Both the position numbers and the translations under genes were made by a program. From Ruminiclostridium sp. (GTDB lineage Bacteria > Bacillota > Clostridia > Oscillospirales > Ruminococcaceae), in the NCBI GenBank assembly GCA_016282095.1, contig JAEEJW010000161.1, positions 1-39,267 of the forward strand: a stretch of 39,267 nucleotides of DNA, in the 5' to 3' direction. The notes below the pieces were generated by a model. It was not told the DNA's origin and did not search any database. It was given only the letters and a program-made list of their open reading frames with translations. The stretch's first letter is position 1; the number at the start of each line of letters is the position of its first letter. This document shows, piece after piece, positions 1-39,267 of this stretch.

Positions 1-1434
1 GGAAATAAGTCCGGTGAGCTTCGGGTTGGACTGGAGCAGCCAGCGGCGGTAAGCGATACCGTTTGTCACGTTGGTGAACTTGTTCGGGGTCAGCTCGTAC
101 TCATCATGGAACACGCTGTCCTTGATTATCTCGCTGTGCAGCTTGGAAACGCCGTTTACGGAGTGCGAAGCCGCAACACACAGCGTAGCCATTCTGATCT
201 GGTTGTTGCGGAAGATCGACATAGCTTCTACCTTTTCGTAGGGCAGGGTCTCGGAGAGCTTCTCGCAGTATCTGCGGTTGATCTCGCAGATTATGGAATA
301 GATTCTCGGAAGTATCTTCTCGATAAGGTTCTTGTCCCACTTTTCGAGGGCTTCCGCCATTACGGTGTGGTTCGTGTACGCAAAAGTCCTGCATACGATA
401 TCCCACGACTTGTTCCAGTCATATCCGCAGTCGTCGAGAAGTATTCTCATCAGTTCCGGGATAGCAAGAGTCGGGTGGGTGTCGTTTATATGGATAGCTA
501 CCTTGTCCGGCAGATTCTCCAGTGTGCCGTAGATGTTCATGTGGCGCATTACGATGTCGCCGATGGAAGCGGCGCACATGAAGTACTGCTGGCGCAGACG
601 CAGAGCCTTGCCTTCAAGATGATTGTCGTTGGGGTAAAGCACCTTGGTGAGGGAATGAGCGATGTTGCTTGCGCCCAGGGCGGTGGTGTAGTCGCCGGAG
701 TTGAACGCGCTCATGTCGAAGGACATACTCTTCGCGCTCCACAGACGCAGCTTGGAAACGCCCTCGCTGTCGTAGCCGGAAACAAACATATCATAAGGCA
801 CCGCGAGAACGGTGTTGTAGTTTACATGGGAGATGTGGTGATATTCGTTTTCCCAGTATTCGCGGACTTCGCCGTCGAAATGTACTTCGATAGCCTGATC
901 TTCAACGGGGGTGAGCCACGCGCCGCCGCCGGGGAGCCAGTTGTCCGGAAGCTCTGTCTGCCAGCCGTCGATTATCTTCTGCTTGAAGATACCGTACTCA
1001 TAGAGCAGGGAATAGCCGGTTGCCGGGAATTCACAGGTAGCCATACCGTCAAGGTAGCAGGCAGCGAGACGTCCGAGACCGCCGTTTCCGAGTCCGGCAT
1101 CGGGCTCCTCGTCGTAGATGACGGAGGGTTTGATCTTGTATTCGTCCTTGAGTATGGACTCAACGTCTTCGTTCATGCCAAGATTGTATAGCGAAGTCTT
1201 GAGCGAACGACCCATGAGGAATTCCATTGAGATGTAATATACCTGTTTCTTGCCTATCGAGTTGCATTTTGTCATGAACAGGTGGCGCTTTTCGCGCAGC
1301 GCGTTCACAACGATCTTGGAAAGCGCCTTGTAGATCTGCGTGCTTGTTGCTTCGGCAGGGCCGATGCGGAAATCAAGCTCCAGTGTATCCTTCAGCTTCT
1401 TGCTGATCTGCTCCTTTGTAAGCGGAGAAGTCAT
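1..1434 (-). CDS. glgP: glycogen/maltodextrin phosphorylase, 3' end outside window
   Basis: Not in the ORF track because it runs off the left edge. Reading the minus strand from the ATG at 1434 gives 478 open codons (478 x 3 = 1434 nt). This is the N-terminal part of a GT35 phosphorylase, which releases glucose-1-phosphate from alpha-1,4-glucans in the cytoplasm. Recognisable family stretches are YYISMEFLMGRSL near the N-terminus, EEPDAGLGNGGLGRLAACYLDG, the HINDTHPTLAIPELMR block and NVTNGIAYRRW near the edge. The pyridoxal-phosphate lysine region would lie beyond the window. The start is supported by an AGGAAGG ribosome-binding site about 10 nt upstream and a promoter at 1496-1524. The family also covers maltodextrin phosphorylase; sequence alone does not separate substrates. 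Confidence 0.95.
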   Translation of the reverse strand, partial: MTSPLTKEQISKKLKDTLELDFRIGPAEATSTQIYKALSKIVVNALREKRHLFMTKCNSIGKKQVYYISMEFLMGRSLKTSLYNLGMNEDVESILKDEYKIKPSVIYDEEPDAGLGNGGLGRLAACYLDGMATCEFPATGYSLLYEYGIFKQKIIDGWQTELPDNWLPGGGAWLTPVEDQAIEVHFDGEVREYWENEYHHISHVNYNTVLAVPYDMFVSGYDSEGVSKLRLWSAKSMSFDMSAFNSGDYTTALGASNIAHSLTKVLYPNDNHLEGKALRLRQQYFMCAASIGDIVMRHMNIYGTLENLPDKVAIHINDTHPTLAIPELMRILLDDCGYDWNKSWDIVCRTFAYTNHTVMAEALEKWDKNLIEKILPRIYSIICEINRRYCEKLSETLPYEKVEAMSIFRNNQIRMATLCVAASHSVNGVSKLHSEIIKDSVFHDEYELTPNKFTNVTNGIAYRRWLLQSNPKLTGLIS

Positions 1435-1495
1435 GTCTATCAATCCTTCCTGAAAAACATATAACGATGAGGTACTCATTACCACATACAAACAT

Positions 1496-1524
1496 ATTAT
1501 AGCACATTCCGGTCAAAATTTCAA
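1496..1524 (-). promoter_or_regulatory. SigA-type promoter of glgP
   Basis: On the minus strand TTGAAA (1519-1524) and TATAAT (1496-1501) are separated by exactly 17 nt. The predicted transcript starts about 55 nt before the glgP ATG. The rest of 1525-1633 is AT-rich and I see no other signal in it. Confidence 0.75.
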
Positions 1525-1633
1525 CCGTTAAAGCGCGATTTAAAATATTTTGTCGATTTTTTACATAATTTAGCCGGATATTCGTCAAAATACTACAATT
1601 TATAGTTTATTTTTGCTAAAAAATATTGAATTC

Positions 1634-2293
1634 TTACAAAAGTTCATCGAAACTCCGGATAAACAGATCGGCAGTTTCCTTTATTCTGTCGGTGTCGCGT
1701 CCGGAGGTCTCGTCGTAGACTCCGACAGTGCGGAACCCGCCGTCTTTCGCGCCGCGGACGGCTATGTAGATATCCTCGAATACCACGGCTTCGCTGTCCG
1801 GCACGCCAAGCCTGCTGCACGCGAGGCTGTAAACATCGGGGAAGCCCTTTTTCCGTGCGCATTCGTTAACGTCTGCGATTGCTCCGAAAAACTCCTCGAT
1901 GCCGGTGCGCTTCATTCCGGGCAGATAGAGTCTGGGGTCGCTGGCGGTGGCTACTGCCAGCCTGATACCCGCGTCACGGAGCCTGCAAAGAAGCTCATAA
2001 GCCCCGGGTTTGAGCGTAACTTCGTTGTGGTAGAACTCCAGTGCTTTATTGAACCAGCATTTCATCATATCCTCGGAAGATATATCGAGATTAAAGCGTT
2101 CCCGTGTGTATTTCGCGGTTTCTTCCGCGCCGAGGTGAGCGATAGCGAGCAGATAATCTCCCGGCACTTCGTCGATGCCCATTTTCTTCAGGAACCACTC
2201 GTCTATATGATGCCAGAATCCCATTGAATCGAACAATGTTCCGTCGAGGTCGAACACGGCAGCTGAAAATTCTCCAAGTCCCTTTATTATCAT
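1634..2293 (-). CDS. HAD-family phosphatase, beta-phosphoglucomutase-like
   Basis: A 219-residue cytoplasmic haloacid-dehalogenase-fold hydrolase. The motif I loop is FDLDGTLFDS with the nucleophile Asp15 and Asp17; motif II is the Thr of VATASD; motif III is the Lys before GFPDVY; motif IV is VFEDIYIAVRGAKDGG. An alpha-helical cap lies between about residues 20 and 90, as in the beta-phosphoglucomutase/phosphoglycolate phosphatase subgroup. The substrate cannot be told. Its ATG overlaps the stop of the upstream kinase-like gene by one base (TAATG), so translation is probably coupled. Lying next to glycogen phosphorylase, a sugar-phosphate substrate is possible, but that is only inference. 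Confidence 0.85.
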   Translation of the reverse strand: MIIKGLGEFSAAVFDLDGTLFDSMGFWHHIDEWFLKKMGIDEVPGDYLLAIAHLGAEETAKYTRERFNLDISSEDMMKCWFNKALEFYHNEVTLKPGAYELLCRLRDAGIRLAVATASDPRLYLPGMKRTGIEEFFGAIADVNECARKKGFPDVYSLACSRLGVPDSEAVVFEDIYIAVRGAKDGGFRTVGVYDETSGRDTDRIKETADLFIRSFDELL

Positions 2294-2889
2294 TACTTTG
2301 CTATCCTTGCTTTTATATAATCGGTAAGTATTTCTGCGGACTTGTCGATGCCGATATCGGAGTTCACGGAGATATCGTAGGTCTGAACCTTGCCCCAGGC
2401 ATCGTCTGCGAAATAGTTATAGTAAGCTATACGGTTCTTGTCCTTTTTCATCATATATGCCTTATAGTTGTCGTTATCCGCTTTTTCGTTGTATTCGTCG
2501 CGGACTCTCGCGATACGGCTTTCGAGGGGCGCGGTGACGAACACGTTTATGACGTTCGGGAAGCCGCGGAGGACGTAATCGGCGCAGCGTCCGACTATTA
2601 CGCAGCTTTCCTTGTTATAGAGGTCCTTGATAACTCTTGACTGGGCAATGAAGATCATATCCGAGGCCGGGAGGATCTGGCTGCCGATATAGAGGTGGTA
2701 GAGGAGGCTCTGTGTTTTTTTCTGATCGTTACGGCGCACGAAATCCTCGGTATAGCCGCTTTCCTTTGCCACGAGGGACAGCAGCTCGCCGTCATAGAAG
2801 CTGATACCGAGTTCATCGGCGAGTTTTTTACCGATGAGCCGGCCTCCGGAGCCGTATTCTCTTGATACTGTGATAACGTATTTTTCCAT
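2293..2889 (-). CDS. cytidylate kinase-like protein
   Basis: A 198-residue P-loop kinase of the cytidylate-kinase-like family found in Firmicutes. The N-terminus VITVSREYGSGGRLIGKKLA carries the nucleotide-binding loop (EYGSGG in place of a classical GxxGxGKS/T), followed by the helix ADELGISFYDGELL. Later stretches, VIVGRCADYVLRGFPNVINVFV and a basic RIARVRDEYN segment, match the family lid and core. True CMP kinases are longer and begin IAIDGPAGSGKS, so the phosphate acceptor is uncertain. A GGAGGAAA ribosome-binding site precedes the ATG. The gene is translationally coupled to the HAD phosphatase. A TATAAT at 2939-2944 could be its -10 box, but no matching -35 box is seen. Confidence 0.8.
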   Translation of the reverse strand: MEKYVITVSREYGSGGRLIGKKLADELGISFYDGELLSLVAKESGYTEDFVRRNDQKKTQSLLYHLYIGSQILPASDMIFIAQSRVIKDLYNKESCVIVGRCADYVLRGFPNVINVFVTAPLESRIARVRDEYNEKADNDNYKAYMMKKDKNRIAYYNYFADDAWGKVQTYDISVNSDIGIDKSAEILTDYIKARIAK

Positions 2890-2914
2890 GCTGTTTTCCT
2901 CCGTTCATATATAT

Positions 2915-2934
2915 GCGGGGTACCCCCGCTGTCA
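2915..2934. repeat. short stem-loop repeat, copy 1
   Basis: GCGGGG-TAC-CCCCGC forms a perfect 6-bp stem with a 3-nt loop, followed by TGTCA. Four more members with the same geometry occur in the window (2970, 11420, 27207, 27232). This one lies in the leader of the cytidylate kinase-like gene, just upstream of its ribosome-binding site. Confidence 0.65.
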
Positions 2935-2969
2935 GTTGATTATAGTATCGTTTTATTTCGCCCGCGGCG

Positions 2970-2990
2970 GCGCGGAGCCCGCGCTCCCAA
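2970..2990. repeat. short stem-loop repeat, copy 2
   Basis: GCGCGG-AGC-CCGCGC, then TCCCAATCCGTCTGTTAAATTCTT in two pieces (TCCCAATCCG and TCTGTTAAATTCTT). The tail AATCCGTCTGTTAAATTCTT recurs unchanged at 27251-27270. The stem bases differ from copy 1 on both arms, so pairing is kept. It lies inside the outer part of repeat element A. Confidence 0.65.
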
Positions 2991-3041
2991 TCCGTCTGTT
3001 AAATTCTTGAAGCGGCGCGTTTCAGCCTCGCAGTCCAGAGT

Positions 3042-3187
3042 AGGCGTACACATTAACGAATCTGCAAGGCGAAGCGATTTAAGTTTAGGCCAAGCCCTTT
3101 TCAAAGGGCGTCATTCTCGAGCGTCAGCGACTCTCAAACACTCAAGCGCAAGCGACTACTTGTTCTCGTTCTCGAGCGTCAGCGGCT
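3042..3187 (-). repeat. gene-3'-end repeat element, copy A (beside queH)
   Basis: Read from the gene side, it has three 17-nt units of the CTCGAGCGCAAGCGACT type (plus-strand spelling) starting at 3116, 3141 and 3171, so spaced 25 and 30 nt. They are followed by a core containing the palindrome GCCCTTTTCAAAGGGC and the block GCAAGGCGAAGCGATTTAAG. The unit nearest the gene contains the queH stop codon. Outer modules shared with the other copies extend to a GTTTTATTTCGCCC boundary at 2950-2963. Copies B, C and D are at 6066, 20949 and 27458. The strand given is that of the adjacent gene. Confidence 0.9.
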
Positions 3188-3784
3188 CTTACTGAAAACG
3201 CAGCCGCAGTAATTCTGTCTGTAGAGACCGTATGTCTGGGAGAGCACTATGGAGCGTTTGTAGCCTTCCTTTTTCTTGAAATCCGAGAACAGGTAAGGCA
3301 CGCCGACACGGGCGGATTCTTCGGCGCCGATCTCATTGAGTTTAGCGGCGTTTTTCAGCGGGCTTATGGACAGGGTGGTGGTGAAGAAATCGAAGCCCCC
3401 GGCTTTTGCGGTGTCGGCAGCTTCCGCGAGCCGCAGACGGTAGCAGCGGAAGCAGCGTTCGCCGCCTTCCGGTACATCTTCGTATCCCTCGGCAATCTCG
3501 AAAAATCTTTCCGGTTCGTACTTCCCCTCGGAGAACTCCACCGGGTATCTGTGGGGCTGTTCGGATATCAGGCGTTTCAGCTCGTTCACGCGCTTGTCGT
3601 ACTCTGCCTTTTCATCTATGTTAGGATTATAGTAATGCGCGGTTATGCGGAAATGTTCCGTCAGATATTCCAGCACATAACTGCTGCACGGGGCGCAGCA
3701 GCAGTGGAGCAGCAGGGAAGGTGTCCTGCCTTCGGAGGCAAGCTCCGCTATCTTCGCGTCAAGTTCCTTCTGATAGTTTATCAT
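3179..3784 (-). CDS. queH: epoxyqueuosine reductase QueH
   Basis: A 201-residue protein of the QueH (DUF208) family, which carries out the last step of queuosine synthesis in tRNA by reducing epoxyqueuosine. It shows the signature LLLHCCCAPCSSYVLEYL (Cys28-30 and Cys33), the central CFRCYRLRL pair, TTTLSISPLKNA and the C-terminal NYCGCVFS. Together these supply the cysteines that bind the iron-sulfur cluster and metal. It is the last gene of a minus-strand group, 5 nt after the YcxB-like gene. The final residues after VFS (KSR and the TGA) are read from repeat element A, so the element sets the natural end of this gene. No other queuosine gene is in the window. Confidence 0.93.
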   Translation of the reverse strand: MINYQKELDAKIAELASEGRTPSLLLHCCCAPCSSYVLEYLTEHFRITAHYYNPNIDEKAEYDKRVNELKRLISEQPHRYPVEFSEGKYEPERFFEIAEGYEDVPEGGERCFRCYRLRLAEAADTAKAGGFDFFTTTLSISPLKNAAKLNEIGAEESARVGVPYLFSDFKKKEGYKRSIVLSQTYGLYRQNYCGCVFSKSR

Positions 3785-3789
3785 CGAGC

Positions 3790-4314
3790 TTATCCCTTTT
3801 TCTGCTTCTCCGTGATTATCTCAGATGTTTCCTGCGCAGTCCCGGAAAGCACGTTGTTCTTTTGCAGTATAATAAGCATATCGTTGTCCGTTTTCAGGTA
3901 AAACGCACGTCTGCCGTCGTAGGCGTCCTCGATCTTATCCCATGGCGTAACGGTCTGCGGCGCTCCGTCCCTTGCGATTATGATACGTTCCGACGATACG
4001 GAGCATACAAGCCCGTCAAAGGACGAGTAGGCCTCGAGCATCTTGTTTGAATAAGTACGCACCATGAAGAACAATACCGCCATAACGGCTATATCCATTA
4101 CCACAGCCGCAAGCACTACGATAAGCATTGATGCCATTTGGGTCGAGAAGTACATTATCAGTGCAGAGACCGGAATGGTCACAAGCAGAGCAGCACATAC
4201 CAGTATCAGCGCGATGCCGCCTTTTGTGCCGCCGGTCATGGTGTGTACGATGTACTCGCTCATAGTCTTCTTGTCATATTTCATTGCGTAATCTGTCATT
4301 TCTGTTTTCCGCAC
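3790..4314 (-). CDS. YcxB-like membrane protein
   Basis: A 174-residue protein with two transmembrane helices (about residues 34-57 and 62-86), followed by a soluble C-terminal domain. There, SSERIIIARDGAPQTVTPWDKI and a later FYLKTDNDMLIILQKN resemble the C-terminal domain of YcxB-like proteins. The function is unknown. The listed start is a GTG about 13 nt after AAAGGAGA; an ATG five codons later (MTDYAM) is an alternative with a poorer ribosome-binding site. It sits between a histidine phosphatase (about 50 nt upstream) and queH (5 nt downstream), probably co-transcribed. Confidence 0.7.
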   Translation of the reverse strand: MRKTEMTDYAMKYDKKTMSEYIVHTMTGGTKGGIALILVCAALLVTIPVSALIMYFSTQMASMLIVVLAAVVMDIAVMAVLFFMVRTYSNKMLEAYSSFDGLVCSVSSERIIIARDGAPQTVTPWDKIEDAYDGRRAFYLKTDNDMLIILQKNNVLSGTAQETSEIITEKQKKG

Positions 4315-4366
4315 CTGCCGGGCGCGTCTCCTTTGCTTTTTTATCCGATGAACCCGTTTTACAGTC

Positions 4367-4975
4367 TTAAACTATCTTTCCTACTATCTCAAACACAGGT
4401 CCGTGCTGCCACATAAAGGTTGACAGCGCGATCTGTATGCACTCGCCCTGCCCGATCGCGAAGTCCGCGGGTCTGCCTTTCGGAAGACCATAGTTCGCGC
4501 AGAGATTCATTATAACTCCGCCGTGGGTTATCATGGCAGCGCGTGTAACCTGATCGTGCATCATATCCTTGAATACTTCTTCAAGCCCGTCAAGACAGCG
4601 CAGCGTGAATTCCTCCATAGTTTCGCCGCCCGGCGCGGATTTGTCGAAGCCGCCTTTCAGCCATTCGGAGTATTCGGGCAGACCTTCAAGCTCGGCAGCG
4701 GTCTTGTTCTCCCATTCACCGAAATCGCACTCCGCGATATTGTCTATCTCCTTGATATAGCGGTCGGGGTAGATGATATCGGCGGTCTCGAGGCAGCGTT
4801 TCAGCGGGCTGGAATAGACCTTCTGAACATCGGGGTAGAGGTGTTCCTGGGCATATCTTGTGACTGCATAGAAGCCCTCGTCGCACAGCGGCAGATCGGT
4901 CAGTCCGATGTAGCGGCCTTCGAGGTTGGCCTGCGTGATCCCGTGGCGTATCAGATAAAGTGTGTAGTTCTTCAT
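4367..4975 (-). CDS. histidine phosphatase family protein
   Basis: A 202-residue phosphoglycerate-mutase-fold protein. The catalytic LIRHGITQAN places the phosphohistidine at His11. SSPLKRCLETADIIYPD supplies the second arginine, AECDFGEWENKTAAEL the acid region, and MITHGGVIMNLC the second catalytic histidine. The length and the ECDFGEWENK block are closest to the alpha-ribazole phosphatase/CobC-like and broad phosphatase groups, but no cobalamin genes are near, so the substrate is left open. AAAGGAAAT precedes the ATG. A minus-strand TATAAT lies upstream at about 5055, without a clear -35 box. Confidence 0.87.
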   Translation of the reverse strand: MKNYTLYLIRHGITQANLEGRYIGLTDLPLCDEGFYAVTRYAQEHLYPDVQKVYSSPLKRCLETADIIYPDRYIKEIDNIAECDFGEWENKTAAELEGLPEYSEWLKGGFDKSAPGGETMEEFTLRCLDGLEEVFKDMMHDQVTRAAMITHGGVIMNLCANYGLPKGRPADFAIGQGECIQIALSTFMWQHGPVFEIVGKIV

Positions 4976-5103
4976 TCTTATTATTTCCTTTATATCACAG
5001 CTTTTTCAGCTTTTATTTTTCTGTTTTGTTTAGCTTATCATACGATATTGGTGTATTATATCTATTGAACAAAGCCGTTTGCTTTTTTTGTAGACTTTGC
5101 CGA

Positions 5104-5132
5104 TTTACAAATAATTAAAAATAATATATAAT
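5104..5132 (+). promoter_or_regulatory. promoter of the XRE regulator
   Basis: TTTACA (5104-5109), a 17-nt spacer and TATAAT (5127-5132) in a very AT-rich divergent intergenic region. It points to the regulator starting at 5192, giving a leader of about 50 nt. Confidence 0.75.
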
Positions 5133-5191
5133 ATCAGTTGTATGCACTCTCAAAATGGCATAACATAAATATCCGAAAGGTTTGTATTTTA

Positions 5192-5866
5192 ATGAACAGC
5201 GATTTTCCGAGAATACTATCTTTACTTCGCAAAGAAAGACATATAAGCCAGAAAGCCGCGGCCGCCGATCTTGGTGTGGCGCAGGCGCTTCTTTCACATT
5301 ATGAAAAGGGCAAGCGTGAATGCGGCCTTGATTTTCTTGTAAAAGTGGCTGACTATTACGGTGTGACCACGGATTATCTGCTGGGGCGCTCGGCTTCGAC
5401 CACAGGAAATCTCATAACTGCGGACGACATTCCGGACGTATCGGGTGAGCGTGAGAAGGCTCACGCGGGGGCGGATATCACGCTTACCATGTCGAGAAAG
5501 CTGATCGTCAACAGCATCGACATAATATACAGCCTGCTTGGCAGGATAGGGAACAGCCGTTTAAGCCTTAAGATCGTGAATATGCTCAATCTTACGGTTT
5601 ACAAGGTATTCCGCCTTGTGTACCGTTCGAACAAGTCGAATACACAGAGTATGTTTGAAGTACCGGACGAGCGTGCGTGTCACTATGCCGACGCGCTCGT
5701 GCATATTGAGGAAGCGGAGGTTGCGTCGCTTCTGAAGAAGGCCTCGGTGGACAATCCGGAGATATCGACTGTTGTGATAGAATCCGAATTTCCGCGTCAG
5801 TCTCCGGCTTTACTGAGCCTTATCAAATCCAGTGAAGCGCAGATCAAGAAGCAGATCGAAAAATAA
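5192..5866 (+). CDS. XRE-family transcriptional regulator
   Basis: The start is moved 18 codons downstream of the ORF-track start. The ATG at 5192 follows CCGAAAGG and begins MNSDFPRILSLLRKERHISQ, a normal start for this family. Residues 1-65 are a Cro/C1-type helix-turn-helix (SQKAAAADLGVAQALLSHYEKGKRE, then VADYYGVTTDYLLGRS). Residues 70-224 form a helical domain of unknown function with a lysine-rich end. It is probably a DNA-binding repressor or activator. It is divergent from the histidine phosphatase group and has its own promoter and terminator, so it may act on that intergenic region. No ligand-binding motif is recognised. Confidence 0.85.
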   Translation: MNSDFPRILSLLRKERHISQKAAAADLGVAQALLSHYEKGKRECGLDFLVKVADYYGVTTDYLLGRSASTTGNLITADDIPDVSGEREKAHAGADITLTMSRKLIVNSIDIIYSLLGRIGNSRLSLKIVNMLNLTVYKVFRLVYRSNKSNTQSMFEVPDERACHYADALVHIEEAEVASLLKKASVDNPEISTVVIESEFPRQSPALLSLIKSSEAQIKKQIEK

Positions 5867-5872
5867 GATTTT

Positions 5873-5907
5873 AAAAAGCCGCGGTTCGCAGGGACTGCGG
5901 TTTTTTT
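5873..5907 (+). terminator. intrinsic terminator of the XRE gene
   Basis: CCGC...GCGG stem flanked by an A-run before and seven T after (5901-5907), directly after the stop codon. The outer A/T runs can extend the stem. The T-run leads straight into the module CTGCCTCGCAGCCGGTA (5908-5924), which is repeated exactly at 27284-27300. Confidence 0.65.
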
Positions 5908-5962
5908 CTGCCTCGCAGCCGGTATATTCTGCTTTCTCCAAGGGGGCTTTCCGAATCGCCGT

Positions 5963-6025
5963 TGACCGCTTAGTTGCGCGCATCGTGCGCGCTTCTGGGC
6001 GGTCACTCACTGCATCGTGCAGTGA
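5963..6025. other. nested stem-loop cluster inside repeat element B
   Basis: Two perfect hairpins with the same CATCGTG apex but different stems: GCGCGCATCGTGCGCGC (5976-5992) and TCACTGCATCGTGCAGTGA (6007-6025). The first is enclosed by a second perfect pair, TGACCGC (5963-5969) with GCGGTCA (5999-6005). No coding potential is seen. The interval 5867-6185 between genes holds only the XRE terminator, this cluster and repeat element B. Confidence 0.65.
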
Positions 6026-6065
6026 CCCACACCCTTCGGCACTGCCTCTTTTGATAGTTTGTAAA

Positions 6066-6186
6066 AGGCGTACTCATGTACGAATCTGCAAGGCGAAGCG
6101 ATTTAAGTTTAGGCCAAGCCCTTTTCAAAGGGCGTCATACTCGAGCGCAAGCGACTTCTTACTCCCGTTCTAAAGCGCAAGCGACT
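6066..6186 (-). repeat. gene-3'-end repeat element, copy B (beside GT4)
   Basis: The core (6066-6138) is nearly identical to copy A, including GCAAGGCGAAGCGATTTAAG and the GCCCTTTTCAAAGGGC palindrome. It has two 17-nt units at 6140-6156 and 6170-6186, spaced 30 nt. The last unit touches the first base of the glycosyltransferase stop codon (TAA at 6186-6188). Confidence 0.9.
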
Positions 6187-7187
6187 TAAAGAGCGAGGGC
6201 GTCGTCGTAGACTTGTTTAAGGCGCTTGGCAACTTCGGTTATGCTCTTGTCCTCGACGGCGCGGAAGCCCTGTTCGCCGAGGGAGGGGAGCCTGCCGTTT
6301 GCGATATCCTCAATTTTCTTCTGAAAACCGTCTGTATCGTCTGCCATGTAGCAGTCAACGTCGCGGCGGAGCCAGTCAAAGCAGGGTATATCGCGGACAA
6401 GCACATTAGCCCGTGCGGCGAGTGCTTCAAGAAGCACTATGCCCTCGGTCTCCTCGTAGGTGGGGAATATGTAGACATCGCTGCCTACATACGCTTTTTT
6501 CAGATCTTCGGGCTGAACGTAGCCCGCGAACAGCAGGTTCGGGAGCTTTGTTCTTACGGCCTTGCGGATCTTGTGGGGTATGGAAAGCATAGGGGTCTTG
6601 CCGAACCAGATGAACTTGTAGTCCGGCATACGGCGCGCAAGCTCCACGAAATCCAGTATGCCCTTGCGCTCAAAGTACAGTCCGACTGCTATGACTACCT
6701 TGTCGTCCTCTTTAAGTCCGAATTTCCTGCGGAATTCCGCCCTGTCGGTGTCCTTCGGTTTGTAGAAATCAAGGTCGATGCCGTTGGAGACCGCGTAGAT
6801 CGGCTTCTTTATGCCGTAGCCGGTCAGCAGTCGCTTTGAATACTCGGTGGGCGTTATTATAACATCGCCCATAAGGTAGCAGGAGACTATCCACTTTTTG
6901 AACAGCTTGGATATGGCGTTCGCGAAGAAGAACGAGTTGCGGAAATCTTCCTCTGTGGAGTGCGCGTGGAATACCACTTTTTTGCCCTGCTTATGGGCTT
7001 TTTTCGCGTACTTGCGGGATTTGAGACCGTAGTAGTTGATATGTATGATATCCCAGTCGTTGTCCTTCGGTTCGAGCGTGAACGGGATCCCGAGACTGGT
7101 GAGCGCGCGCTGCTGATGCATAACAGCTCTTCCGAGCCCGGATATCTTGAATACTTTTATCCCTTCGGTGTAAAGGCAAACTTTCAT
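6186..7187 (-). CDS. GT4-family glycosyltransferase
   Basis: A 333-residue GT-B fold glycosyltransferase. The N-terminal acceptor domain begins MKVCLYTEGIKVFKISGLGR and contains WDIIHINYYGL and VVFHAHSTEEDFR. The donor domain starts near residue 155 with VVIAVGLYFERKGILDFVEL and has the family pattern SDVYIFPTYEETEGIVLLEALA, whose two Glu residues sit where GT4 enzymes bind the nucleotide sugar. It resembles the diacylglycerol glucosyltransferase-like branch, so a membrane glycolipid product is possible but not shown. An AGGAG site precedes the ATG by about 11 nt. It follows the 2-oxoacid oxidoreductase genes after a 63-nt gap with a hairpin, so it may be read through or expressed separately. 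Confidence 0.87.
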   Translation of the reverse strand: MKVCLYTEGIKVFKISGLGRAVMHQQRALTSLGIPFTLEPKDNDWDIIHINYYGLKSRKYAKKAHKQGKKVVFHAHSTEEDFRNSFFFANAISKLFKKWIVSCYLMGDVIITPTEYSKRLLTGYGIKKPIYAVSNGIDLDFYKPKDTDRAEFRRKFGLKEDDKVVIAVGLYFERKGILDFVELARRMPDYKFIWFGKTPMLSIPHKIRKAVRTKLPNLLFAGYVQPEDLKKAYVGSDVYIFPTYEETEGIVLLEALAARANVLVRDIPCFDWLRRDVDCYMADDTDGFQKKIEDIANGRLPSLGEQGFRAVEDKSITEVAKRLKQVYDDALAL

Positions 7188-7217
7188 TAATGTAATGTCT
7201 CCTGTATATTTGCAAAT

Positions 7218-7252
7218 GAGCGCATAGAATAACTATGCGCTCTGCTTTTTTT
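7218..7252. terminator. hairpin between korC and the GT4 gene
   Basis: GAGCGCATAG and CTATGCGCTC (7218-7242) form a perfect 10-bp stem with a 5-nt loop. The T-run (7246-7252) is on the plus-strand side; on the minus strand, where both flanking genes lie, only ATTTGC follows. It may therefore act as a partial terminator or RNA-stabilising element after korC rather than a full stop. Confidence 0.5.
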
Positions 7253-7787
7253 AACCGTTGAAATCCATTCCGAGCCTGAGAGCCTTCATATTGGCTTCGA
7301 GCTTGTCTGCCTTCTTCGGCGGTATGCACTTTTTCAGTGCCTTTTCGATGACTGCTTCATCGGTAAGACCGATCTCCTTGAGCATCTTGCCGGCGAGGAT
7401 AATGTTCGCCATGCCCTTGAGACCGTTTTCGTTCGCCATTCCCGTAGCGGGGATGTAGAAGCACTTGATGTCGGTGCGGTCGCTTGTGCCTTCAACGAGC
7501 GTGCTGTCGATGAAAGCCATGCCGCCTGCCTTGACGGAGCCGATGAACTTGTCGAAGCTCGGGGTGTTCATTACCATGAGCTCGGTGGGGTTGAGGATAA
7601 GGGGCGAACCGATCGGCAGATCGGACAGCGTTACCGAGCAGTTGCAGGTACCGCCGCGCATCTCGGGGCCGTAGGACGGCAGCCACGATACTTCCTTGCC
7701 TGCGTAAAGTCCCGCGTAAGCTATGAGCTTGCCTGCGAACAGTATGCCCTGTCCGCCGAAGCCCGCAAGAAGAAATTCGTTCGTCAT
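7251..7787 (-). CDS. korC: 2-oxoacid:ferredoxin oxidoreductase, gamma subunit
   Basis: A 178-residue gamma subunit of a CoA-acylating 2-oxoacid:ferredoxin oxidoreductase. It begins FLLAGFGGQGILFAGKLIAYAG and has SYGPEMRGGTCNCSVTLSD, both hallmarks of the family. It works in a four-subunit complex with the three genes upstream, oxidising a 2-oxoacid and CoA to acyl-CoA, CO2 and reduced ferredoxin. Its ATG overlaps the beta-subunit stop (ATGA). The substrate could be 2-oxoglutarate or branched-chain 2-oxoacids (Kor versus Vor). The gene symbol follows the Kor naming only by convention. Confidence 0.92.
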   Translation of the reverse strand: MTNEFLLAGFGGQGILFAGKLIAYAGLYAGKEVSWLPSYGPEMRGGTCNCSVTLSDLPIGSPLILNPTELMVMNTPSFDKFIGSVKAGGMAFIDSTLVEGTSDRTDIKCFYIPATGMANENGLKGMANIILAGKMLKEIGLTDEAVIEKALKKCIPPKKADKLEANMKALRLGMDFNG

Positions 7788-8545
7788 TGTGCAGCCGCCT
7801 CCTTGTTCCTTACCGCGCCGTCTTTATAAACGCCCAGCGGATAGTAGGGTATCATGTCGTTCTTGAGTCTCTCGATAGCCTGTACCGGAGTAAGACCCCA
7901 GTTGGTCGGGCAGGTGGAGAGAACTTCGATGATAGAGAAGCCCTGCTTGTTCTTCTGATACTCAAAGCCCTTGCGTATAGCCGCCTTTGCCTTGCGGATA
8001 TTGGCGGGGTCGATAACGGTGACTCTCTGGGCGAGAGCAACGCCGTCGAGCTGGGACAGCATCTCGCACATCTTTACCGGGAAACCTTCGATATCGGTGT
8101 TTCTGCCGTAAGGTGTGGTCTGTGTGATCTGACCGGGCAGGGTGGTGGGCGCCATCTGGCCGCCTGTCATGCCGTAGGTCGTGTTGTTGATGAATATTAC
8201 GGTGATGTTCTCGCCGCGTGTGGCAGCGTGAACTGTCTCGGCAGTACCGATAGCAGCGAGGTCGCCGTCACCCTGATAGGTGAATACGAACTTGTCGGGG
8301 TTGGCTCTCTTGACGCCGGTAGCTACTGCCGGAGCGCGTCCGTGAGAAGCCTCCATCATATCGCAGTTGAAGTAGTCATAAGCCATTACCGAGCAGCCTA
8401 CGGGACATACGCCTACCGTATCGCCCTCGATACCCATTTCGTCAATGACCTCGGCAACAAGGCGGTGAACTATACCGTGTGTGCAGCCGGGGCAGTAATG
8501 CAGATACGCGTCAGTGAGCGCGTGAGGTCTCTTGAATTCGGGCAT
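7784..8545 (-). CDS. korB: 2-oxoacid:ferredoxin oxidoreductase, beta subunit (TPP-binding)
   Basis: About 253 residues. HYCPGCTHGIVHRLVAE near the N-terminus supplies the CxxC typical of this subunit. The thiamine-diphosphate/Mg motif is seen as YQGDGDLAAIGTAETVHAA, ending in INNTTYGMTGGQMAPTT. It holds the active site of the complex. The ATG at 8545 overlaps the alpha-subunit stop (TGATG). A GTG one codon upstream is equally possible, since GGGAGG lies 6 or 9 nt before them. The genes run in the order delta, alpha, beta, gamma with overlaps throughout. Confidence 0.93.
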   Translation of the reverse strand: MPEFKRPHALTDAYLHYCPGCTHGIVHRLVAEVIDEMGIEGDTVGVCPVGCSVMAYDYFNCDMMEASHGRAPAVATGVKRANPDKFVFTYQGDGDLAAIGTAETVHAATRGENITVIFINNTTYGMTGGQMAPTTLPGQITQTTPYGRNTDIEGFPVKMCEMLSQLDGVALAQRVTVIDPANIRKAKAAIRKGFEYQKNKQGFSIIEVLSTCPTNWGLTPVQAIERLKNDMIPYYPLGVYKDGAVRNKEAAAQ

Positions 8546-9612
8546 CACTCATTACCTCCCATTTCTTTGATCTTTGCGAGTATCTCCGACGGTGCGGGGA
8601 TAACGCCGCCTGTCCTGCCGAAGAACTCAACGGGACGCGAGCAGTTGATAGCGAGCTTGACGTCGTCTATCATCTGACCCATGGACATCTCGACGGTGAG
8701 GACCTTCTTTGCGTTCTTCACAGCGTCGTTCAGTTCCTTTACCGGGAACGGATACAGGGTAACGGGTCTGAATACGCCCGCCTTGATGCCCTGCTTGCGT
8801 GCTTCGTCCACTGCGGACTTTGCGAGTCTCGCTGTTGAGCCGTAAGCAACGACAACGATATCCGCGTCTTCGCAGTAGTCTGCCACAGCCCTGGTCTCGT
8901 TCTCCTCGACCTGCTTGTAGCGCTCGTAACGTGCTCTGATCTTATCCTCAAGCTCGGGAGCCTGGAGATAGAGGGAGTTGATGATATTGTGCTTACGGCT
9001 GTTCTTGTGGCCGTTCGCAGCCCAGGGCTTGCCGGAAGCGTCCGACATAACGATCTCAGCGTCGTCGAAAGCAACGGGCTCCATCATCTGACCCAGCAGA
9101 CCGTCCGCGAGAACTACCGCAGGCATTCTGTACTTGTCGGCGAGATCGAAGGCGCGTGTTACGCAGTCCGCCATTTCCTGAACGGTGGAGGGAGCAAGCA
9201 CGATGATGTGGTAGTCACCGTGGCCTACGCCCTTGGTGATCTGATAATAGTCTGCCTGAGAAGGCTGGATACCGCCGAGTCCGGGGCCTCCGCGCATTAC
9301 GTCGATGATGACGCAGGGAAGATCGGCACCCGCGATGTAGGAGATACCCTCGGATTTAAGGGAGATTCCGGGAGACGAAGAAGATGTCATGCAGCGGATA
9401 CCGGAGCCTGCGCAGCCGTATACCATATTTATTGCCGCGACTTCGGATTCTGCCTGTAAGAATACTCCGCCGACCTTGGGCATTCTCTTGGAGAGATATG
9501 CCGCGATCTCGGTCTGAGGGGTTATCGGGTAACCGAAGAAGCACTTGCAGCCGGCGCGCAGAGCGGCCTCCGCCAGAGCCTCGTTACCTTTCATCAAGCT
9601 CTTTTCAGCCAT
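8545..9612 (-). CDS. korA: 2-oxoacid:ferredoxin oxidoreductase, alpha subunit
   Basis: A 355-residue alpha subunit of the VorB/KorA type. The N-terminal pyrimidine-binding domain has LMKGNEALAEAALRAGC, FFGYPITPQTEIAAYLSKR and AESEVAAINMVYGCAGSG. The central part has MTSSSSPGISLKSEGISY and DVMRGGPGLGGIQPSQADY. The C-terminal domain II contains VVVAYGSTARLAKSAV and EMSMGQMIDDVKLA. It overlaps the ferredoxin subunit gene by 8 nt. The pattern is that of the separate-subunit enzymes, not the large fused pyruvate:ferredoxin oxidoreductase. Confidence 0.94.
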   Translation of the reverse strand: MAEKSLMKGNEALAEAALRAGCKCFFGYPITPQTEIAAYLSKRMPKVGGVFLQAESEVAAINMVYGCAGSGIRCMTSSSSPGISLKSEGISYIAGADLPCVIIDVMRGGPGLGGIQPSQADYYQITKGVGHGDYHIIVLAPSTVQEMADCVTRAFDLADKYRMPAVVLADGLLGQMMEPVAFDDAEIVMSDASGKPWAANGHKNSRKHNIINSLYLQAPELEDKIRARYERYKQVEENETRAVADYCEDADIVVVAYGSTARLAKSAVDEARKQGIKAGVFRPVTLYPFPVKELNDAVKNAKKVLTVEMSMGQMIDDVKLAINCSRPVEFFGRTGGVIPAPSEILAKIKEMGGNE

Positions 9613-9826
9613 TGTCCTTACCTCCCTTTACCGTGATAGCGCAGTCCGGGCACATCATCGCACACATCGCGCACGCTATGCAAGCGTCGTCGTCGGTGCA
9701 GTGAGCGGTGTAGTAGCCCTTCTTGTTGAGCTTTTCCTGTTGGATCTCGACTATCTTCTTGGGACAGGCTGTTACACACAGCCCGCAGCCCTTGCAGCGG
9801 TCGAATTCAACTTCCATTTTTGCCAT
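9605..9826 (-). CDS. korD: ferredoxin-type delta subunit (2 x 4Fe-4S)
   Basis: A 73-residue bacterial-type ferredoxin with two cluster motifs, CKGCGLCVTACP and CIACAMCAMMCPDC. It takes electrons from the thiamine centre and passes them to free ferredoxin. AAAGGAAG lies upstream of the ATG (the second Met, MEVEFDR, is a possible alternative). It is the first of the four oxidoreductase subunits, following the DUF6440 gene by 36 nt. Confidence 0.93.
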   Translation of the reverse strand: MAKMEVEFDRCKGCGLCVTACPKKIVEIQQEKLNKKGYYTAHCTDDDACIACAMCAMMCPDCAITVKGGKDNG

Positions 9827-9862
9827 TGACCATACTTCCTTTCTTTATTTTATATCACCTTT

Positions 9863-10054
9863 TTATCTGGTTTGATAAACGATTGGTTTTCCGTCGGGAG
9901 CAAGCAGGGGAGTGATCCCCGCTCCGTATCCCGATTTCCATGTGAGATAAGCGACACCTGTCACTTTATCTACGAGTATCTGGCAGGCGCCGGTATCCTT
10001 GAAATCGGAGCCTTCCTTATGCACTACGATGAAACGGTCGGTCTCTTTACTCAT
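9863..10054 (-). CDS. DUF6440-like small protein
   Basis: A 63-residue protein. The pattern RFIVVHKEGSDFKDTGACQI, then VDKVTGVAYL and GAGITPLLAPDGKPIV, fits the small DUF6440 family, whose function is unknown. It has no signal peptide or transmembrane segment. It lies between the P-loop NTPase (about 24 nt) and the ferredoxin gene (36 nt) on the same strand, so it is part of the oxidoreductase transcription unit. AGGAGG precedes the start. Confidence 0.8.
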   Translation of the reverse strand: MSKETDRFIVVHKEGSDFKDTGACQILVDKVTGVAYLTWKSGYGAGITPLLAPDGKPIVYQTR

Positions 10055-10078
10055 AAAACCTCCTTCATTCGGCTTCGA

Positions 10079-10741
10079 TCAGTCCTGCTCCCATGCCGTG
10101 CGGACATACCGCTTTACGATATACGGAGCGGGAGCTTCCTCCGGCATTGCGCTCTTTATCGCGCAGGTCGCCGTTATCGGCAGTCCGGTGAGCTCCGAGA
10201 CCTTCTGCGCGAAGGACAGGGACTCGCGGACGGTCCCGAGAGTAGTCTCCGTGCCGAGGGTCGAATTGTTTACTATGCCGGTGCAGCGCACACCGCCCGA
10301 GAACTCGATCTCGCGCATGACCTGCGCGGCTTCTTCGGGTTCCTTCGTGAGGTAGCGGTATCTGTTGATGACATACAGCACGTCCTTGTCGGCGGTACTG
10401 TTTATCAGCGGGGCGAAGCGGCCGAGAGCCTTGGCACCCTCATCATCGCCGCCCACGTCTATGACGATGTGGGTGCCGCTTTTCAGCAGGCTTTCCAGCG
10501 GTATGTTCAGCGAGGGTATGTCGAGGTTGGTGTTTGCGTAGACCGGCGCGAATATGTCTATGCCGCGCTCATCGAAAAGTCCCCTGAAATCTGCGGTGCG
10601 GAAGTAGGGGTTCACGATGTCGAGGTCTATCACCGTGCATTTTTCTCCGCTTTCCGCGATATCGAGGGCGATATTCACCGAGAGATTGGTCTTTCCCGAG
10701 CCGTAGTGACCCGTCACGACCGTAAGTTTCTTATGTATCAT
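10079..10741 (-). CDS. P-loop NTPase, ParA/MinD-like (SIMIBI)
   Basis: The ORF track starts at 11023, inside the upstream gene. The supported start is the ATG at 10741, overlapping the zinc-ribbon gene's stop by one base. The resulting 220-residue protein begins MIHKKLTVVTGHYGSGKTN, a Walker A loop GHYGSGKT in a ParA/MinD-like context, followed by VIDLDIVNPYFRTADF. HIVIDVGGDDEGAKAL forms the Walker B/switch region and LYVINRYR a later strand. It lacks the deviant KGGxGKT lysine of true ParA. Its partner is unknown. Being fixed in the oxidoreductase unit suggests a role in assembly or regulation of that complex, which is inference. Confidence 0.75.
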   Translation of the reverse strand: MIHKKLTVVTGHYGSGKTNLSVNIALDIAESGEKCTVIDLDIVNPYFRTADFRGLFDERGIDIFAPVYANTNLDIPSLNIPLESLLKSGTHIVIDVGGDDEGAKALGRFAPLINSTADKDVLYVINRYRYLTKEPEEAAQVMREIEFSGGVRCTGIVNNSTLGTETTLGTVRESLSFAQKVSELTGLPITATCAIKSAMPEEAPAPYIVKRYVRTAWEQD

Positions 10742-11268
10742 CACATCATCCCGAACATCTGCATCAGGGCCATTGTGCCCTGACCGTATCTGTAGCCGCC
10801 GCTGCGCTCTATGTAGTTTATGAGCGAAGAGCCCAGAGCAGCGAAGATGCCGCTGAACACGATCATCATGATAATTGCGAGGCCTATGGAAATGGCTTCG
10901 ACGATCAGCATAGCCTTGCAGTATCTCTTCCTGCTCTCGGGGCCGTCGCCGAATCCCCATACGAACAGGAATATAAGGCTTATGAGTCCGAAGAATGTGG
11001 TCACGATTATAGTGCCGACCCACGAACCGAGGGACATCTCTTCCTGCGGGCGCTGAATGGGCTGTGCGTAGTTATATGCCGGCGGAGGCGGAACGGGAGC
11101 TCCGGGCTGCTGCTGAGGCTGTTGGTAACCCTGAGCAACGGGGTTGGGGTTAGCGTTTGTGTACTGCGGAGCTTCCGGGGGTATGCTGGCGACATTCTCG
11201 CCGCATCTTGTGCAGAATCTTTCGTCGTCCATAAGGAAGTTGCCGCATCTTGTGCATCTTTTAGCCAT
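10741..11268 (-). CDS. zinc-ribbon membrane protein
   Basis: The start is set at the ATG at 11268, 19 codons inside the ORF-track entry, because AAGGAG lies just upstream and the product then begins MAKRCTRCGNFLMDDERFC. The protein has 175 residues. Two CxxC pairs (CTRCG and CTRCGE) form an N-terminal zinc ribbon. A Pro/Gln-rich linker (about residues 30-75) follows, then two transmembrane helices (GTIIVTTFFGLISLIFLFVW and a second near residue 120). The C-terminus is Met/Gly-rich. The function is unknown. It is the first gene after a strong promoter, heading the unit that includes the 2-oxoacid oxidoreductase. Confidence 0.8.
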   Translation of the reverse strand: MAKRCTRCGNFLMDDERFCTRCGENVASIPPEAPQYTNANPNPVAQGYQQPQQQPGAPVPPPPAYNYAQPIQRPQEEMSLGSWVGTIIVTTFFGLISLIFLFVWGFGDGPESRKRYCKAMLIVEAISIGLAIIMMIVFSGIFAALGSSLINYIERSGGYRYGQGTMALMQMFGMM

Positions 11269-11313
11269 GTTTTCTTCTCCTTTCCGGTGAGGAAAATATA
11301 AATCGTACACTAT

Positions 11314-11342
11314 ATAATAACACATTTCCGCAGAAAATGCAA
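11314..11342 (-). promoter_or_regulatory. promoter of the oxidoreductase unit
   Basis: Minus strand: TTGCAT (11337-11342), 17 nt, TATTAT (11314-11319). It drives the unit beginning with the zinc-ribbon gene. It is back to back with the polA promoter 140 nt away. Confidence 0.75.
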
Positions 11343-11419
11343 CACTTTTTTGCGTTTTATTTGTAAATCAGTGAATTGTCCCATAATTGAGTTGAAAAAA
11401 GGAAAAAAATATGCTATAA

Positions 11420-11440
11420 GCGCGGAGCCCGCGCCCCCGA
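11420..11440. repeat. short stem-loop repeat, isolated copy
   Basis: GCGCGG-AGC-CCGCGC, then CCCCGA, between the divergent promoters of the oxidoreductase unit and polA. It is the only member not near one of the larger repeat elements, showing that the hairpin can occur alone. Confidence 0.6.
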
Positions 11441-11483
11441 TATTATCCCGGAAAGTTCTGAATAATTTTTATTTTCTTCTCCA

Positions 11484-11512
11484 TTGAATTTTTCTTCTAT
11501 ATATGTTATAAT
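11484..11512 (+). promoter_or_regulatory. promoter of polA
   Basis: TTGAAT (11484-11489), 17-nt spacer, TATAAT (11507-11512), with an extended -10 (TGTTATAAT). The predicted start is about 30 nt before the polA ATG. Confidence 0.8.
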
Positions 11513-11550
11513 AATATTCAACGTGTTCCGCGATGAAAAGGAGGGCATTT

Positions 11551-14037
11551 ATGAAACTGCTCGTTATAGACGGAAACAGCATAATCAACCGCGCGTTCTA
11601 CGGCATAAGGCTGCTCTCGAACAAAAAGGGAGTCTATACCAACGCCGTGACCGGGTTCATGAATATCTATCTGAAGCTGACCGAAGCATACAAGCCCGAC
11701 GGCGCTGCGGCAGCCTTCGACCTGAAAGCTCCCACGTTCCGGCATAAGATGTACGACGGGTACAAGGCGGGTCGCCGCCCTATGCCCGAGGAGCTTGCGA
11801 TGCAGATGCCGCTGGTGAAGGACATACTCCGTGCTATGGGCGTAAAGGTCGTTGAATGTGAGGGATTCGAGGCCGACGATATCCTCGGCACGCTGTCCCG
11901 CGCCGTAGCCGGAGCAGGCGGCGAGTGCATACTTGCCACCGGCGACCGTGACTCGTTCCAGCTCGTTACCGACAGGACTTTTGTAAACCTCGCCTCAAAC
12001 AAGGAGGACATACTGTTCACACCGGACAAGATACGCGAGGTCTACGGCGTGGAGCCTGCCGAGATGCTTGAAGTCAAGGCTCTCATGGGCGACCCCAGCG
12101 ACAATATACCCGGAGTGCCGGGAATAGGCGAAAAGACCGCTCTTTCCCTGATACAGAAGTACCATTCGACAGAGCGGATATATGCGGACACAGAGGCGCT
12201 GGAAGTATCGAAGGGCGTAAAGGAAAAGCTGGTGAAGGGCAAGGAGAGCGCGGAGCTTTCCCGCAAGCTGGGAATGATATGCCTTGAAGCCCCGATAGAC
12301 ACGGACCCCACGCATTACCTGTACGGGGAGCGCGATGAAGCGAAGCTGGCATCGATACTGACAGAGCTTGAAATGTTCTCGGTGCTGAAAAAGCTGAAAG
12401 TCTCCGCGGGAGCGATAGACGCGGCCTCCGCGGAAGCCGCCGCCCGGGAGAAGGAAGACACCGCTGTCCGCGCCGATATCCCGGAGCTTGACGGAAGCGT
12501 GCCGGACTACTGGCTCGACCCTGAGGGGAAGCTGTGGAAGTTCGTGAACGGCGGGGTCAGCGAAGCCGCCGCTGCGGAGCTGTCGGACGGTTCTCCGAAG
12601 CGCACTGCCGATATGAAAGCCATGATGACTGCGCTGAACTGCGAAATAAACGGCGTTGTGTTCGATTCGGCGCTTGCCGCCTATCTGCTGGAGCCCGACG
12701 CTGCGGATTACTCGCCCGAAAGGCTCTGCGCCGCATACAAGGTGCCTTACGGTGAGGGCGGGGCGAAAGCCGTTCATGATCTGAACCGCGTCCTGAACGC
12801 GGAACTCTGTGCGCAAGGCATGGACAGACTGCTTCATGAGATCGAGATACCGCTTGCCGGAGTGCTGGTGGATATGGAACGGCAGGGTATAGCGGTGGAC
12901 AGGGAAGCTCTTGTGAGCTTCGGAAAGCGGCTCTCCGACGAGGCCGACGAGCTGGAGCAGAAGATATTTGTCTGCGCGGGTCATGCTTTCAATATCGGTT
13001 CCCCGAAACAGCTCGGGCAGGTACTTTTTGAAGAACTGGGGCTCCCCCACGGGAAAAAGACCAAGACAGGCTGGTCAACCAACGCGGAAGTCCTTGAACA
13101 GCTTATCGGCAAAGATCCGATAATAGACCTGATAATGCGCTGGAGGGCTGTAACGAAGCTGGATTCCACCTACGCGAAAGGTCTCCTTGCCGAGATAGCG
13201 GAGGACGGCCGCATACACACCACGTTCAAGCAGACCGAGACCCGCACGGGCCGCATTTCCTCGGCCGAGCCGAATATACAGAACATTCCGGTGAGAACGG
13301 AGCTGGGACGCGAGTTCAGGCGCTTCTTCACCGCAAAGGAAGGCTGCCTGCTGGTGGATGCCGACTACTCGCAGATCGAGCTGCGCATACTCGCGCACCT
13401 GTCCGGAGACCCGAACATGATAGCGGCTTTCCGCAGCGGTGAGGATATCCACACCGTGACGGCGTCGCAGGTGTTCGATATGCCCGTAAAATGGGTCACC
13501 CCGGAGATGCGCCGGAGCGCCAAGGCCGTGAATTTCGGCATCGTCTATGGGATAGGGGCTTTCTCCCTCTCGAAGGACATCAATGTTTCGGTCCCGCAGG
13601 CCGACGCGTATATAAAATCCTACCTTGCCAAATACAGCGGAGTTGACGAATTCATGAAGAAGACCGTTGCCGAAGGTACGAAGAACGGGTATGTCTCCAC
13701 GATGTGGGGACGCAGGCGCTATATCCGCGAGCTTGCCGCAACCAACAAGAATGTCCAGGCGCTGGGCAGGCGCATGGCAATGAATGCGCCGGTGCAGGGG
13801 ACAGCGGCGGATATAATCAAGCTGGCCATGATAAAGGTGTATAACCGTCTGAAAGCCGAGGGGCTCGACGCACGGCTCATATTGCAGGTACACGACGAGC
13901 TTATTGCGGAAGCCCGTGAGGACTGCGCGGAGAGAGTCGCGGAGATTATTGCCTCGGAAATGGAGCACGCGGCGGAGCTGAAAGTCCCGCTGACAGTAGA
14001 AGCAAAGACAGGCAGGAGCTGGTATGATGCACACTGA
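11551..14037 (+). CDS. polA: DNA polymerase I without a proofreading site
   Basis: The start is at 11551 rather than 11533: AAGGAGG lies 6 nt upstream and the product begins MKLLVIDGNSIINRAFYGI. 828 residues. Residues 1 to about 290 are the 5'-3' exonuclease, with CEGFEADDILGTLSR, ATGDRDSFQLV and GDPSDNIPGVPGIGEKTA. Residues about 300-450 occupy the place of the 3'-5' exonuclease but are short and lack its metal-binding Asp/Glu motifs. The polymerase domain has motif A DADYSQIELRILAHLSGD, O-helix RRSAKAVNFGIVYG and motif C LQVHDELIAE. It acts in repair and Okazaki-fragment maturation. It overlaps rimI by 14 nt. Confidence 0.97.
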   Translation: MKLLVIDGNSIINRAFYGIRLLSNKKGVYTNAVTGFMNIYLKLTEAYKPDGAAAAFDLKAPTFRHKMYDGYKAGRRPMPEELAMQMPLVKDILRAMGVKVVECEGFEADDILGTLSRAVAGAGGECILATGDRDSFQLVTDRTFVNLASNKEDILFTPDKIREVYGVEPAEMLEVKALMGDPSDNIPGVPGIGEKTALSLIQKYHSTERIYADTEALEVSKGVKEKLVKGKESAELSRKLGMICLEAPIDTDPTHYLYGERDEAKLASILTELEMFSVLKKLKVSAGAIDAASAEAAAREKEDTAVRADIPELDGSVPDYWLDPEGKLWKFVNGGVSEAAAAELSDGSPKRTADMKAMMTALNCEINGVVFDSALAAYLLEPDAADYSPERLCAAYKVPYGEGGAKAVHDLNRVLNAELCAQGMDRLLHEIEIPLAGVLVDMERQGIAVDREALVSFGKRLSDEADELEQKIFVCAGHAFNIGSPKQLGQVLFEELGLPHGKKTKTGWSTNAEVLEQLIGKDPIIDLIMRWRAVTKLDSTYAKGLLAEIAEDGRIHTTFKQTETRTGRISSAEPNIQNIPVRTELGREFRRFFTAKEGCLLVDADYSQIELRILAHLSGDPNMIAAFRSGEDIHTVTASQVFDMPVKWVTPEMRRSAKAVNFGIVYGIGAFSLSKDINVSVPQADAYIKSYLAKYSGVDEFMKKTVAEGTKNGYVSTMWGRRRYIRELAATNKNVQALGRRMAMNAPVQGTAADIIKLAMIKVYNRLKAEGLDARLILQVHDELIAEAREDCAERVAEIIASEMEHAAELKVPLTVEAKTGRSWYDAH

Positions 14038-14431
14038 CAAGGATATAGCGTTCATAGCGTCGGTAGAGTACGAATGTTTCAGCGAGCCGTGGGACGAGCA
14101 GACCGTCCGCGCCGTTGCTGACGACCCCGACGGGATATGTGTCTATATGCCGGGAACGGGCTACGCTCTCGGCAAGACGGCAGCCGACGAGGCCGAGCTC
14201 TACCGCATAGCCGTTGTCCGCAGCCGCCGCAGGCTGGGCTTCGGAGGAATGATACTCGACGAGTTTCTGAAAGCGTGCCGTGAGCACGGCGCGGCAAGGG
14301 TATTCCTCGAAGTGCGGAGCAGAAATGTTCCGGCGATAGCCTTATATGAACGGAAAGGCTTTGTACGCATCGGAGTCCGCAGGGGCTACTATCCCGATGA
14401 TGACGCGGTTATGTACGAATCGGAACTTTAA
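14024..14431 (+). CDS. rimI: ribosomal protein S18-alanine N-acetyltransferase
   Basis: A 135-residue GNAT protein. ELYRIAVVRSRRRLGFGGMIL is the acetyl-CoA-binding strand and loop; VFLEVRSRNVPAIALYERKGF is the typical RimI end, with the EVR and N.A..LY residues. It is expected to acetylate the N-terminal alanine of ribosomal protein S18. AGGAG lies 6 nt before the first of two adjacent ATG codons. The start lies inside the 3' end of polA, so translation is coupled. A general GNAT of other specificity cannot be fully excluded. Confidence 0.82.
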   Translation: MMHTDKDIAFIASVEYECFSEPWDEQTVRAVADDPDGICVYMPGTGYALGKTAADEAELYRIAVVRSRRRLGFGGMILDEFLKACREHGAARVFLEVRSRNVPAIALYERKGFVRIGVRRGYYPDDDAVMYESEL

Positions 14432-14517
14432 TATTTCTCTGTTCCTGTCAATAATTCTCTGCCTTTGTGAAAAATGGAGAAATTTTCCTCATTTTCAGAA
14501 AAAATATAGTAAAAGTA

Positions 14518-14546
14518 TGGACAAAAAGCGTATTCTGTGATAGAAT
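14518..14546 (+). promoter_or_regulatory. promoter of the chemotaxis transducer
   Basis: TGGACA (14518-14523), 17 nt, TAGAAT (14541-14546), with an extended -10 TG. It is SigA-like rather than the flagellar sigma type. Confidence 0.65.
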
Positions 14547-14584
14547 AATTGTATATAGTATTATCCATACCGGAGGATAGTTAT

Positions 14585-16243
14585 ATGAAAGGTCAACTCA
14601 GAAGTCTGTTACAGAGAAATACGTTCCTGCCCGGCATAGTAAGCGCCGTTCTGTTCGTGATACTGCTGATAATCGGCATCACAGGCGGGAATGCGGCAGT
14701 GCTGATAATCTCGCTGATCGGAGCGGCCGCAAGTGTGGGACTGTGCTTTTTCAGCCTGTCGCAGTACAGAAAGCAGATAATAGAGCCTGTCGAAAAGCTT
14801 GCTGATTCGGCTTCTGCGTACCTTTCCGGAGAGTATGACAAGGCATCGGTGAAGATAAGCAGCGGCACAGAGCTGGACAAGGTCGCGGAAACGATGAATA
14901 TTACAGCTCTGACCGGCGGATTCGTGACAGATATTATCTCCGATATCGCGAACGGCGACTTCACCCGTGATGTTTCCGGCCTTCCGGACGATATCGCGCT
15001 CACAAAGGGCGTCAAGAGCGTCTATTACAATATGTCAAAGGCTTTCAGCGATCTTGCCGGAGGCGCGGAGAAGGTCAACGAGGACGGCAACCGCGTTTCG
15101 CAGGCTTCGATGACGCTCTCCCAGGGCGTTACCGCACAGGCAAGCACCGTAGAGGAGCTTGCTTCGACGATCAACGAAGTAAGAAATGCCGTTATAAAGA
15201 ACGCGGAGAATGCCCGTGAAGCTCACCGCAACGCGGAAGAAGCCGGAGAAGCGGTGAACGAGGGCTCCGAAAGAATGAAAGAGCTGCTGAAAGCAATGGA
15301 CGACATCAGCAGATCGACCAACGAGATACTTAAATTCAACAAGGTCATAGAAGACATAGCTTTCCAGACCAATATCCTGGCGCTGAACGCCTCCGTTGAG
15401 GCTGCGCGCGCCGGTGATGCCGGCAAGGGCTTCGCGGTGGTGGCAAGTGAGGTGAAGAACCTTGCCGTCAAGTCGCAGGAAGCCTCGCATCAGACCAGCA
15501 CAGTTATTCAGAGCTGCGTCGAGAGCGTTGCCGAAGGTGTTGAAAAGACCCGCCAGACCGCCGATGTTTTCACCGTGATATCCGAAAAGTCCGCCAAGAT
15601 AGGCGAGGGGCTGAACGTGATCTCCGAAGAGTGCGCTGCACAGTCCGAGGCAATAACGCAGATAAACATAGGCGTGGAGCAGATAAGCGGAGTCATCCAG
15701 AGCACCTCCATGACCGCGGACGAGTGTGCGCGGTCTGCGGAAGAGCTTACCGGAAGATCCGGCGACCTGCGTGAGATCGTGGGACGTTTCAGATTCGGAA
15801 ATACAAACAGGACAACATCGTCCGGGAGATCGTCTGCCGTCAGAAGCCCGAAGCCCGCTCCGAAGCCTGTTGAAAAGCCAGCTCCGAAGCCCGTGGAAAA
15901 GCCCGTTCCGAAGCCTGTTGAAAAGCCCGCTCCGAAACCCGTGGAAAAAACCGCTCCGAGACCCGTGGAAAAGCCTGCTCCGAAGCCCGTTGAAAAGCCT
16001 GCTCCGAAGCCCGCAGCAAAACCTGCAGCACCGGCTCCGAAGCCTGCGCCGAAGCCCGTGGAAAAGCCCGCTCCGAAGCCTGTGACACCGGCTCCGGGAC
16101 CCGCGGCAAAACCGGCAGTTTCCGCATCGGCGGGACGCCGGGCCTCCGCGAATGTAATTGCGCCTGCGGCAGAGCCGAGAGGACGCTCCGGCGGCAGCTA
16201 CGCGAACGCCGAGTTCGTGGATATACCGGACAACAAATACTGA
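14585..16243 (+). CDS. methyl-accepting chemotaxis protein with Lys/Pro-rich tail
   Basis: The ATG at 14585 follows CCGGAGGATAG; the ORF-track start 12 codons earlier has no such site. 552 residues. Two transmembrane helices (about 14-35 and 39-58) are separated by only a few residues, so there is no extracellular sensor domain. A HAMP-like stretch and coiled coil follow. The signalling tip is IAFQTNILALNASVEAARAG with GKGFAVVASEVKNLA, near residues 260-300, where CheA/CheW bind. After about residue 420 comes a low-complexity tail of PAPKPVEK-type octads ending in a non-repetitive segment, VDIPDNKY. The input signal is probably cytoplasmic or membrane-borne. No other chemotaxis genes are present. 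Confidence 0.92.
   Translation: MKGQLRSLLQRNTFLPGIVSAVLFVILLIIGITGGNAAVLIISLIGAAASVGLCFFSLSQYRKQIIEPVEKLADSASAYLSGEYDKASVKISSGTELDKVAETMNITALTGGFVTDIISDIANGDFTRDVSGLPDDIALTKGVKSVYYNMSKAFSDLAGGAEKVNEDGNRVSQASMTLSQGVTAQASTVEELASTINEVRNAVIKNAENAREAHRNAEEAGEAVNEGSERMKELLKAMDDISRSTNEILKFNKVIEDIAFQTNILALNASVEAARAGDAGKGFAVVASEVKNLAVKSQEASHQTSTVIQSCVESVAEGVEKTRQTADVFTVISEKSAKIGEGLNVISEECAAQSEAITQINIGVEQISGVIQSTSMTADECARSAEELTGRSGDLREIVGRFRFGNTNRTTSSGRSSAVRSPKPAPKPVEKPAPKPVEKPVPKPVEKPAPKPVEKTAPRPVEKPAPKPVEKPAPKPAAKPAAPAPKPAPKPVEKPAPKPVTPAPGPAAKPAVSASAGRRASANVIAPAAEPRGRSGGSYANAEFVDIPDNKY
15854..16098 (+). repeat. 24-nt tandem repeat coding the transducer tail
   Basis: About eight imperfect copies of a 24-nt unit (first copy CCCGCTCCGAAGCCTGTTGA, then AAAG) encode PAPKPVEK octads with a few variants (PVPKPVEK, TAPRPVEK, PAPKPAAK). 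In-frame repeats of this kind can change in number by slippage or recombination. Confidence 0.9.
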
Positions 16244-16259
16244 TAACGCGCGAAATACA

Positions 16260-16285
16260 GCCGCGGAGCGTTCTCCGCGGCTTTT
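16260..16285 (+). terminator. terminator after the chemotaxis transducer
   Basis: GCCGCGGAG-CGTT-CTCCGCGGC (16260-16281) is a perfect 9-bp stem followed by TTTTG, 17 nt after the stop codon. The short T-run may allow some read-through into rsmE, for which no separate promoter is seen. Confidence 0.75.
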
Positions 16286-16307
16286 GTATGTGATAGGATG
16301 AAGATTT

Positions 16308-17084
16308 ATGAAACTGAACGAGAGCTTTGAAAAGACCATAACCTCCGAAGATGTGGAGCGCTGGAGATATCCGCGCTTCTTTGGCGAAAACTCCGGGGAA
16401 GCCGCTGTTATAACGGGGCCGGACGCTGTTCATATTTCGCGGGTACTGAGAATGAGGGCGGGAGATCTCGCTGTGGTGTGCGACGGAGCGGGAACAGACT
16501 GCCTGAGCAGGATAGTGACTGCGGCGGAGAGCGCCGTGGAGCTGGAAATAATCGACCGCAGACCGTCGGAGGGCGAGCCGCGTCTTAAACTGCGGCTGTT
16601 CCAGTGCCTTCCGAAGTCGGACAAAATGGATTTCATAGTGCAGAAAGCCGTTGAGCTGGGGGCTTCGGAGATAATCCCGGTGATCTCGAAGCGCTGTGTC
16701 TCGCGTCCCGACCCGAAGACAGCGGCGAAGAAGACCGAGCGCTGGCAGCGCATAGCCGAAGAAGCCGCCAAACAGTGCGGACGCGGCAGGATACCGGGAG
16801 TAGGGGAGCTGATGACATTCCGGGAGGCTGTGAAGGCTCACAGCACCGGCACGGGGCTGTTCTTCTACGAGTGCGGCGGAGCGCGTCTGAACGACATAGT
16901 AAGCCCGGACTGCGCCGAAGCAGACATCTATATCGGCTCCGAGGGAGGCTTTGAAGCCGAAGAAGCGGAGCTTGCACGGGCTGCGGGAATAGTCCCCGCA
17001 ACCCTCGGCACACGGATACTGCGCTGCGAGACGGCTCCCGTGGCAGCTATCGCGGTCTTGATGAATATTACAAATAATATGTAG
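16308..17084 (+). CDS. rsmE: 16S rRNA (uracil-1498-N3)-methyltransferase
   Basis: A 258-residue SPOUT-fold methyltransferase that modifies U1498 of 16S rRNA. The N-terminal PUA-like part contains VITGPDAVHISRVLRMRAGD. The C-terminal knot has KSDKMDFIVQKAVELGASEI, the RWQRIAEEAAKQCGR helix, IGSEGGFEAEEAELA and LGTRILRCETAPVAAI, which form the S-adenosylmethionine site. Usual RsmE proteins begin near the YPRFF equivalent, so this protein has about 20 extra N-terminal residues. The start has AGGATGA upstream. It follows the transducer's terminator closely. Confidence 0.93.
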   Translation: MKLNESFEKTITSEDVERWRYPRFFGENSGEAAVITGPDAVHISRVLRMRAGDLAVVCDGAGTDCLSRIVTAAESAVELEIIDRRPSEGEPRLKLRLFQCLPKSDKMDFIVQKAVELGASEIIPVISKRCVSRPDPKTAAKKTERWQRIAEEAAKQCGRGRIPGVGELMTFREAVKAHSTGTGLFFYECGGARLNDIVSPDCAEADIYIGSEGGFEAEEAELARAAGIVPATLGTRILRCETAPVAAIAVLMNITNNM

Positions 17085-17119
17085 GGTATTTGTGCAAAGT
17101 GACAAATTTGAAAATTTAC

Positions 17120-17148
17120 TTGAAAAAAGACGGGAAATGATATATAAT
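17120..17148 (+). promoter_or_regulatory. promoter of the acidic membrane protein and cellulase pair
   Basis: TTGAAA (17120-17125), 17-nt spacer, TATAAT (17143-17148), followed by an AT-rich leader of about 35 nt and AAAGGAAGG before the ATG at 17189. Confidence 0.8.
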
Positions 17149-17188
17149 ATTTATATAAAAATTTTTCTGTAAAGGAAGGAAAAATATT

Positions 17189-17458
17189 ATGAACAAGAAT
17201 GTTATTGCAATCCTTATCGGTATCATCGCAGTCCTGGGCGGCGCCCTCGCTGCATTCCTCATTATCCGCAAGAAGTTTGCGGCTGATGACGATTTCGATG
17301 AATTTGAGGATTTTGATATGATCGGCGACGACGAGTTCTTTGATGAGGACGAGTTCTTCGGCGACGACGATTCCGAATACGAAGTAGGCAACGACAACTC
17401 CATGCCTTTCGCGGCAGGTGCCGAGGGAGAAGGCGCAGCAGAGAGCGATACACTCTGA
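17189..17458 (+). CDS. small single-pass membrane protein with acidic tail
   Basis: 89 residues, family not recognised. Residues 4-25 (VIAILIGIIAVLGGALAAFLII) are one transmembrane helix, followed by RKK, so the C-terminus should stay in the cytoplasm. Residues 30-65 are almost entirely Asp, Glu and Phe (DDDFDEFEDFD, DDEFFDEDEFFGDDD), giving a very low isoelectric point and a repeated EFF/FDEDEFF pattern. It has its own strong promoter and ribosome-binding site and lies 17 nt before the cellulase gene, so the two are co-transcribed. A role in secretion, membrane organisation or cation buffering is possible but unsupported. Confidence 0.8.
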   Translation: MNKNVIAILIGIIAVLGGALAAFLIIRKKFAADDDFDEFEDFDMIGDDEFFDEDEFFGDDDSEYEVGNDNSMPFAAGAEGEGAAESDTL

Positions 17459-17475
17459 GAATATCCGGAGGGTAT

Positions 17476-18909
17476 ATGAGATCGATCTTCAAGAAAGCTG
17501 CCGGTCTGCTCACAGCCGTTGTCATGGCTGTTACAGCGGCGGTAGTTCCCGTATACGCGGATGATTCCAGACAGAAGCTGCCGGATAACGAAGCAATGCG
17601 CTTCGTTGATTCCATGGGCGCCGGCTGGAATCTGGGCAACTGCTTTGACGCCAGCGACTGCACATGGGTCTCCAATGAGCTTGATTATGAGAGCGCATGG
17701 TGCGGAGCGAAGACAACAAAGGAGCTTATAAAAACGGTTAAAAATGCGGGATTCAACACTATCCGCATACCCGTGTCATGGCATAATCACGTCGATAAGG
17801 ATCTTAAAATCAGCAAGGCGTGGATGGACCGCGTGCAGGAAGTCGTAGACTGGAGCCTTGCCGAGGGTCTTTATGTCATCATCAATATACACCACGACAA
17901 CGACAAGAACGCCAACGCCTACTATCACCCGAGCGCTGCGATGAAGGACGCTTCCGTAAAATACATCAGAAGCATCTGGGAGCAGATCTCGGCAAGATTC
18001 AGGGATTACAGCGAGAAGCTGGTATTCCAGGGCATGAACGAACCGCGTCTTACCGGTACAAACTATGAGTGGTGGTACGATACGAAGAATGTTCCTGCCG
18101 ATGTGAAGACCGCGCTGGAGAACATCAATCTGTACAACCAGACTTTCGTTGATACGGTGCGCGCATCGGGCGGAAAGAACTCCGGCCGCTACCTGCTTAT
18201 CGTCGGCTATGCCGGAATGAACAATGAAGGCGGCGTGCTCTCGTCTTACTACAAGCTGCCGAAGGATACGACAGCGGATAAGCTGATCGTTGACTGCCAT
18301 TACTACGGCATAGGCGCAAGAACCTCGCTCCAGGTCATAGACGGTCTCTACAACAAGTACACTTCCAAGGGCACACCGGTAATGATCACCGAGTACGGCC
18401 TGAACGCCGACGGCTACAAGTACGTCGATAACGAGCAGAACGCTGTCACCCGCATGGGCGAGTTCATGGAATACGCAAGGAACCGCGGCATTTCTGCGGT
18501 TATCTGGGACAACAACAGCGGCGACAAGGGTCAGAAAGGTCACAAGTTCATCGACCGCAAGACTGCCAAAGTAATAGTTCCTACGCTTGTCAGCACGATC
18601 ACAGCGAAGGGTGCTCCGGCAATGAGCTCCGGCACAGCATCGGCAGCAAAGCCTGTTGTTACCGCGAAGTCCACAAAGACCGGAAGGGTAACACTTACAT
18701 GGGATAAGGTAGACGGCGCAACTAAATATGCGGTATATCAGTACAAGGACGGCAAGTACAAGGCACTTACCACAAAGCTTACAAAGACCACAGCTGCGAT
18801 AAAGGGCCTTAAATCCGGCAGTACATACAGGTTCGCAGTCCGCGCTTATGTCAACGGAAAGTGGACAACACTCACGTCCAAGGACGTTGTGAAGATCAAG
18901 GCTAAATAA
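17476..18909 (+). CDS. secreted GH5 endoglucanase with C-terminal Fn3 domain
   Basis: 477 residues. A signal peptide (RSIFKKAAGLLTAVVMAVTA, cleavage after VYA near residue 28) is followed by a GH5 catalytic domain (about 40-380). It has GAGWNLGNCFDAS, FNTIRIPVSWHNHV, NIHHDND and YYHP. The acid/base is Glu189 in FQGMNEP and the nucleophile Glu306 in VMITEYGLN. After a short Ala/Ser linker, residues 395-477 look like a fibronectin type III domain (TGRVTLTWDKVDGATKYAVY, later GSTYRFAVRAYVNGKW). There is no dockerin or cell-wall anchor, so it is likely a free extracellular cellulase or related beta-glucanase. GGAGGG lies 6 nt before the ATG. Confidence 0.93.
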   Translation: MRSIFKKAAGLLTAVVMAVTAAVVPVYADDSRQKLPDNEAMRFVDSMGAGWNLGNCFDASDCTWVSNELDYESAWCGAKTTKELIKTVKNAGFNTIRIPVSWHNHVDKDLKISKAWMDRVQEVVDWSLAEGLYVIINIHHDNDKNANAYYHPSAAMKDASVKYIRSIWEQISARFRDYSEKLVFQGMNEPRLTGTNYEWWYDTKNVPADVKTALENINLYNQTFVDTVRASGGKNSGRYLLIVGYAGMNNEGGVLSSYYKLPKDTTADKLIVDCHYYGIGARTSLQVIDGLYNKYTSKGTPVMITEYGLNADGYKYVDNEQNAVTRMGEFMEYARNRGISAVIWDNNSGDKGQKGHKFIDRKTAKVIVPTLVSTITAKGAPAMSSGTASAAKPVVTAKSTKTGRVTLTWDKVDGATKYAVYQYKDGKYKALTTKLTKTTAAIKGLKSGSTYRFAVRAYVNGKWTTLTSKDVVKIKAK

Positions 18910-18916
18910 ACGAATA

Positions 18917-18950
18917 TGAACGGGCAGGTTAATCTGTCCGTTCATTTTTT
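18917..18950 (+). terminator. terminator after the GH5 gene
   Basis: TGAACGGGCAG and CTGTCCGTTCA (18917-18944) form an 11-bp stem with one G-T pair and a 6-nt loop, followed by six T. Confidence 0.88.
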
Positions 18951-19009
18951 ATGATTGCAGGAAAAACGTAGAAATCCTGCAAAAAATTTGAGATAGTGGC
19001 AAAAAACAC

Positions 19010-19038
19010 TTGACCTCGGAGAGAAAAAATAGTATAAT
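19010..19038 (+). promoter_or_regulatory. promoter of pckG
   Basis: TTGACC (19010-19015), 17 nt, TATAAT (19033-19038). The leader of about 80 nt contains a small GGGG-ACT-CCCC hairpin (about 19059-19069) and GGTAAAACTTTTTTTACA. I see no recognised riboswitch in it. Confidence 0.85.
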
Positions 19039-19125
19039 ATTAGTGTATATTGCGAGGAGGGGACTCCCCGTAAAAATAATGGTAAAACTTTTTTTACAAT
19101 ATTTTAAAGTAAGGAGAAAACAGCA

Positions 19126-20946
19126 ATGATGACAAACAATCAGAACATCCTCAAGTGGTTTGAGGAAATGAAGGCTCTCTGCAAGCCCGACAATGTCGTA
19201 TGGATCGACGGCAGCGAAGAGCAGCTCGCTGAACTCCGCGAGGAGGCTTTCAGAACGGGTGAGATGATAAAGCTCAACCAGGAGAAGCTCCCGGGCTGCA
19301 TCTATCACAGAACAAAGCCCAACGACGTTGCTCGTGTTGAGGACAGAACCTTCATCTGCTCGAAGAGGAAGGAAGACGCGGGTCCGACAAACAACTGGAT
19401 GGATCCCGAAGAAATGAAGAAGATGCTCACACCGATGTACGACGGTGCCATGAAGGGCAGAACAATGTATGTTATCCCTTATTCCATGGGTCCGATCGGT
19501 TCCTATATCGCAAAGACAGGTATCGAGCTCACAGACTCCATCTATGTCGTTCTTAACATGGCTATCATGACAAGAATGGGCAAGAAGGTGCTCGACGCGT
19601 TCCCGGAGGACAGCAACGACTTCGTTCGCGGTCTCCATTCCAAGGCTGACGTTGATCCCGAGAAGAGATACATCGTTCAGTTCCCCGAGGAGAACACGAT
19701 CTGGTCTATCAACTCCGCTTACGGCGGAAACGTTCTGCTGGGCAAGAAGTGCTTCGCTCTGCGTATCGCTTCCTACCAGGGCAAGAACGAGGGCTGGATG
19801 GCCGAGCATATGCTTATCCTCGGCGTAAAGAAGCCCGACGGCAAGATCGTTTACATCTCCGCTGCGTTCCCGTCTGCCTGCGGCAAGACAAACCTCGCAA
19901 TGCTCATTCCGCCCGAGGGATACAAGAAGAAGGGCTATGAAGTATTCACAGTCGGCGATGATATCGCTTGGATGAAGCCCGGCAAGGACGGCAGACTCTA
20001 CGCTATCAACCCTGAGAACGGCTTCTTCGGCGTTGCTCCCGGAACAAATGCGAAGTCCAACTTCAATGCTCTTGAATCCACAAAGAAGAACGCTATCTTC
20101 ACAAACGTTGCTATCAACAAGGACGATATGACAGTATGGTGGGAGGGTCTCGACAAGAACCCGCCGGAGAACGCTCAGGAATGGACAGGTATCGACTGCA
20201 ACGGTAAGGAGTGGACTTCCCAGATCGACGAAAAGACCGGCAAGAAGAAGGTTCTCGCTCATCCGAACAGCCGTTTCACAGCTCCGGCTATAAACTGCCC
20301 GTGCCTCTCTTCCGAGTTCAATAATCCGGACGGCGTGCCGATCTCCGCTATGATCTTCGGCGGCAGACGTGCTTCCACAACTCCTCTGGTATATCAGTCC
20401 TTTGACTGGACACACGGTACTTATGTAGGTTCCGCTGTTTCTTCCGAGACGACAGCCGCGGCAACAGGCGCAGTAGGCGTGCTCCGTCACGATCCTATGG
20501 CTATGAAGCCCTTCATCGGATACAATGTAGGTGATTACTGGAACCACTGGCTCGAAATGGGTGAAAAGCTCGGCGACAAGGCTCCTAAGATCTTCAACGT
20601 AAACTGGTTCAGACAGGACGAGAACGGCAACTTCATGTGGCCGGGCTTCGGTGATAACATGAGAGTACTCGATTGGATCATCGACCGCTGCGAAGGCACA
20701 GTTGACGCTGTTGAAACACCTATCGGCTACGTTCCGAAGCCTGAGGACATCAACATCGAAGGTCTTGAAGGTGAAGTATCCATAGATACTATCAAGCGCC
20801 TCACAGACGTTGATAAGGACCTCTGGAAGAAAGAGATCAAGGAAATGCGCAGATACTATGACGAGGACATCAAGGCCAAGGGCGGCAATATCCCGCAGGC
20901 TCTCTATGATGAACTCGATAAGATCGAAGCTCGCCTGAATAAGTGA
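19126..20946 (+). CDS. pckG: phosphoenolpyruvate carboxykinase (GTP)
   Basis: 606 residues, the full length of the GTP-dependent family, which interconverts oxaloacetate and PEP in the cytoplasm. The kinase P-loop is FPSACGKTN (residues 249-256), with the family's hypermobile cysteine inside it. VYISAAFP before it, FTVGDDIAWMK (metal-binding Asp) and FGGRRASTTPLVYQSFDW are also typical. TAAGGAGAA lies 9 nt before the first of two ATG codons. Codon choice is strongly biased (few rare codons, many AAG/ATC/TTC), suggesting high expression. In anaerobes it often runs towards oxaloacetate and succinate. Repeat element C starts 2 nt after the stop. Confidence 0.97.
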   Translation: MMTNNQNILKWFEEMKALCKPDNVVWIDGSEEQLAELREEAFRTGEMIKLNQEKLPGCIYHRTKPNDVARVEDRTFICSKRKEDAGPTNNWMDPEEMKKMLTPMYDGAMKGRTMYVIPYSMGPIGSYIAKTGIELTDSIYVVLNMAIMTRMGKKVLDAFPEDSNDFVRGLHSKADVDPEKRYIVQFPEENTIWSINSAYGGNVLLGKKCFALRIASYQGKNEGWMAEHMLILGVKKPDGKIVYISAAFPSACGKTNLAMLIPPEGYKKKGYEVFTVGDDIAWMKPGKDGRLYAINPENGFFGVAPGTNAKSNFNALESTKKNAIFTNVAINKDDMTVWWEGLDKNPPENAQEWTGIDCNGKEWTSQIDEKTGKKKVLAHPNSRFTAPAINCPCLSSEFNNPDGVPISAMIFGGRRASTTPLVYQSFDWTHGTYVGSAVSSETTAAATGAVGVLRHDPMAMKPFIGYNVGDYWNHWLEMGEKLGDKAPKIFNVNWFRQDENGNFMWPGFGDNMRVLDWIIDRCEGTVDAVETPIGYVPKPEDINIEGLEGEVSIDTIKRLTDVDKDLWKKEIKEMRRYYDEDIKAKGGNIPQALYDELDKIEARLNK

Positions 20947-20948
20947 GT

Positions 20949-21075
20949 GGTCGCTGACGCTCGAGTGAGAAGAGAGTCGCTTGCGCTTGAGTGCCTCCGG
21001 CGGCCAACCCCTTTAAAAAGGGTTTGGATCCCTAAACAAATCGCTTCGCCTTGCAGATTCGTAAGGTAGTACGCC
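20949..21075 (+). repeat. gene-3'-end repeat element, copy C (beside pckG)
   Basis: Inverted relative to copies A, B and D, and so is its gene. Two 17-nt units (20949-20965 and 20975-20991, spacing 26) come first, then a core with AAATCGCTTCGCCTTGCAGA. The central stem has changed from GCCCTTT/AAAGGGC to ACCCCTTT/AAAGGGTT but still pairs (CCCCTTTAAAAAGGGTTTGG). Outer modules continue through the terminator at 21095 to a boundary GGGCGAAATAAAAC at 21389-21402. Confidence 0.9.
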
Positions 21076-21094
21076 TTTTGAAAGTAAAGAAAAA

Positions 21095-21123
21095 CTGCTC
21101 CTGTCGTCAGGAGCAGTTTTTTT
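21095..21123 (+). terminator. strong terminator downstream of pckG
   Basis: CTGCTCCTG-TCGT-CAGGAGCAG, a perfect 9-bp stem, followed by seven T. A homologous terminator (CTGCTCCTAT arms) stands in the same place in repeat element D at 27405-27439. Confidence 0.92.
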
Positions 21124-21132
21124 CGTGTAAAG

Positions 21133-21282
21133 ATGTCGATAGAAGAAATTCTGAAAGGATTCCCCACTACCCCTCTGCCAAAAGGAGCAGATGACTCTCG
21201 GGGGCGGCAGTCTTTTTCAGGACTTGTCGAACGCGGTCCAACGTGTACAAACGTGGGGCTGAAAAGTAAGCGGACCGTCTGA
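21133..21282 (+). other. micro-ORF-like conserved segment, copy in element C
   Basis: An open frame of 49 codons, too short for the ORF track, starting ATGTCGATAGAAGAAATTCT. The first 14 codons (MSIEEILKGFPTTP) are the same in the copy at 27269-27394, where the only change within them is a synonymous GAA/GAG. After that the frames diverge. There is no ribosome-binding site and it lies just after a terminator, so it may be a conserved DNA or RNA element rather than a gene. Confidence 0.4.
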
Positions 21283-21298
21283 GACAGGCCTGAAAAAG
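21212..21298 (+). other. long imperfect inverted repeat (stem-loop)
   Basis: The left arm starts CTTTTTCAGG (21212-21221) and the right arm ends CCTGAAAAAG (21289-21298). Inner pairs are CTTGTC with GACAGG (one T-G pair) and CGGTCC (21234-21239) with GGACCG (21272-21277), giving about 27-nt arms around a loop of about 32 nt. The T-G pair would be an A-C mismatch on the other strand, so a plus-strand RNA folds better. The 549-nt interval after pckG holds this, element C, the terminator, the micro-ORF segment, the hairpin at 21311 and the degV terminator. Confidence 0.7.
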
Positions 21299-21310
21299 CG
21301 GCGCCCTTTG

Positions 21311-21342
21311 GTTACTTTCCGCCGCTGGAGGGGGAAAGTGAC
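21311..21342 (+). other. hairpin GTTACTTTCC / GGAAAGTGAC
   Basis: A 10-bp stem with one T-G pair and a 12-nt loop, 12 nt after the previous inverted repeat. The minus strand here also reads as a 50-codon open frame (from an ATG at about 21369) ending at 21217, within the listed 87-aa ORF. I do not call it a gene because the hairpins explain the sequence better and no ribosome-binding site is seen. Confidence 0.55.
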
Positions 21343-21452
21343 TCGCCTCGCGGAACGAAACTCCGACATAAAAAAATAATTAAGGCGCGGGCGAAATAAA
21401 ACGTAAAACGAGACTAACGGCTGTGAGGAAAAGCACATAATAACAAGAATAC

Positions 21453-21491
21453 AAAAACAGCCCCTTCTGTAAGTGAACAAAAGGAGCTGTT
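21453..21491 (-). terminator. terminator of degV
   Basis: Minus strand: AACAGCTCCTTTTGT and ACAGAAGGGGCTGTT pair over about 14 positions with two mismatches around a 6-nt loop, followed by TTTTTG, starting 4 nt after the degV stop codon. Confidence 0.8.
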
Positions 21492-21495
21492 TTAT

Positions 21496-22386
21496 TTACA
21501 TAGTTCTTTCGTCGCCGAAGAAGAACAGCGCAAGCGTGCCGGGGCCGGTATGCGACGTGATGATCGTACCGATGTCGAAAATCTTTATATCGTCACGTTT
21601 AAAATGCTTGAAATCCTTGACTATCATACTGCGCAGTTCCTCCGCCGCGTCAATGCAGTTGGAGTGCGCTATCCAGCACCGGCCTTTATAATCCTTGCCG
21701 CCGTCGGCGTGCTCTGCCATGGCTTCCGCAGTCCTGCGGATAACGTTCTTTATGCCGCGTACCTTGTCATACGCGATTATCCTGCCCTCGGCATTGAAGC
21801 GCATCAGCGGACAGATATTGAGTATCGTGGCTATTGCCGCCGAAGGCCCCGAAACGCGGCCGCTCCGCTTGAAATAATCCATTGTGATCGAGTAGAACTG
21901 ATAGTGCAGGTGAAGCCTGCTGTCAAGTATCCACTTTTCCGTTTCCTCGAAACTCTTTCCCTCATCGCGCATATCAGCCGCAATATCGACAAGCATTCCG
22001 TAGCCGGAGCAGGCCCCAAGCGAATCTATAACGCTTATCTTCCTGTCGGGATATTCGGCGCGAAGCTCTTCGGCAGCAGCCTCCGCATTCCCGTAGGAGC
22101 CGGTAATTCCGGAGCTTAATGTAACGTGTATGACGTCGCCCTTTTTCAGAAGCTCTTCAAAGAACTCCTTGTAACGGAACCGGTTTATCTGCGATGTAGT
22201 CGGTATAGCGCCGCCGGCAAGCAGCCGGTAGAAATTCGGCAGGGATTCCGGGTCTTTCCCGAGATCGTCCGTGTATTCCTGTCCGTTGGCGGAGTATGTG
22301 TAAAAAAGAACAGGCAACTCTCTTTTTTCAAGGTATGCGTAGGGGAGATCAACGGTTGATTCGCATGATAGAATGAATTTTCTCAT
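21496..22386 (-). CDS. DegV-family fatty-acid-binding protein
   Basis: A 296-residue DegV/FakB-type protein. The N-terminal domain has LSCESTVDLPYAYLEKRELP, IPTTSQINRFRYKEFFEEL and VIHVTLSSGITGSY. The C-terminal domain has FKRSGRVSGPSAAIATILNI, CPLMRFNAEGRI and, near the end, IGTIITSHTGPGTLALFFFG. These residues line a fatty-acid tunnel and its mouth. In Firmicutes such proteins present host or recycled fatty acids to the kinase FakA, which is not encoded here. It is a single-gene unit with its own promoter and terminator. Confidence 0.92.
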   Translation of the reverse strand: MRKFILSCESTVDLPYAYLEKRELPVLFYTYSANGQEYTDDLGKDPESLPNFYRLLAGGAIPTTSQINRFRYKEFFEELLKKGDVIHVTLSSGITGSYGNAEAAAEELRAEYPDRKISVIDSLGACSGYGMLVDIAADMRDEGKSFEETEKWILDSRLHLHYQFYSITMDYFKRSGRVSGPSAAIATILNICPLMRFNAEGRIIAYDKVRGIKNVIRRTAEAMAEHADGGKDYKGRCWIAHSNCIDAAEELRSMIVKDFKHFKRDDIKIFDIGTIITSHTGPGTLALFFFGDERTM

Positions 22387-22431
22387 TTCGCGTCCTCGCT
22401 TTTCGGAGTATTGTGATATTTTACTGTTTTT

Positions 22432-22460
22432 AGTATAACATTACTGCGCCGATTTGTCAA
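22432..22460 (-). promoter_or_regulatory. promoter of degV
   Basis: Minus strand: TTGACA (22455-22460), 17 nt, TATACT (22432-22437). Confidence 0.82.
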
Positions 22461-22489
22461 GAACGTAAAAAATATTTTCTTAAATGATA

Positions 22490-23086
22490 TCAATCATCAC
22501 CGAAGAAATGGAAGTGATCTGTGATCTTATCAGCCAGCTTCGAGATAACGCTGTCCTTGATAGCATTCTTCGCGGCGTCGGGGATAAGTCTGTTCTTCAC
22601 ACCGTAAAGCTGTATTGTACCGCCCTTCTTGAATACGATCCTTGTAATATCGTAGGTAGAAGGCGCGTTGTAGAAGTTGTCGAGACTCTCGCCTTCGTCG
22701 GTGTACATCTCGATATCGGATTCCGGAGCTATGCCCTGGTTGACCATCATCGCCTTGATCTCTGTGAGCTTATCGCCCTTGTATATCTCGGTATAGCGGT
22801 CAGACTGATATTTCAGTATTTCCTCTTCGCTCATGGTCGTTTCCACAGTCGTTGTGACCGGAGCTGTCGTAGTTGCTGCCGTTGTCGTAGTTTTTGCGGC
22901 GGTTGTGGTTTTCGGCGCGGCAGTTGTCGCGGGTGCCGCAGTAGTCGAAGGTGCGGCCGTTGTAGTCGTAGTCGCTGCCGAAGCAGGTACCTCTGCGGCT
23001 TTCGTAGCCGCTCCGCATGACGAGAGCAGGGAAACTGCCGCTATCATGCCCGCGGCGACGGTTGTGCGAATAACATTGGTTTTCAT
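22490..23086 (-). CDS. Thr/Pro-rich lipoprotein of unknown function
   Basis: The start is placed at 23086: AAGGAGTAG lies 4-5 nt upstream and the product begins MKTNVIRTTVAAGMIAAVSL. 198 residues. The signal peptide ends in LLSSCG (lipobox), so the protein is anchored outside the membrane. Residues about 25-85 are a low-complexity Thr/Ala/Pro linker (repeated TTTAAP, TTAA), a wall-spanning spacer. The C-terminal domain (about 85-198) is acidic with EEEILKYQSDRYTEIYKGD and IVFKKGGTIQLYGVKN; I do not recognise it. It follows the other lipoprotein gene by 30 nt without a terminator and is probably the last gene of the zinc operon. Confidence 0.75.
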   Translation of the reverse strand: MKTNVIRTTVAAGMIAAVSLLSSCGAATKAAEVPASAATTTTTAAPSTTAAPATTAAPKTTTAAKTTTTAATTTAPVTTTVETTMSEEEILKYQSDRYTEIYKGDKLTEIKAMMVNQGIAPESDIEMYTDEGESLDNFYNAPSTYDITRIVFKKGGTIQLYGVKNRLIPDAAKNAIKDSVISKLADKITDHFHFFGDD

Positions 23087-23116
23087 TTTTCTACTCCTTG
23101 ATTTCTGCAATATATT

Positions 23117-23698
23117 TTATATTTTTGTAAGAGAATCCGCCCTTATGTATGTGTACATCTGGCCGGCCTCTTCATAGCAGTCCATAACGCCGCGGACACG
23201 GATATCGTCCTGTACTTCGGGGTAATCTCCGGGGTAGGAGGCGCCTGTGAGTATGAATTCAAGCCCCTGCACGCAGCAGGCAGTCGCGTCCGGCACGACA
23301 ACAAAGAAATATCTCGTGTCAGACCCGTCGTAGACCATAGTGTCGAAATATCCGTCTACCAGAAGGCTCTTGCCGTAGTAGCTGTCCGGGTTTATCATCA
23401 TATCGTAGATGACAGAGTATATCATAGTGGAATTCATCTGCGTCAGGTCGATATCCACCGCGGTACCGTCCTGTGACGCGGGAGTTTCCGCCGCGGCAGC
23501 CGTGGTCTCCGGAGCAGCCGCAGTAGTCGCTGAGGCTTTCGGAGCAGCCTCCGAAGCCTGTGCAGCGGCTTCGCTCATTATGTTGTTTATCAGCGCACTC
23601 GGGCTGTCCGGAGCTTTCGCGGCAGGCTGCTGAGCACAGGACGAACACAGAAGAAGCGCCGCAGCTGTAAGAGCGGCGGCCTTTGCAGTTTTTTTCAT
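23117..23698 (-). CDS. lipoprotein, possible OB-fold domain, zinc operon
   Basis: The ORF-track start is too far upstream. The ATG at 23698 overlaps the permease stop (TGATG), and AAGGAGG lies inside the permease end. 193 residues. The signal peptide ends in LLLCSSCAQQ (lipobox), followed by an Ala/Thr-rich linker to about residue 75. The C-terminal domain has SYYGKSLLVDGYFDT, RYFFVVVPDATACCVQGLEF and DIRVRGVMDCYE. The strand pattern and the CC pair resemble the outer part of TIGR03943-type proteins that accompany zinc transporters. A zinc-handling role is inferred from operon position and this likeness. Confidence 0.7.
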   Translation of the reverse strand: MKKTAKAAALTAAALLLCSSCAQQPAAKAPDSPSALINNIMSEAAAQASEAAPKASATTAAAPETTAAAAETPASQDGTAVDIDLTQMNSTMIYSVIYDMMINPDSYYGKSLLVDGYFDTMVYDGSDTRYFFVVVPDATACCVQGLEFILTGASYPGDYPEVQDDIRVRGVMDCYEEAGQMYTYIRADSLTKI

Positions 23699-24537
23699 CA
23701 AGCCTTCCTCCTTGTGAAGAGAGAAACTATACAGAATATAAAGAATACCGCGATATCTGTAACGACGATAGTCGAGCCGACAGGCGTTCCCGCCATTATG
23801 GAGGTGAAGATACCCACACCCGCGCATATAACAGAGATAACGGCGGAGCAGATTATCACGCTCCTGAAGCTGCGGAACACTCTCATAGCCGACAGGGCAG
23901 GGAATATTATGAGCGCCGATATAAGCAGCGAACCCACAAGGTTCATCGCAAGCACGATTATGAGCGCGGTTATTATCGCTATCAGCAGGTTGTAGCCCTC
24001 GGCCTTTACGCCGGCAGCCTTTATGAAGTTCTCGTCAAACGTCACCGCGAATATCTTGTGATAGAACAGCAGGAACACTGCGATAACTATGACCGACATT
24101 ATTATGCAGAGGATAACGTCCTCGGGTTTCAGCGTAAGTATGGATGTTGAACCGAACAGCGTCGTGCAGACATCGCCGGAGATGTTCGCCGAGGAGGGGA
24201 ACAGGTTCATCAGCATATAGCCCACAGCAAGCGCTCCCACGGAGATCATCGCTATTGCTGCGTCGCCGTTTATCTTCGCGTTCTGACCTGTCCGCAGGAG
24301 CAGCACCGCCGAAATAACGGTTATCGGCAGAACGACATACATATTGTTTGTAAGCCCCAGAACTCCCGCTATCGCCATTGCGCCGAACGCGACGTGTGAA
24401 AGCCCGTCCCCGATGTAGGAGAAGCGTTTCAGCACCAGCGTCACGCCCAGCAGGGAGGAGCAGAGCGCTATGAGAAGCCCGACTATCAGCGCGTACCACA
24501 CAAACGGGTAGCTGAAATAAAGCTGTAATTTCGCCAT
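23698..24537 (-). CDS. znuB: zinc ABC transporter permease
   Basis: About 279 residues from the ATG at 24537 (MAKLQLYFSYPFVWYALIVG). Earlier in-frame starts would overlap the ATPase gene. At least seven hydrophobic helices are present, with the ABC-3 family marks LLGVTLVLKRFSYIGDGLSH, the VAFGAMAIAGVLGL helix and NLVGSLLISALIIFPALSA before the last helices. It forms the membrane channel for metal brought by ZnuA. There are 7 nt between this start and the ATPase stop; no good ribosome-binding site is seen, suggesting coupling. A TTG five codons earlier is an alternative start. Confidence 0.9.
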   Translation of the reverse strand: MAKLQLYFSYPFVWYALIVGLLIALCSSLLGVTLVLKRFSYIGDGLSHVAFGAMAIAGVLGLTNNMYVVLPITVISAVLLLRTGQNAKINGDAAIAMISVGALAVGYMLMNLFPSSANISGDVCTTLFGSTSILTLKPEDVILCIIMSVIVIAVFLLFYHKIFAVTFDENFIKAAGVKAEGYNLLIAIITALIIVLAMNLVGSLLISALIIFPALSAMRVFRSFRSVIICSAVISVICAGVGIFTSIMAGTPVGSTIVVTDIAVFFIFCIVSLFTRRKA

Positions 24538-24544
24538 GAATTCG

Positions 24545-25294
24545 TTAGTCAATCCCGTTTTCCGTCCTTTCCACGGATTCTTCCTGTATGTGCGCACTTT
24601 CGGAGAAGATCCTGCCTGTTTCGCTTTTCAGATAATCGGCTGTTCTGCCGAAGAAGAGCTGATGATGCGCACCTATGTGGAGTATGTGTGAAGCGTATCT
24701 GATCGCCGCCCCGAAGTCATGTGATACCATGATTATCGTCACACCGTTCCTGTTAAGCTCCGCGATCAGATCGTAGAGATCGAGCTGCGCCTTCGGGTCG
24801 AGACCGGTGACCGGCTCGTCAAGGAGCAGTACCTTCTGCGCAGCGCAGAGAGCACGCGCGATGAGCACGCGCTGCTGCTGACCTCCGGAAAGCTCGCGGT
24901 AACAGCGCTTCGCCAGATCTGTTATTCCCAGACGCTCCATTGTGCTGCGTACCATTTCTTTTTCTTCCTTCTTGTAGAAAGGCCGCAGTCCGCATTTCGG
25001 CAGACAGCCCGAAAGCACTATCTCCTGCACCGAAGCAGGGAAGTCTCTCTGTATTGCATTCTGCTGCGGCAGGTAGCCTATATCTCCGGCCTTCATATCG
25101 GCAGGCCGTTCCATGATGCCCGACATAGGCTTGTTCAGCCCGAGCAGAGCTTTTATGAGAGTGCTCTTTCCCGAGCCGTTCTCACCGAGTATGCAGAGAT
25201 AATCGCCCTCGGTTATATCGAAGTTCAGACCGCTTACAACGGCGCTGCCCTCCCAGCCGAGTACTATATCCTGACAATGAAGCAGGTTCCCCAT
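24545..25294 (-). CDS. znuC: zinc ABC transporter ATP-binding protein
   Basis: A 249-residue ABC ATPase. Walker A is GENGSGKST, the Q-loop lies in YLPQQNAIQRDFPASV, the signature is LSGGQQQR, Walker B is VLLLDEPVTGLD and the H-loop is VSHD. QNAIQRDFP and PASVQEIVLSGCL are typical of the zinc/manganese uptake branch. It powers ZnuB. It starts 13 nt after znuA ends. The last 25 residues are polar and acidic, with no known role. Confidence 0.94.
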   Translation of the reverse strand: MGNLLHCQDIVLGWEGSAVVSGLNFDITEGDYLCILGENGSGKSTLIKALLGLNKPMSGIMERPADMKAGDIGYLPQQNAIQRDFPASVQEIVLSGCLPKCGLRPFYKKEEKEMVRSTMERLGITDLAKRCYRELSGGQQQRVLIARALCAAQKVLLLDEPVTGLDPKAQLDLYDLIAELNRNGVTIIMVSHDFGAAIRYASHILHIGAHHQLFFGRTADYLKSETGRIFSESAHIQEESVERTENGID

Positions 25295-25307
25295 ACTTAT
25301 CTTTCCT

Positions 25308-26351
25308 TTATTTCAATGTATTTTTCAGCACTTCAAGGTTTTCACGCATCAGCGAGATGTAGGTAGTGCCGGACTCTGCCTCCGCGCTCTTCACGGATTG
25401 TATGGAGTTCAGCGCCGCGATGTTCTGATCCTTGTTCTTTGTGCTGTTTATGATCGTCCGGGCTATGGAGCCGTCGGAATTCTCAATCGTGTATATTGTC
25501 TTTACGCCCAGCTCGTCGAGCTTGTTTGCGAGGAACACCACAGTCTCGAAGCTGGCTTCGGTCTCCGCGGAACAGCCTGCGAATGCAGCGTAGTAATCGA
25601 GTCCGTAGTCCTCCGTGAAGTAGCGGAACGGGAATCTGTCCCCGAATACCACAGTCTTCACGGGCGCCGCGGAAATGACTTCTCTGAAGTCTGCGTCCAG
25701 CTTATCCAGCTCTGCGGAGTAAGCCGTCAGGTTCGCTTTGTATGTATCGGCGTCTGCCGTATCGAGAGCGCAGAGCTTATCGGTGATCTGTCCGCATATC
25801 AGTTTCGCGTTGCTTACGGACAGCCAGACGTGCTCGTCGTATTCGATCTCTTCTTCTTCCTCATGTTCATGCTCATGCTCGTCTTCATCTTCATGCTCAT
25901 GCTCTTCTTCTTCATGCTCATGCTCATGTTCATGTTCCATGCCTTCTTTGAACTCCTCGGCTTTGAGACCGCTGCCGACGGCTTCGAGCAGGCTTAAAGT
26001 CTGCATATTCTTGTTCAGCGCATTCGCGAGGGCATCATCCACCCACTTGTCCGACTCGCCGCCGACGTAGATAAGCAGGTCGCAGTCGGATATTTTTATA
26101 ATATCGTCGGCTGTGGGCTGGAAGTTATGCATATCGGTGCCGCTTCCCAGCAGGTAGGTGATATCGGCTTCTGCGGCCTTATTGCCCATTATCTGTCTTA
26201 CCCAGTCATATTCGGGGAAGACGGTGCAGACTATTTTCAGCTTATCGGAATTTCCGGTGTTTACTGCGGACGCGCTCTGACCGCAGGCGGAAACGCCTGT
26301 TACGATGAGCGCGAGGGCTGCGAATAATGATATTTTCTTTTTGTTTGACAT
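25308..26351 (-). CDS. znuA: zinc-binding lipoprotein of ABC transporter
   Basis: The start is at 26351 (GGAGG 10 nt upstream; MSNKKKISLFAALALIVTG), not 26414. 347 residues. Signal peptide with the lipobox VSAC. The cluster A-I metal-binding fold is shown by VFPEYDWVRQIMG, LGSGTDMHNFQPTADDIIKI (first metal His), YDEHVWLS (second His) and FGDRFPFRYFTEDYGL (third site; Arg/Phe where many homologues have a His). The loop before the second site is very His/Glu-rich (runs of HEHEHEHEEEE), a mark of zinc-specific members that gathers or senses zinc. It delivers zinc to ZnuBC. Confidence 0.95.
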   Translation of the reverse strand: MSNKKKISLFAALALIVTGVSACGQSASAVNTGNSDKLKIVCTVFPEYDWVRQIMGNKAAEADITYLLGSGTDMHNFQPTADDIIKISDCDLLIYVGGESDKWVDDALANALNKNMQTLSLLEAVGSGLKAEEFKEGMEHEHEHEHEEEEHEHEDEDEHEHEHEEEEEIEYDEHVWLSVSNAKLICGQITDKLCALDTADADTYKANLTAYSAELDKLDADFREVISAAPVKTVVFGDRFPFRYFTEDYGLDYYAAFAGCSAETEASFETVVFLANKLDELGVKTIYTIENSDGSIARTIINSTKNKDQNIAALNSIQSVKSAEAESGTTYISLMRENLEVLKNTLK

Positions 26352-26406
26352 AAATTTATTACCTCCGTGATATGAATGTGTTGTCTTTTTTGAGTGAAAG
26401 ACCATT

Positions 26407-26700
26407 CTATTCACGAAGCTCCGTTCTTAAAGTGACCGGCGTGACAGCGTCACATTTACGGAAAAGACGCAGTACAGCGGCGGCCACGGCAAATACGGCT
26501 GTAAAAAGCGCGGTTTCTGCTGCGGCAGCGCGGACACAGGACAGGATCCGTACAAATCCGGCTATCATGCGGCAGACGGCGCAGTCGTCGTCGTGTGTGC
26601 AGTTATGGTGTGAGCAGTTTGCGACGATGAAGAAGGAGCAGACGAGGGCTGCGCACAGCAGGACGGCGGTTAAAATCAGACGCTTTTTTCTTGCGGTCAT
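26407..26700 (-). CDS. small Cys/His-rich membrane protein of zinc operon
   Basis: 97 residues, no named family recognised. A first hydrophobic helix (residues 8-27) is followed by NCSHHNCTHDDDCAVCRMI, a cluster of four Cys and three His that could bind zinc outside the membrane. A second helix lies around residues 60-80. The last residues are basic and polar. It lies 4 nt after the Fur-type regulator and 55 nt before znuA, so it is zinc-regulated with them. Small proteins of this layout accompany zinc uptake genes in related Firmicutes as far as I recall; the molecular role is not known. Confidence 0.75.
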   Translation of the reverse strand: MTARKKRLILTAVLLCAALVCSFFIVANCSHHNCTHDDDCAVCRMIAGFVRILSCVRAAAAETALFTAVFAVAAAVLRLFRKCDAVTPVTLRTELRE

Positions 26701-26704
26701 ACAG

Positions 26705-27103
26705 TTATCCTCTGCATTTCTTACATTTAACGAGGAGTTCTATTTCATCTCCGGGAGCCACATCACCGCAGGCTGCGATATCTTCTTTTATGCGGCGACT
26801 TGTTTCGGTATCGGCGCTGTAGACTTTGCCGCAGACTTTACAGCGCATATTGACTGCGGGCTCGTCGCTGTCGGTGAGGGAATATACATATTCTCTGTTT
26901 TCGGGGTCTATGGTTCTTGTGACGGTTCCGGAATGTTCGAGTTCGCGCAGGAGTCTGTATATTGTACTTCCCGAAGTGAGGTTTCTGGTCTCTTCATGTT
27001 TTTCCATTTCGGAGACTATTTCTCTCACGGTGAAGGAGCTATTAGGGTGATTTTTCAGGAATTCAAGCAGGTTTTCACGTCTTGCGGTTTTATATGTTGC
27101 CAC
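26705..27103 (-). CDS. zur: Fur-family regulator, probably Zur
   Basis: 132 residues, GTG start, with AGGAGG 7 nt upstream. The N-terminal winged helix has NSSFTVREIVSEMEKHEE and GSTIYRLLRELEHSGTVTR. The C-terminal dimerisation domain has the structural-zinc pairs CKVCG and CKKC. The usual HxHxxC sensor motif is reduced to VNMRCKVC, so sensing ligands must come from elsewhere. Zinc specificity (Zur) is inferred from the five following zinc-uptake genes. It heads the operon, and a Fur-box-like palindrome lies in its leader, which suggests autoregulation. Confidence 0.85.
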   Translation of the reverse strand: MATYKTARRENLLEFLKNHPNSSFTVREIVSEMEKHEETRNLTSGSTIYRLLRELEHSGTVTRTIDPENREYVYSLTDSDEPAVNMRCKVCGKVYSADTETSRRIKEDIAACGDVAPGDEIELLVKCKKCRG

Positions 27104-27123
27104 TGTGGTACCTCCTTTTGGAT

Positions 27124-27140
27124 TTGAAATCGGTTTTCAA
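27124..27140 (-). promoter_or_regulatory. Fur/Zur-box-like operator
   Basis: TTGAAATCGGTTTTCAA (plus strand) is an inverted repeat. Its 15-nt core has the 7-1-7 layout of Fur-family operators, with TGAAAAC against TGAAATC (6 of 7 matching). It lies about 7-23 nt after the predicted transcription start of the zinc operon, where a bound repressor would block transcription. Confidence 0.65.
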
Positions 27141-27152
27141 TTTCATTTTTAC

Positions 27153-27181
27153 ATTATAGCAGAATATGTCTGATTTGTCAA
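27153..27181 (-). promoter_or_regulatory. promoter of the zinc operon
   Basis: Minus strand: TTGACA (27176-27181), 17 nt, TATAAT (27153-27158), a consensus SigA promoter directly before the operator. The 494-nt interval to the EAL gene then holds only repeat element D with its modules. Confidence 0.88.
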
Positions 27182-27206
27182 TAGTTTTATTTCGCCCACT
27201 GCGGCG

Positions 27207-27230
27207 GCGGGGTACCCCCGCTGTCAATCC
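27207..27230. repeat. short stem-loop repeat, copy 4
   Basis: GCGGGG-TAC-CCCCGC, then TGTCAATCC; identical stem-loop to copy 1 at 2915, and the first of two in tandem here. Confidence 0.65.
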
Positions 27231-27231
27231 G

Positions 27232-27256
27232 GCGCGGTACCCGCGCGGTCAATCCG
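27232..27256. repeat. short stem-loop repeat, copy 5
   Basis: GCGCGG-TAC-CCGCGC, then GGTCAATCCG. It has the loop of copies 1 and 4 but the stem of copies 2 and 3, and is followed by the same AATCCGTCTGTTAAATTCTT tail (27251-27270) as copy 2. Confidence 0.65.
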
Positions 27257-27268
27257 TCTGTTAAATTC

Positions 27269-27394
27269 TTATTTATTTAGTCTCTGCCTCGCAGCCGGTA
27301 GTTTCGTTATACGTTTCTTTTCGCCCCCGCTTTTTTCTGCTCCTTTTGTCGGAGGGGTAGTGGGGAATCCTTTCAGAATCTCTTCTATCGACAT
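27269..27394 (-). other. micro-ORF-like conserved segment, copy in element D
   Basis: 41 codons on the minus strand from the ATG at 27394, sharing its first 14 residues (MSIEEILKGFPTTP) and the later KGA with the copy at 21133, then ending in a basic stretch (EKKRITKLPAARQRLNK). No ribosome-binding site; it directly follows the terminator at 27405. Listed as a conserved segment, not as a proven gene. Confidence 0.4.
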
Positions 27395-27404
27395 ATTTAC
27401 ACGC

Positions 27405-27439
27405 AAAAAACTGCTCCTATTGTCAATAAATAGGAGCAG
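27405..27439 (-). terminator. terminator downstream of the EAL gene, inside element D
   Basis: Minus strand: CTGCTCCTAT and ATAGGAGCAG pair perfectly over 10 bp around a 9-nt loop and are followed by six T. It should end the nine-gene unit that starts at the promoter at 35424. Confidence 0.88.
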
Positions 27440-27457
27440 AAATTTTATACTCTGTAT

Positions 27458-27599
27458 AGGCGTACTACCTACCGAATCTGCAAGGCGAAGCGATTTAAGT
27501 TTAGGCTAAGCCCTTTTCAAAGGGCGTCATACTCAAGCGCAAGCGACTCTCAAACACTTGAGCGCAAGCGACTACTTGTTCCCGTTCTTGAACGAGGCT
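27458..27599 (-). repeat. gene-3'-end repeat element, copy D (beside the EAL gene)
   Basis: Core 27458-27530 with GCAAGGCGAAGCGATTTAAG and the GCCCTTTTCAAAGGGC palindrome. Units start at 27532, 27557 and (degenerate) 27587, the same 25/30-nt spacing as copy A. The last unit overlaps the EAL stop codon at 27598-27600. Outer modules continue to the GTTTTATTTCGCCC boundary at 27184-27197. Confidence 0.9.
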
Positions 27600-29688
27600 A
27601 CTGAAGTTCGTCTCTTTCGACACCGTTGACTTTAAGGCGGTATTTGCCGCCGGTGAGGTTGAGGCTGGTGTTTTCATGGATATAGCAATCCTCGTACTGT
27701 GTATTGATCTCTGCGGAGAGGTCGATATAAGTGGTGGAGAAACGGGCTCCGCCGTTGATGCCTCCGAAGAGCAGGGCATTGGCGCCTTCCGCCTTTATCT
27801 GTATTGCCGAGCGTTCCAGAGCAATATCCGATTCGTTGAGAAGCGAACCGAATACCGTCAGAGCCTCGGCGCTCATAGCTATGTTCATGTGGATGCTTTC
27901 AGCGTGAACGGACGCTTTGGTGCCGCCCACGGTTCCGAGAGCGGCGGCGTGCAGGCTGTGCGCTTCGCACTTTATGCTGGAATAGCGCAGATTTATGCTT
28001 GCCTCGCCTTCAAGGGAGCCTATGACCGTGCTGTGCGCTCCGGTAGTCTTGCCGTCAAAGTCGCAGCCTATTATGTCGATATCCGCAAAACCGGAGTAAG
28101 CGCCTATGCAGACATTCATACTTCCTTCGCCGCACAGGACGTATCTTCCGCGGCAAATCCTTATCCTGCCGCCGAGACCTGAACCTATGCAGACGCCTTC
28201 GTGACTGTCGGAATGTATGGATATCGTGCCGTCCTGCTCGAATGTAAGCTCTCCGTGCGGCGATTCCAGATCATTTCCTATGCCGTAGTAGTTTGCGCCG
28301 CCGAGAGATATTTCAAGACTGCCCTTGCCAACAAGTTTCAGCTTCGACGAGGCAGGTACCTTTATTCCTGCCTTATTGAGTTTGTTGGTACCGTTGAGTA
28401 CCAGAGTGACGTCGCTGTCCTCGCCTACTGCAAAGGCAGCTCTGCCGGGTAGGTTGGAGATCACGGCATTTTCAAGTATTATCGTGCCGTGGAAGCTCTC
28501 CGCTGTCTCGATGTGTATGTCGGTCTCAAGGTACTGCGAACCCGCTATCGTGACGGTGCCGCCAAGGTAGCCGTTGCCGATTATGATGCGGTCGTAGCCG
28601 TCCTTGTAGAGCTTGTCGAGGTTGACTCTCTCGCTTTCCTGCGCGCTGTATATCTTCATGCGCTTGCCGTCGTCGCGCTCCTGCCTGTGGGAGCGTATCT
28701 CCGAGCGCAGCTCATAGGGCAGAGCCTGCAATACTTCCGGTGCCGGTCTCGCGGTGTAGAAGCCCTGTATCAGATCAACGCCCAGCAGTATCACGGTGCG
28801 CAGCTCGTCGGAGCTTTCAACGCCCTCGGCAAGCGCGAGTATGCCGTTTTCGTGGCAGAAATCGATGATCTCACGGACGAAGTGCTTCTTGTTCGGGTTG
28901 CCGCTGATGCCGCTCAGGAGAGAGCGGTCTATCTTTACAAAGTTGGGCGTGTACCGCAGCAGGTTGCTGATATTCGAGTAGCCCGTGCCGTAATCGTCTA
29001 TGGCGATGCGTACATCAAGCCGCCTGTACTTCGATTTTATATCGTTGAGCTCGTCATCGCTGAATTCCGAGCTTTCCGTCATCTCCACCACGACCATATC
29101 CGAGAGTTTCCGCAGAAGTGTCTCTATCTTCTCCGCGCTTTCACTGTCGATGCGGGTGCTTGGCATACTGTTGATGAATACGGGTCTGTCCGCAAAAAGC
29201 TCGCGGTGAGTATCGATGAAGTTCAGCACATTCAGGAAAGTGTACTGCTCAACTTCGTCGAGCCTGTCTGTGAGCTCCGCGTACTTGAGAATATGAAAAG
29301 GCGTGATGCCCTGCATCTCCCCGGCGCGCATAAGAGCCTCATAAGAGTATATCTCGCCGTTGTCGGCGCGCACGATAGGCTGGAAGTGGTAGGTGAACAG
29401 GTTGCAGTCGATGAGCTCCTGCACCTTTATTATCTCGGCGTGTTCGGTTTCGCTGAGAATGTCCTTGTTGCGCAGATCCGCCTTTTTCAGCTCCTCGCGC
29501 AGGTAGACTACCTCGGACACAACGCCGTACACATTCTTCCTGAGATTCTCCATATCCGGATCGTCACCGGTAACGGGCGTGAGCAGTCCGAATTCACGGT
29601 TCAGCTTTTTGAGTGCTTCCGTGTCGTTTGTGACTTTGGCACGTTCTATGTATTCGTTGAGAATGGCTGCCGTATTTTTTCCGGACAT
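27598..29688 (-). CDS. EAL-domain c-di-GMP phosphodiesterase fused to beta-helix-like domain
   Basis: 696 residues, no signal peptide or membrane helix. Residues 1-85 are helical. Residues 88-335 are an EAL domain with the catalytic set intact: EALMR (Glu117), INSMPSTR (Asn173), EMTES, IAIDDYGTGYSN (Asp231/232), VKIDRS (Lys252), AEGVES (Glu288) and QGFYTARP (Gln308). It should hydrolyse cyclic di-GMP. Residues 345-696 are repetitive, Gly/Ser/Asn-rich short strands (GNGYLGGTVTIAG, GVCIGSGLGGRIRICRG, IGAYSGFADIDIIG) of the kind seen in right-handed beta-helix or DUF4353-like domains, which are normally extracellular. It lies 31 nt after the GNAT-like gene (AAAGGTGG before the ATG) and ends at repeat element D. 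Confidence 0.88.
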   Translation of the reverse strand: MSGKNTAAILNEYIERAKVTNDTEALKKLNREFGLLTPVTGDDPDMENLRKNVYGVVSEVVYLREELKKADLRNKDILSETEHAEIIKVQELIDCNLFTYHFQPIVRADNGEIYSYEALMRAGEMQGITPFHILKYAELTDRLDEVEQYTFLNVLNFIDTHRELFADRPVFINSMPSTRIDSESAEKIETLLRKLSDMVVVEMTESSEFSDDELNDIKSKYRRLDVRIAIDDYGTGYSNISNLLRYTPNFVKIDRSLLSGISGNPNKKHFVREIIDFCHENGILALAEGVESSDELRTVILLGVDLIQGFYTARPAPEVLQALPYELRSEIRSHRQERDDGKRMKIYSAQESERVNLDKLYKDGYDRIIIGNGYLGGTVTIAGSQYLETDIHIETAESFHGTIILENAVISNLPGRAAFAVGEDSDVTLVLNGTNKLNKAGIKVPASSKLKLVGKGSLEISLGGANYYGIGNDLESPHGELTFEQDGTISIHSDSHEGVCIGSGLGGRIRICRGRYVLCGEGSMNVCIGAYSGFADIDIIGCDFDGKTTGAHSTVIGSLEGEASINLRYSSIKCEAHSLHAAALGTVGGTKASVHAESIHMNIAMSAEALTVFGSLLNESDIALERSAIQIKAEGANALLFGGINGGARFSTTYIDLSAEINTQYEDCYIHENTSLNLTGGKYRLKVNGVERDELQ

Positions 29689-29719
29689 CGTTCACCCACC
29701 TTTCGCTGTATGTTGTCTG

Positions 29720-30052
29720 TTATTCACTCTTGCAGCCTGCCGAGAAGAAGTCGGAAATGCTTTCAAGAACCCTGCTCTCGTCGGTGATGAAGCCGAAGCC
29801 TTTCAGCCTGCGGAGCTGTCTTTCATCGCTGATATTGAATACCGCCCTGTCGATGCCCCTTGTTGCCGCGTAAGCCAGCACAGCGCGCACAAGCCCGTCA
29901 TAGTACAGCTCAACTTCACTGTCCAGCGCGGTTATCATAAGATCTCCGTCTCCGGTGAGCACGGAGGTTATGCCGCCTACGCGCCTGCCGTCGTCCTTCA
30001 TTATGTAGACCAGCTTATCTGCGATCTCGGGATCGCGGAGTATCGTTATCAT
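29720..30052 (-). CDS. small GNAT-like protein
   Basis: The ORF-track start lies inside rluB in another frame. The ATG at 30052 overlaps the rluB stop (ATGA) and gives 110 residues. RRVGGITSVLTGDGDLMITAL and DGLVRAVLAYAATRGIDRAV, then RQLRRLKGFGF, resemble the core strands and last helix of a GNAT acetyltransferase (compare L..LGF endings). The acetyl-CoA loop is not convincing, so enzyme activity is doubtful. It is translationally coupled to rluB and 31 nt before the EAL gene. Confidence 0.6.
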   Translation of the reverse strand: MITILRDPEIADKLVYIMKDDGRRVGGITSVLTGDGDLMITALDSEVELYYDGLVRAVLAYAATRGIDRAVFNISDERQLRRLKGFGFITDESRVLESISDFFSAGCKSE

Positions 30053-30816
30053 CTTCTTTTTCCTCCTTTGGTGCGTTTCGGCGGAGTGGGGCCGCCTATC
30101 GCTGTGCGGAGAGCCCTCAGCTCCTGCTCGGTCAGGTCGGCGTAAGTGCCGGGGCGCAGCATACCGAGCTTCACGCCGCCTACGCTGGTGCGTCTCAGGC
30201 GCTTGACCGTAAGGCTCACCGCCTCGCACATACGGCGAATCTGGCGGTTCTTGCCCTCATATATGGTAAATTCAAGCACTGTGCGCTCCGGCTCGTCAAC
30301 TTTCACTGTGACTACGCAGGGAGCGGTCACAACGCCCTCGTCGATCTCGACTCCCGCCATGAGCGTGTTTATCGTGTCCTCGGAGACCTTTTCCGCCACG
30401 GTGACGCGGTAGGTCTTGGCTATATGCTTACGGGGGTGCATTATATCATTGGCAAGCTGCCCGTCGTTGGTGAGCAGCAGGAGCCCCTCGGAATCCTTAT
30501 CGAGCCTGCCCACGGGGTAGACTCTTTCGGGAATGTCCTTTATCAGCTCCGTCACCGACTTTCTGCCGAGTTCGTCGGACATGGTAGTGACATAGCCGCG
30601 GGGTTTATACAGCTTTATGTAGCGCAGTGCCGTAGGCTCCGCGCTTATCTTCTCTCCGCATACGGTGATGATGTCGTTTCTCGGGTCGGCCTTGTCGCCG
30701 AGGCTTACGGGGTGTCCGTTCACCTTAACTTCGCCGTCCGCTATGAGCTGCTCGGCTCTGCGCCGTGAGCAGTAGCCGCTGTCGGCTATTATCTTCTGGA
30801 TCCTTATAAGCTCCAT
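30049..30816 (-). CDS. rluB: 23S rRNA pseudouridine synthase, RluB type
   Basis: 255 residues. The N-terminal S4 RNA-binding domain starts IRIQKIIADSGYCSRRRAEQ. The catalytic domain carries VGRLDKDSEGLLLLTNDGQL, with the catalytic Asp in GRLD, and later IYEGKNRQIRRMCEA and the RTSVGGVKLGML end strand. It isomerises uridine to pseudouridine in 23S rRNA; RsuA/RluE relatives share these motifs. In Firmicutes this gene often follows scpA-scpB and a dacF-like gene, as here. It starts 5 nt after the carboxypeptidase ends. Confidence 0.9.
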   Translation of the reverse strand: MELIRIQKIIADSGYCSRRRAEQLIADGEVKVNGHPVSLGDKADPRNDIITVCGEKISAEPTALRYIKLYKPRGYVTTMSDELGRKSVTELIKDIPERVYPVGRLDKDSEGLLLLTNDGQLANDIMHPRKHIAKTYRVTVAEKVSEDTINTLMAGVEIDEGVVTAPCVVTVKVDEPERTVLEFTIYEGKNRQIRRMCEAVSLTVKRLRRTSVGGVKLGMLRPGTYADLTEQELRALRTAIGGPTPPKRTKGGKRR

Positions 30817-30821
30817 TTATG

Positions 30822-31967
30822 TCATTCCTTTGCAAAGGCGGTCATAAAGCCGCCGTTCAGTATATTCTTCAGCCAGTCGAACAGGCCGTGTGAAGGCTCG
30901 GCGCGCTGTACGTCCCTGGCCGCGGTCATAGCCACGCGCTTCAGGAGCCGCCCGTCAAGGTACACATCGGCAGTCCCCAGCTTTTCGCCTTCCGAGACTT
31001 CTGCGTAGACGAATCCCGGCACGCTGTACCGCACCGATATTGTTTTCGCTTCCGCAGCCGTCATACCGACAGTCAGCGTTTCCGCAGGCACGATCGAGAC
31101 AGTATCCGCAGTTCCTCCGGCTACTTCGGCGGAGAACTCCTCCAGCTGTATGTCATAGCGCTTCATACCCTCAAAGCCGCTGTCCAGCAGTTTTCTGTGG
31201 TCATTCCAGTCGTCCGGCGCGTTCAGTGTCACCGCAATAAGGGTGCAGCCGTTTCTTTCCGCCGCGGAAACAAGGCATCTGCGGGCATTGTCGGTAAATC
31301 CGGTCTTGACGCCGATGCAGCCATCATACATTCCGAGCAGCTTGTTGGAGTTGCGCAGAGTGCGTTTTCCGGGCGGGTTCCCGAATTCGGTCACGACGTA
31401 CTCCGAGCCGCATATCCTGCGGAACTCCTCGTTTTTCATCGCCTCACGGGTCAGCAGAGCCATATCGTAAGCCGTGGTATAGTGACCGTCGGCGTCCAGC
31501 CCGGAGGGCGTGACGAAATGTGTGTCCTTCATGCCGAGCTGCGCGGCGCGCCTGTTCATCAGCTCCGCGAAAGCGCTTATGCTCCCGGCGACATTGACTG
31601 CTGCCGCGTTTGCCGCGTCATTCCCGGAGGGCAGCAGCATACCGCAGCACAGAGCCCTGCGCGTTACGATATCGCCCTCTTTCAGTCCCATTGACGTGCC
31701 TTCCACGCGTATGGCGGTGCTGTCAACGGCGAAGAGCCTGTCCGGATCGCCGGCTTCAAGAGTCAGCAGAGCCGTCATGATCTTCGTTGTGCTTGCCATT
31801 GCGCGCTGCTTACGGGCATTCTTTTCGTATAGCACCGTGCCGGTGTCCGCGTTCATCACCACCGCGCATTCCGCGGAGATATCCTCTTCGCGGGGCAGGG
31901 CAGAAGCCGCCGTATTCAGGACTGTGAGCGCCGCGAGAGCCGCGGCTATTACGGAAACTATCTTCAT
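30822..31967 (-). CDS. D-alanyl-D-alanine carboxypeptidase (S11, DacF-like)
   Basis: 381 residues. The signal peptide is MKIVSVIAAALAALTVLNTA, cleaved near ASA (residue 23). The penicillin-binding fold carries STTK (Ser59, Lys62), SGN (114-116) and KTG in GVKTGFTDN. A C-terminal beta domain and an amphipathic end helix (LFDWLKNILNGGFMTAF) suggest loose membrane attachment. It trims the last D-alanine of peptidoglycan stems outside the membrane. The bifidobacterial-to-Bacillus DacF group near sporulation genes is the closest likeness. GCGAGGTG lies before the ATG. It follows gerW by 66 nt. Confidence 0.93.
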   Translation of the reverse strand: MKIVSVIAAALAALTVLNTAASALPREEDISAECAVVMNADTGTVLYEKNARKQRAMASTTKIMTALLTLEAGDPDRLFAVDSTAIRVEGTSMGLKEGDIVTRRALCCGMLLPSGNDAANAAAVNVAGSISAFAELMNRRAAQLGMKDTHFVTPSGLDADGHYTTAYDMALLTREAMKNEEFRRICGSEYVVTEFGNPPGKRTLRNSNKLLGMYDGCIGVKTGFTDNARRCLVSAAERNGCTLIAVTLNAPDDWNDHRKLLDSGFEGMKRYDIQLEEFSAEVAGGTADTVSIVPAETLTVGMTAAEAKTISVRYSVPGFVYAEVSEGEKLGTADVYLDGRLLKRVAMTAARDVQRAEPSHGLFDWLKNILNGGFMTAFAKE

Positions 31968-32033
31968 ATATGTTCACCTCGCAGGTATTCTTTGCATACC
32001 CGCGGTGATTATACGGCGAACATTGACGGAAAA

Positions 32034-32471
32034 TTATTCCTCGGTCTTGTCGTCCGCGCTGTCGGCAGCTTCTTCAGGAACGTCGGCGGCTTCTTCGCCG
32101 TCCGCGCCCTTCTTGCCGAACATATTCTTCAGCTTGCCGATGAGCTCGGGAGCGTTTTCGATGATGCCTTCGATCGGGCTGGACTTGCCGCCGAGTTCGA
32201 GTATCTTCGAATCGCCTTCCTTATTGATGACGATGAACGCCTGGGGCTTGATGGTGATACCCGCGCCCGCGCCGCCCGCGAATACTTCCTTCGGGGTGGT
32301 GGATGGGATATCCGAGCCGCCGGAAACGAATCCGAACGATACCTTTGAGATCGGTATGATCGTCGTGCCGTCGGGAGTGGAGATAGGCTTGCCGATAATG
32401 GTATCCACATCGACGAGCTCGCGTATCTTCTCCATTGAGGTGCTCATAAGTCCTTCGAGATGCTGTGCCAT
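32034..32471 (-). CDS. gerW: GerW/YtfJ-family sporulation protein
   Basis: 145 residues. The YtfJ family pattern is clear: VDVDTIIGKPISTPDGTTII, ISKVSFGFVSGGSD, GGAGAGITIKPQAFIVI and GKSSPIEGIIENAPELI. In Bacillus the homologue is needed for spore germination. Here the last 30 residues are acidic and variable. It is 20 nt after a DUF2953 gene, the same pairing as ytfI-ytfJ in Bacillus, which supports both calls. Whether this organism sporulates cannot be told from the window. Confidence 0.92.
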   Translation of the reverse strand: MAQHLEGLMSTSMEKIRELVDVDTIIGKPISTPDGTTIIPISKVSFGFVSGGSDIPSTTPKEVFAGGAGAGITIKPQAFIVINKEGDSKILELGGKSSPIEGIIENAPELIGKLKNMFGKKGADGEEAADVPEEAADSADDKTEE

Positions 32472-32491
32472 ATTATTCCTCCTGAATTGTC

Positions 32492-33283
32492 TTACCTGCC
32501 CGGAGCAGGTCTTGCTTTTACTTTTTTTGCTGTCTTTGCGGGCTTCGGCCTGCTGTTGTATTTCAGGTACGTTTTAAGCACCCTCACACCCAGCCACAGC
32601 ACTACGCCCAGCAGTGTCGAGATCCGCAGTTTCAGCAGCATATAGACGAATATATCGTCCTTTTCCGCCGCGAAATCCGCTTCTATGTTTATCTCGCCGA
32701 TCTTTGTATCGAAATATCTTGTCAGAAATTCCTGCGCCGAGTATATCGAGGAGCATAAGCCTCCGTATTTGAGGGCGGTCTTTGCCGCGTCGTCTGAGCC
32801 CACGACCCAGTCGATATACACATCTCTTATCCTGATCTTTCTGAAAAGCCGTTTAATGGGCGGCGAAGCGCTTCTCACATAGTCCATTATCATGTCAACG
32901 GACAGCTTCATCTTCGGCTTTTTCGCCTGTTTGCCCACTTTGTGGCCGGACTTTTTGCTGTCCTTTTCATCGTCCGCAGCCCCGGAAGAACTGTCTGCGT
33001 TCTCTTCCGAAGTCTCTGCGCCGCCGGACTTGCCCGCGCCTTTTTTTTCGGCCTTTTTGCGCTGCTTTTCGGCTTTTATGCGTTTGCGTTCAGCCTTCTT
33101 CGCATTCTTGCGCTTCTTCTTTTCGGCGGTCTTCGGGTCAACGGGAGTCCTGAACAGCGTGAAGCACAGTATCTTCACGGTTATCTCGGCTTCCTTCTCG
33201 TAAATGAGCCTGACTCTTATTGACTGCGCGAAAAGTATTATCAGGACAAGCAGGATAGAACCGAATATGATCCAGCCTGTCAT
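32492..33283 (-). CDS. DUF2953 (YtfI-like) membrane protein
   Basis: 263 residues. One N-terminal helix (WIIFGSILLVLIILFAQSI) is followed by RVRLIYEKEAEITVKILCF, typical of DUF2953. A lysine/alanine-rich charged region spans about residues 50-120. The conserved core has RDVYIDWVVGSDDAAKTALKYG and INIEADFAAEKDDIFVYM. A second helix lies near residue 225 and the end is basic. The function is unknown; it pairs with gerW. The long charged insert is probably disordered. Confidence 0.82.
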   Translation of the reverse strand: MTGWIIFGSILLVLIILFAQSIRVRLIYEKEAEITVKILCFTLFRTPVDPKTAEKKKRKNAKKAERKRIKAEKQRKKAEKKGAGKSGGAETSEENADSSSGAADDEKDSKKSGHKVGKQAKKPKMKLSVDMIMDYVRSASPPIKRLFRKIRIRDVYIDWVVGSDDAAKTALKYGGLCSSIYSAQEFLTRYFDTKIGEINIEADFAAEKDDIFVYMLLKLRISTLLGVVLWLGVRVLKTYLKYNSRPKPAKTAKKVKARPAPGR

Positions 33284-33305
33284 TCTGTCTTACCTTTCCG
33301 GTATA

Positions 33306-33962
33306 TTATTCATCTTCACTGACGGTCTCCGCTGTTTCATCGGGGAGCCCGCCGCCGTCAGAACCCGCGTCCCCGGTATCGGAGCTGTCCGGATATCCGA
33401 GCTCGCGTTCCTTTTCCAGCTCCGCCAGCTCGTCGAAGTCGATCTGACCTTCCTGATCGGGCAGGGGAGGAAGCTCCTCGATCCTGCTGAGCCCGAAGCA
33501 CCGCAGGAACGTGTCCGTGGTGCGGTAGGATATCGGCCGTCCGGGCAGATCGAGACGCCCCGCTTCTTCAAGCAGCCCTCGCTCGCATAAGCTGTTCACG
33601 ACGCTGCTGCTGTCTATGCCGCGCACCTGCTCCACGAAGGATTTGGTGACGGGCTGATTGTAGGCTACTATCGCCAGCACTTCCATAGCCGCCTGCGAGA
33701 GAGGCTGCTGACGCTTTGTTTCGAGAGCCTTCTTCACGTTGTCCGCGAACTCCCTGCGCGCCGCTATCTGGAAGCCGTTGTTTATCCGCAGTATGGTAAG
33801 CCCGCTCTCGCGGACGTTATACTGTCTTTCAAGGTGGTCAACGAGCTTGACGGCGGTCTCCACGTCAAGATCTGTGGCTTCGGCGAGCTTTTCCGGGCTT
33901 ATAGGGTCGCCGTAAGCGAACATCACCGCTTCTACCGCCGCGATGCCTTCCGCGTAATTCAT
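33306..33962 (-). CDS. scpB: segregation and condensation protein B
   Basis: 218 residues. Two winged helices: VEAVMFAYGDPISPEKLAEA in the first and LSQAAMEVLAIVAYNQPVTK, then VEQVRGIDSSSVVNSLCERG, in the second. RPISYRTTDTFLRCFGLSRI is the family end motif. The C-terminal 40 residues are acidic. It bridges ScpA and Smc in the condensin complex that compacts the chromosome. Its ATG overlaps the scpA stop by 4 nt. Confidence 0.95.
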   Translation of the reverse strand: MNYAEGIAAVEAVMFAYGDPISPEKLAEATDLDVETAVKLVDHLERQYNVRESGLTILRINNGFQIAARREFADNVKKALETKRQQPLSQAAMEVLAIVAYNQPVTKSFVEQVRGIDSSSVVNSLCERGLLEEAGRLDLPGRPISYRTTDTFLRCFGLSRIEELPPLPDQEGQIDFDELAELEKERELGYPDSSDTGDAGSDGGGLPDETAETVSEDE

Positions 33963-34711
33963 TCCTCCGTCACCCCGCCTTCCGTTGTGTTTTCGTCATT
34001 CTGTTCTTCTGTATTTTCCGTTCCGTCGGACATCACTATCGTCTCGCCGTCGTCGGAGAACCGCACTCTGCCGCGCTTGGACAGCTCCAGCAGTGCCAGG
34101 AACACCGCCACCTGCGCCGAGCGGGACTGTCCCTTGTACAGCGATCTTACCTCGATCTCCTCACCGGAGCGCAGTCTGCGGAGCACGAATATCAGCTTCG
34201 TGAACACGCTGACGTAGGACTGCGCCACGATCGGCTGCAATACCAGCTTTGCGTCCTGTTTCAGCCGCTTGCTCTTGGTGCTTACGACAGTGTAGTTGTC
34301 CAGCAGTTCGTAGCGGTCATGCCTTCCGCGGTATATCTTGTCCACCGGAAGATCCAGCGGCTCGCGCACGAACACCGAATCTCCGATGTAGTGCCGTTTC
34401 AGGCGCTCGGCGGTGCGTTTGCAGAGCGCGTACTCGATAAGTCTGCCGGAGAGCTCCTTTTTCAGCTCCTCGACTTCCTGCTTCGGCAGCAGTTCCGCGG
34501 TCTTGATGTATATGAGATGAGCCGCCATTTCGACGAATTCTCCCGCCACGTCGATGTCCGCCTGCTGCATCCTGTCCAGGTAGTCCAGGAACTGATCCAG
34601 CAGTATGGATATCTCGATGTCGCGGATATTCAGCTTATGCTTGCTTATCAGGTTCAGCATAAGGTCGAGAGGCCCCTCGAAAATCTCCAGTCTGAAACTC
34701 AGCTCTTCCAT
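33959..34711 (-). CDS. scpA: segregation and condensation protein A
   Basis: 250 residues. This kleisin starts FRLEIFEGPLDLMLNLISKH, then VAGEFVEMAAHLIYIKTAEL, and ends in a winged helix (VAVFLALLELSKRGRV) followed by an acidic tail. It links the Smc heads and binds ScpB. The ATG comes one base after the stop of the upstream protease gene. Confidence 0.95.
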   Translation of the reverse strand: MEELSFRLEIFEGPLDLMLNLISKHKLNIRDIEISILLDQFLDYLDRMQQADIDVAGEFVEMAAHLIYIKTAELLPKQEVEELKKELSGRLIEYALCKRTAERLKRHYIGDSVFVREPLDLPVDKIYRGRHDRYELLDNYTVVSTKSKRLKQDAKLVLQPIVAQSYVSVFTKLIFVLRRLRSGEEIEVRSLYKGQSRSAQVAVFLALLELSKRGRVRFSDDGETIVMSDGTENTEEQNDENTTEGGVTEE

Positions 34712-34712
34712 G

Positions 34713-35384
34713 TCAGCAGATGAACTTCGTAATCAGGTCGAGAAAGCCGTATATCATATCGGTGATGAACTGGAAGGGAATGGAAAGTATGCCCGTGTAC
34801 ATCAGTATCAGCAGGCCTATCATTATGAACTGCTCATACTGCATTATCGCGAAGTAGTATTTCTGGGGCAGGAAAGCGAAGAACACCCTCGAACCGTCGA
34901 AGGGCGGTATCGGCAGCAGGTTGAACACGCCGTTGTACAGGTCTATCTGTATTATCAGCTCCAGCGCGAGTATGAGGTAATAGAGCACCTGCGCGCCGCT
35001 TGTGTTGTAGTTCACTATCAGTATCTTTTCGATTATCAGGAACACCAGTGACGAGAGTATGTTCGCCAGAGGGCCTGCCGCGGCGGTAAGCGCCATTGCG
35101 GCCTTCTCGCTCTTTATCTTTGTGCATCTTCTTGTGTTGACAGGAACAGGCTTTGCCCAGCCCACGCGGAACAGTATAATTCCTATGGTACCTATCAGGT
35201 CAAGGTGCGCGAAGGGGTTGAGCGTGATGCGCCCCTGCCGTTCCGCGGTATCGTCGCCCAGGAGCTTCGCCGCCAGGGCATGGGAGCTTTCATGCAGCGG
35301 GAACACCACGAAAAGCATCACAAGTATGGAAAACGCCGTAAGTATGATAGTCAGGATGTTTCCCGACATGATCGCACTGAACAT
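34713..35384 (-). CDS. site-2-type membrane metalloprotease (M50 family)
   Basis: 223 residues with about six transmembrane helices. The zinc site is FPLHESSHALAAKLLGD (His31, Glu32, His35), and the third ligand lies in NLLPIPPFDGSRV near residue 155. GRITLNPFAHLDLIGTIGII is typical of the short YwhC-like branch. It probably cuts membrane or membrane-near proteins; the substrate is unknown. GAGG precedes the ATG. It is the first gene of the unit and commonly precedes scpA in Firmicutes. Confidence 0.92.
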   Translation of the reverse strand: MFSAIMSGNILTIILTAFSILVMLFVVFPLHESSHALAAKLLGDDTAERQGRITLNPFAHLDLIGTIGIILFRVGWAKPVPVNTRRCTKIKSEKAAMALTAAAGPLANILSSLVFLIIEKILIVNYNTSGAQVLYYLILALELIIQIDLYNGVFNLLPIPPFDGSRVFFAFLPQKYYFAIMQYEQFIMIGLLILMYTGILSIPFQFITDMIYGFLDLITKFIC

Positions 35385-35423
35385 TAAAAAACCTCAATTC
35401 TTCTGCAAACAATATCTTTCTAT

Positions 35424-35452
35424 ATTATACTATATTTTATAATATTTTGCAA
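35424..35452 (-). promoter_or_regulatory. promoter of the M50-scpAB-EAL unit
   Basis: Minus strand: TTGCAA (35447-35452), 17 nt, TATAAT (35424-35429), in an AT-rich stretch. No other clear promoter is seen before the terminator at 27405; a TATAAT before the carboxypeptidase gene lacks a -35 box. Confidence 0.8.
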
Positions 35453-35500
35453 GTGTTTTTTTATTTTATACAGTTTTATCCCGTGATAATACCAAAATGA

Positions 35501-35525
35501 GCCCGTGACCGGGCGGATCACGGGC
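35501..35525 (-). terminator. terminator of the vWA-VanY unit
   Basis: GCCCGTGA and TCACGGGC form a perfect 8-bp stem, with further possible pairs in the loop. On the minus strand it is followed by TCATTTTGG (weak T-run); on the plus strand by TTCTGTTCTTTTTT. It lies about 30 nt after the VanY stop. Confidence 0.6.
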
Positions 35526-35556
35526 TTCTGTTCTTTTTTCCGGTACCGTACAGAGC

Positions 35557-36681
35557 CTATCTGTACCTTGAATCTATGCCGAGCAGCTCCTCAAGCGTCT
35601 TTCCTGTCTCTGTGACGCGCGGGGCAAGCTCCTCTCCGATGTAGCGGATATGCCACGGTTCGAAGTTATATCCGGTATATTCCTTTGCTTCAAAGGACGG
35701 GTAGCGCAGTATGAAGCCGTATTCATGGCAGTGCTCCCGGAGCCAGATGCCTTCCTTCGTGTCGGCGAACTCATACTGCAGCGAGTTGATGTCCGCCGCA
35801 AGCCCCAGCTGATGCTCGGAGTGCCCCGGCCGTGCCGATATGTTATCGGTCTCTTCCCGGCCGTATTGAACGAACCATGAATCGTAAACTTCTTTCTGGC
35901 GTTCAAAGGAGCGGAACAGCGAAACCGGCTCCAGCAGTATGCCGTCAGCCTTTGCGGCGGCTTTCAGCCTGTCCAGCGCTTCTTCCGCCACGGATTGCAG
36001 ACCGGGCTCGTAGTCCTCGGGAAGCGGATAGGTCTTGTTTGCTATGGGGATATTGTTCACCATAGGAATGAAGCCTATGACATCACCGGGTCTGATGCAG
36101 TGTACCTTCATAGAGGAAGAAATACCGTCGGCGGGGCAGTACGCGGTCACATAGCATACACCCACGTCCAGCGCAGTGAAGACGCCTTCCGGCGTGATGC
36201 TCCCGCAGCCGGAATCCACGCTCCATTCGAGCATCTGCTCCGGGCTTACGGTAGTATAAACGCAGTCGAAGCCGAAACTTTCCCCCACATAGACGAGATT
36301 TGCGCCCAGCACGGTGATATTACCGCTGCTTATGGGGTATTCGTACTCATAGCCCCCGCAGGCGTCGCGCTTCCGGGTATCCCGGATCAGCTCACCGGGA
36401 TCCTTTCCGGAAAATGTGACTGTCACCGGCTCGCGGACAGCTTCGGAGACTGTCACTTCTTCGGGAGGCTCTTCCGTTGTCTGTACGGAGAATGATGCCA
36501 TGACGGCCTTTGTCTCCGGAGCAGCGGTCTGTTCCTCCGCAACGGGCGTTACGGCAGCTTCCGGTATGTATATGGCTTCCGCACCGCAGGCGGAAAGAAG
36601 AACCAGCGCCGCGGCGGTGACGCAGAGGAGCTTCGCGCTCCCGGCGCGTGACCCGCCGCGGCGGACGGATAAGATGTTCAT
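35557..36681 (-). CDS. VanY-type D,D-carboxypeptidase lipoprotein
   Basis: 374 residues from the ATG at 36681 (a TTG at 36696 is the alternative; neither has a good ribosome-binding site). The signal peptide ends LVLLSACG (lipobox). After a Glu/Thr/Pro linker, residues about 110-200 resemble a bacterial Ig-like (BIG2) domain (VSPEQMLEWSVDSGCGSITP, GVFTALDVGVCYVTAY). The M15B peptidase domain has SLFRSFERQKEVYDSW, the zinc-binding SEHQLGLAADINS, and EPWHIRYIGEEL. It should remove D-Ala from peptidoglycan stem peptides at the cell surface. No vancomycin-resistance genes surround it, so housekeeping wall turnover is more likely. It starts 7 nt after the vWA gene's stop. Confidence 0.9.
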   Translation of the reverse strand: MNILSVRRGGSRAGSAKLLCVTAAALVLLSACGAEAIYIPEAAVTPVAEEQTAAPETKAVMASFSVQTTEEPPEEVTVSEAVREPVTVTFSGKDPGELIRDTRKRDACGGYEYEYPISSGNITVLGANLVYVGESFGFDCVYTTVSPEQMLEWSVDSGCGSITPEGVFTALDVGVCYVTAYCPADGISSSMKVHCIRPGDVIGFIPMVNNIPIANKTYPLPEDYEPGLQSVAEEALDRLKAAAKADGILLEPVSLFRSFERQKEVYDSWFVQYGREETDNISARPGHSEHQLGLAADINSLQYEFADTKEGIWLREHCHEYGFILRYPSFEAKEYTGYNFEPWHIRYIGEELAPRVTETGKTLEELLGIDSRYR

Positions 36682-36688
36682 ACTGTTA

Positions 36689-38962
36689 TCAGTCAAGTTC
36701 CGTGAGGAAGCAGGTGAGGGAAACGGGCTTGTTATCCCACCTGGCGGTATAGGAGAAGTCTGTCTGACCGCTGCGGCCTATACGGGGCGTGCGGTTCATA
36801 ACGACGGTGTTGGAGGACTCCTTGTTCACGTCGTATATCTTCATCCTGAACACATTGGGGTCGTCGAGGTCACGGCGGAGCGCGGTGAGCAGGACGTAGC
36901 GGCTGTAGCATTTTCCGTCGCTGTCAGACCAGAGCATCTTCGTGACTATCGGGTTGCCCTCTGCGAGTATGCTCTTGACTCTGCTGAGGTCATTCTCGCT
37001 GTTCACGCCGAATGAGGAACCTGTATCGCGCAGGGCATTGTAGCAGTTGATGGCGCGGATCATGGAGTAGTCGTTGGCGCTGTATTCGGTGCGCAGGGTG
37101 TTGGAATTGAAGTTCGGAACCAGCACCTCGGCTTCTTCCCAGCCTGTGCCGGGTTCGCTGTACGGTATGGTCAGCTTGAGCCAGCCCTTGTTCTGCGCGG
37201 CGGCGGCTTCGTCGCTCTTAATGCGCAGGGTCTTGCCGTCCGACGAGAAGTTCAGATAATTCTCGGGTTCGAGCCACGAGGTCTGCATGGTCTGGAGTAT
37301 GACTTTGCGCAGGGGCTCTTCGGTGGATATGGTGGTGCCTTCAAAGGTGTAGGACAGATCCTTGCCCTTTTCGTATGCGCCGGGTACCTTGCCGCGGAAC
37401 CAGTCTCTCGCCAGCATCACCATGCCGAAATCGAGGGTGGAGGATTCCTTGGTCTTGAAGTTGCCGAAGCTGAAGCCGTTGAAATCGGGATTGAATCCGG
37501 TATCGTAAAGCGTGTAGCTGTCGGGTGTGCCGTCATAGTCATCGTCCACGATGTCGTCGTCCATGGACGCGATCATGGTGGTATAGAGACCTTCCAGTAT
37601 GTCGGCCTGATCCAGCGGGTAATACTGACCGCCTGTGCTTGCGGCTATCTTCTGGAGCAGATCGCGGTCTATCTCGCTGCCGAGGCTTATGGTGTTGATC
37701 GTGACGTTCTTTGCCTTAGCGTGGGATACGATATCCGCGAGAGTATAGCCTGCGGTATCGGTGGAGATGCCGTCCGTCAGCAGGATTATGACATTTCTTT
37801 CGCTGAGCGTGGATTCACCGAAGCTCTCCAGACCCAGCATCAGCGCTCTTTCAACGCTGGTGCCGTCAAATCCGGGTCCCAGCGTGCGAATGGACTGTAT
37901 CGCATTCACAACGGTGGATTTGTCGGATTCAAAGCCGCAGAGCGTCTTGAATTCGTATGTGAACGAAGAGATCGCGAATTTTACGGAGCCGTCGATAGAA
38001 GTAACGAAATTCTGCGCGAAGGACAGTCTCTTGAAGTTTACGTCGTTCTCCTTCGAGGTGGACTGTATTGCCTTCGGGTACATGGAGCCGGAGTTGTCTA
38101 TCAGCAGGTGAATGTTCATCTGTCCGCTCTGGTATGCCTCGGCGGCCTTGTGAATGGTCTTCTTCGAGCCCAGCACATAAACGCCGTTCTCGTTCATATC
38201 GCAGCAGACGGAATCATTGTCGCTGAATTCCACGCCGTTGATCTCGGTGTATTTCTTTGAGTAGGGGTCGAACTTGAAAACGCAGAGGTCGGCAGCCGTT
38301 ATGCCCGCGATCTCGGCGGCTTTCGTGTCGAAATTGAAGCTCAGCCTGCCGGAATCGAAGTTCCCGTCGCAGTGTATCTCATAGGGAGCGGAGATAACAC
38401 CGGCGTTTGCGGCTATGGAGTTCAGCGAGAGCTTATCGACGGTGGCGCTGTATATATTCCCGTGACCGGTGAGGGTGACTCTGCCGTCCGGGAATTGTAT
38501 CTCGCGCAAGAAAGTTCTTTCGGAGTCCTTGGTCTTGCCGTCCGTGATGAGGGAGAGCGGATCCAGTGCCGCCAGCACCTCAGCGCCGTCCTTGATGCCG
38601 TCGCCGTCGGAGTCGGGGTTGGTGGGGTCTGTACCGGCTTCCTTTTCTCTGCTGTCCGTGAGGCCGTCGCTGTCGGTGTCGGCAGCAATGAGGCTGGTCT
38701 TCGCGGCAGCCTCGTCCGCATTCTTTACGCCGTCTCTGTCCTGATCGGCGTCGTCTTTCATTTCTTCGGCGGTATTGTATGTAGAGGGATAGAATTTGTT
38801 GAAGTTGTACCGGAGCGCGGCGGAGAGGTTGTCTTCATTGGCTTTGACCGCGAGATAACCGAGAATACCGATAGCCAGCACCGCTGCCGCGGCTATACCG
38901 ATTATCACGGGTTTTGCCTTTGAGCCGTCCGTGGCTCGTGCCGAATACTTCTTGTTTGCCAT
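36689..38962 (-). CDS. membrane-anchored vWA protein with Ca-binding TSP3 repeats
   Basis: 757 residues. A helix at about 18-40 (VIIGIAAAAVLAIGILGYLA) anchors it, with the rest outside. Residues 70-135 hold thrombospondin type 3-like calcium repeats (DADQDRDGVKNADE, DTDSDGLTDSRE, NPDSDGDGIKDG). A beta-rich stretch follows, then a von Willebrand A domain (about 285-475) with a complete metal site: LLIDNSGSM, FDGTSVERA and LLTDGIST. Another acidic stretch, DDDIVDDDYDGTPD, follows. The last 250 residues are not recognised. Likely a surface adhesion or wall-organising protein. It is co-transcribed with the VanY lipoprotein. Confidence 0.9.
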   Translation of the reverse strand: MANKKYSARATDGSKAKPVIIGIAAAAVLAIGILGYLAVKANEDNLSAALRYNFNKFYPSTYNTAEEMKDDADQDRDGVKNADEAAAKTSLIAADTDSDGLTDSREKEAGTDPTNPDSDGDGIKDGAEVLAALDPLSLITDGKTKDSERTFLREIQFPDGRVTLTGHGNIYSATVDKLSLNSIAANAGVISAPYEIHCDGNFDSGRLSFNFDTKAAEIAGITAADLCVFKFDPYSKKYTEINGVEFSDNDSVCCDMNENGVYVLGSKKTIHKAAEAYQSGQMNIHLLIDNSGSMYPKAIQSTSKENDVNFKRLSFAQNFVTSIDGSVKFAISSFTYEFKTLCGFESDKSTVVNAIQSIRTLGPGFDGTSVERALMLGLESFGESTLSERNVIILLTDGISTDTAGYTLADIVSHAKAKNVTINTISLGSEIDRDLLQKIAASTGGQYYPLDQADILEGLYTTMIASMDDDIVDDDYDGTPDSYTLYDTGFNPDFNGFSFGNFKTKESSTLDFGMVMLARDWFRGKVPGAYEKGKDLSYTFEGTTISTEEPLRKVILQTMQTSWLEPENYLNFSSDGKTLRIKSDEAAAAQNKGWLKLTIPYSEPGTGWEEAEVLVPNFNSNTLRTEYSANDYSMIRAINCYNALRDTGSSFGVNSENDLSRVKSILAEGNPIVTKMLWSDSDGKCYSRYVLLTALRRDLDDPNVFRMKIYDVNKESSNTVVMNRTPRIGRSGQTDFSYTARWDNKPVSLTCFLTELD

Positions 38963-39003
38963 TCGGTGGATTCATCCTTTCGGTGGGTATAGATTTACAT
39001 TAC

Positions 39004-39032
39004 ATTATAACATATTTATAATGCATCGTCAA
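39004..39032 (-). promoter_or_regulatory. promoter of the vWA-VanY unit
   Basis: Minus strand: TTGACG (39027-39032), 17 nt, TATAAT (39004-39009); leader of about 35 nt with GAAAGGATG before the ATG. Confidence 0.82.
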
Positions 39033-39136
39033 TTATTATTTCGCTCAGAACTGAATTTTCGTCATTTCTTATAATCAGGTTCGGCGTTTTTTACATAGAT
39101 GCGATTTCTCACAGACAGGCGGAAATCCCTGCCGGC

Positions 39137-39166
39137 AAAAAAACGGGGAGGCCGATACCTCCCCGT
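39137..39166 (-). terminator. terminator of the gene at the right edge
   Basis: Minus strand: ACGGGGAGG and CCTCCCCGT form a perfect 9-bp stem with a 6-nt loop, followed by seven T. It ends transcription of the partial gene at 39203. A second 9-bp inverted repeat, TCACAGACA (39109-39117) and TGTCTGTGA (39166-39174), encloses it. Confidence 0.88.
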
Positions 39167-39202
39167 GTCTGTGAAGCCTTTTCAGCGGTGCGTTCCTGCG
39201 CA

Positions 39203-39267
39203 TCACTGTGCCGGAGCCTTGTTCTTCTGCGCGGCTTTCTTTCTGCTGTGCCTTACCAGCGCGGAAA
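39203..39267 (-). CDS. 3' end of an unidentified gene
   Basis: On the minus strand an open frame enters from the right edge and ends at TGA (39203-39205). The visible 20 residues, SALVRHSRKKAAQKNKAPAQ, are strongly basic, as in a charged cytoplasmic tail. A good terminator follows 36 nt later, which supports a real gene end. Nothing more can be said about the product. Confidence 0.6.
   Translation of the reverse strand, partial: SALVRHSRKKAAQKNKAPAQ

Follow-up and report, generated by a model that had tools for sequence, protein, structure and literature searches.

A modular repeat family tied to stop codons at gene 3′ ends in an uncultured clostridium

Four repeat copies and their architecture

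The window, a 39,267-nt stretch of DNA from an uncultured clostridium whose own genome is a 3.0 Mb MAG, carries four copies of a modular repeat, each placed where a gene ends. By Pfam, the host genes are queH (PF02677), a family-4 glycosyltransferase (GT4; PF13439/PF00534), pckG (PEP carboxykinase; PF00821), and an EAL gene (PF00563). The earlier note had described four elements sharing GCAAGGCGAAGCGATTTAAG, a palindromic stem, and 17-nt units, all in one orientation relative to the neighboring gene; these descriptions were confirmed, every copy lying sense to the gene that ends there (Table 1). Its further claim, that the unit end lies no more than 2 nt from the stop codon, stood for queH, whose stop a unit spans, and for GT4, where unit and TAA share the final base of the stop. 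It nearly held for pckG (unit starting 2–3 nt after TGA) and failed for EAL, where the first intact unit lies 27 nt away behind a degenerate one.

All four copies combine 17-nt units (AGTCGCTNNCGCTYGAG), spacers of ~8–13 nt, a palindromic stem, the core AAATCGCTTCGCCTTGC, and a AGATTCGGTAAGTAGTACGCC-type tail. Read from the stop codon, one arm consists of one to six units followed by a hairpin stem, of which there are several sequence types, and then by the core with its continuation AGATTCG; a terminator, an 83-nt shared piece, and an outer piece with a terminal GGGCGAAATAAAAC are optional modules. Two copies had been called complete and the others short of modules; a terminator is present in copies 3 and 4 and an outer GGGCGAAATAAAAC end in copies 1, 3, and 4. 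The arm of copy 3, terminator included (20944–21125), has a fold z-score of -5.4.

Table 1. Modules of the four repeat copies, in window coordinates
Feature	Position	Strand	Remarks
Copy 1, stop-proximal 17-nt unit	3171..3187	-	spans queH stop 3179-3181; unit at -6 from stop
Copy 1, two further units	3116..3157 (3116-3132, 3141-3157)	-	
Copy 1, core 3064-3083 and type A stem 3084-3115	3064..3115	-	
Copy 1, core 3′ part and outer module to GGGCGAAATAAAAC, without terminator	2951..3063	-	
Copy 2, two units	6140..6186	-	last unit overlaps GT4 stop TAA (6186-6188)
Copy 2, core and type A stem	6063..6139	-	element absent in G149; another stem in G150
Copy 2, outer module	5909..6062	-	faces terminator of convergent gene (5276-5866)
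Copy 3, pckG stop TGA (20944-20946), then two units (20949-20965, 20975-20991)	20944..20991	+	
Copy 3, GCCTCCGGCGGCC, type B stem, core (21038-21054), 3′ part	20992..21089	+	
Copy 3, bidirectional intrinsic terminator ACTGCTCC...GGAGCAGT with T run	21090..21123	+	
Copy 3, 83-nt shared module and outer part to GGGCGAAATAAAAC	21124..21402	+	inverted pair with copy 4
Copy 4, two units and degenerate unit touching EAL stop (27598-27600)	27532..27599	-	
Copy 4, type A stem, core (27480-27499), 3′ part	27444..27531	-	
Copy 4, intrinsic terminator CTGCTCC...GGAGCAG with T run	27405..27443	-	
Copy 4, 83-nt shared module and outer module	27185..27404	-	GGGCGAAATAAAAC end abuts promoter

Many copies between convergent genes are two-armed (units-stem-core-terminator-core′-stem′-units′), with the far units lying within ~20 nt of the opposite gene's stop. 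The second arm can use a related core, AAACCACTTCGTTATTAAA, and composites of the forms C1-terminator-C1′ and C1-terminator-C2′ both occur. In a hand tally of contexts, the terminator was retained in 28 of 39 convergent cases versus 4 of 16 tandem cases (p = 0.002), so that it is usually missing from tandem-gene copies. The terminator hairpins look uniform within a species and vary from one species to the next: the own genome has CTGCTCC, G149 has CTGCGCC, and G207 has GCCTGTCAATTC.

The 17-nt unit by itself folds poorly, and the neighboring stem is a covarying hairpin. Across 20 distinct stem sequences, 94% of cells were paired, 7 of the 9 pairs showed double changes, and none of 500 shuffles matched, with the independent events fewer than the cells because the stem sequences are subfamilies picked for a common center. 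Given this poor folding of isolated units, we gave up a reading in which each unit forms a tetraloop hairpin. The bases preceding 214 units were most often GAG (97), TAG (36), and AAG (24).

On its outer side, copy 4 has a GGGCGAAATAAAAC end adjoining a TTGACA-17-TATAAT promoter of a FUR/PadR-like gene (FUR PF01475), end and promoter lying together in 27141–27198. Because this end directly adjoins a consensus-like promoter, the repeat may be said to end at functional DNA on its outer side as well. The segment between copies 3 and 4 (23127–27184), which is bounded by these inverted copies, is itself inverted in G149, as expected from recombination between them.

Spread, orientation, and position at gene ends

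The description of a dense family was borne out genome-wide, on a much larger scale than described and well above chance: the own genome holds 116 core matches (reversed-core control, 0) and 304 units at no more than one mismatch (control, 7). Unit counts were 146 in G149 and 118 in G150; G015 and G133, from the same genus, gave 0 and 4, and controls gave 2–10 per genome. A survey of 71 genomes of the genus showed clear presence of the core family in four (own, G187, G204, and G207), at ~10 to >100 copies per carrier and with fewer copies in the other carriers than in the own genome; three more genomes have a single isolated core match each. G187 and G204 have contig numbers and positions in common with G149 and G150. 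Outside the carrier species, matches in a 149-genome family sample and in public collections were isolated and chance-like, and plasmid and phage collections yielded no family match; four viral contigs and several genome-contig matches to the core were judged to be chance matches. To judge from these genomes, the family is lineage-specific and patchy between related species.

Orientation was assessed at 89 distinct core copies, with genes called by a crude codon score. The gene on the unit side was sense for 73 and antisense for 11 (binomial p about 2e-12). Copy contexts are mainly convergent or tandem and rarely divergent, and 11 copies have their unit side facing a start codon. Sense units fell within -25 to +75 nt of the stop at 87 of 327 distinct gene ends, which is not a genome rate because these ends were chosen near cores, and antisense units fell there at 0 of 327. 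Random orientation and distance to stop codons had been named beforehand as the refuting outcome, and this genome-wide count of 87 sense versus 0 antisense is what was obtained instead; the description of a modular element whose orientation and placement are tied to gene 3′ ends, and which is patchy between species, was thus upheld.

At 51 gene ends of the own genome the units are flush, lying within -16 to +12 of the stop, and in the window units occur at 4 of 38 gene ends. In G207, 13 gene ends were sense and none antisense. In G149, contigs taken without selection gave 13 sense and 7 antisense and other contigs 19 and 2, a smaller sense excess in a genome where the loose unit pattern has more background.

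One possible reading is that the repeats at gene ends are recognized by a DNA- or RNA-binding protein, each being either a nucleoid or gyrase site or the site of an RNA chaperone. The regular unit spacing of 25–30 nt and the palindromic CTCGAG in many units are in keeping with it, but a DNA site needs no sense-only orientation, and we regard this reading as extremely unlikely.

Filled and empty sites between species

Comparison with relatives returned empty sites, which the earlier note had proposed to look for in close strains: G149 is without the element at the pckG and GT4 3′ ends, and G150 has a different version at both. The pckG end reads TAA with a plain terminator in G149 and TGA with units in G150. 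Where the own genome has the element and G149 does not, 18 of 22 sites differ in their stop triplet versus 17 of 51 controls, the latter being gene ends outside operons (p = 0.0002), and where C-terminal length is equal it has changed in 12 of 14 versus 12 of 35 (p = 0.0015). Shortening of the C-terminus by the element showed no significant difference from controls. The stop-change test between G150 and G149 pointed in the same direction with few sites (3 of 4 versus 14 of 44, p = 0.12). Among flush stops, TAG is enriched (14 of 51 versus 13 of 240 other stops, p = 2e-5) because the first unit supplies the AG, TAG-TCGC joining stop and unit.

A native 3′ UTR was detected at 1 of the 22 element sites versus 32 of the 51 controls. 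At L017, 387 nt of element stand in place of 43 nt between stop and terminator; at L051, the element takes the place of 20 nt, and a terminator homologous to that of G149 then follows. L060 is the exception, with an array lying beyond an intact native terminator. Two of the 22 sites, L066 and L042, have unit-less element-like sequence in G149 and are therefore not true empty sites. No target-site duplication was seen in the filled-versus-empty comparison (80–90% identity). In these alignments, the element replaces native sequence from the stop codon onward and is not a simple insertion.

Such a pattern might also be left by a selfish element without gene-end function that lands at any intergenic position, with loss of the copies that damage coding sequence or promoters while ordinary deletions erode native DNA up to the stop codon. 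The rarity of copies between divergent genes and beside start codons would follow, as would the patchiness between species and the way in which the outer module of copy 4 stops at a promoter as units stop at stop codons. This account does not readily explain the 0 of 327 antisense units, the retention of terminators mainly between convergent genes, or the exactness of junctions where a relative at ~88% amino acid identity has no element, and we think it unlikely.

Relation to known repeats and possible modes of spread

Rfam returned no match above the gathering score (weak matches at E 0.3–0.5 were discarded as chance), and no relevant named repeat family was found in the literature on Ruminococcus-type clostridia. 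The suggestion that no named family fits thus holds for Rfam and requires amendment elsewhere, since REP/BIME repeats, as described in PMC3733652 and PMC12306157, follow the same location rule. Like REP, BIME, and REPIN sequences, which exceed 100 copies per genome, the clostridial repeats have a high copy number (116 cores in the own genome, fewer in the other carriers), are extragenic, form inverted dimers or mosaics, and mostly occupy gaps between genes that converge or run in one direction, a few bases off stop codons (PMC3733652, PMC2817692, PMC12306157). Between convergent genes, REPs are mostly <20 bp from both flanking ORFs (PMC3733652).

A REP unit is a palindromic hairpin of 20–40 nt; in the clostridial family the 17-nt unit folds poorly alone, and the adjacent stem is a covarying hairpin. 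The family differs from REPs in its direct tandem units of 17 nt, its several interchangeable stems, and its built-in terminator. It is without the conserved GTAG or CGTC tag, and PMC3733652 reports neither of these REP superfamilies in Firmicutes. GTAG-type REPs have a RAYT, of which none was found in G000, G149, or G150; CGTC REPs are also without RAYT. Because the tag is missing and no RAYT was found, we do not class the family as REP/BIME. Rewriting of the stop triplet is a feature of the clostridial family that we did not meet in the REP literature consulted.

MITEs offer a second comparison, being likewise non-autonomous and near genes, and the composites have inverted ends; yet defined terminal inverted repeats with a target duplication were not seen in the clostridial family at 80–90% identity, no parent transposase was found, and the family replaces native sequence and keeps a fixed sense orientation. 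The G+C-rich hairpins with T runs between convergent genes (21090–21123 and 27405–27443) resemble intrinsic bidirectional terminators, from which they differ in being part of a repeat several hundred nt long whose arms extend to both stops.

Sense-only units, the stop-codon junction, replacement of native 3′ UTRs, stem covariation, and differences between species can be read directly from the genomes compared. A transcribed 3′-UTR cassette fits the fixed sense orientation, the location after the stop and before the terminator, the covariation in the stem, and the dependence of the terminator on context, and we consider that the family is probably a RAYT-less, REP/BIME-like, non-autonomous cassette which now forms the 3′ UTR of many genes. 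Against this reading stand the poor folding of units alone, the failure to find a transposase partner, the 11 start-facing copies, and the lack of a visible target-site duplication at 80–90% identity. Once transcribed, the element would act as RNA, serving as terminator and as a barrier at the mRNA 3′ end. REPs are credited with mRNA stabilization and with reducing translation only when <16 nt from the stop, as cited in PMC12306157; by analogy with E. coli REPs within 15 nt of the stop, the clostridial element could possibly affect ribosome release. Within a genome the family may multiply through copying of its DNA or through recombination, assisted in trans.

A further possibility is that the repeat is mobile and site-specific: an enzyme of its own would insert it at gene ends, perhaps at the terminator hairpin, and the stop-to-terminator segment would be lost in doing so; the enzyme gene would then be missing from the assemblies or outside the families searched. 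The exact replacement of the stop-to-terminator stretch at L017 and L051 accords with such insertion, and since the carrier assemblies are incomplete MAGs fragmented at repeats, multi-copy insertion sequences could be missing from them. The searches that were made speak against it: no Y1 transposase (RAYT/TnpA-REP; Y1_Tnp PF01797, the one transposase family sought) was found in the carriers G000, G149, and G150, with G207 outside the search, and the own genome contains a single reverse transcriptase, of which G149 and G150 showed none. On balance, site-specific insertion appears quite improbable. Seven near-identical Y1 transposase copies were observed in G133, a genome of the same genus with no core copies.

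The surprising parts of the family are its strict sense orientation and its rewriting of the stop codon. A process that senses where translation or the transcript ends could join new copies to genes, for example through an mRNA cut at the stop, a chimeric cDNA, and chromosomal recombination; it would explain why units are only ever sense and why junctions can fall within the stop codon itself (T|AG-TCGC). We judge such joining to be very unlikely, and it is speculation because no reverse transcriptase common to the carriers was found.

In this bacterial lineage a single repeat family has rebuilt the 3′ ends of many genes as far as the stop codon itself. The four carrier species differ in whether a given gene has the element, and they provide a natural experiment on REP-like movement without a known transposase and on why REP-like repeats sit at stop codons.

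Other repeats also lie in the window. A second family (11409–11513), with a TTGAAT/TATAAT-type promoter, lies directly upstream of the start of a polA-like gene; it has dozens of related matches in G149 and G150, and the orthologous gap in G149 is too short for it. The gene at 14585–16243 contains 24-nt tandem repeats (15831–16095) encoding a proline-lysine-rich stretch, and another part of the same gene (~15290–15480) has many matches in related genomes.

Follow-up and report, generated by a model that had tools for sequence, protein, structure and literature searches.

A small Cys/His-containing membrane protein linked to the Znu zinc-uptake operon of Clostridia, a putative zinc-handling accessory

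Importing zinc when it is scarce is one of the main things over which gut organisms compete, and the Znu system responsible for it is usually treated as a three-protein machine. Some ABC importers have zinc-binding helpers that are encoded or regulated together with them, such as ZinT, AztD, and ZrgA, which are soluble, exported proteins. Small membrane proteins are known from other metal transport systems: MerF and MerT have two or three helices and use cysteines for the metal. ZinT and ZrgABC are both listed in a review on Zur (PMC6103462).

The window, by which we mean the whole stretch of 39,267 nucleotides that was analyzed, contains a zinc operon with the order predicted Zur box, zur, orf97, znuA, znuC, znuB, and lipoY. 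Its features are:

27125 to 27139, minus strand: putative Zur/Fur-type operator TGAAAACCGATTTCA, 36 nt upstream of zur (recurrence in genus loci; shuffles)
26705 to 27103, minus strand: zur, FUR-family repressor, first gene of the operon (PF01475, E 2.3e-12)
26407 to 26700, minus strand: orf97, 97-residue two-helix membrane protein with an HxC...CxxC loop (ORF, Shine-Dalgarno, homologues, dN/dS)
25308 to 26351, minus strand: znuA, zinc-binding lipoprotein with a His/Glu-rich loop (PF01297, E 1.5e-67)
24545 to 25294, minus strand: znuC, ABC ATPase (PF00005; best NCBIfam match AztA, under its cut-off)
23698 to 24540, minus strand: znuB, ABC-3 permease (PF00950, E 5.3e-47)
23117 to 23701, minus strand: lipoY, lipoprotein bearing the motif DATACCxQGxEF and an OB domain that resembles DUF1980_C/TIGR03943 (profiles, AlphaFold2, OB-fold matches)

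A long His/Glu-rich loop is carried by the zinc-binding members of the ZnuA family, and the window's genome holds a single ZnuA match (E <= 0.001). The first-pass annotation had placed a 97-residue Cys/His-rich membrane protein between zur and znuA without giving a strand. The reading frame is present, on the minus strand, and the genes flanking it score as FUR-family and ZnuA-family members with the E values listed above. It starts 4 nt past the zur stop, the final codons of zur contain its Shine-Dalgarno sequence, and 55 nt separate its end from the likely ATG of znuA. When 99 related genomes were searched with the single sequence, 13 homologous copies were returned from beyond the window, all in the same genus (E 9e-25 to 2e-11), and no other convincing match. 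Relative to close homologues, dN/dS is 0.15-0.20 in four informative comparisons, with mostly synonymous divergence; a fifth pair, with just five changes, was uninformative. Searching the order and class with a profile built from the genus copies (A1) yielded further homologues, and a broader profile (A2) found three more in other classes when the rest of Bacillota was searched. Because homologues occur in the genus and, by the dozen, in the order, class, and phylum, and because divergence is dominated by synonymous changes, orf97 is a real gene and not a chance ORF. Four weak class-level matches (G469, G489, G624, and G692) were set aside; their E values are above 1e-5, and they are partial and mostly lie within large ORFs or contain stops.

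The protein is a member of a family without a name, whose very small membrane proteins of about 95-120 residues occur in gut and other Clostridia. The public genome contigs that carry it are Clostridia MAGs labeled Ruminiclostridium, Ruminococcus, or uncultured Clostridia, many of them from the rumen, and a single copy was also located on a replicon of Subdoligranulum variabile. No relatives were found in the viral contigs searched. A Pfam scan of 30 members gave no family at the curated cut-off, and neither did an NCBIfam scan of the window protein and five others. Such matches as Pfam and NCBIfam did give (Nodulin_late, 7tm_1, SpoIIM, Trp_oprn_chp, and others) were isolated, weak, and below cut-off, fell in unrelated families, and were rejected as compositional. 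Searches of the PDB by sequence and, with a model, by fold returned no match. In the literature, context-based searches covering few subscription journals did not find the family described; term searches of papers on ZepA (PMC10957091) and COG0523 (PMC2770081), and of the Zur review (PMC6103462), turned up passages that describe no counterpart.

The element upstream of zur is a 15-bp Fur-type inverted repeat, and for the window none of 500 shuffles gave one as good. TGAAAACCGATTTCA recurs at nearly the same place in two genus loci (L031 and L032), and two others (L040 and L041) carry TAAAATCCGATTTTA, a perfect 7-1-7 palindrome in which both arms have changed. Several loci of the genus have a Fur-family palindrome at a distance of 31-38 nt before zur, and four (L034, L035, L037, and L043) lack a convincing box. 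A comparable box precedes zur in L042; L033 and L038, which have no adjacent zur, carry one before orf97 itself. In Clostridium thermocellum a Zur-like protein binds the site TGCAAATcATTTGCA, which precedes a zinc ABC operon, and the form of the window's box agrees with that site (PMC8457756). Also on the minus strand, at 27598-29688, the window encodes an EAL-domain protein (E 3.2e-52) whose long C-terminal half has no Pfam match and looks like repeat-rich beta structure; a homologue is found near the zinc operon of L032 as well.

Whether homologues keep the company of zinc genes was determined at 57 loci, 50 of them from protein-sequence searches, which are unbiased for context, and seven from inspection of znu loci. 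Each was taken together with its flanking DNA and scored by comparison with zur, znuA, znuC, znuB, and the lipoprotein of the window. znuA lies downstream on the same strand in 55 of the 57, usually at a spacing of 50-300 nt. The remaining two (L094 and L106) have lipoY 4 nt after orf97, with znuABC not adjoining. The predicted tie to zinc genes thus holds, and the association of orf97 with the zinc-uptake operon is well supported. In two loci (L034 and L040) orf97 occurs with znuA alone, and in another (L170) the order is orf97-znuA-lipoY. Because it is kept with znuA or lipoY in these five loci, orf97 tracks the exported partners, not the ABC core. Within the genus, loci whose znuB is 86-100% identical to that of the window have orf97; where znuB is about 57-70% identical, a diverged orf97 is found at seven of ten loci, and a further locus breaks off where its contig ends. 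At all ten inspected genus loci with lower-identity znuCB, both orf97 and lipoY are absent.

Additional genes occur in some of these operons. Three loci (L130, L134, and L135) encode an exported protein of 208-240 residues between orf97 and znuA. The one in L130, which has no Pfam match, carries many His, Asp, and Cys residues in its C-terminal part (GHGHGHDDDCDDDHDHDDDDC...), and the protein is likely a further zinc-binding protein. On the reverse strand of L117, orf97-znuA-znuC-znuB is followed by two ORFs that resemble COG0523 GTPases, one of them joined to a permease, both labels coming from our reading of the sequences without profile support. Within this stretch of about 6 kb downstream of orf97, at a distance of 5 kb from it, comes a protein of the TIGR03943 family (E 1.3e-37) with a C-terminal domain similar to lipoY; a DUF1980_C-type domain is therefore present there too. 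This operon links COG0523-like GTPases and the TIGR03943 family to zinc. A rearranged locus (L173, genome G455) has a tail-less orf97 running into znuC, with znuA missing and znuB and lipoY truncated, and represents either a decayed operon or an assembly error.

lipoY follows znuB and is the last gene of the zinc operon. Cys22 of its product is conserved, as is the C-terminal domain bearing DATACCxQGxEF, in which the CC pair is invariant. AlphaFold2 places a five-strand domain at residues 80-194 (pLDDT about 75-94), and the PDB matches to the model are OB folds with modest scores. Against PF21537 (DUF1980_C), seven of 21 members score below E 0.01 (best 9.1e-13; window member 0.15), and five of 21 do so against TIGR03943 (best 1.2e-11; window member 0.0036). 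Among 391 Clostridia genomes, 20 have both orf97 and lipoY, three have orf97 only (L117 comes from one of these), 14 have lipoY only, and 354 have neither, a co-occurrence with a Fisher p of 1.3e-21 if the genomes are treated as independent, which they are not. Counting in the four rejected weak matches changes the figures to 20, 7, 14, and 350. lipoY is more widespread than orf97, and the lipoY-only loci inspected have znuA-znuC-znuB-lipoY or a shortened form of it, with orf97 absent. Since 14 genomes carry lipoY with no detected orf97, orf97 is optional.

The segment of orf97 that was first singled out as a metal site, NCSHHNCTHDDDCAVCRMI, does lie between two hydrophobic stretches, one strong (mean Kyte-Doolittle 2.9) and one weaker (1.95). 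The following parts can be distinguished within the protein:

26620 to 26676, minus strand: first of two predicted membrane helices, roughly residues 9-27, following a positive N terminus (hydropathy, charge; AlphaFold2 helix 2-29)
26572 to 26607, minus strand: putative zinc site, H32-x-C34-THDDD-C40-x-x-C43 (residue conservation)
26461 to 26523, minus strand: predicted second membrane helix, about residues 60-80 (hydropathy; AlphaFold2 helix 41-84)
26410 to 26442, minus strand: conserved C-terminal tail TPVTLRTELRE, predicted cytoplasmic (column counts, 62 members)

The AlphaFold2 model, which is shallow (13 sequences, mean pLDDT 77.6, pTM 0.41), has helices at residues 2-29 and 41-84 and the putative metal site in the loop between them. 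The claim of a metal site is supported by conservation: CxxC (C40 and C43) is invariant in all 62 members, and 60 of the 62 have HxC (49) or HxH (11) before it, the other two being L130 and L172. H32 is at least 90% conserved in the A2 alignment. An invariant CxxC, together with the invariant CC of the partner lipoY, would also suit a thiol-redox protein whose disulfide protects or reduces the lipoY cysteines and which has no role in metal handling. However, the conserved His two residues before position 34 and the replacement of Cys by His at that position do not fit redox chemistry, and neither the Pfam scan of 30 members nor the fold search gave a thioredoxin-like match, making this explanation highly improbable. 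The swap from HxC to HxH keeps the type of metal ligand, as would be expected of a zinc site and not of a disulfide; the conservation pattern of the loop points to metal binding, and we infer zinc as the metal. A c-type cytochrome haem motif was considered and rejected, since the position following CxxC varies among R, A, H, Q, and others and CxxCH is not conserved.

The charge pattern of the protein, with a positive N terminus, a mostly acidic loop, and a usually positive tail, suggests by the positive-inside rule that both termini are inside and the loop outside in most members tested. The topology is not certain, because one outlier (L107) keeps the tail and shows no second hydrophobic helix. 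The 11-residue tail has the family form T-L/P-V-S-L-K-V-R-L-N-N, with T in 44, K in 50, V in 45, L in 46, and the terminal N in 45 of 62 members, and is conserved nearly to the level of the ligand residues. Apart from the ligands, it is the best-conserved part of the protein, and as a predicted cytoplasmic element it would not be needed by a simple carrier on the outside.

Because of this tail, a sensor reading stays alive, in which the outer loop reads Zn2+ occupancy and the tail acts on ZnuB/ZnuC, altering how active they are or how fast they turn over, or else passes a signal to some other protein of the cytoplasm. Transporters are acted on in this way by some small membrane proteins, and the combination of a predicted outer metal site with a strongly conserved, predicted cytoplasmic tail would suit such a function, as would an operon position that permits stoichiometric control. 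Yet some genomes have orf97 apart from znuC/znuB and beside lipoY or znuA, and no known sensor module or partner was found. We regard a sensor of this kind as possible, though on the improbable side. The bolder version, that orf97 represents a class of zinc sensor new to science, which sits in the membrane, detects the metal outside and through its tail directly gates the Znu importer or controls its turnover, is unlikely; if true, Clostridia would regulate zinc at a post-translational level in addition to the control by Zur.

A role at the outer face with the exported partners is favored instead, because orf97 is kept with znuA or lipoY when znuC/znuB are elsewhere. We propose, with about even confidence, that orf97 is a membrane-anchored zinc-binding accessory of the Clostridia-type Znu importer, acting with ZnuA and lipoY. 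It would be made under Zur control together with ZnuA, ZnuC, ZnuB, and lipoY, with both ends in the cytoplasm and the loop exposed outside the membrane. The loop may bind one Zn2+ through H32, C34 (or His), C40, and C43, and the protein, sitting beside ZnuA and lipoY at the membrane surface, would take up zinc or pass it on, a relay by which the importer could be loaded under zinc starvation. The tail may tether the protein to a partner in the cytoplasm, for which the ZnuB/ZnuC core is the simplest candidate. Judging from sequence, orf97 probably helps the importer to capture or pass on zinc; the direction of transfer, the partner of the tail, and the mechanism we infer. The original suggestion of a zinc sensor, chaperone, or transporter accessory, with the three taken together, is supported by the znuA linkage and the conservation of the Cys/His residues. 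The small size of orf97, its two helices, its operon position, and its tight linkage to lipoY could also belong to a structural or assembly factor that anchors ZnuA or lipoY at the permease or stabilizes ZnuB, zinc serving only to shape the loop. However, such a factor predicts the HxC to HxH swap no better than a transfer role does, and lipoY appears to have its own lipid anchor in Cys22; we consider it distinctly unlikely.

If the accessory role is confirmed, many Clostridia use a larger version of Znu, comprising zur, orf97, znuA, znuC, znuB, and lipoY, and zinc handling there is aided by orf97 and lipoY, proteins of the membrane or the exterior that have yet to be described. Both families lack a functional name, and a confirmed role would annotate dozens of genomes.

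How the locus stands to described systems can be stated for each. orf97 and other members gave no profile match to PF01297, PF00950, or PF00005, the families of canonical ZnuA, ZnuB, and ZnuC, and no described zinc-importer component matches orf97 by profile, in keeping with the initial view that it lies outside known ZnuABC systems. An orf97-like subunit of ZnuABC, AdcABC, or AztABC was likewise not found in the libraries or papers searched. Like ZinT, AztD, and ZrgA, orf97 would work as a zinc-binding helper of an importer, but those proteins are soluble and have other folds, whereas orf97 has two membrane helices and shows no detectable similarity to them. None of 30 members has a Pfam match to MerF or MerT, and unlike those proteins, orf97 is encoded next to genes for zinc uptake, not mercury. 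What ties the TIGR03943/DUF1980 (YcgQ-type) proteins to this operon is the putative DUF1980_C-like domain of lipoY; they are multi-helix membrane proteins, however, whereas lipoY is a lipoprotein, and orf97 is unrelated to them. The families of the cluster A-I type importers ZnuABC, AdcABC, and AztABC are matched by znuA, znuC, and znuB of the window, whose operon, led by a FUR-family gene, adds orf97 and lipoY. Taken together, the system of the window is a Clostridia-type ABC zinc importer, known in kind, probably Zur-controlled and with putative extra handling proteins.
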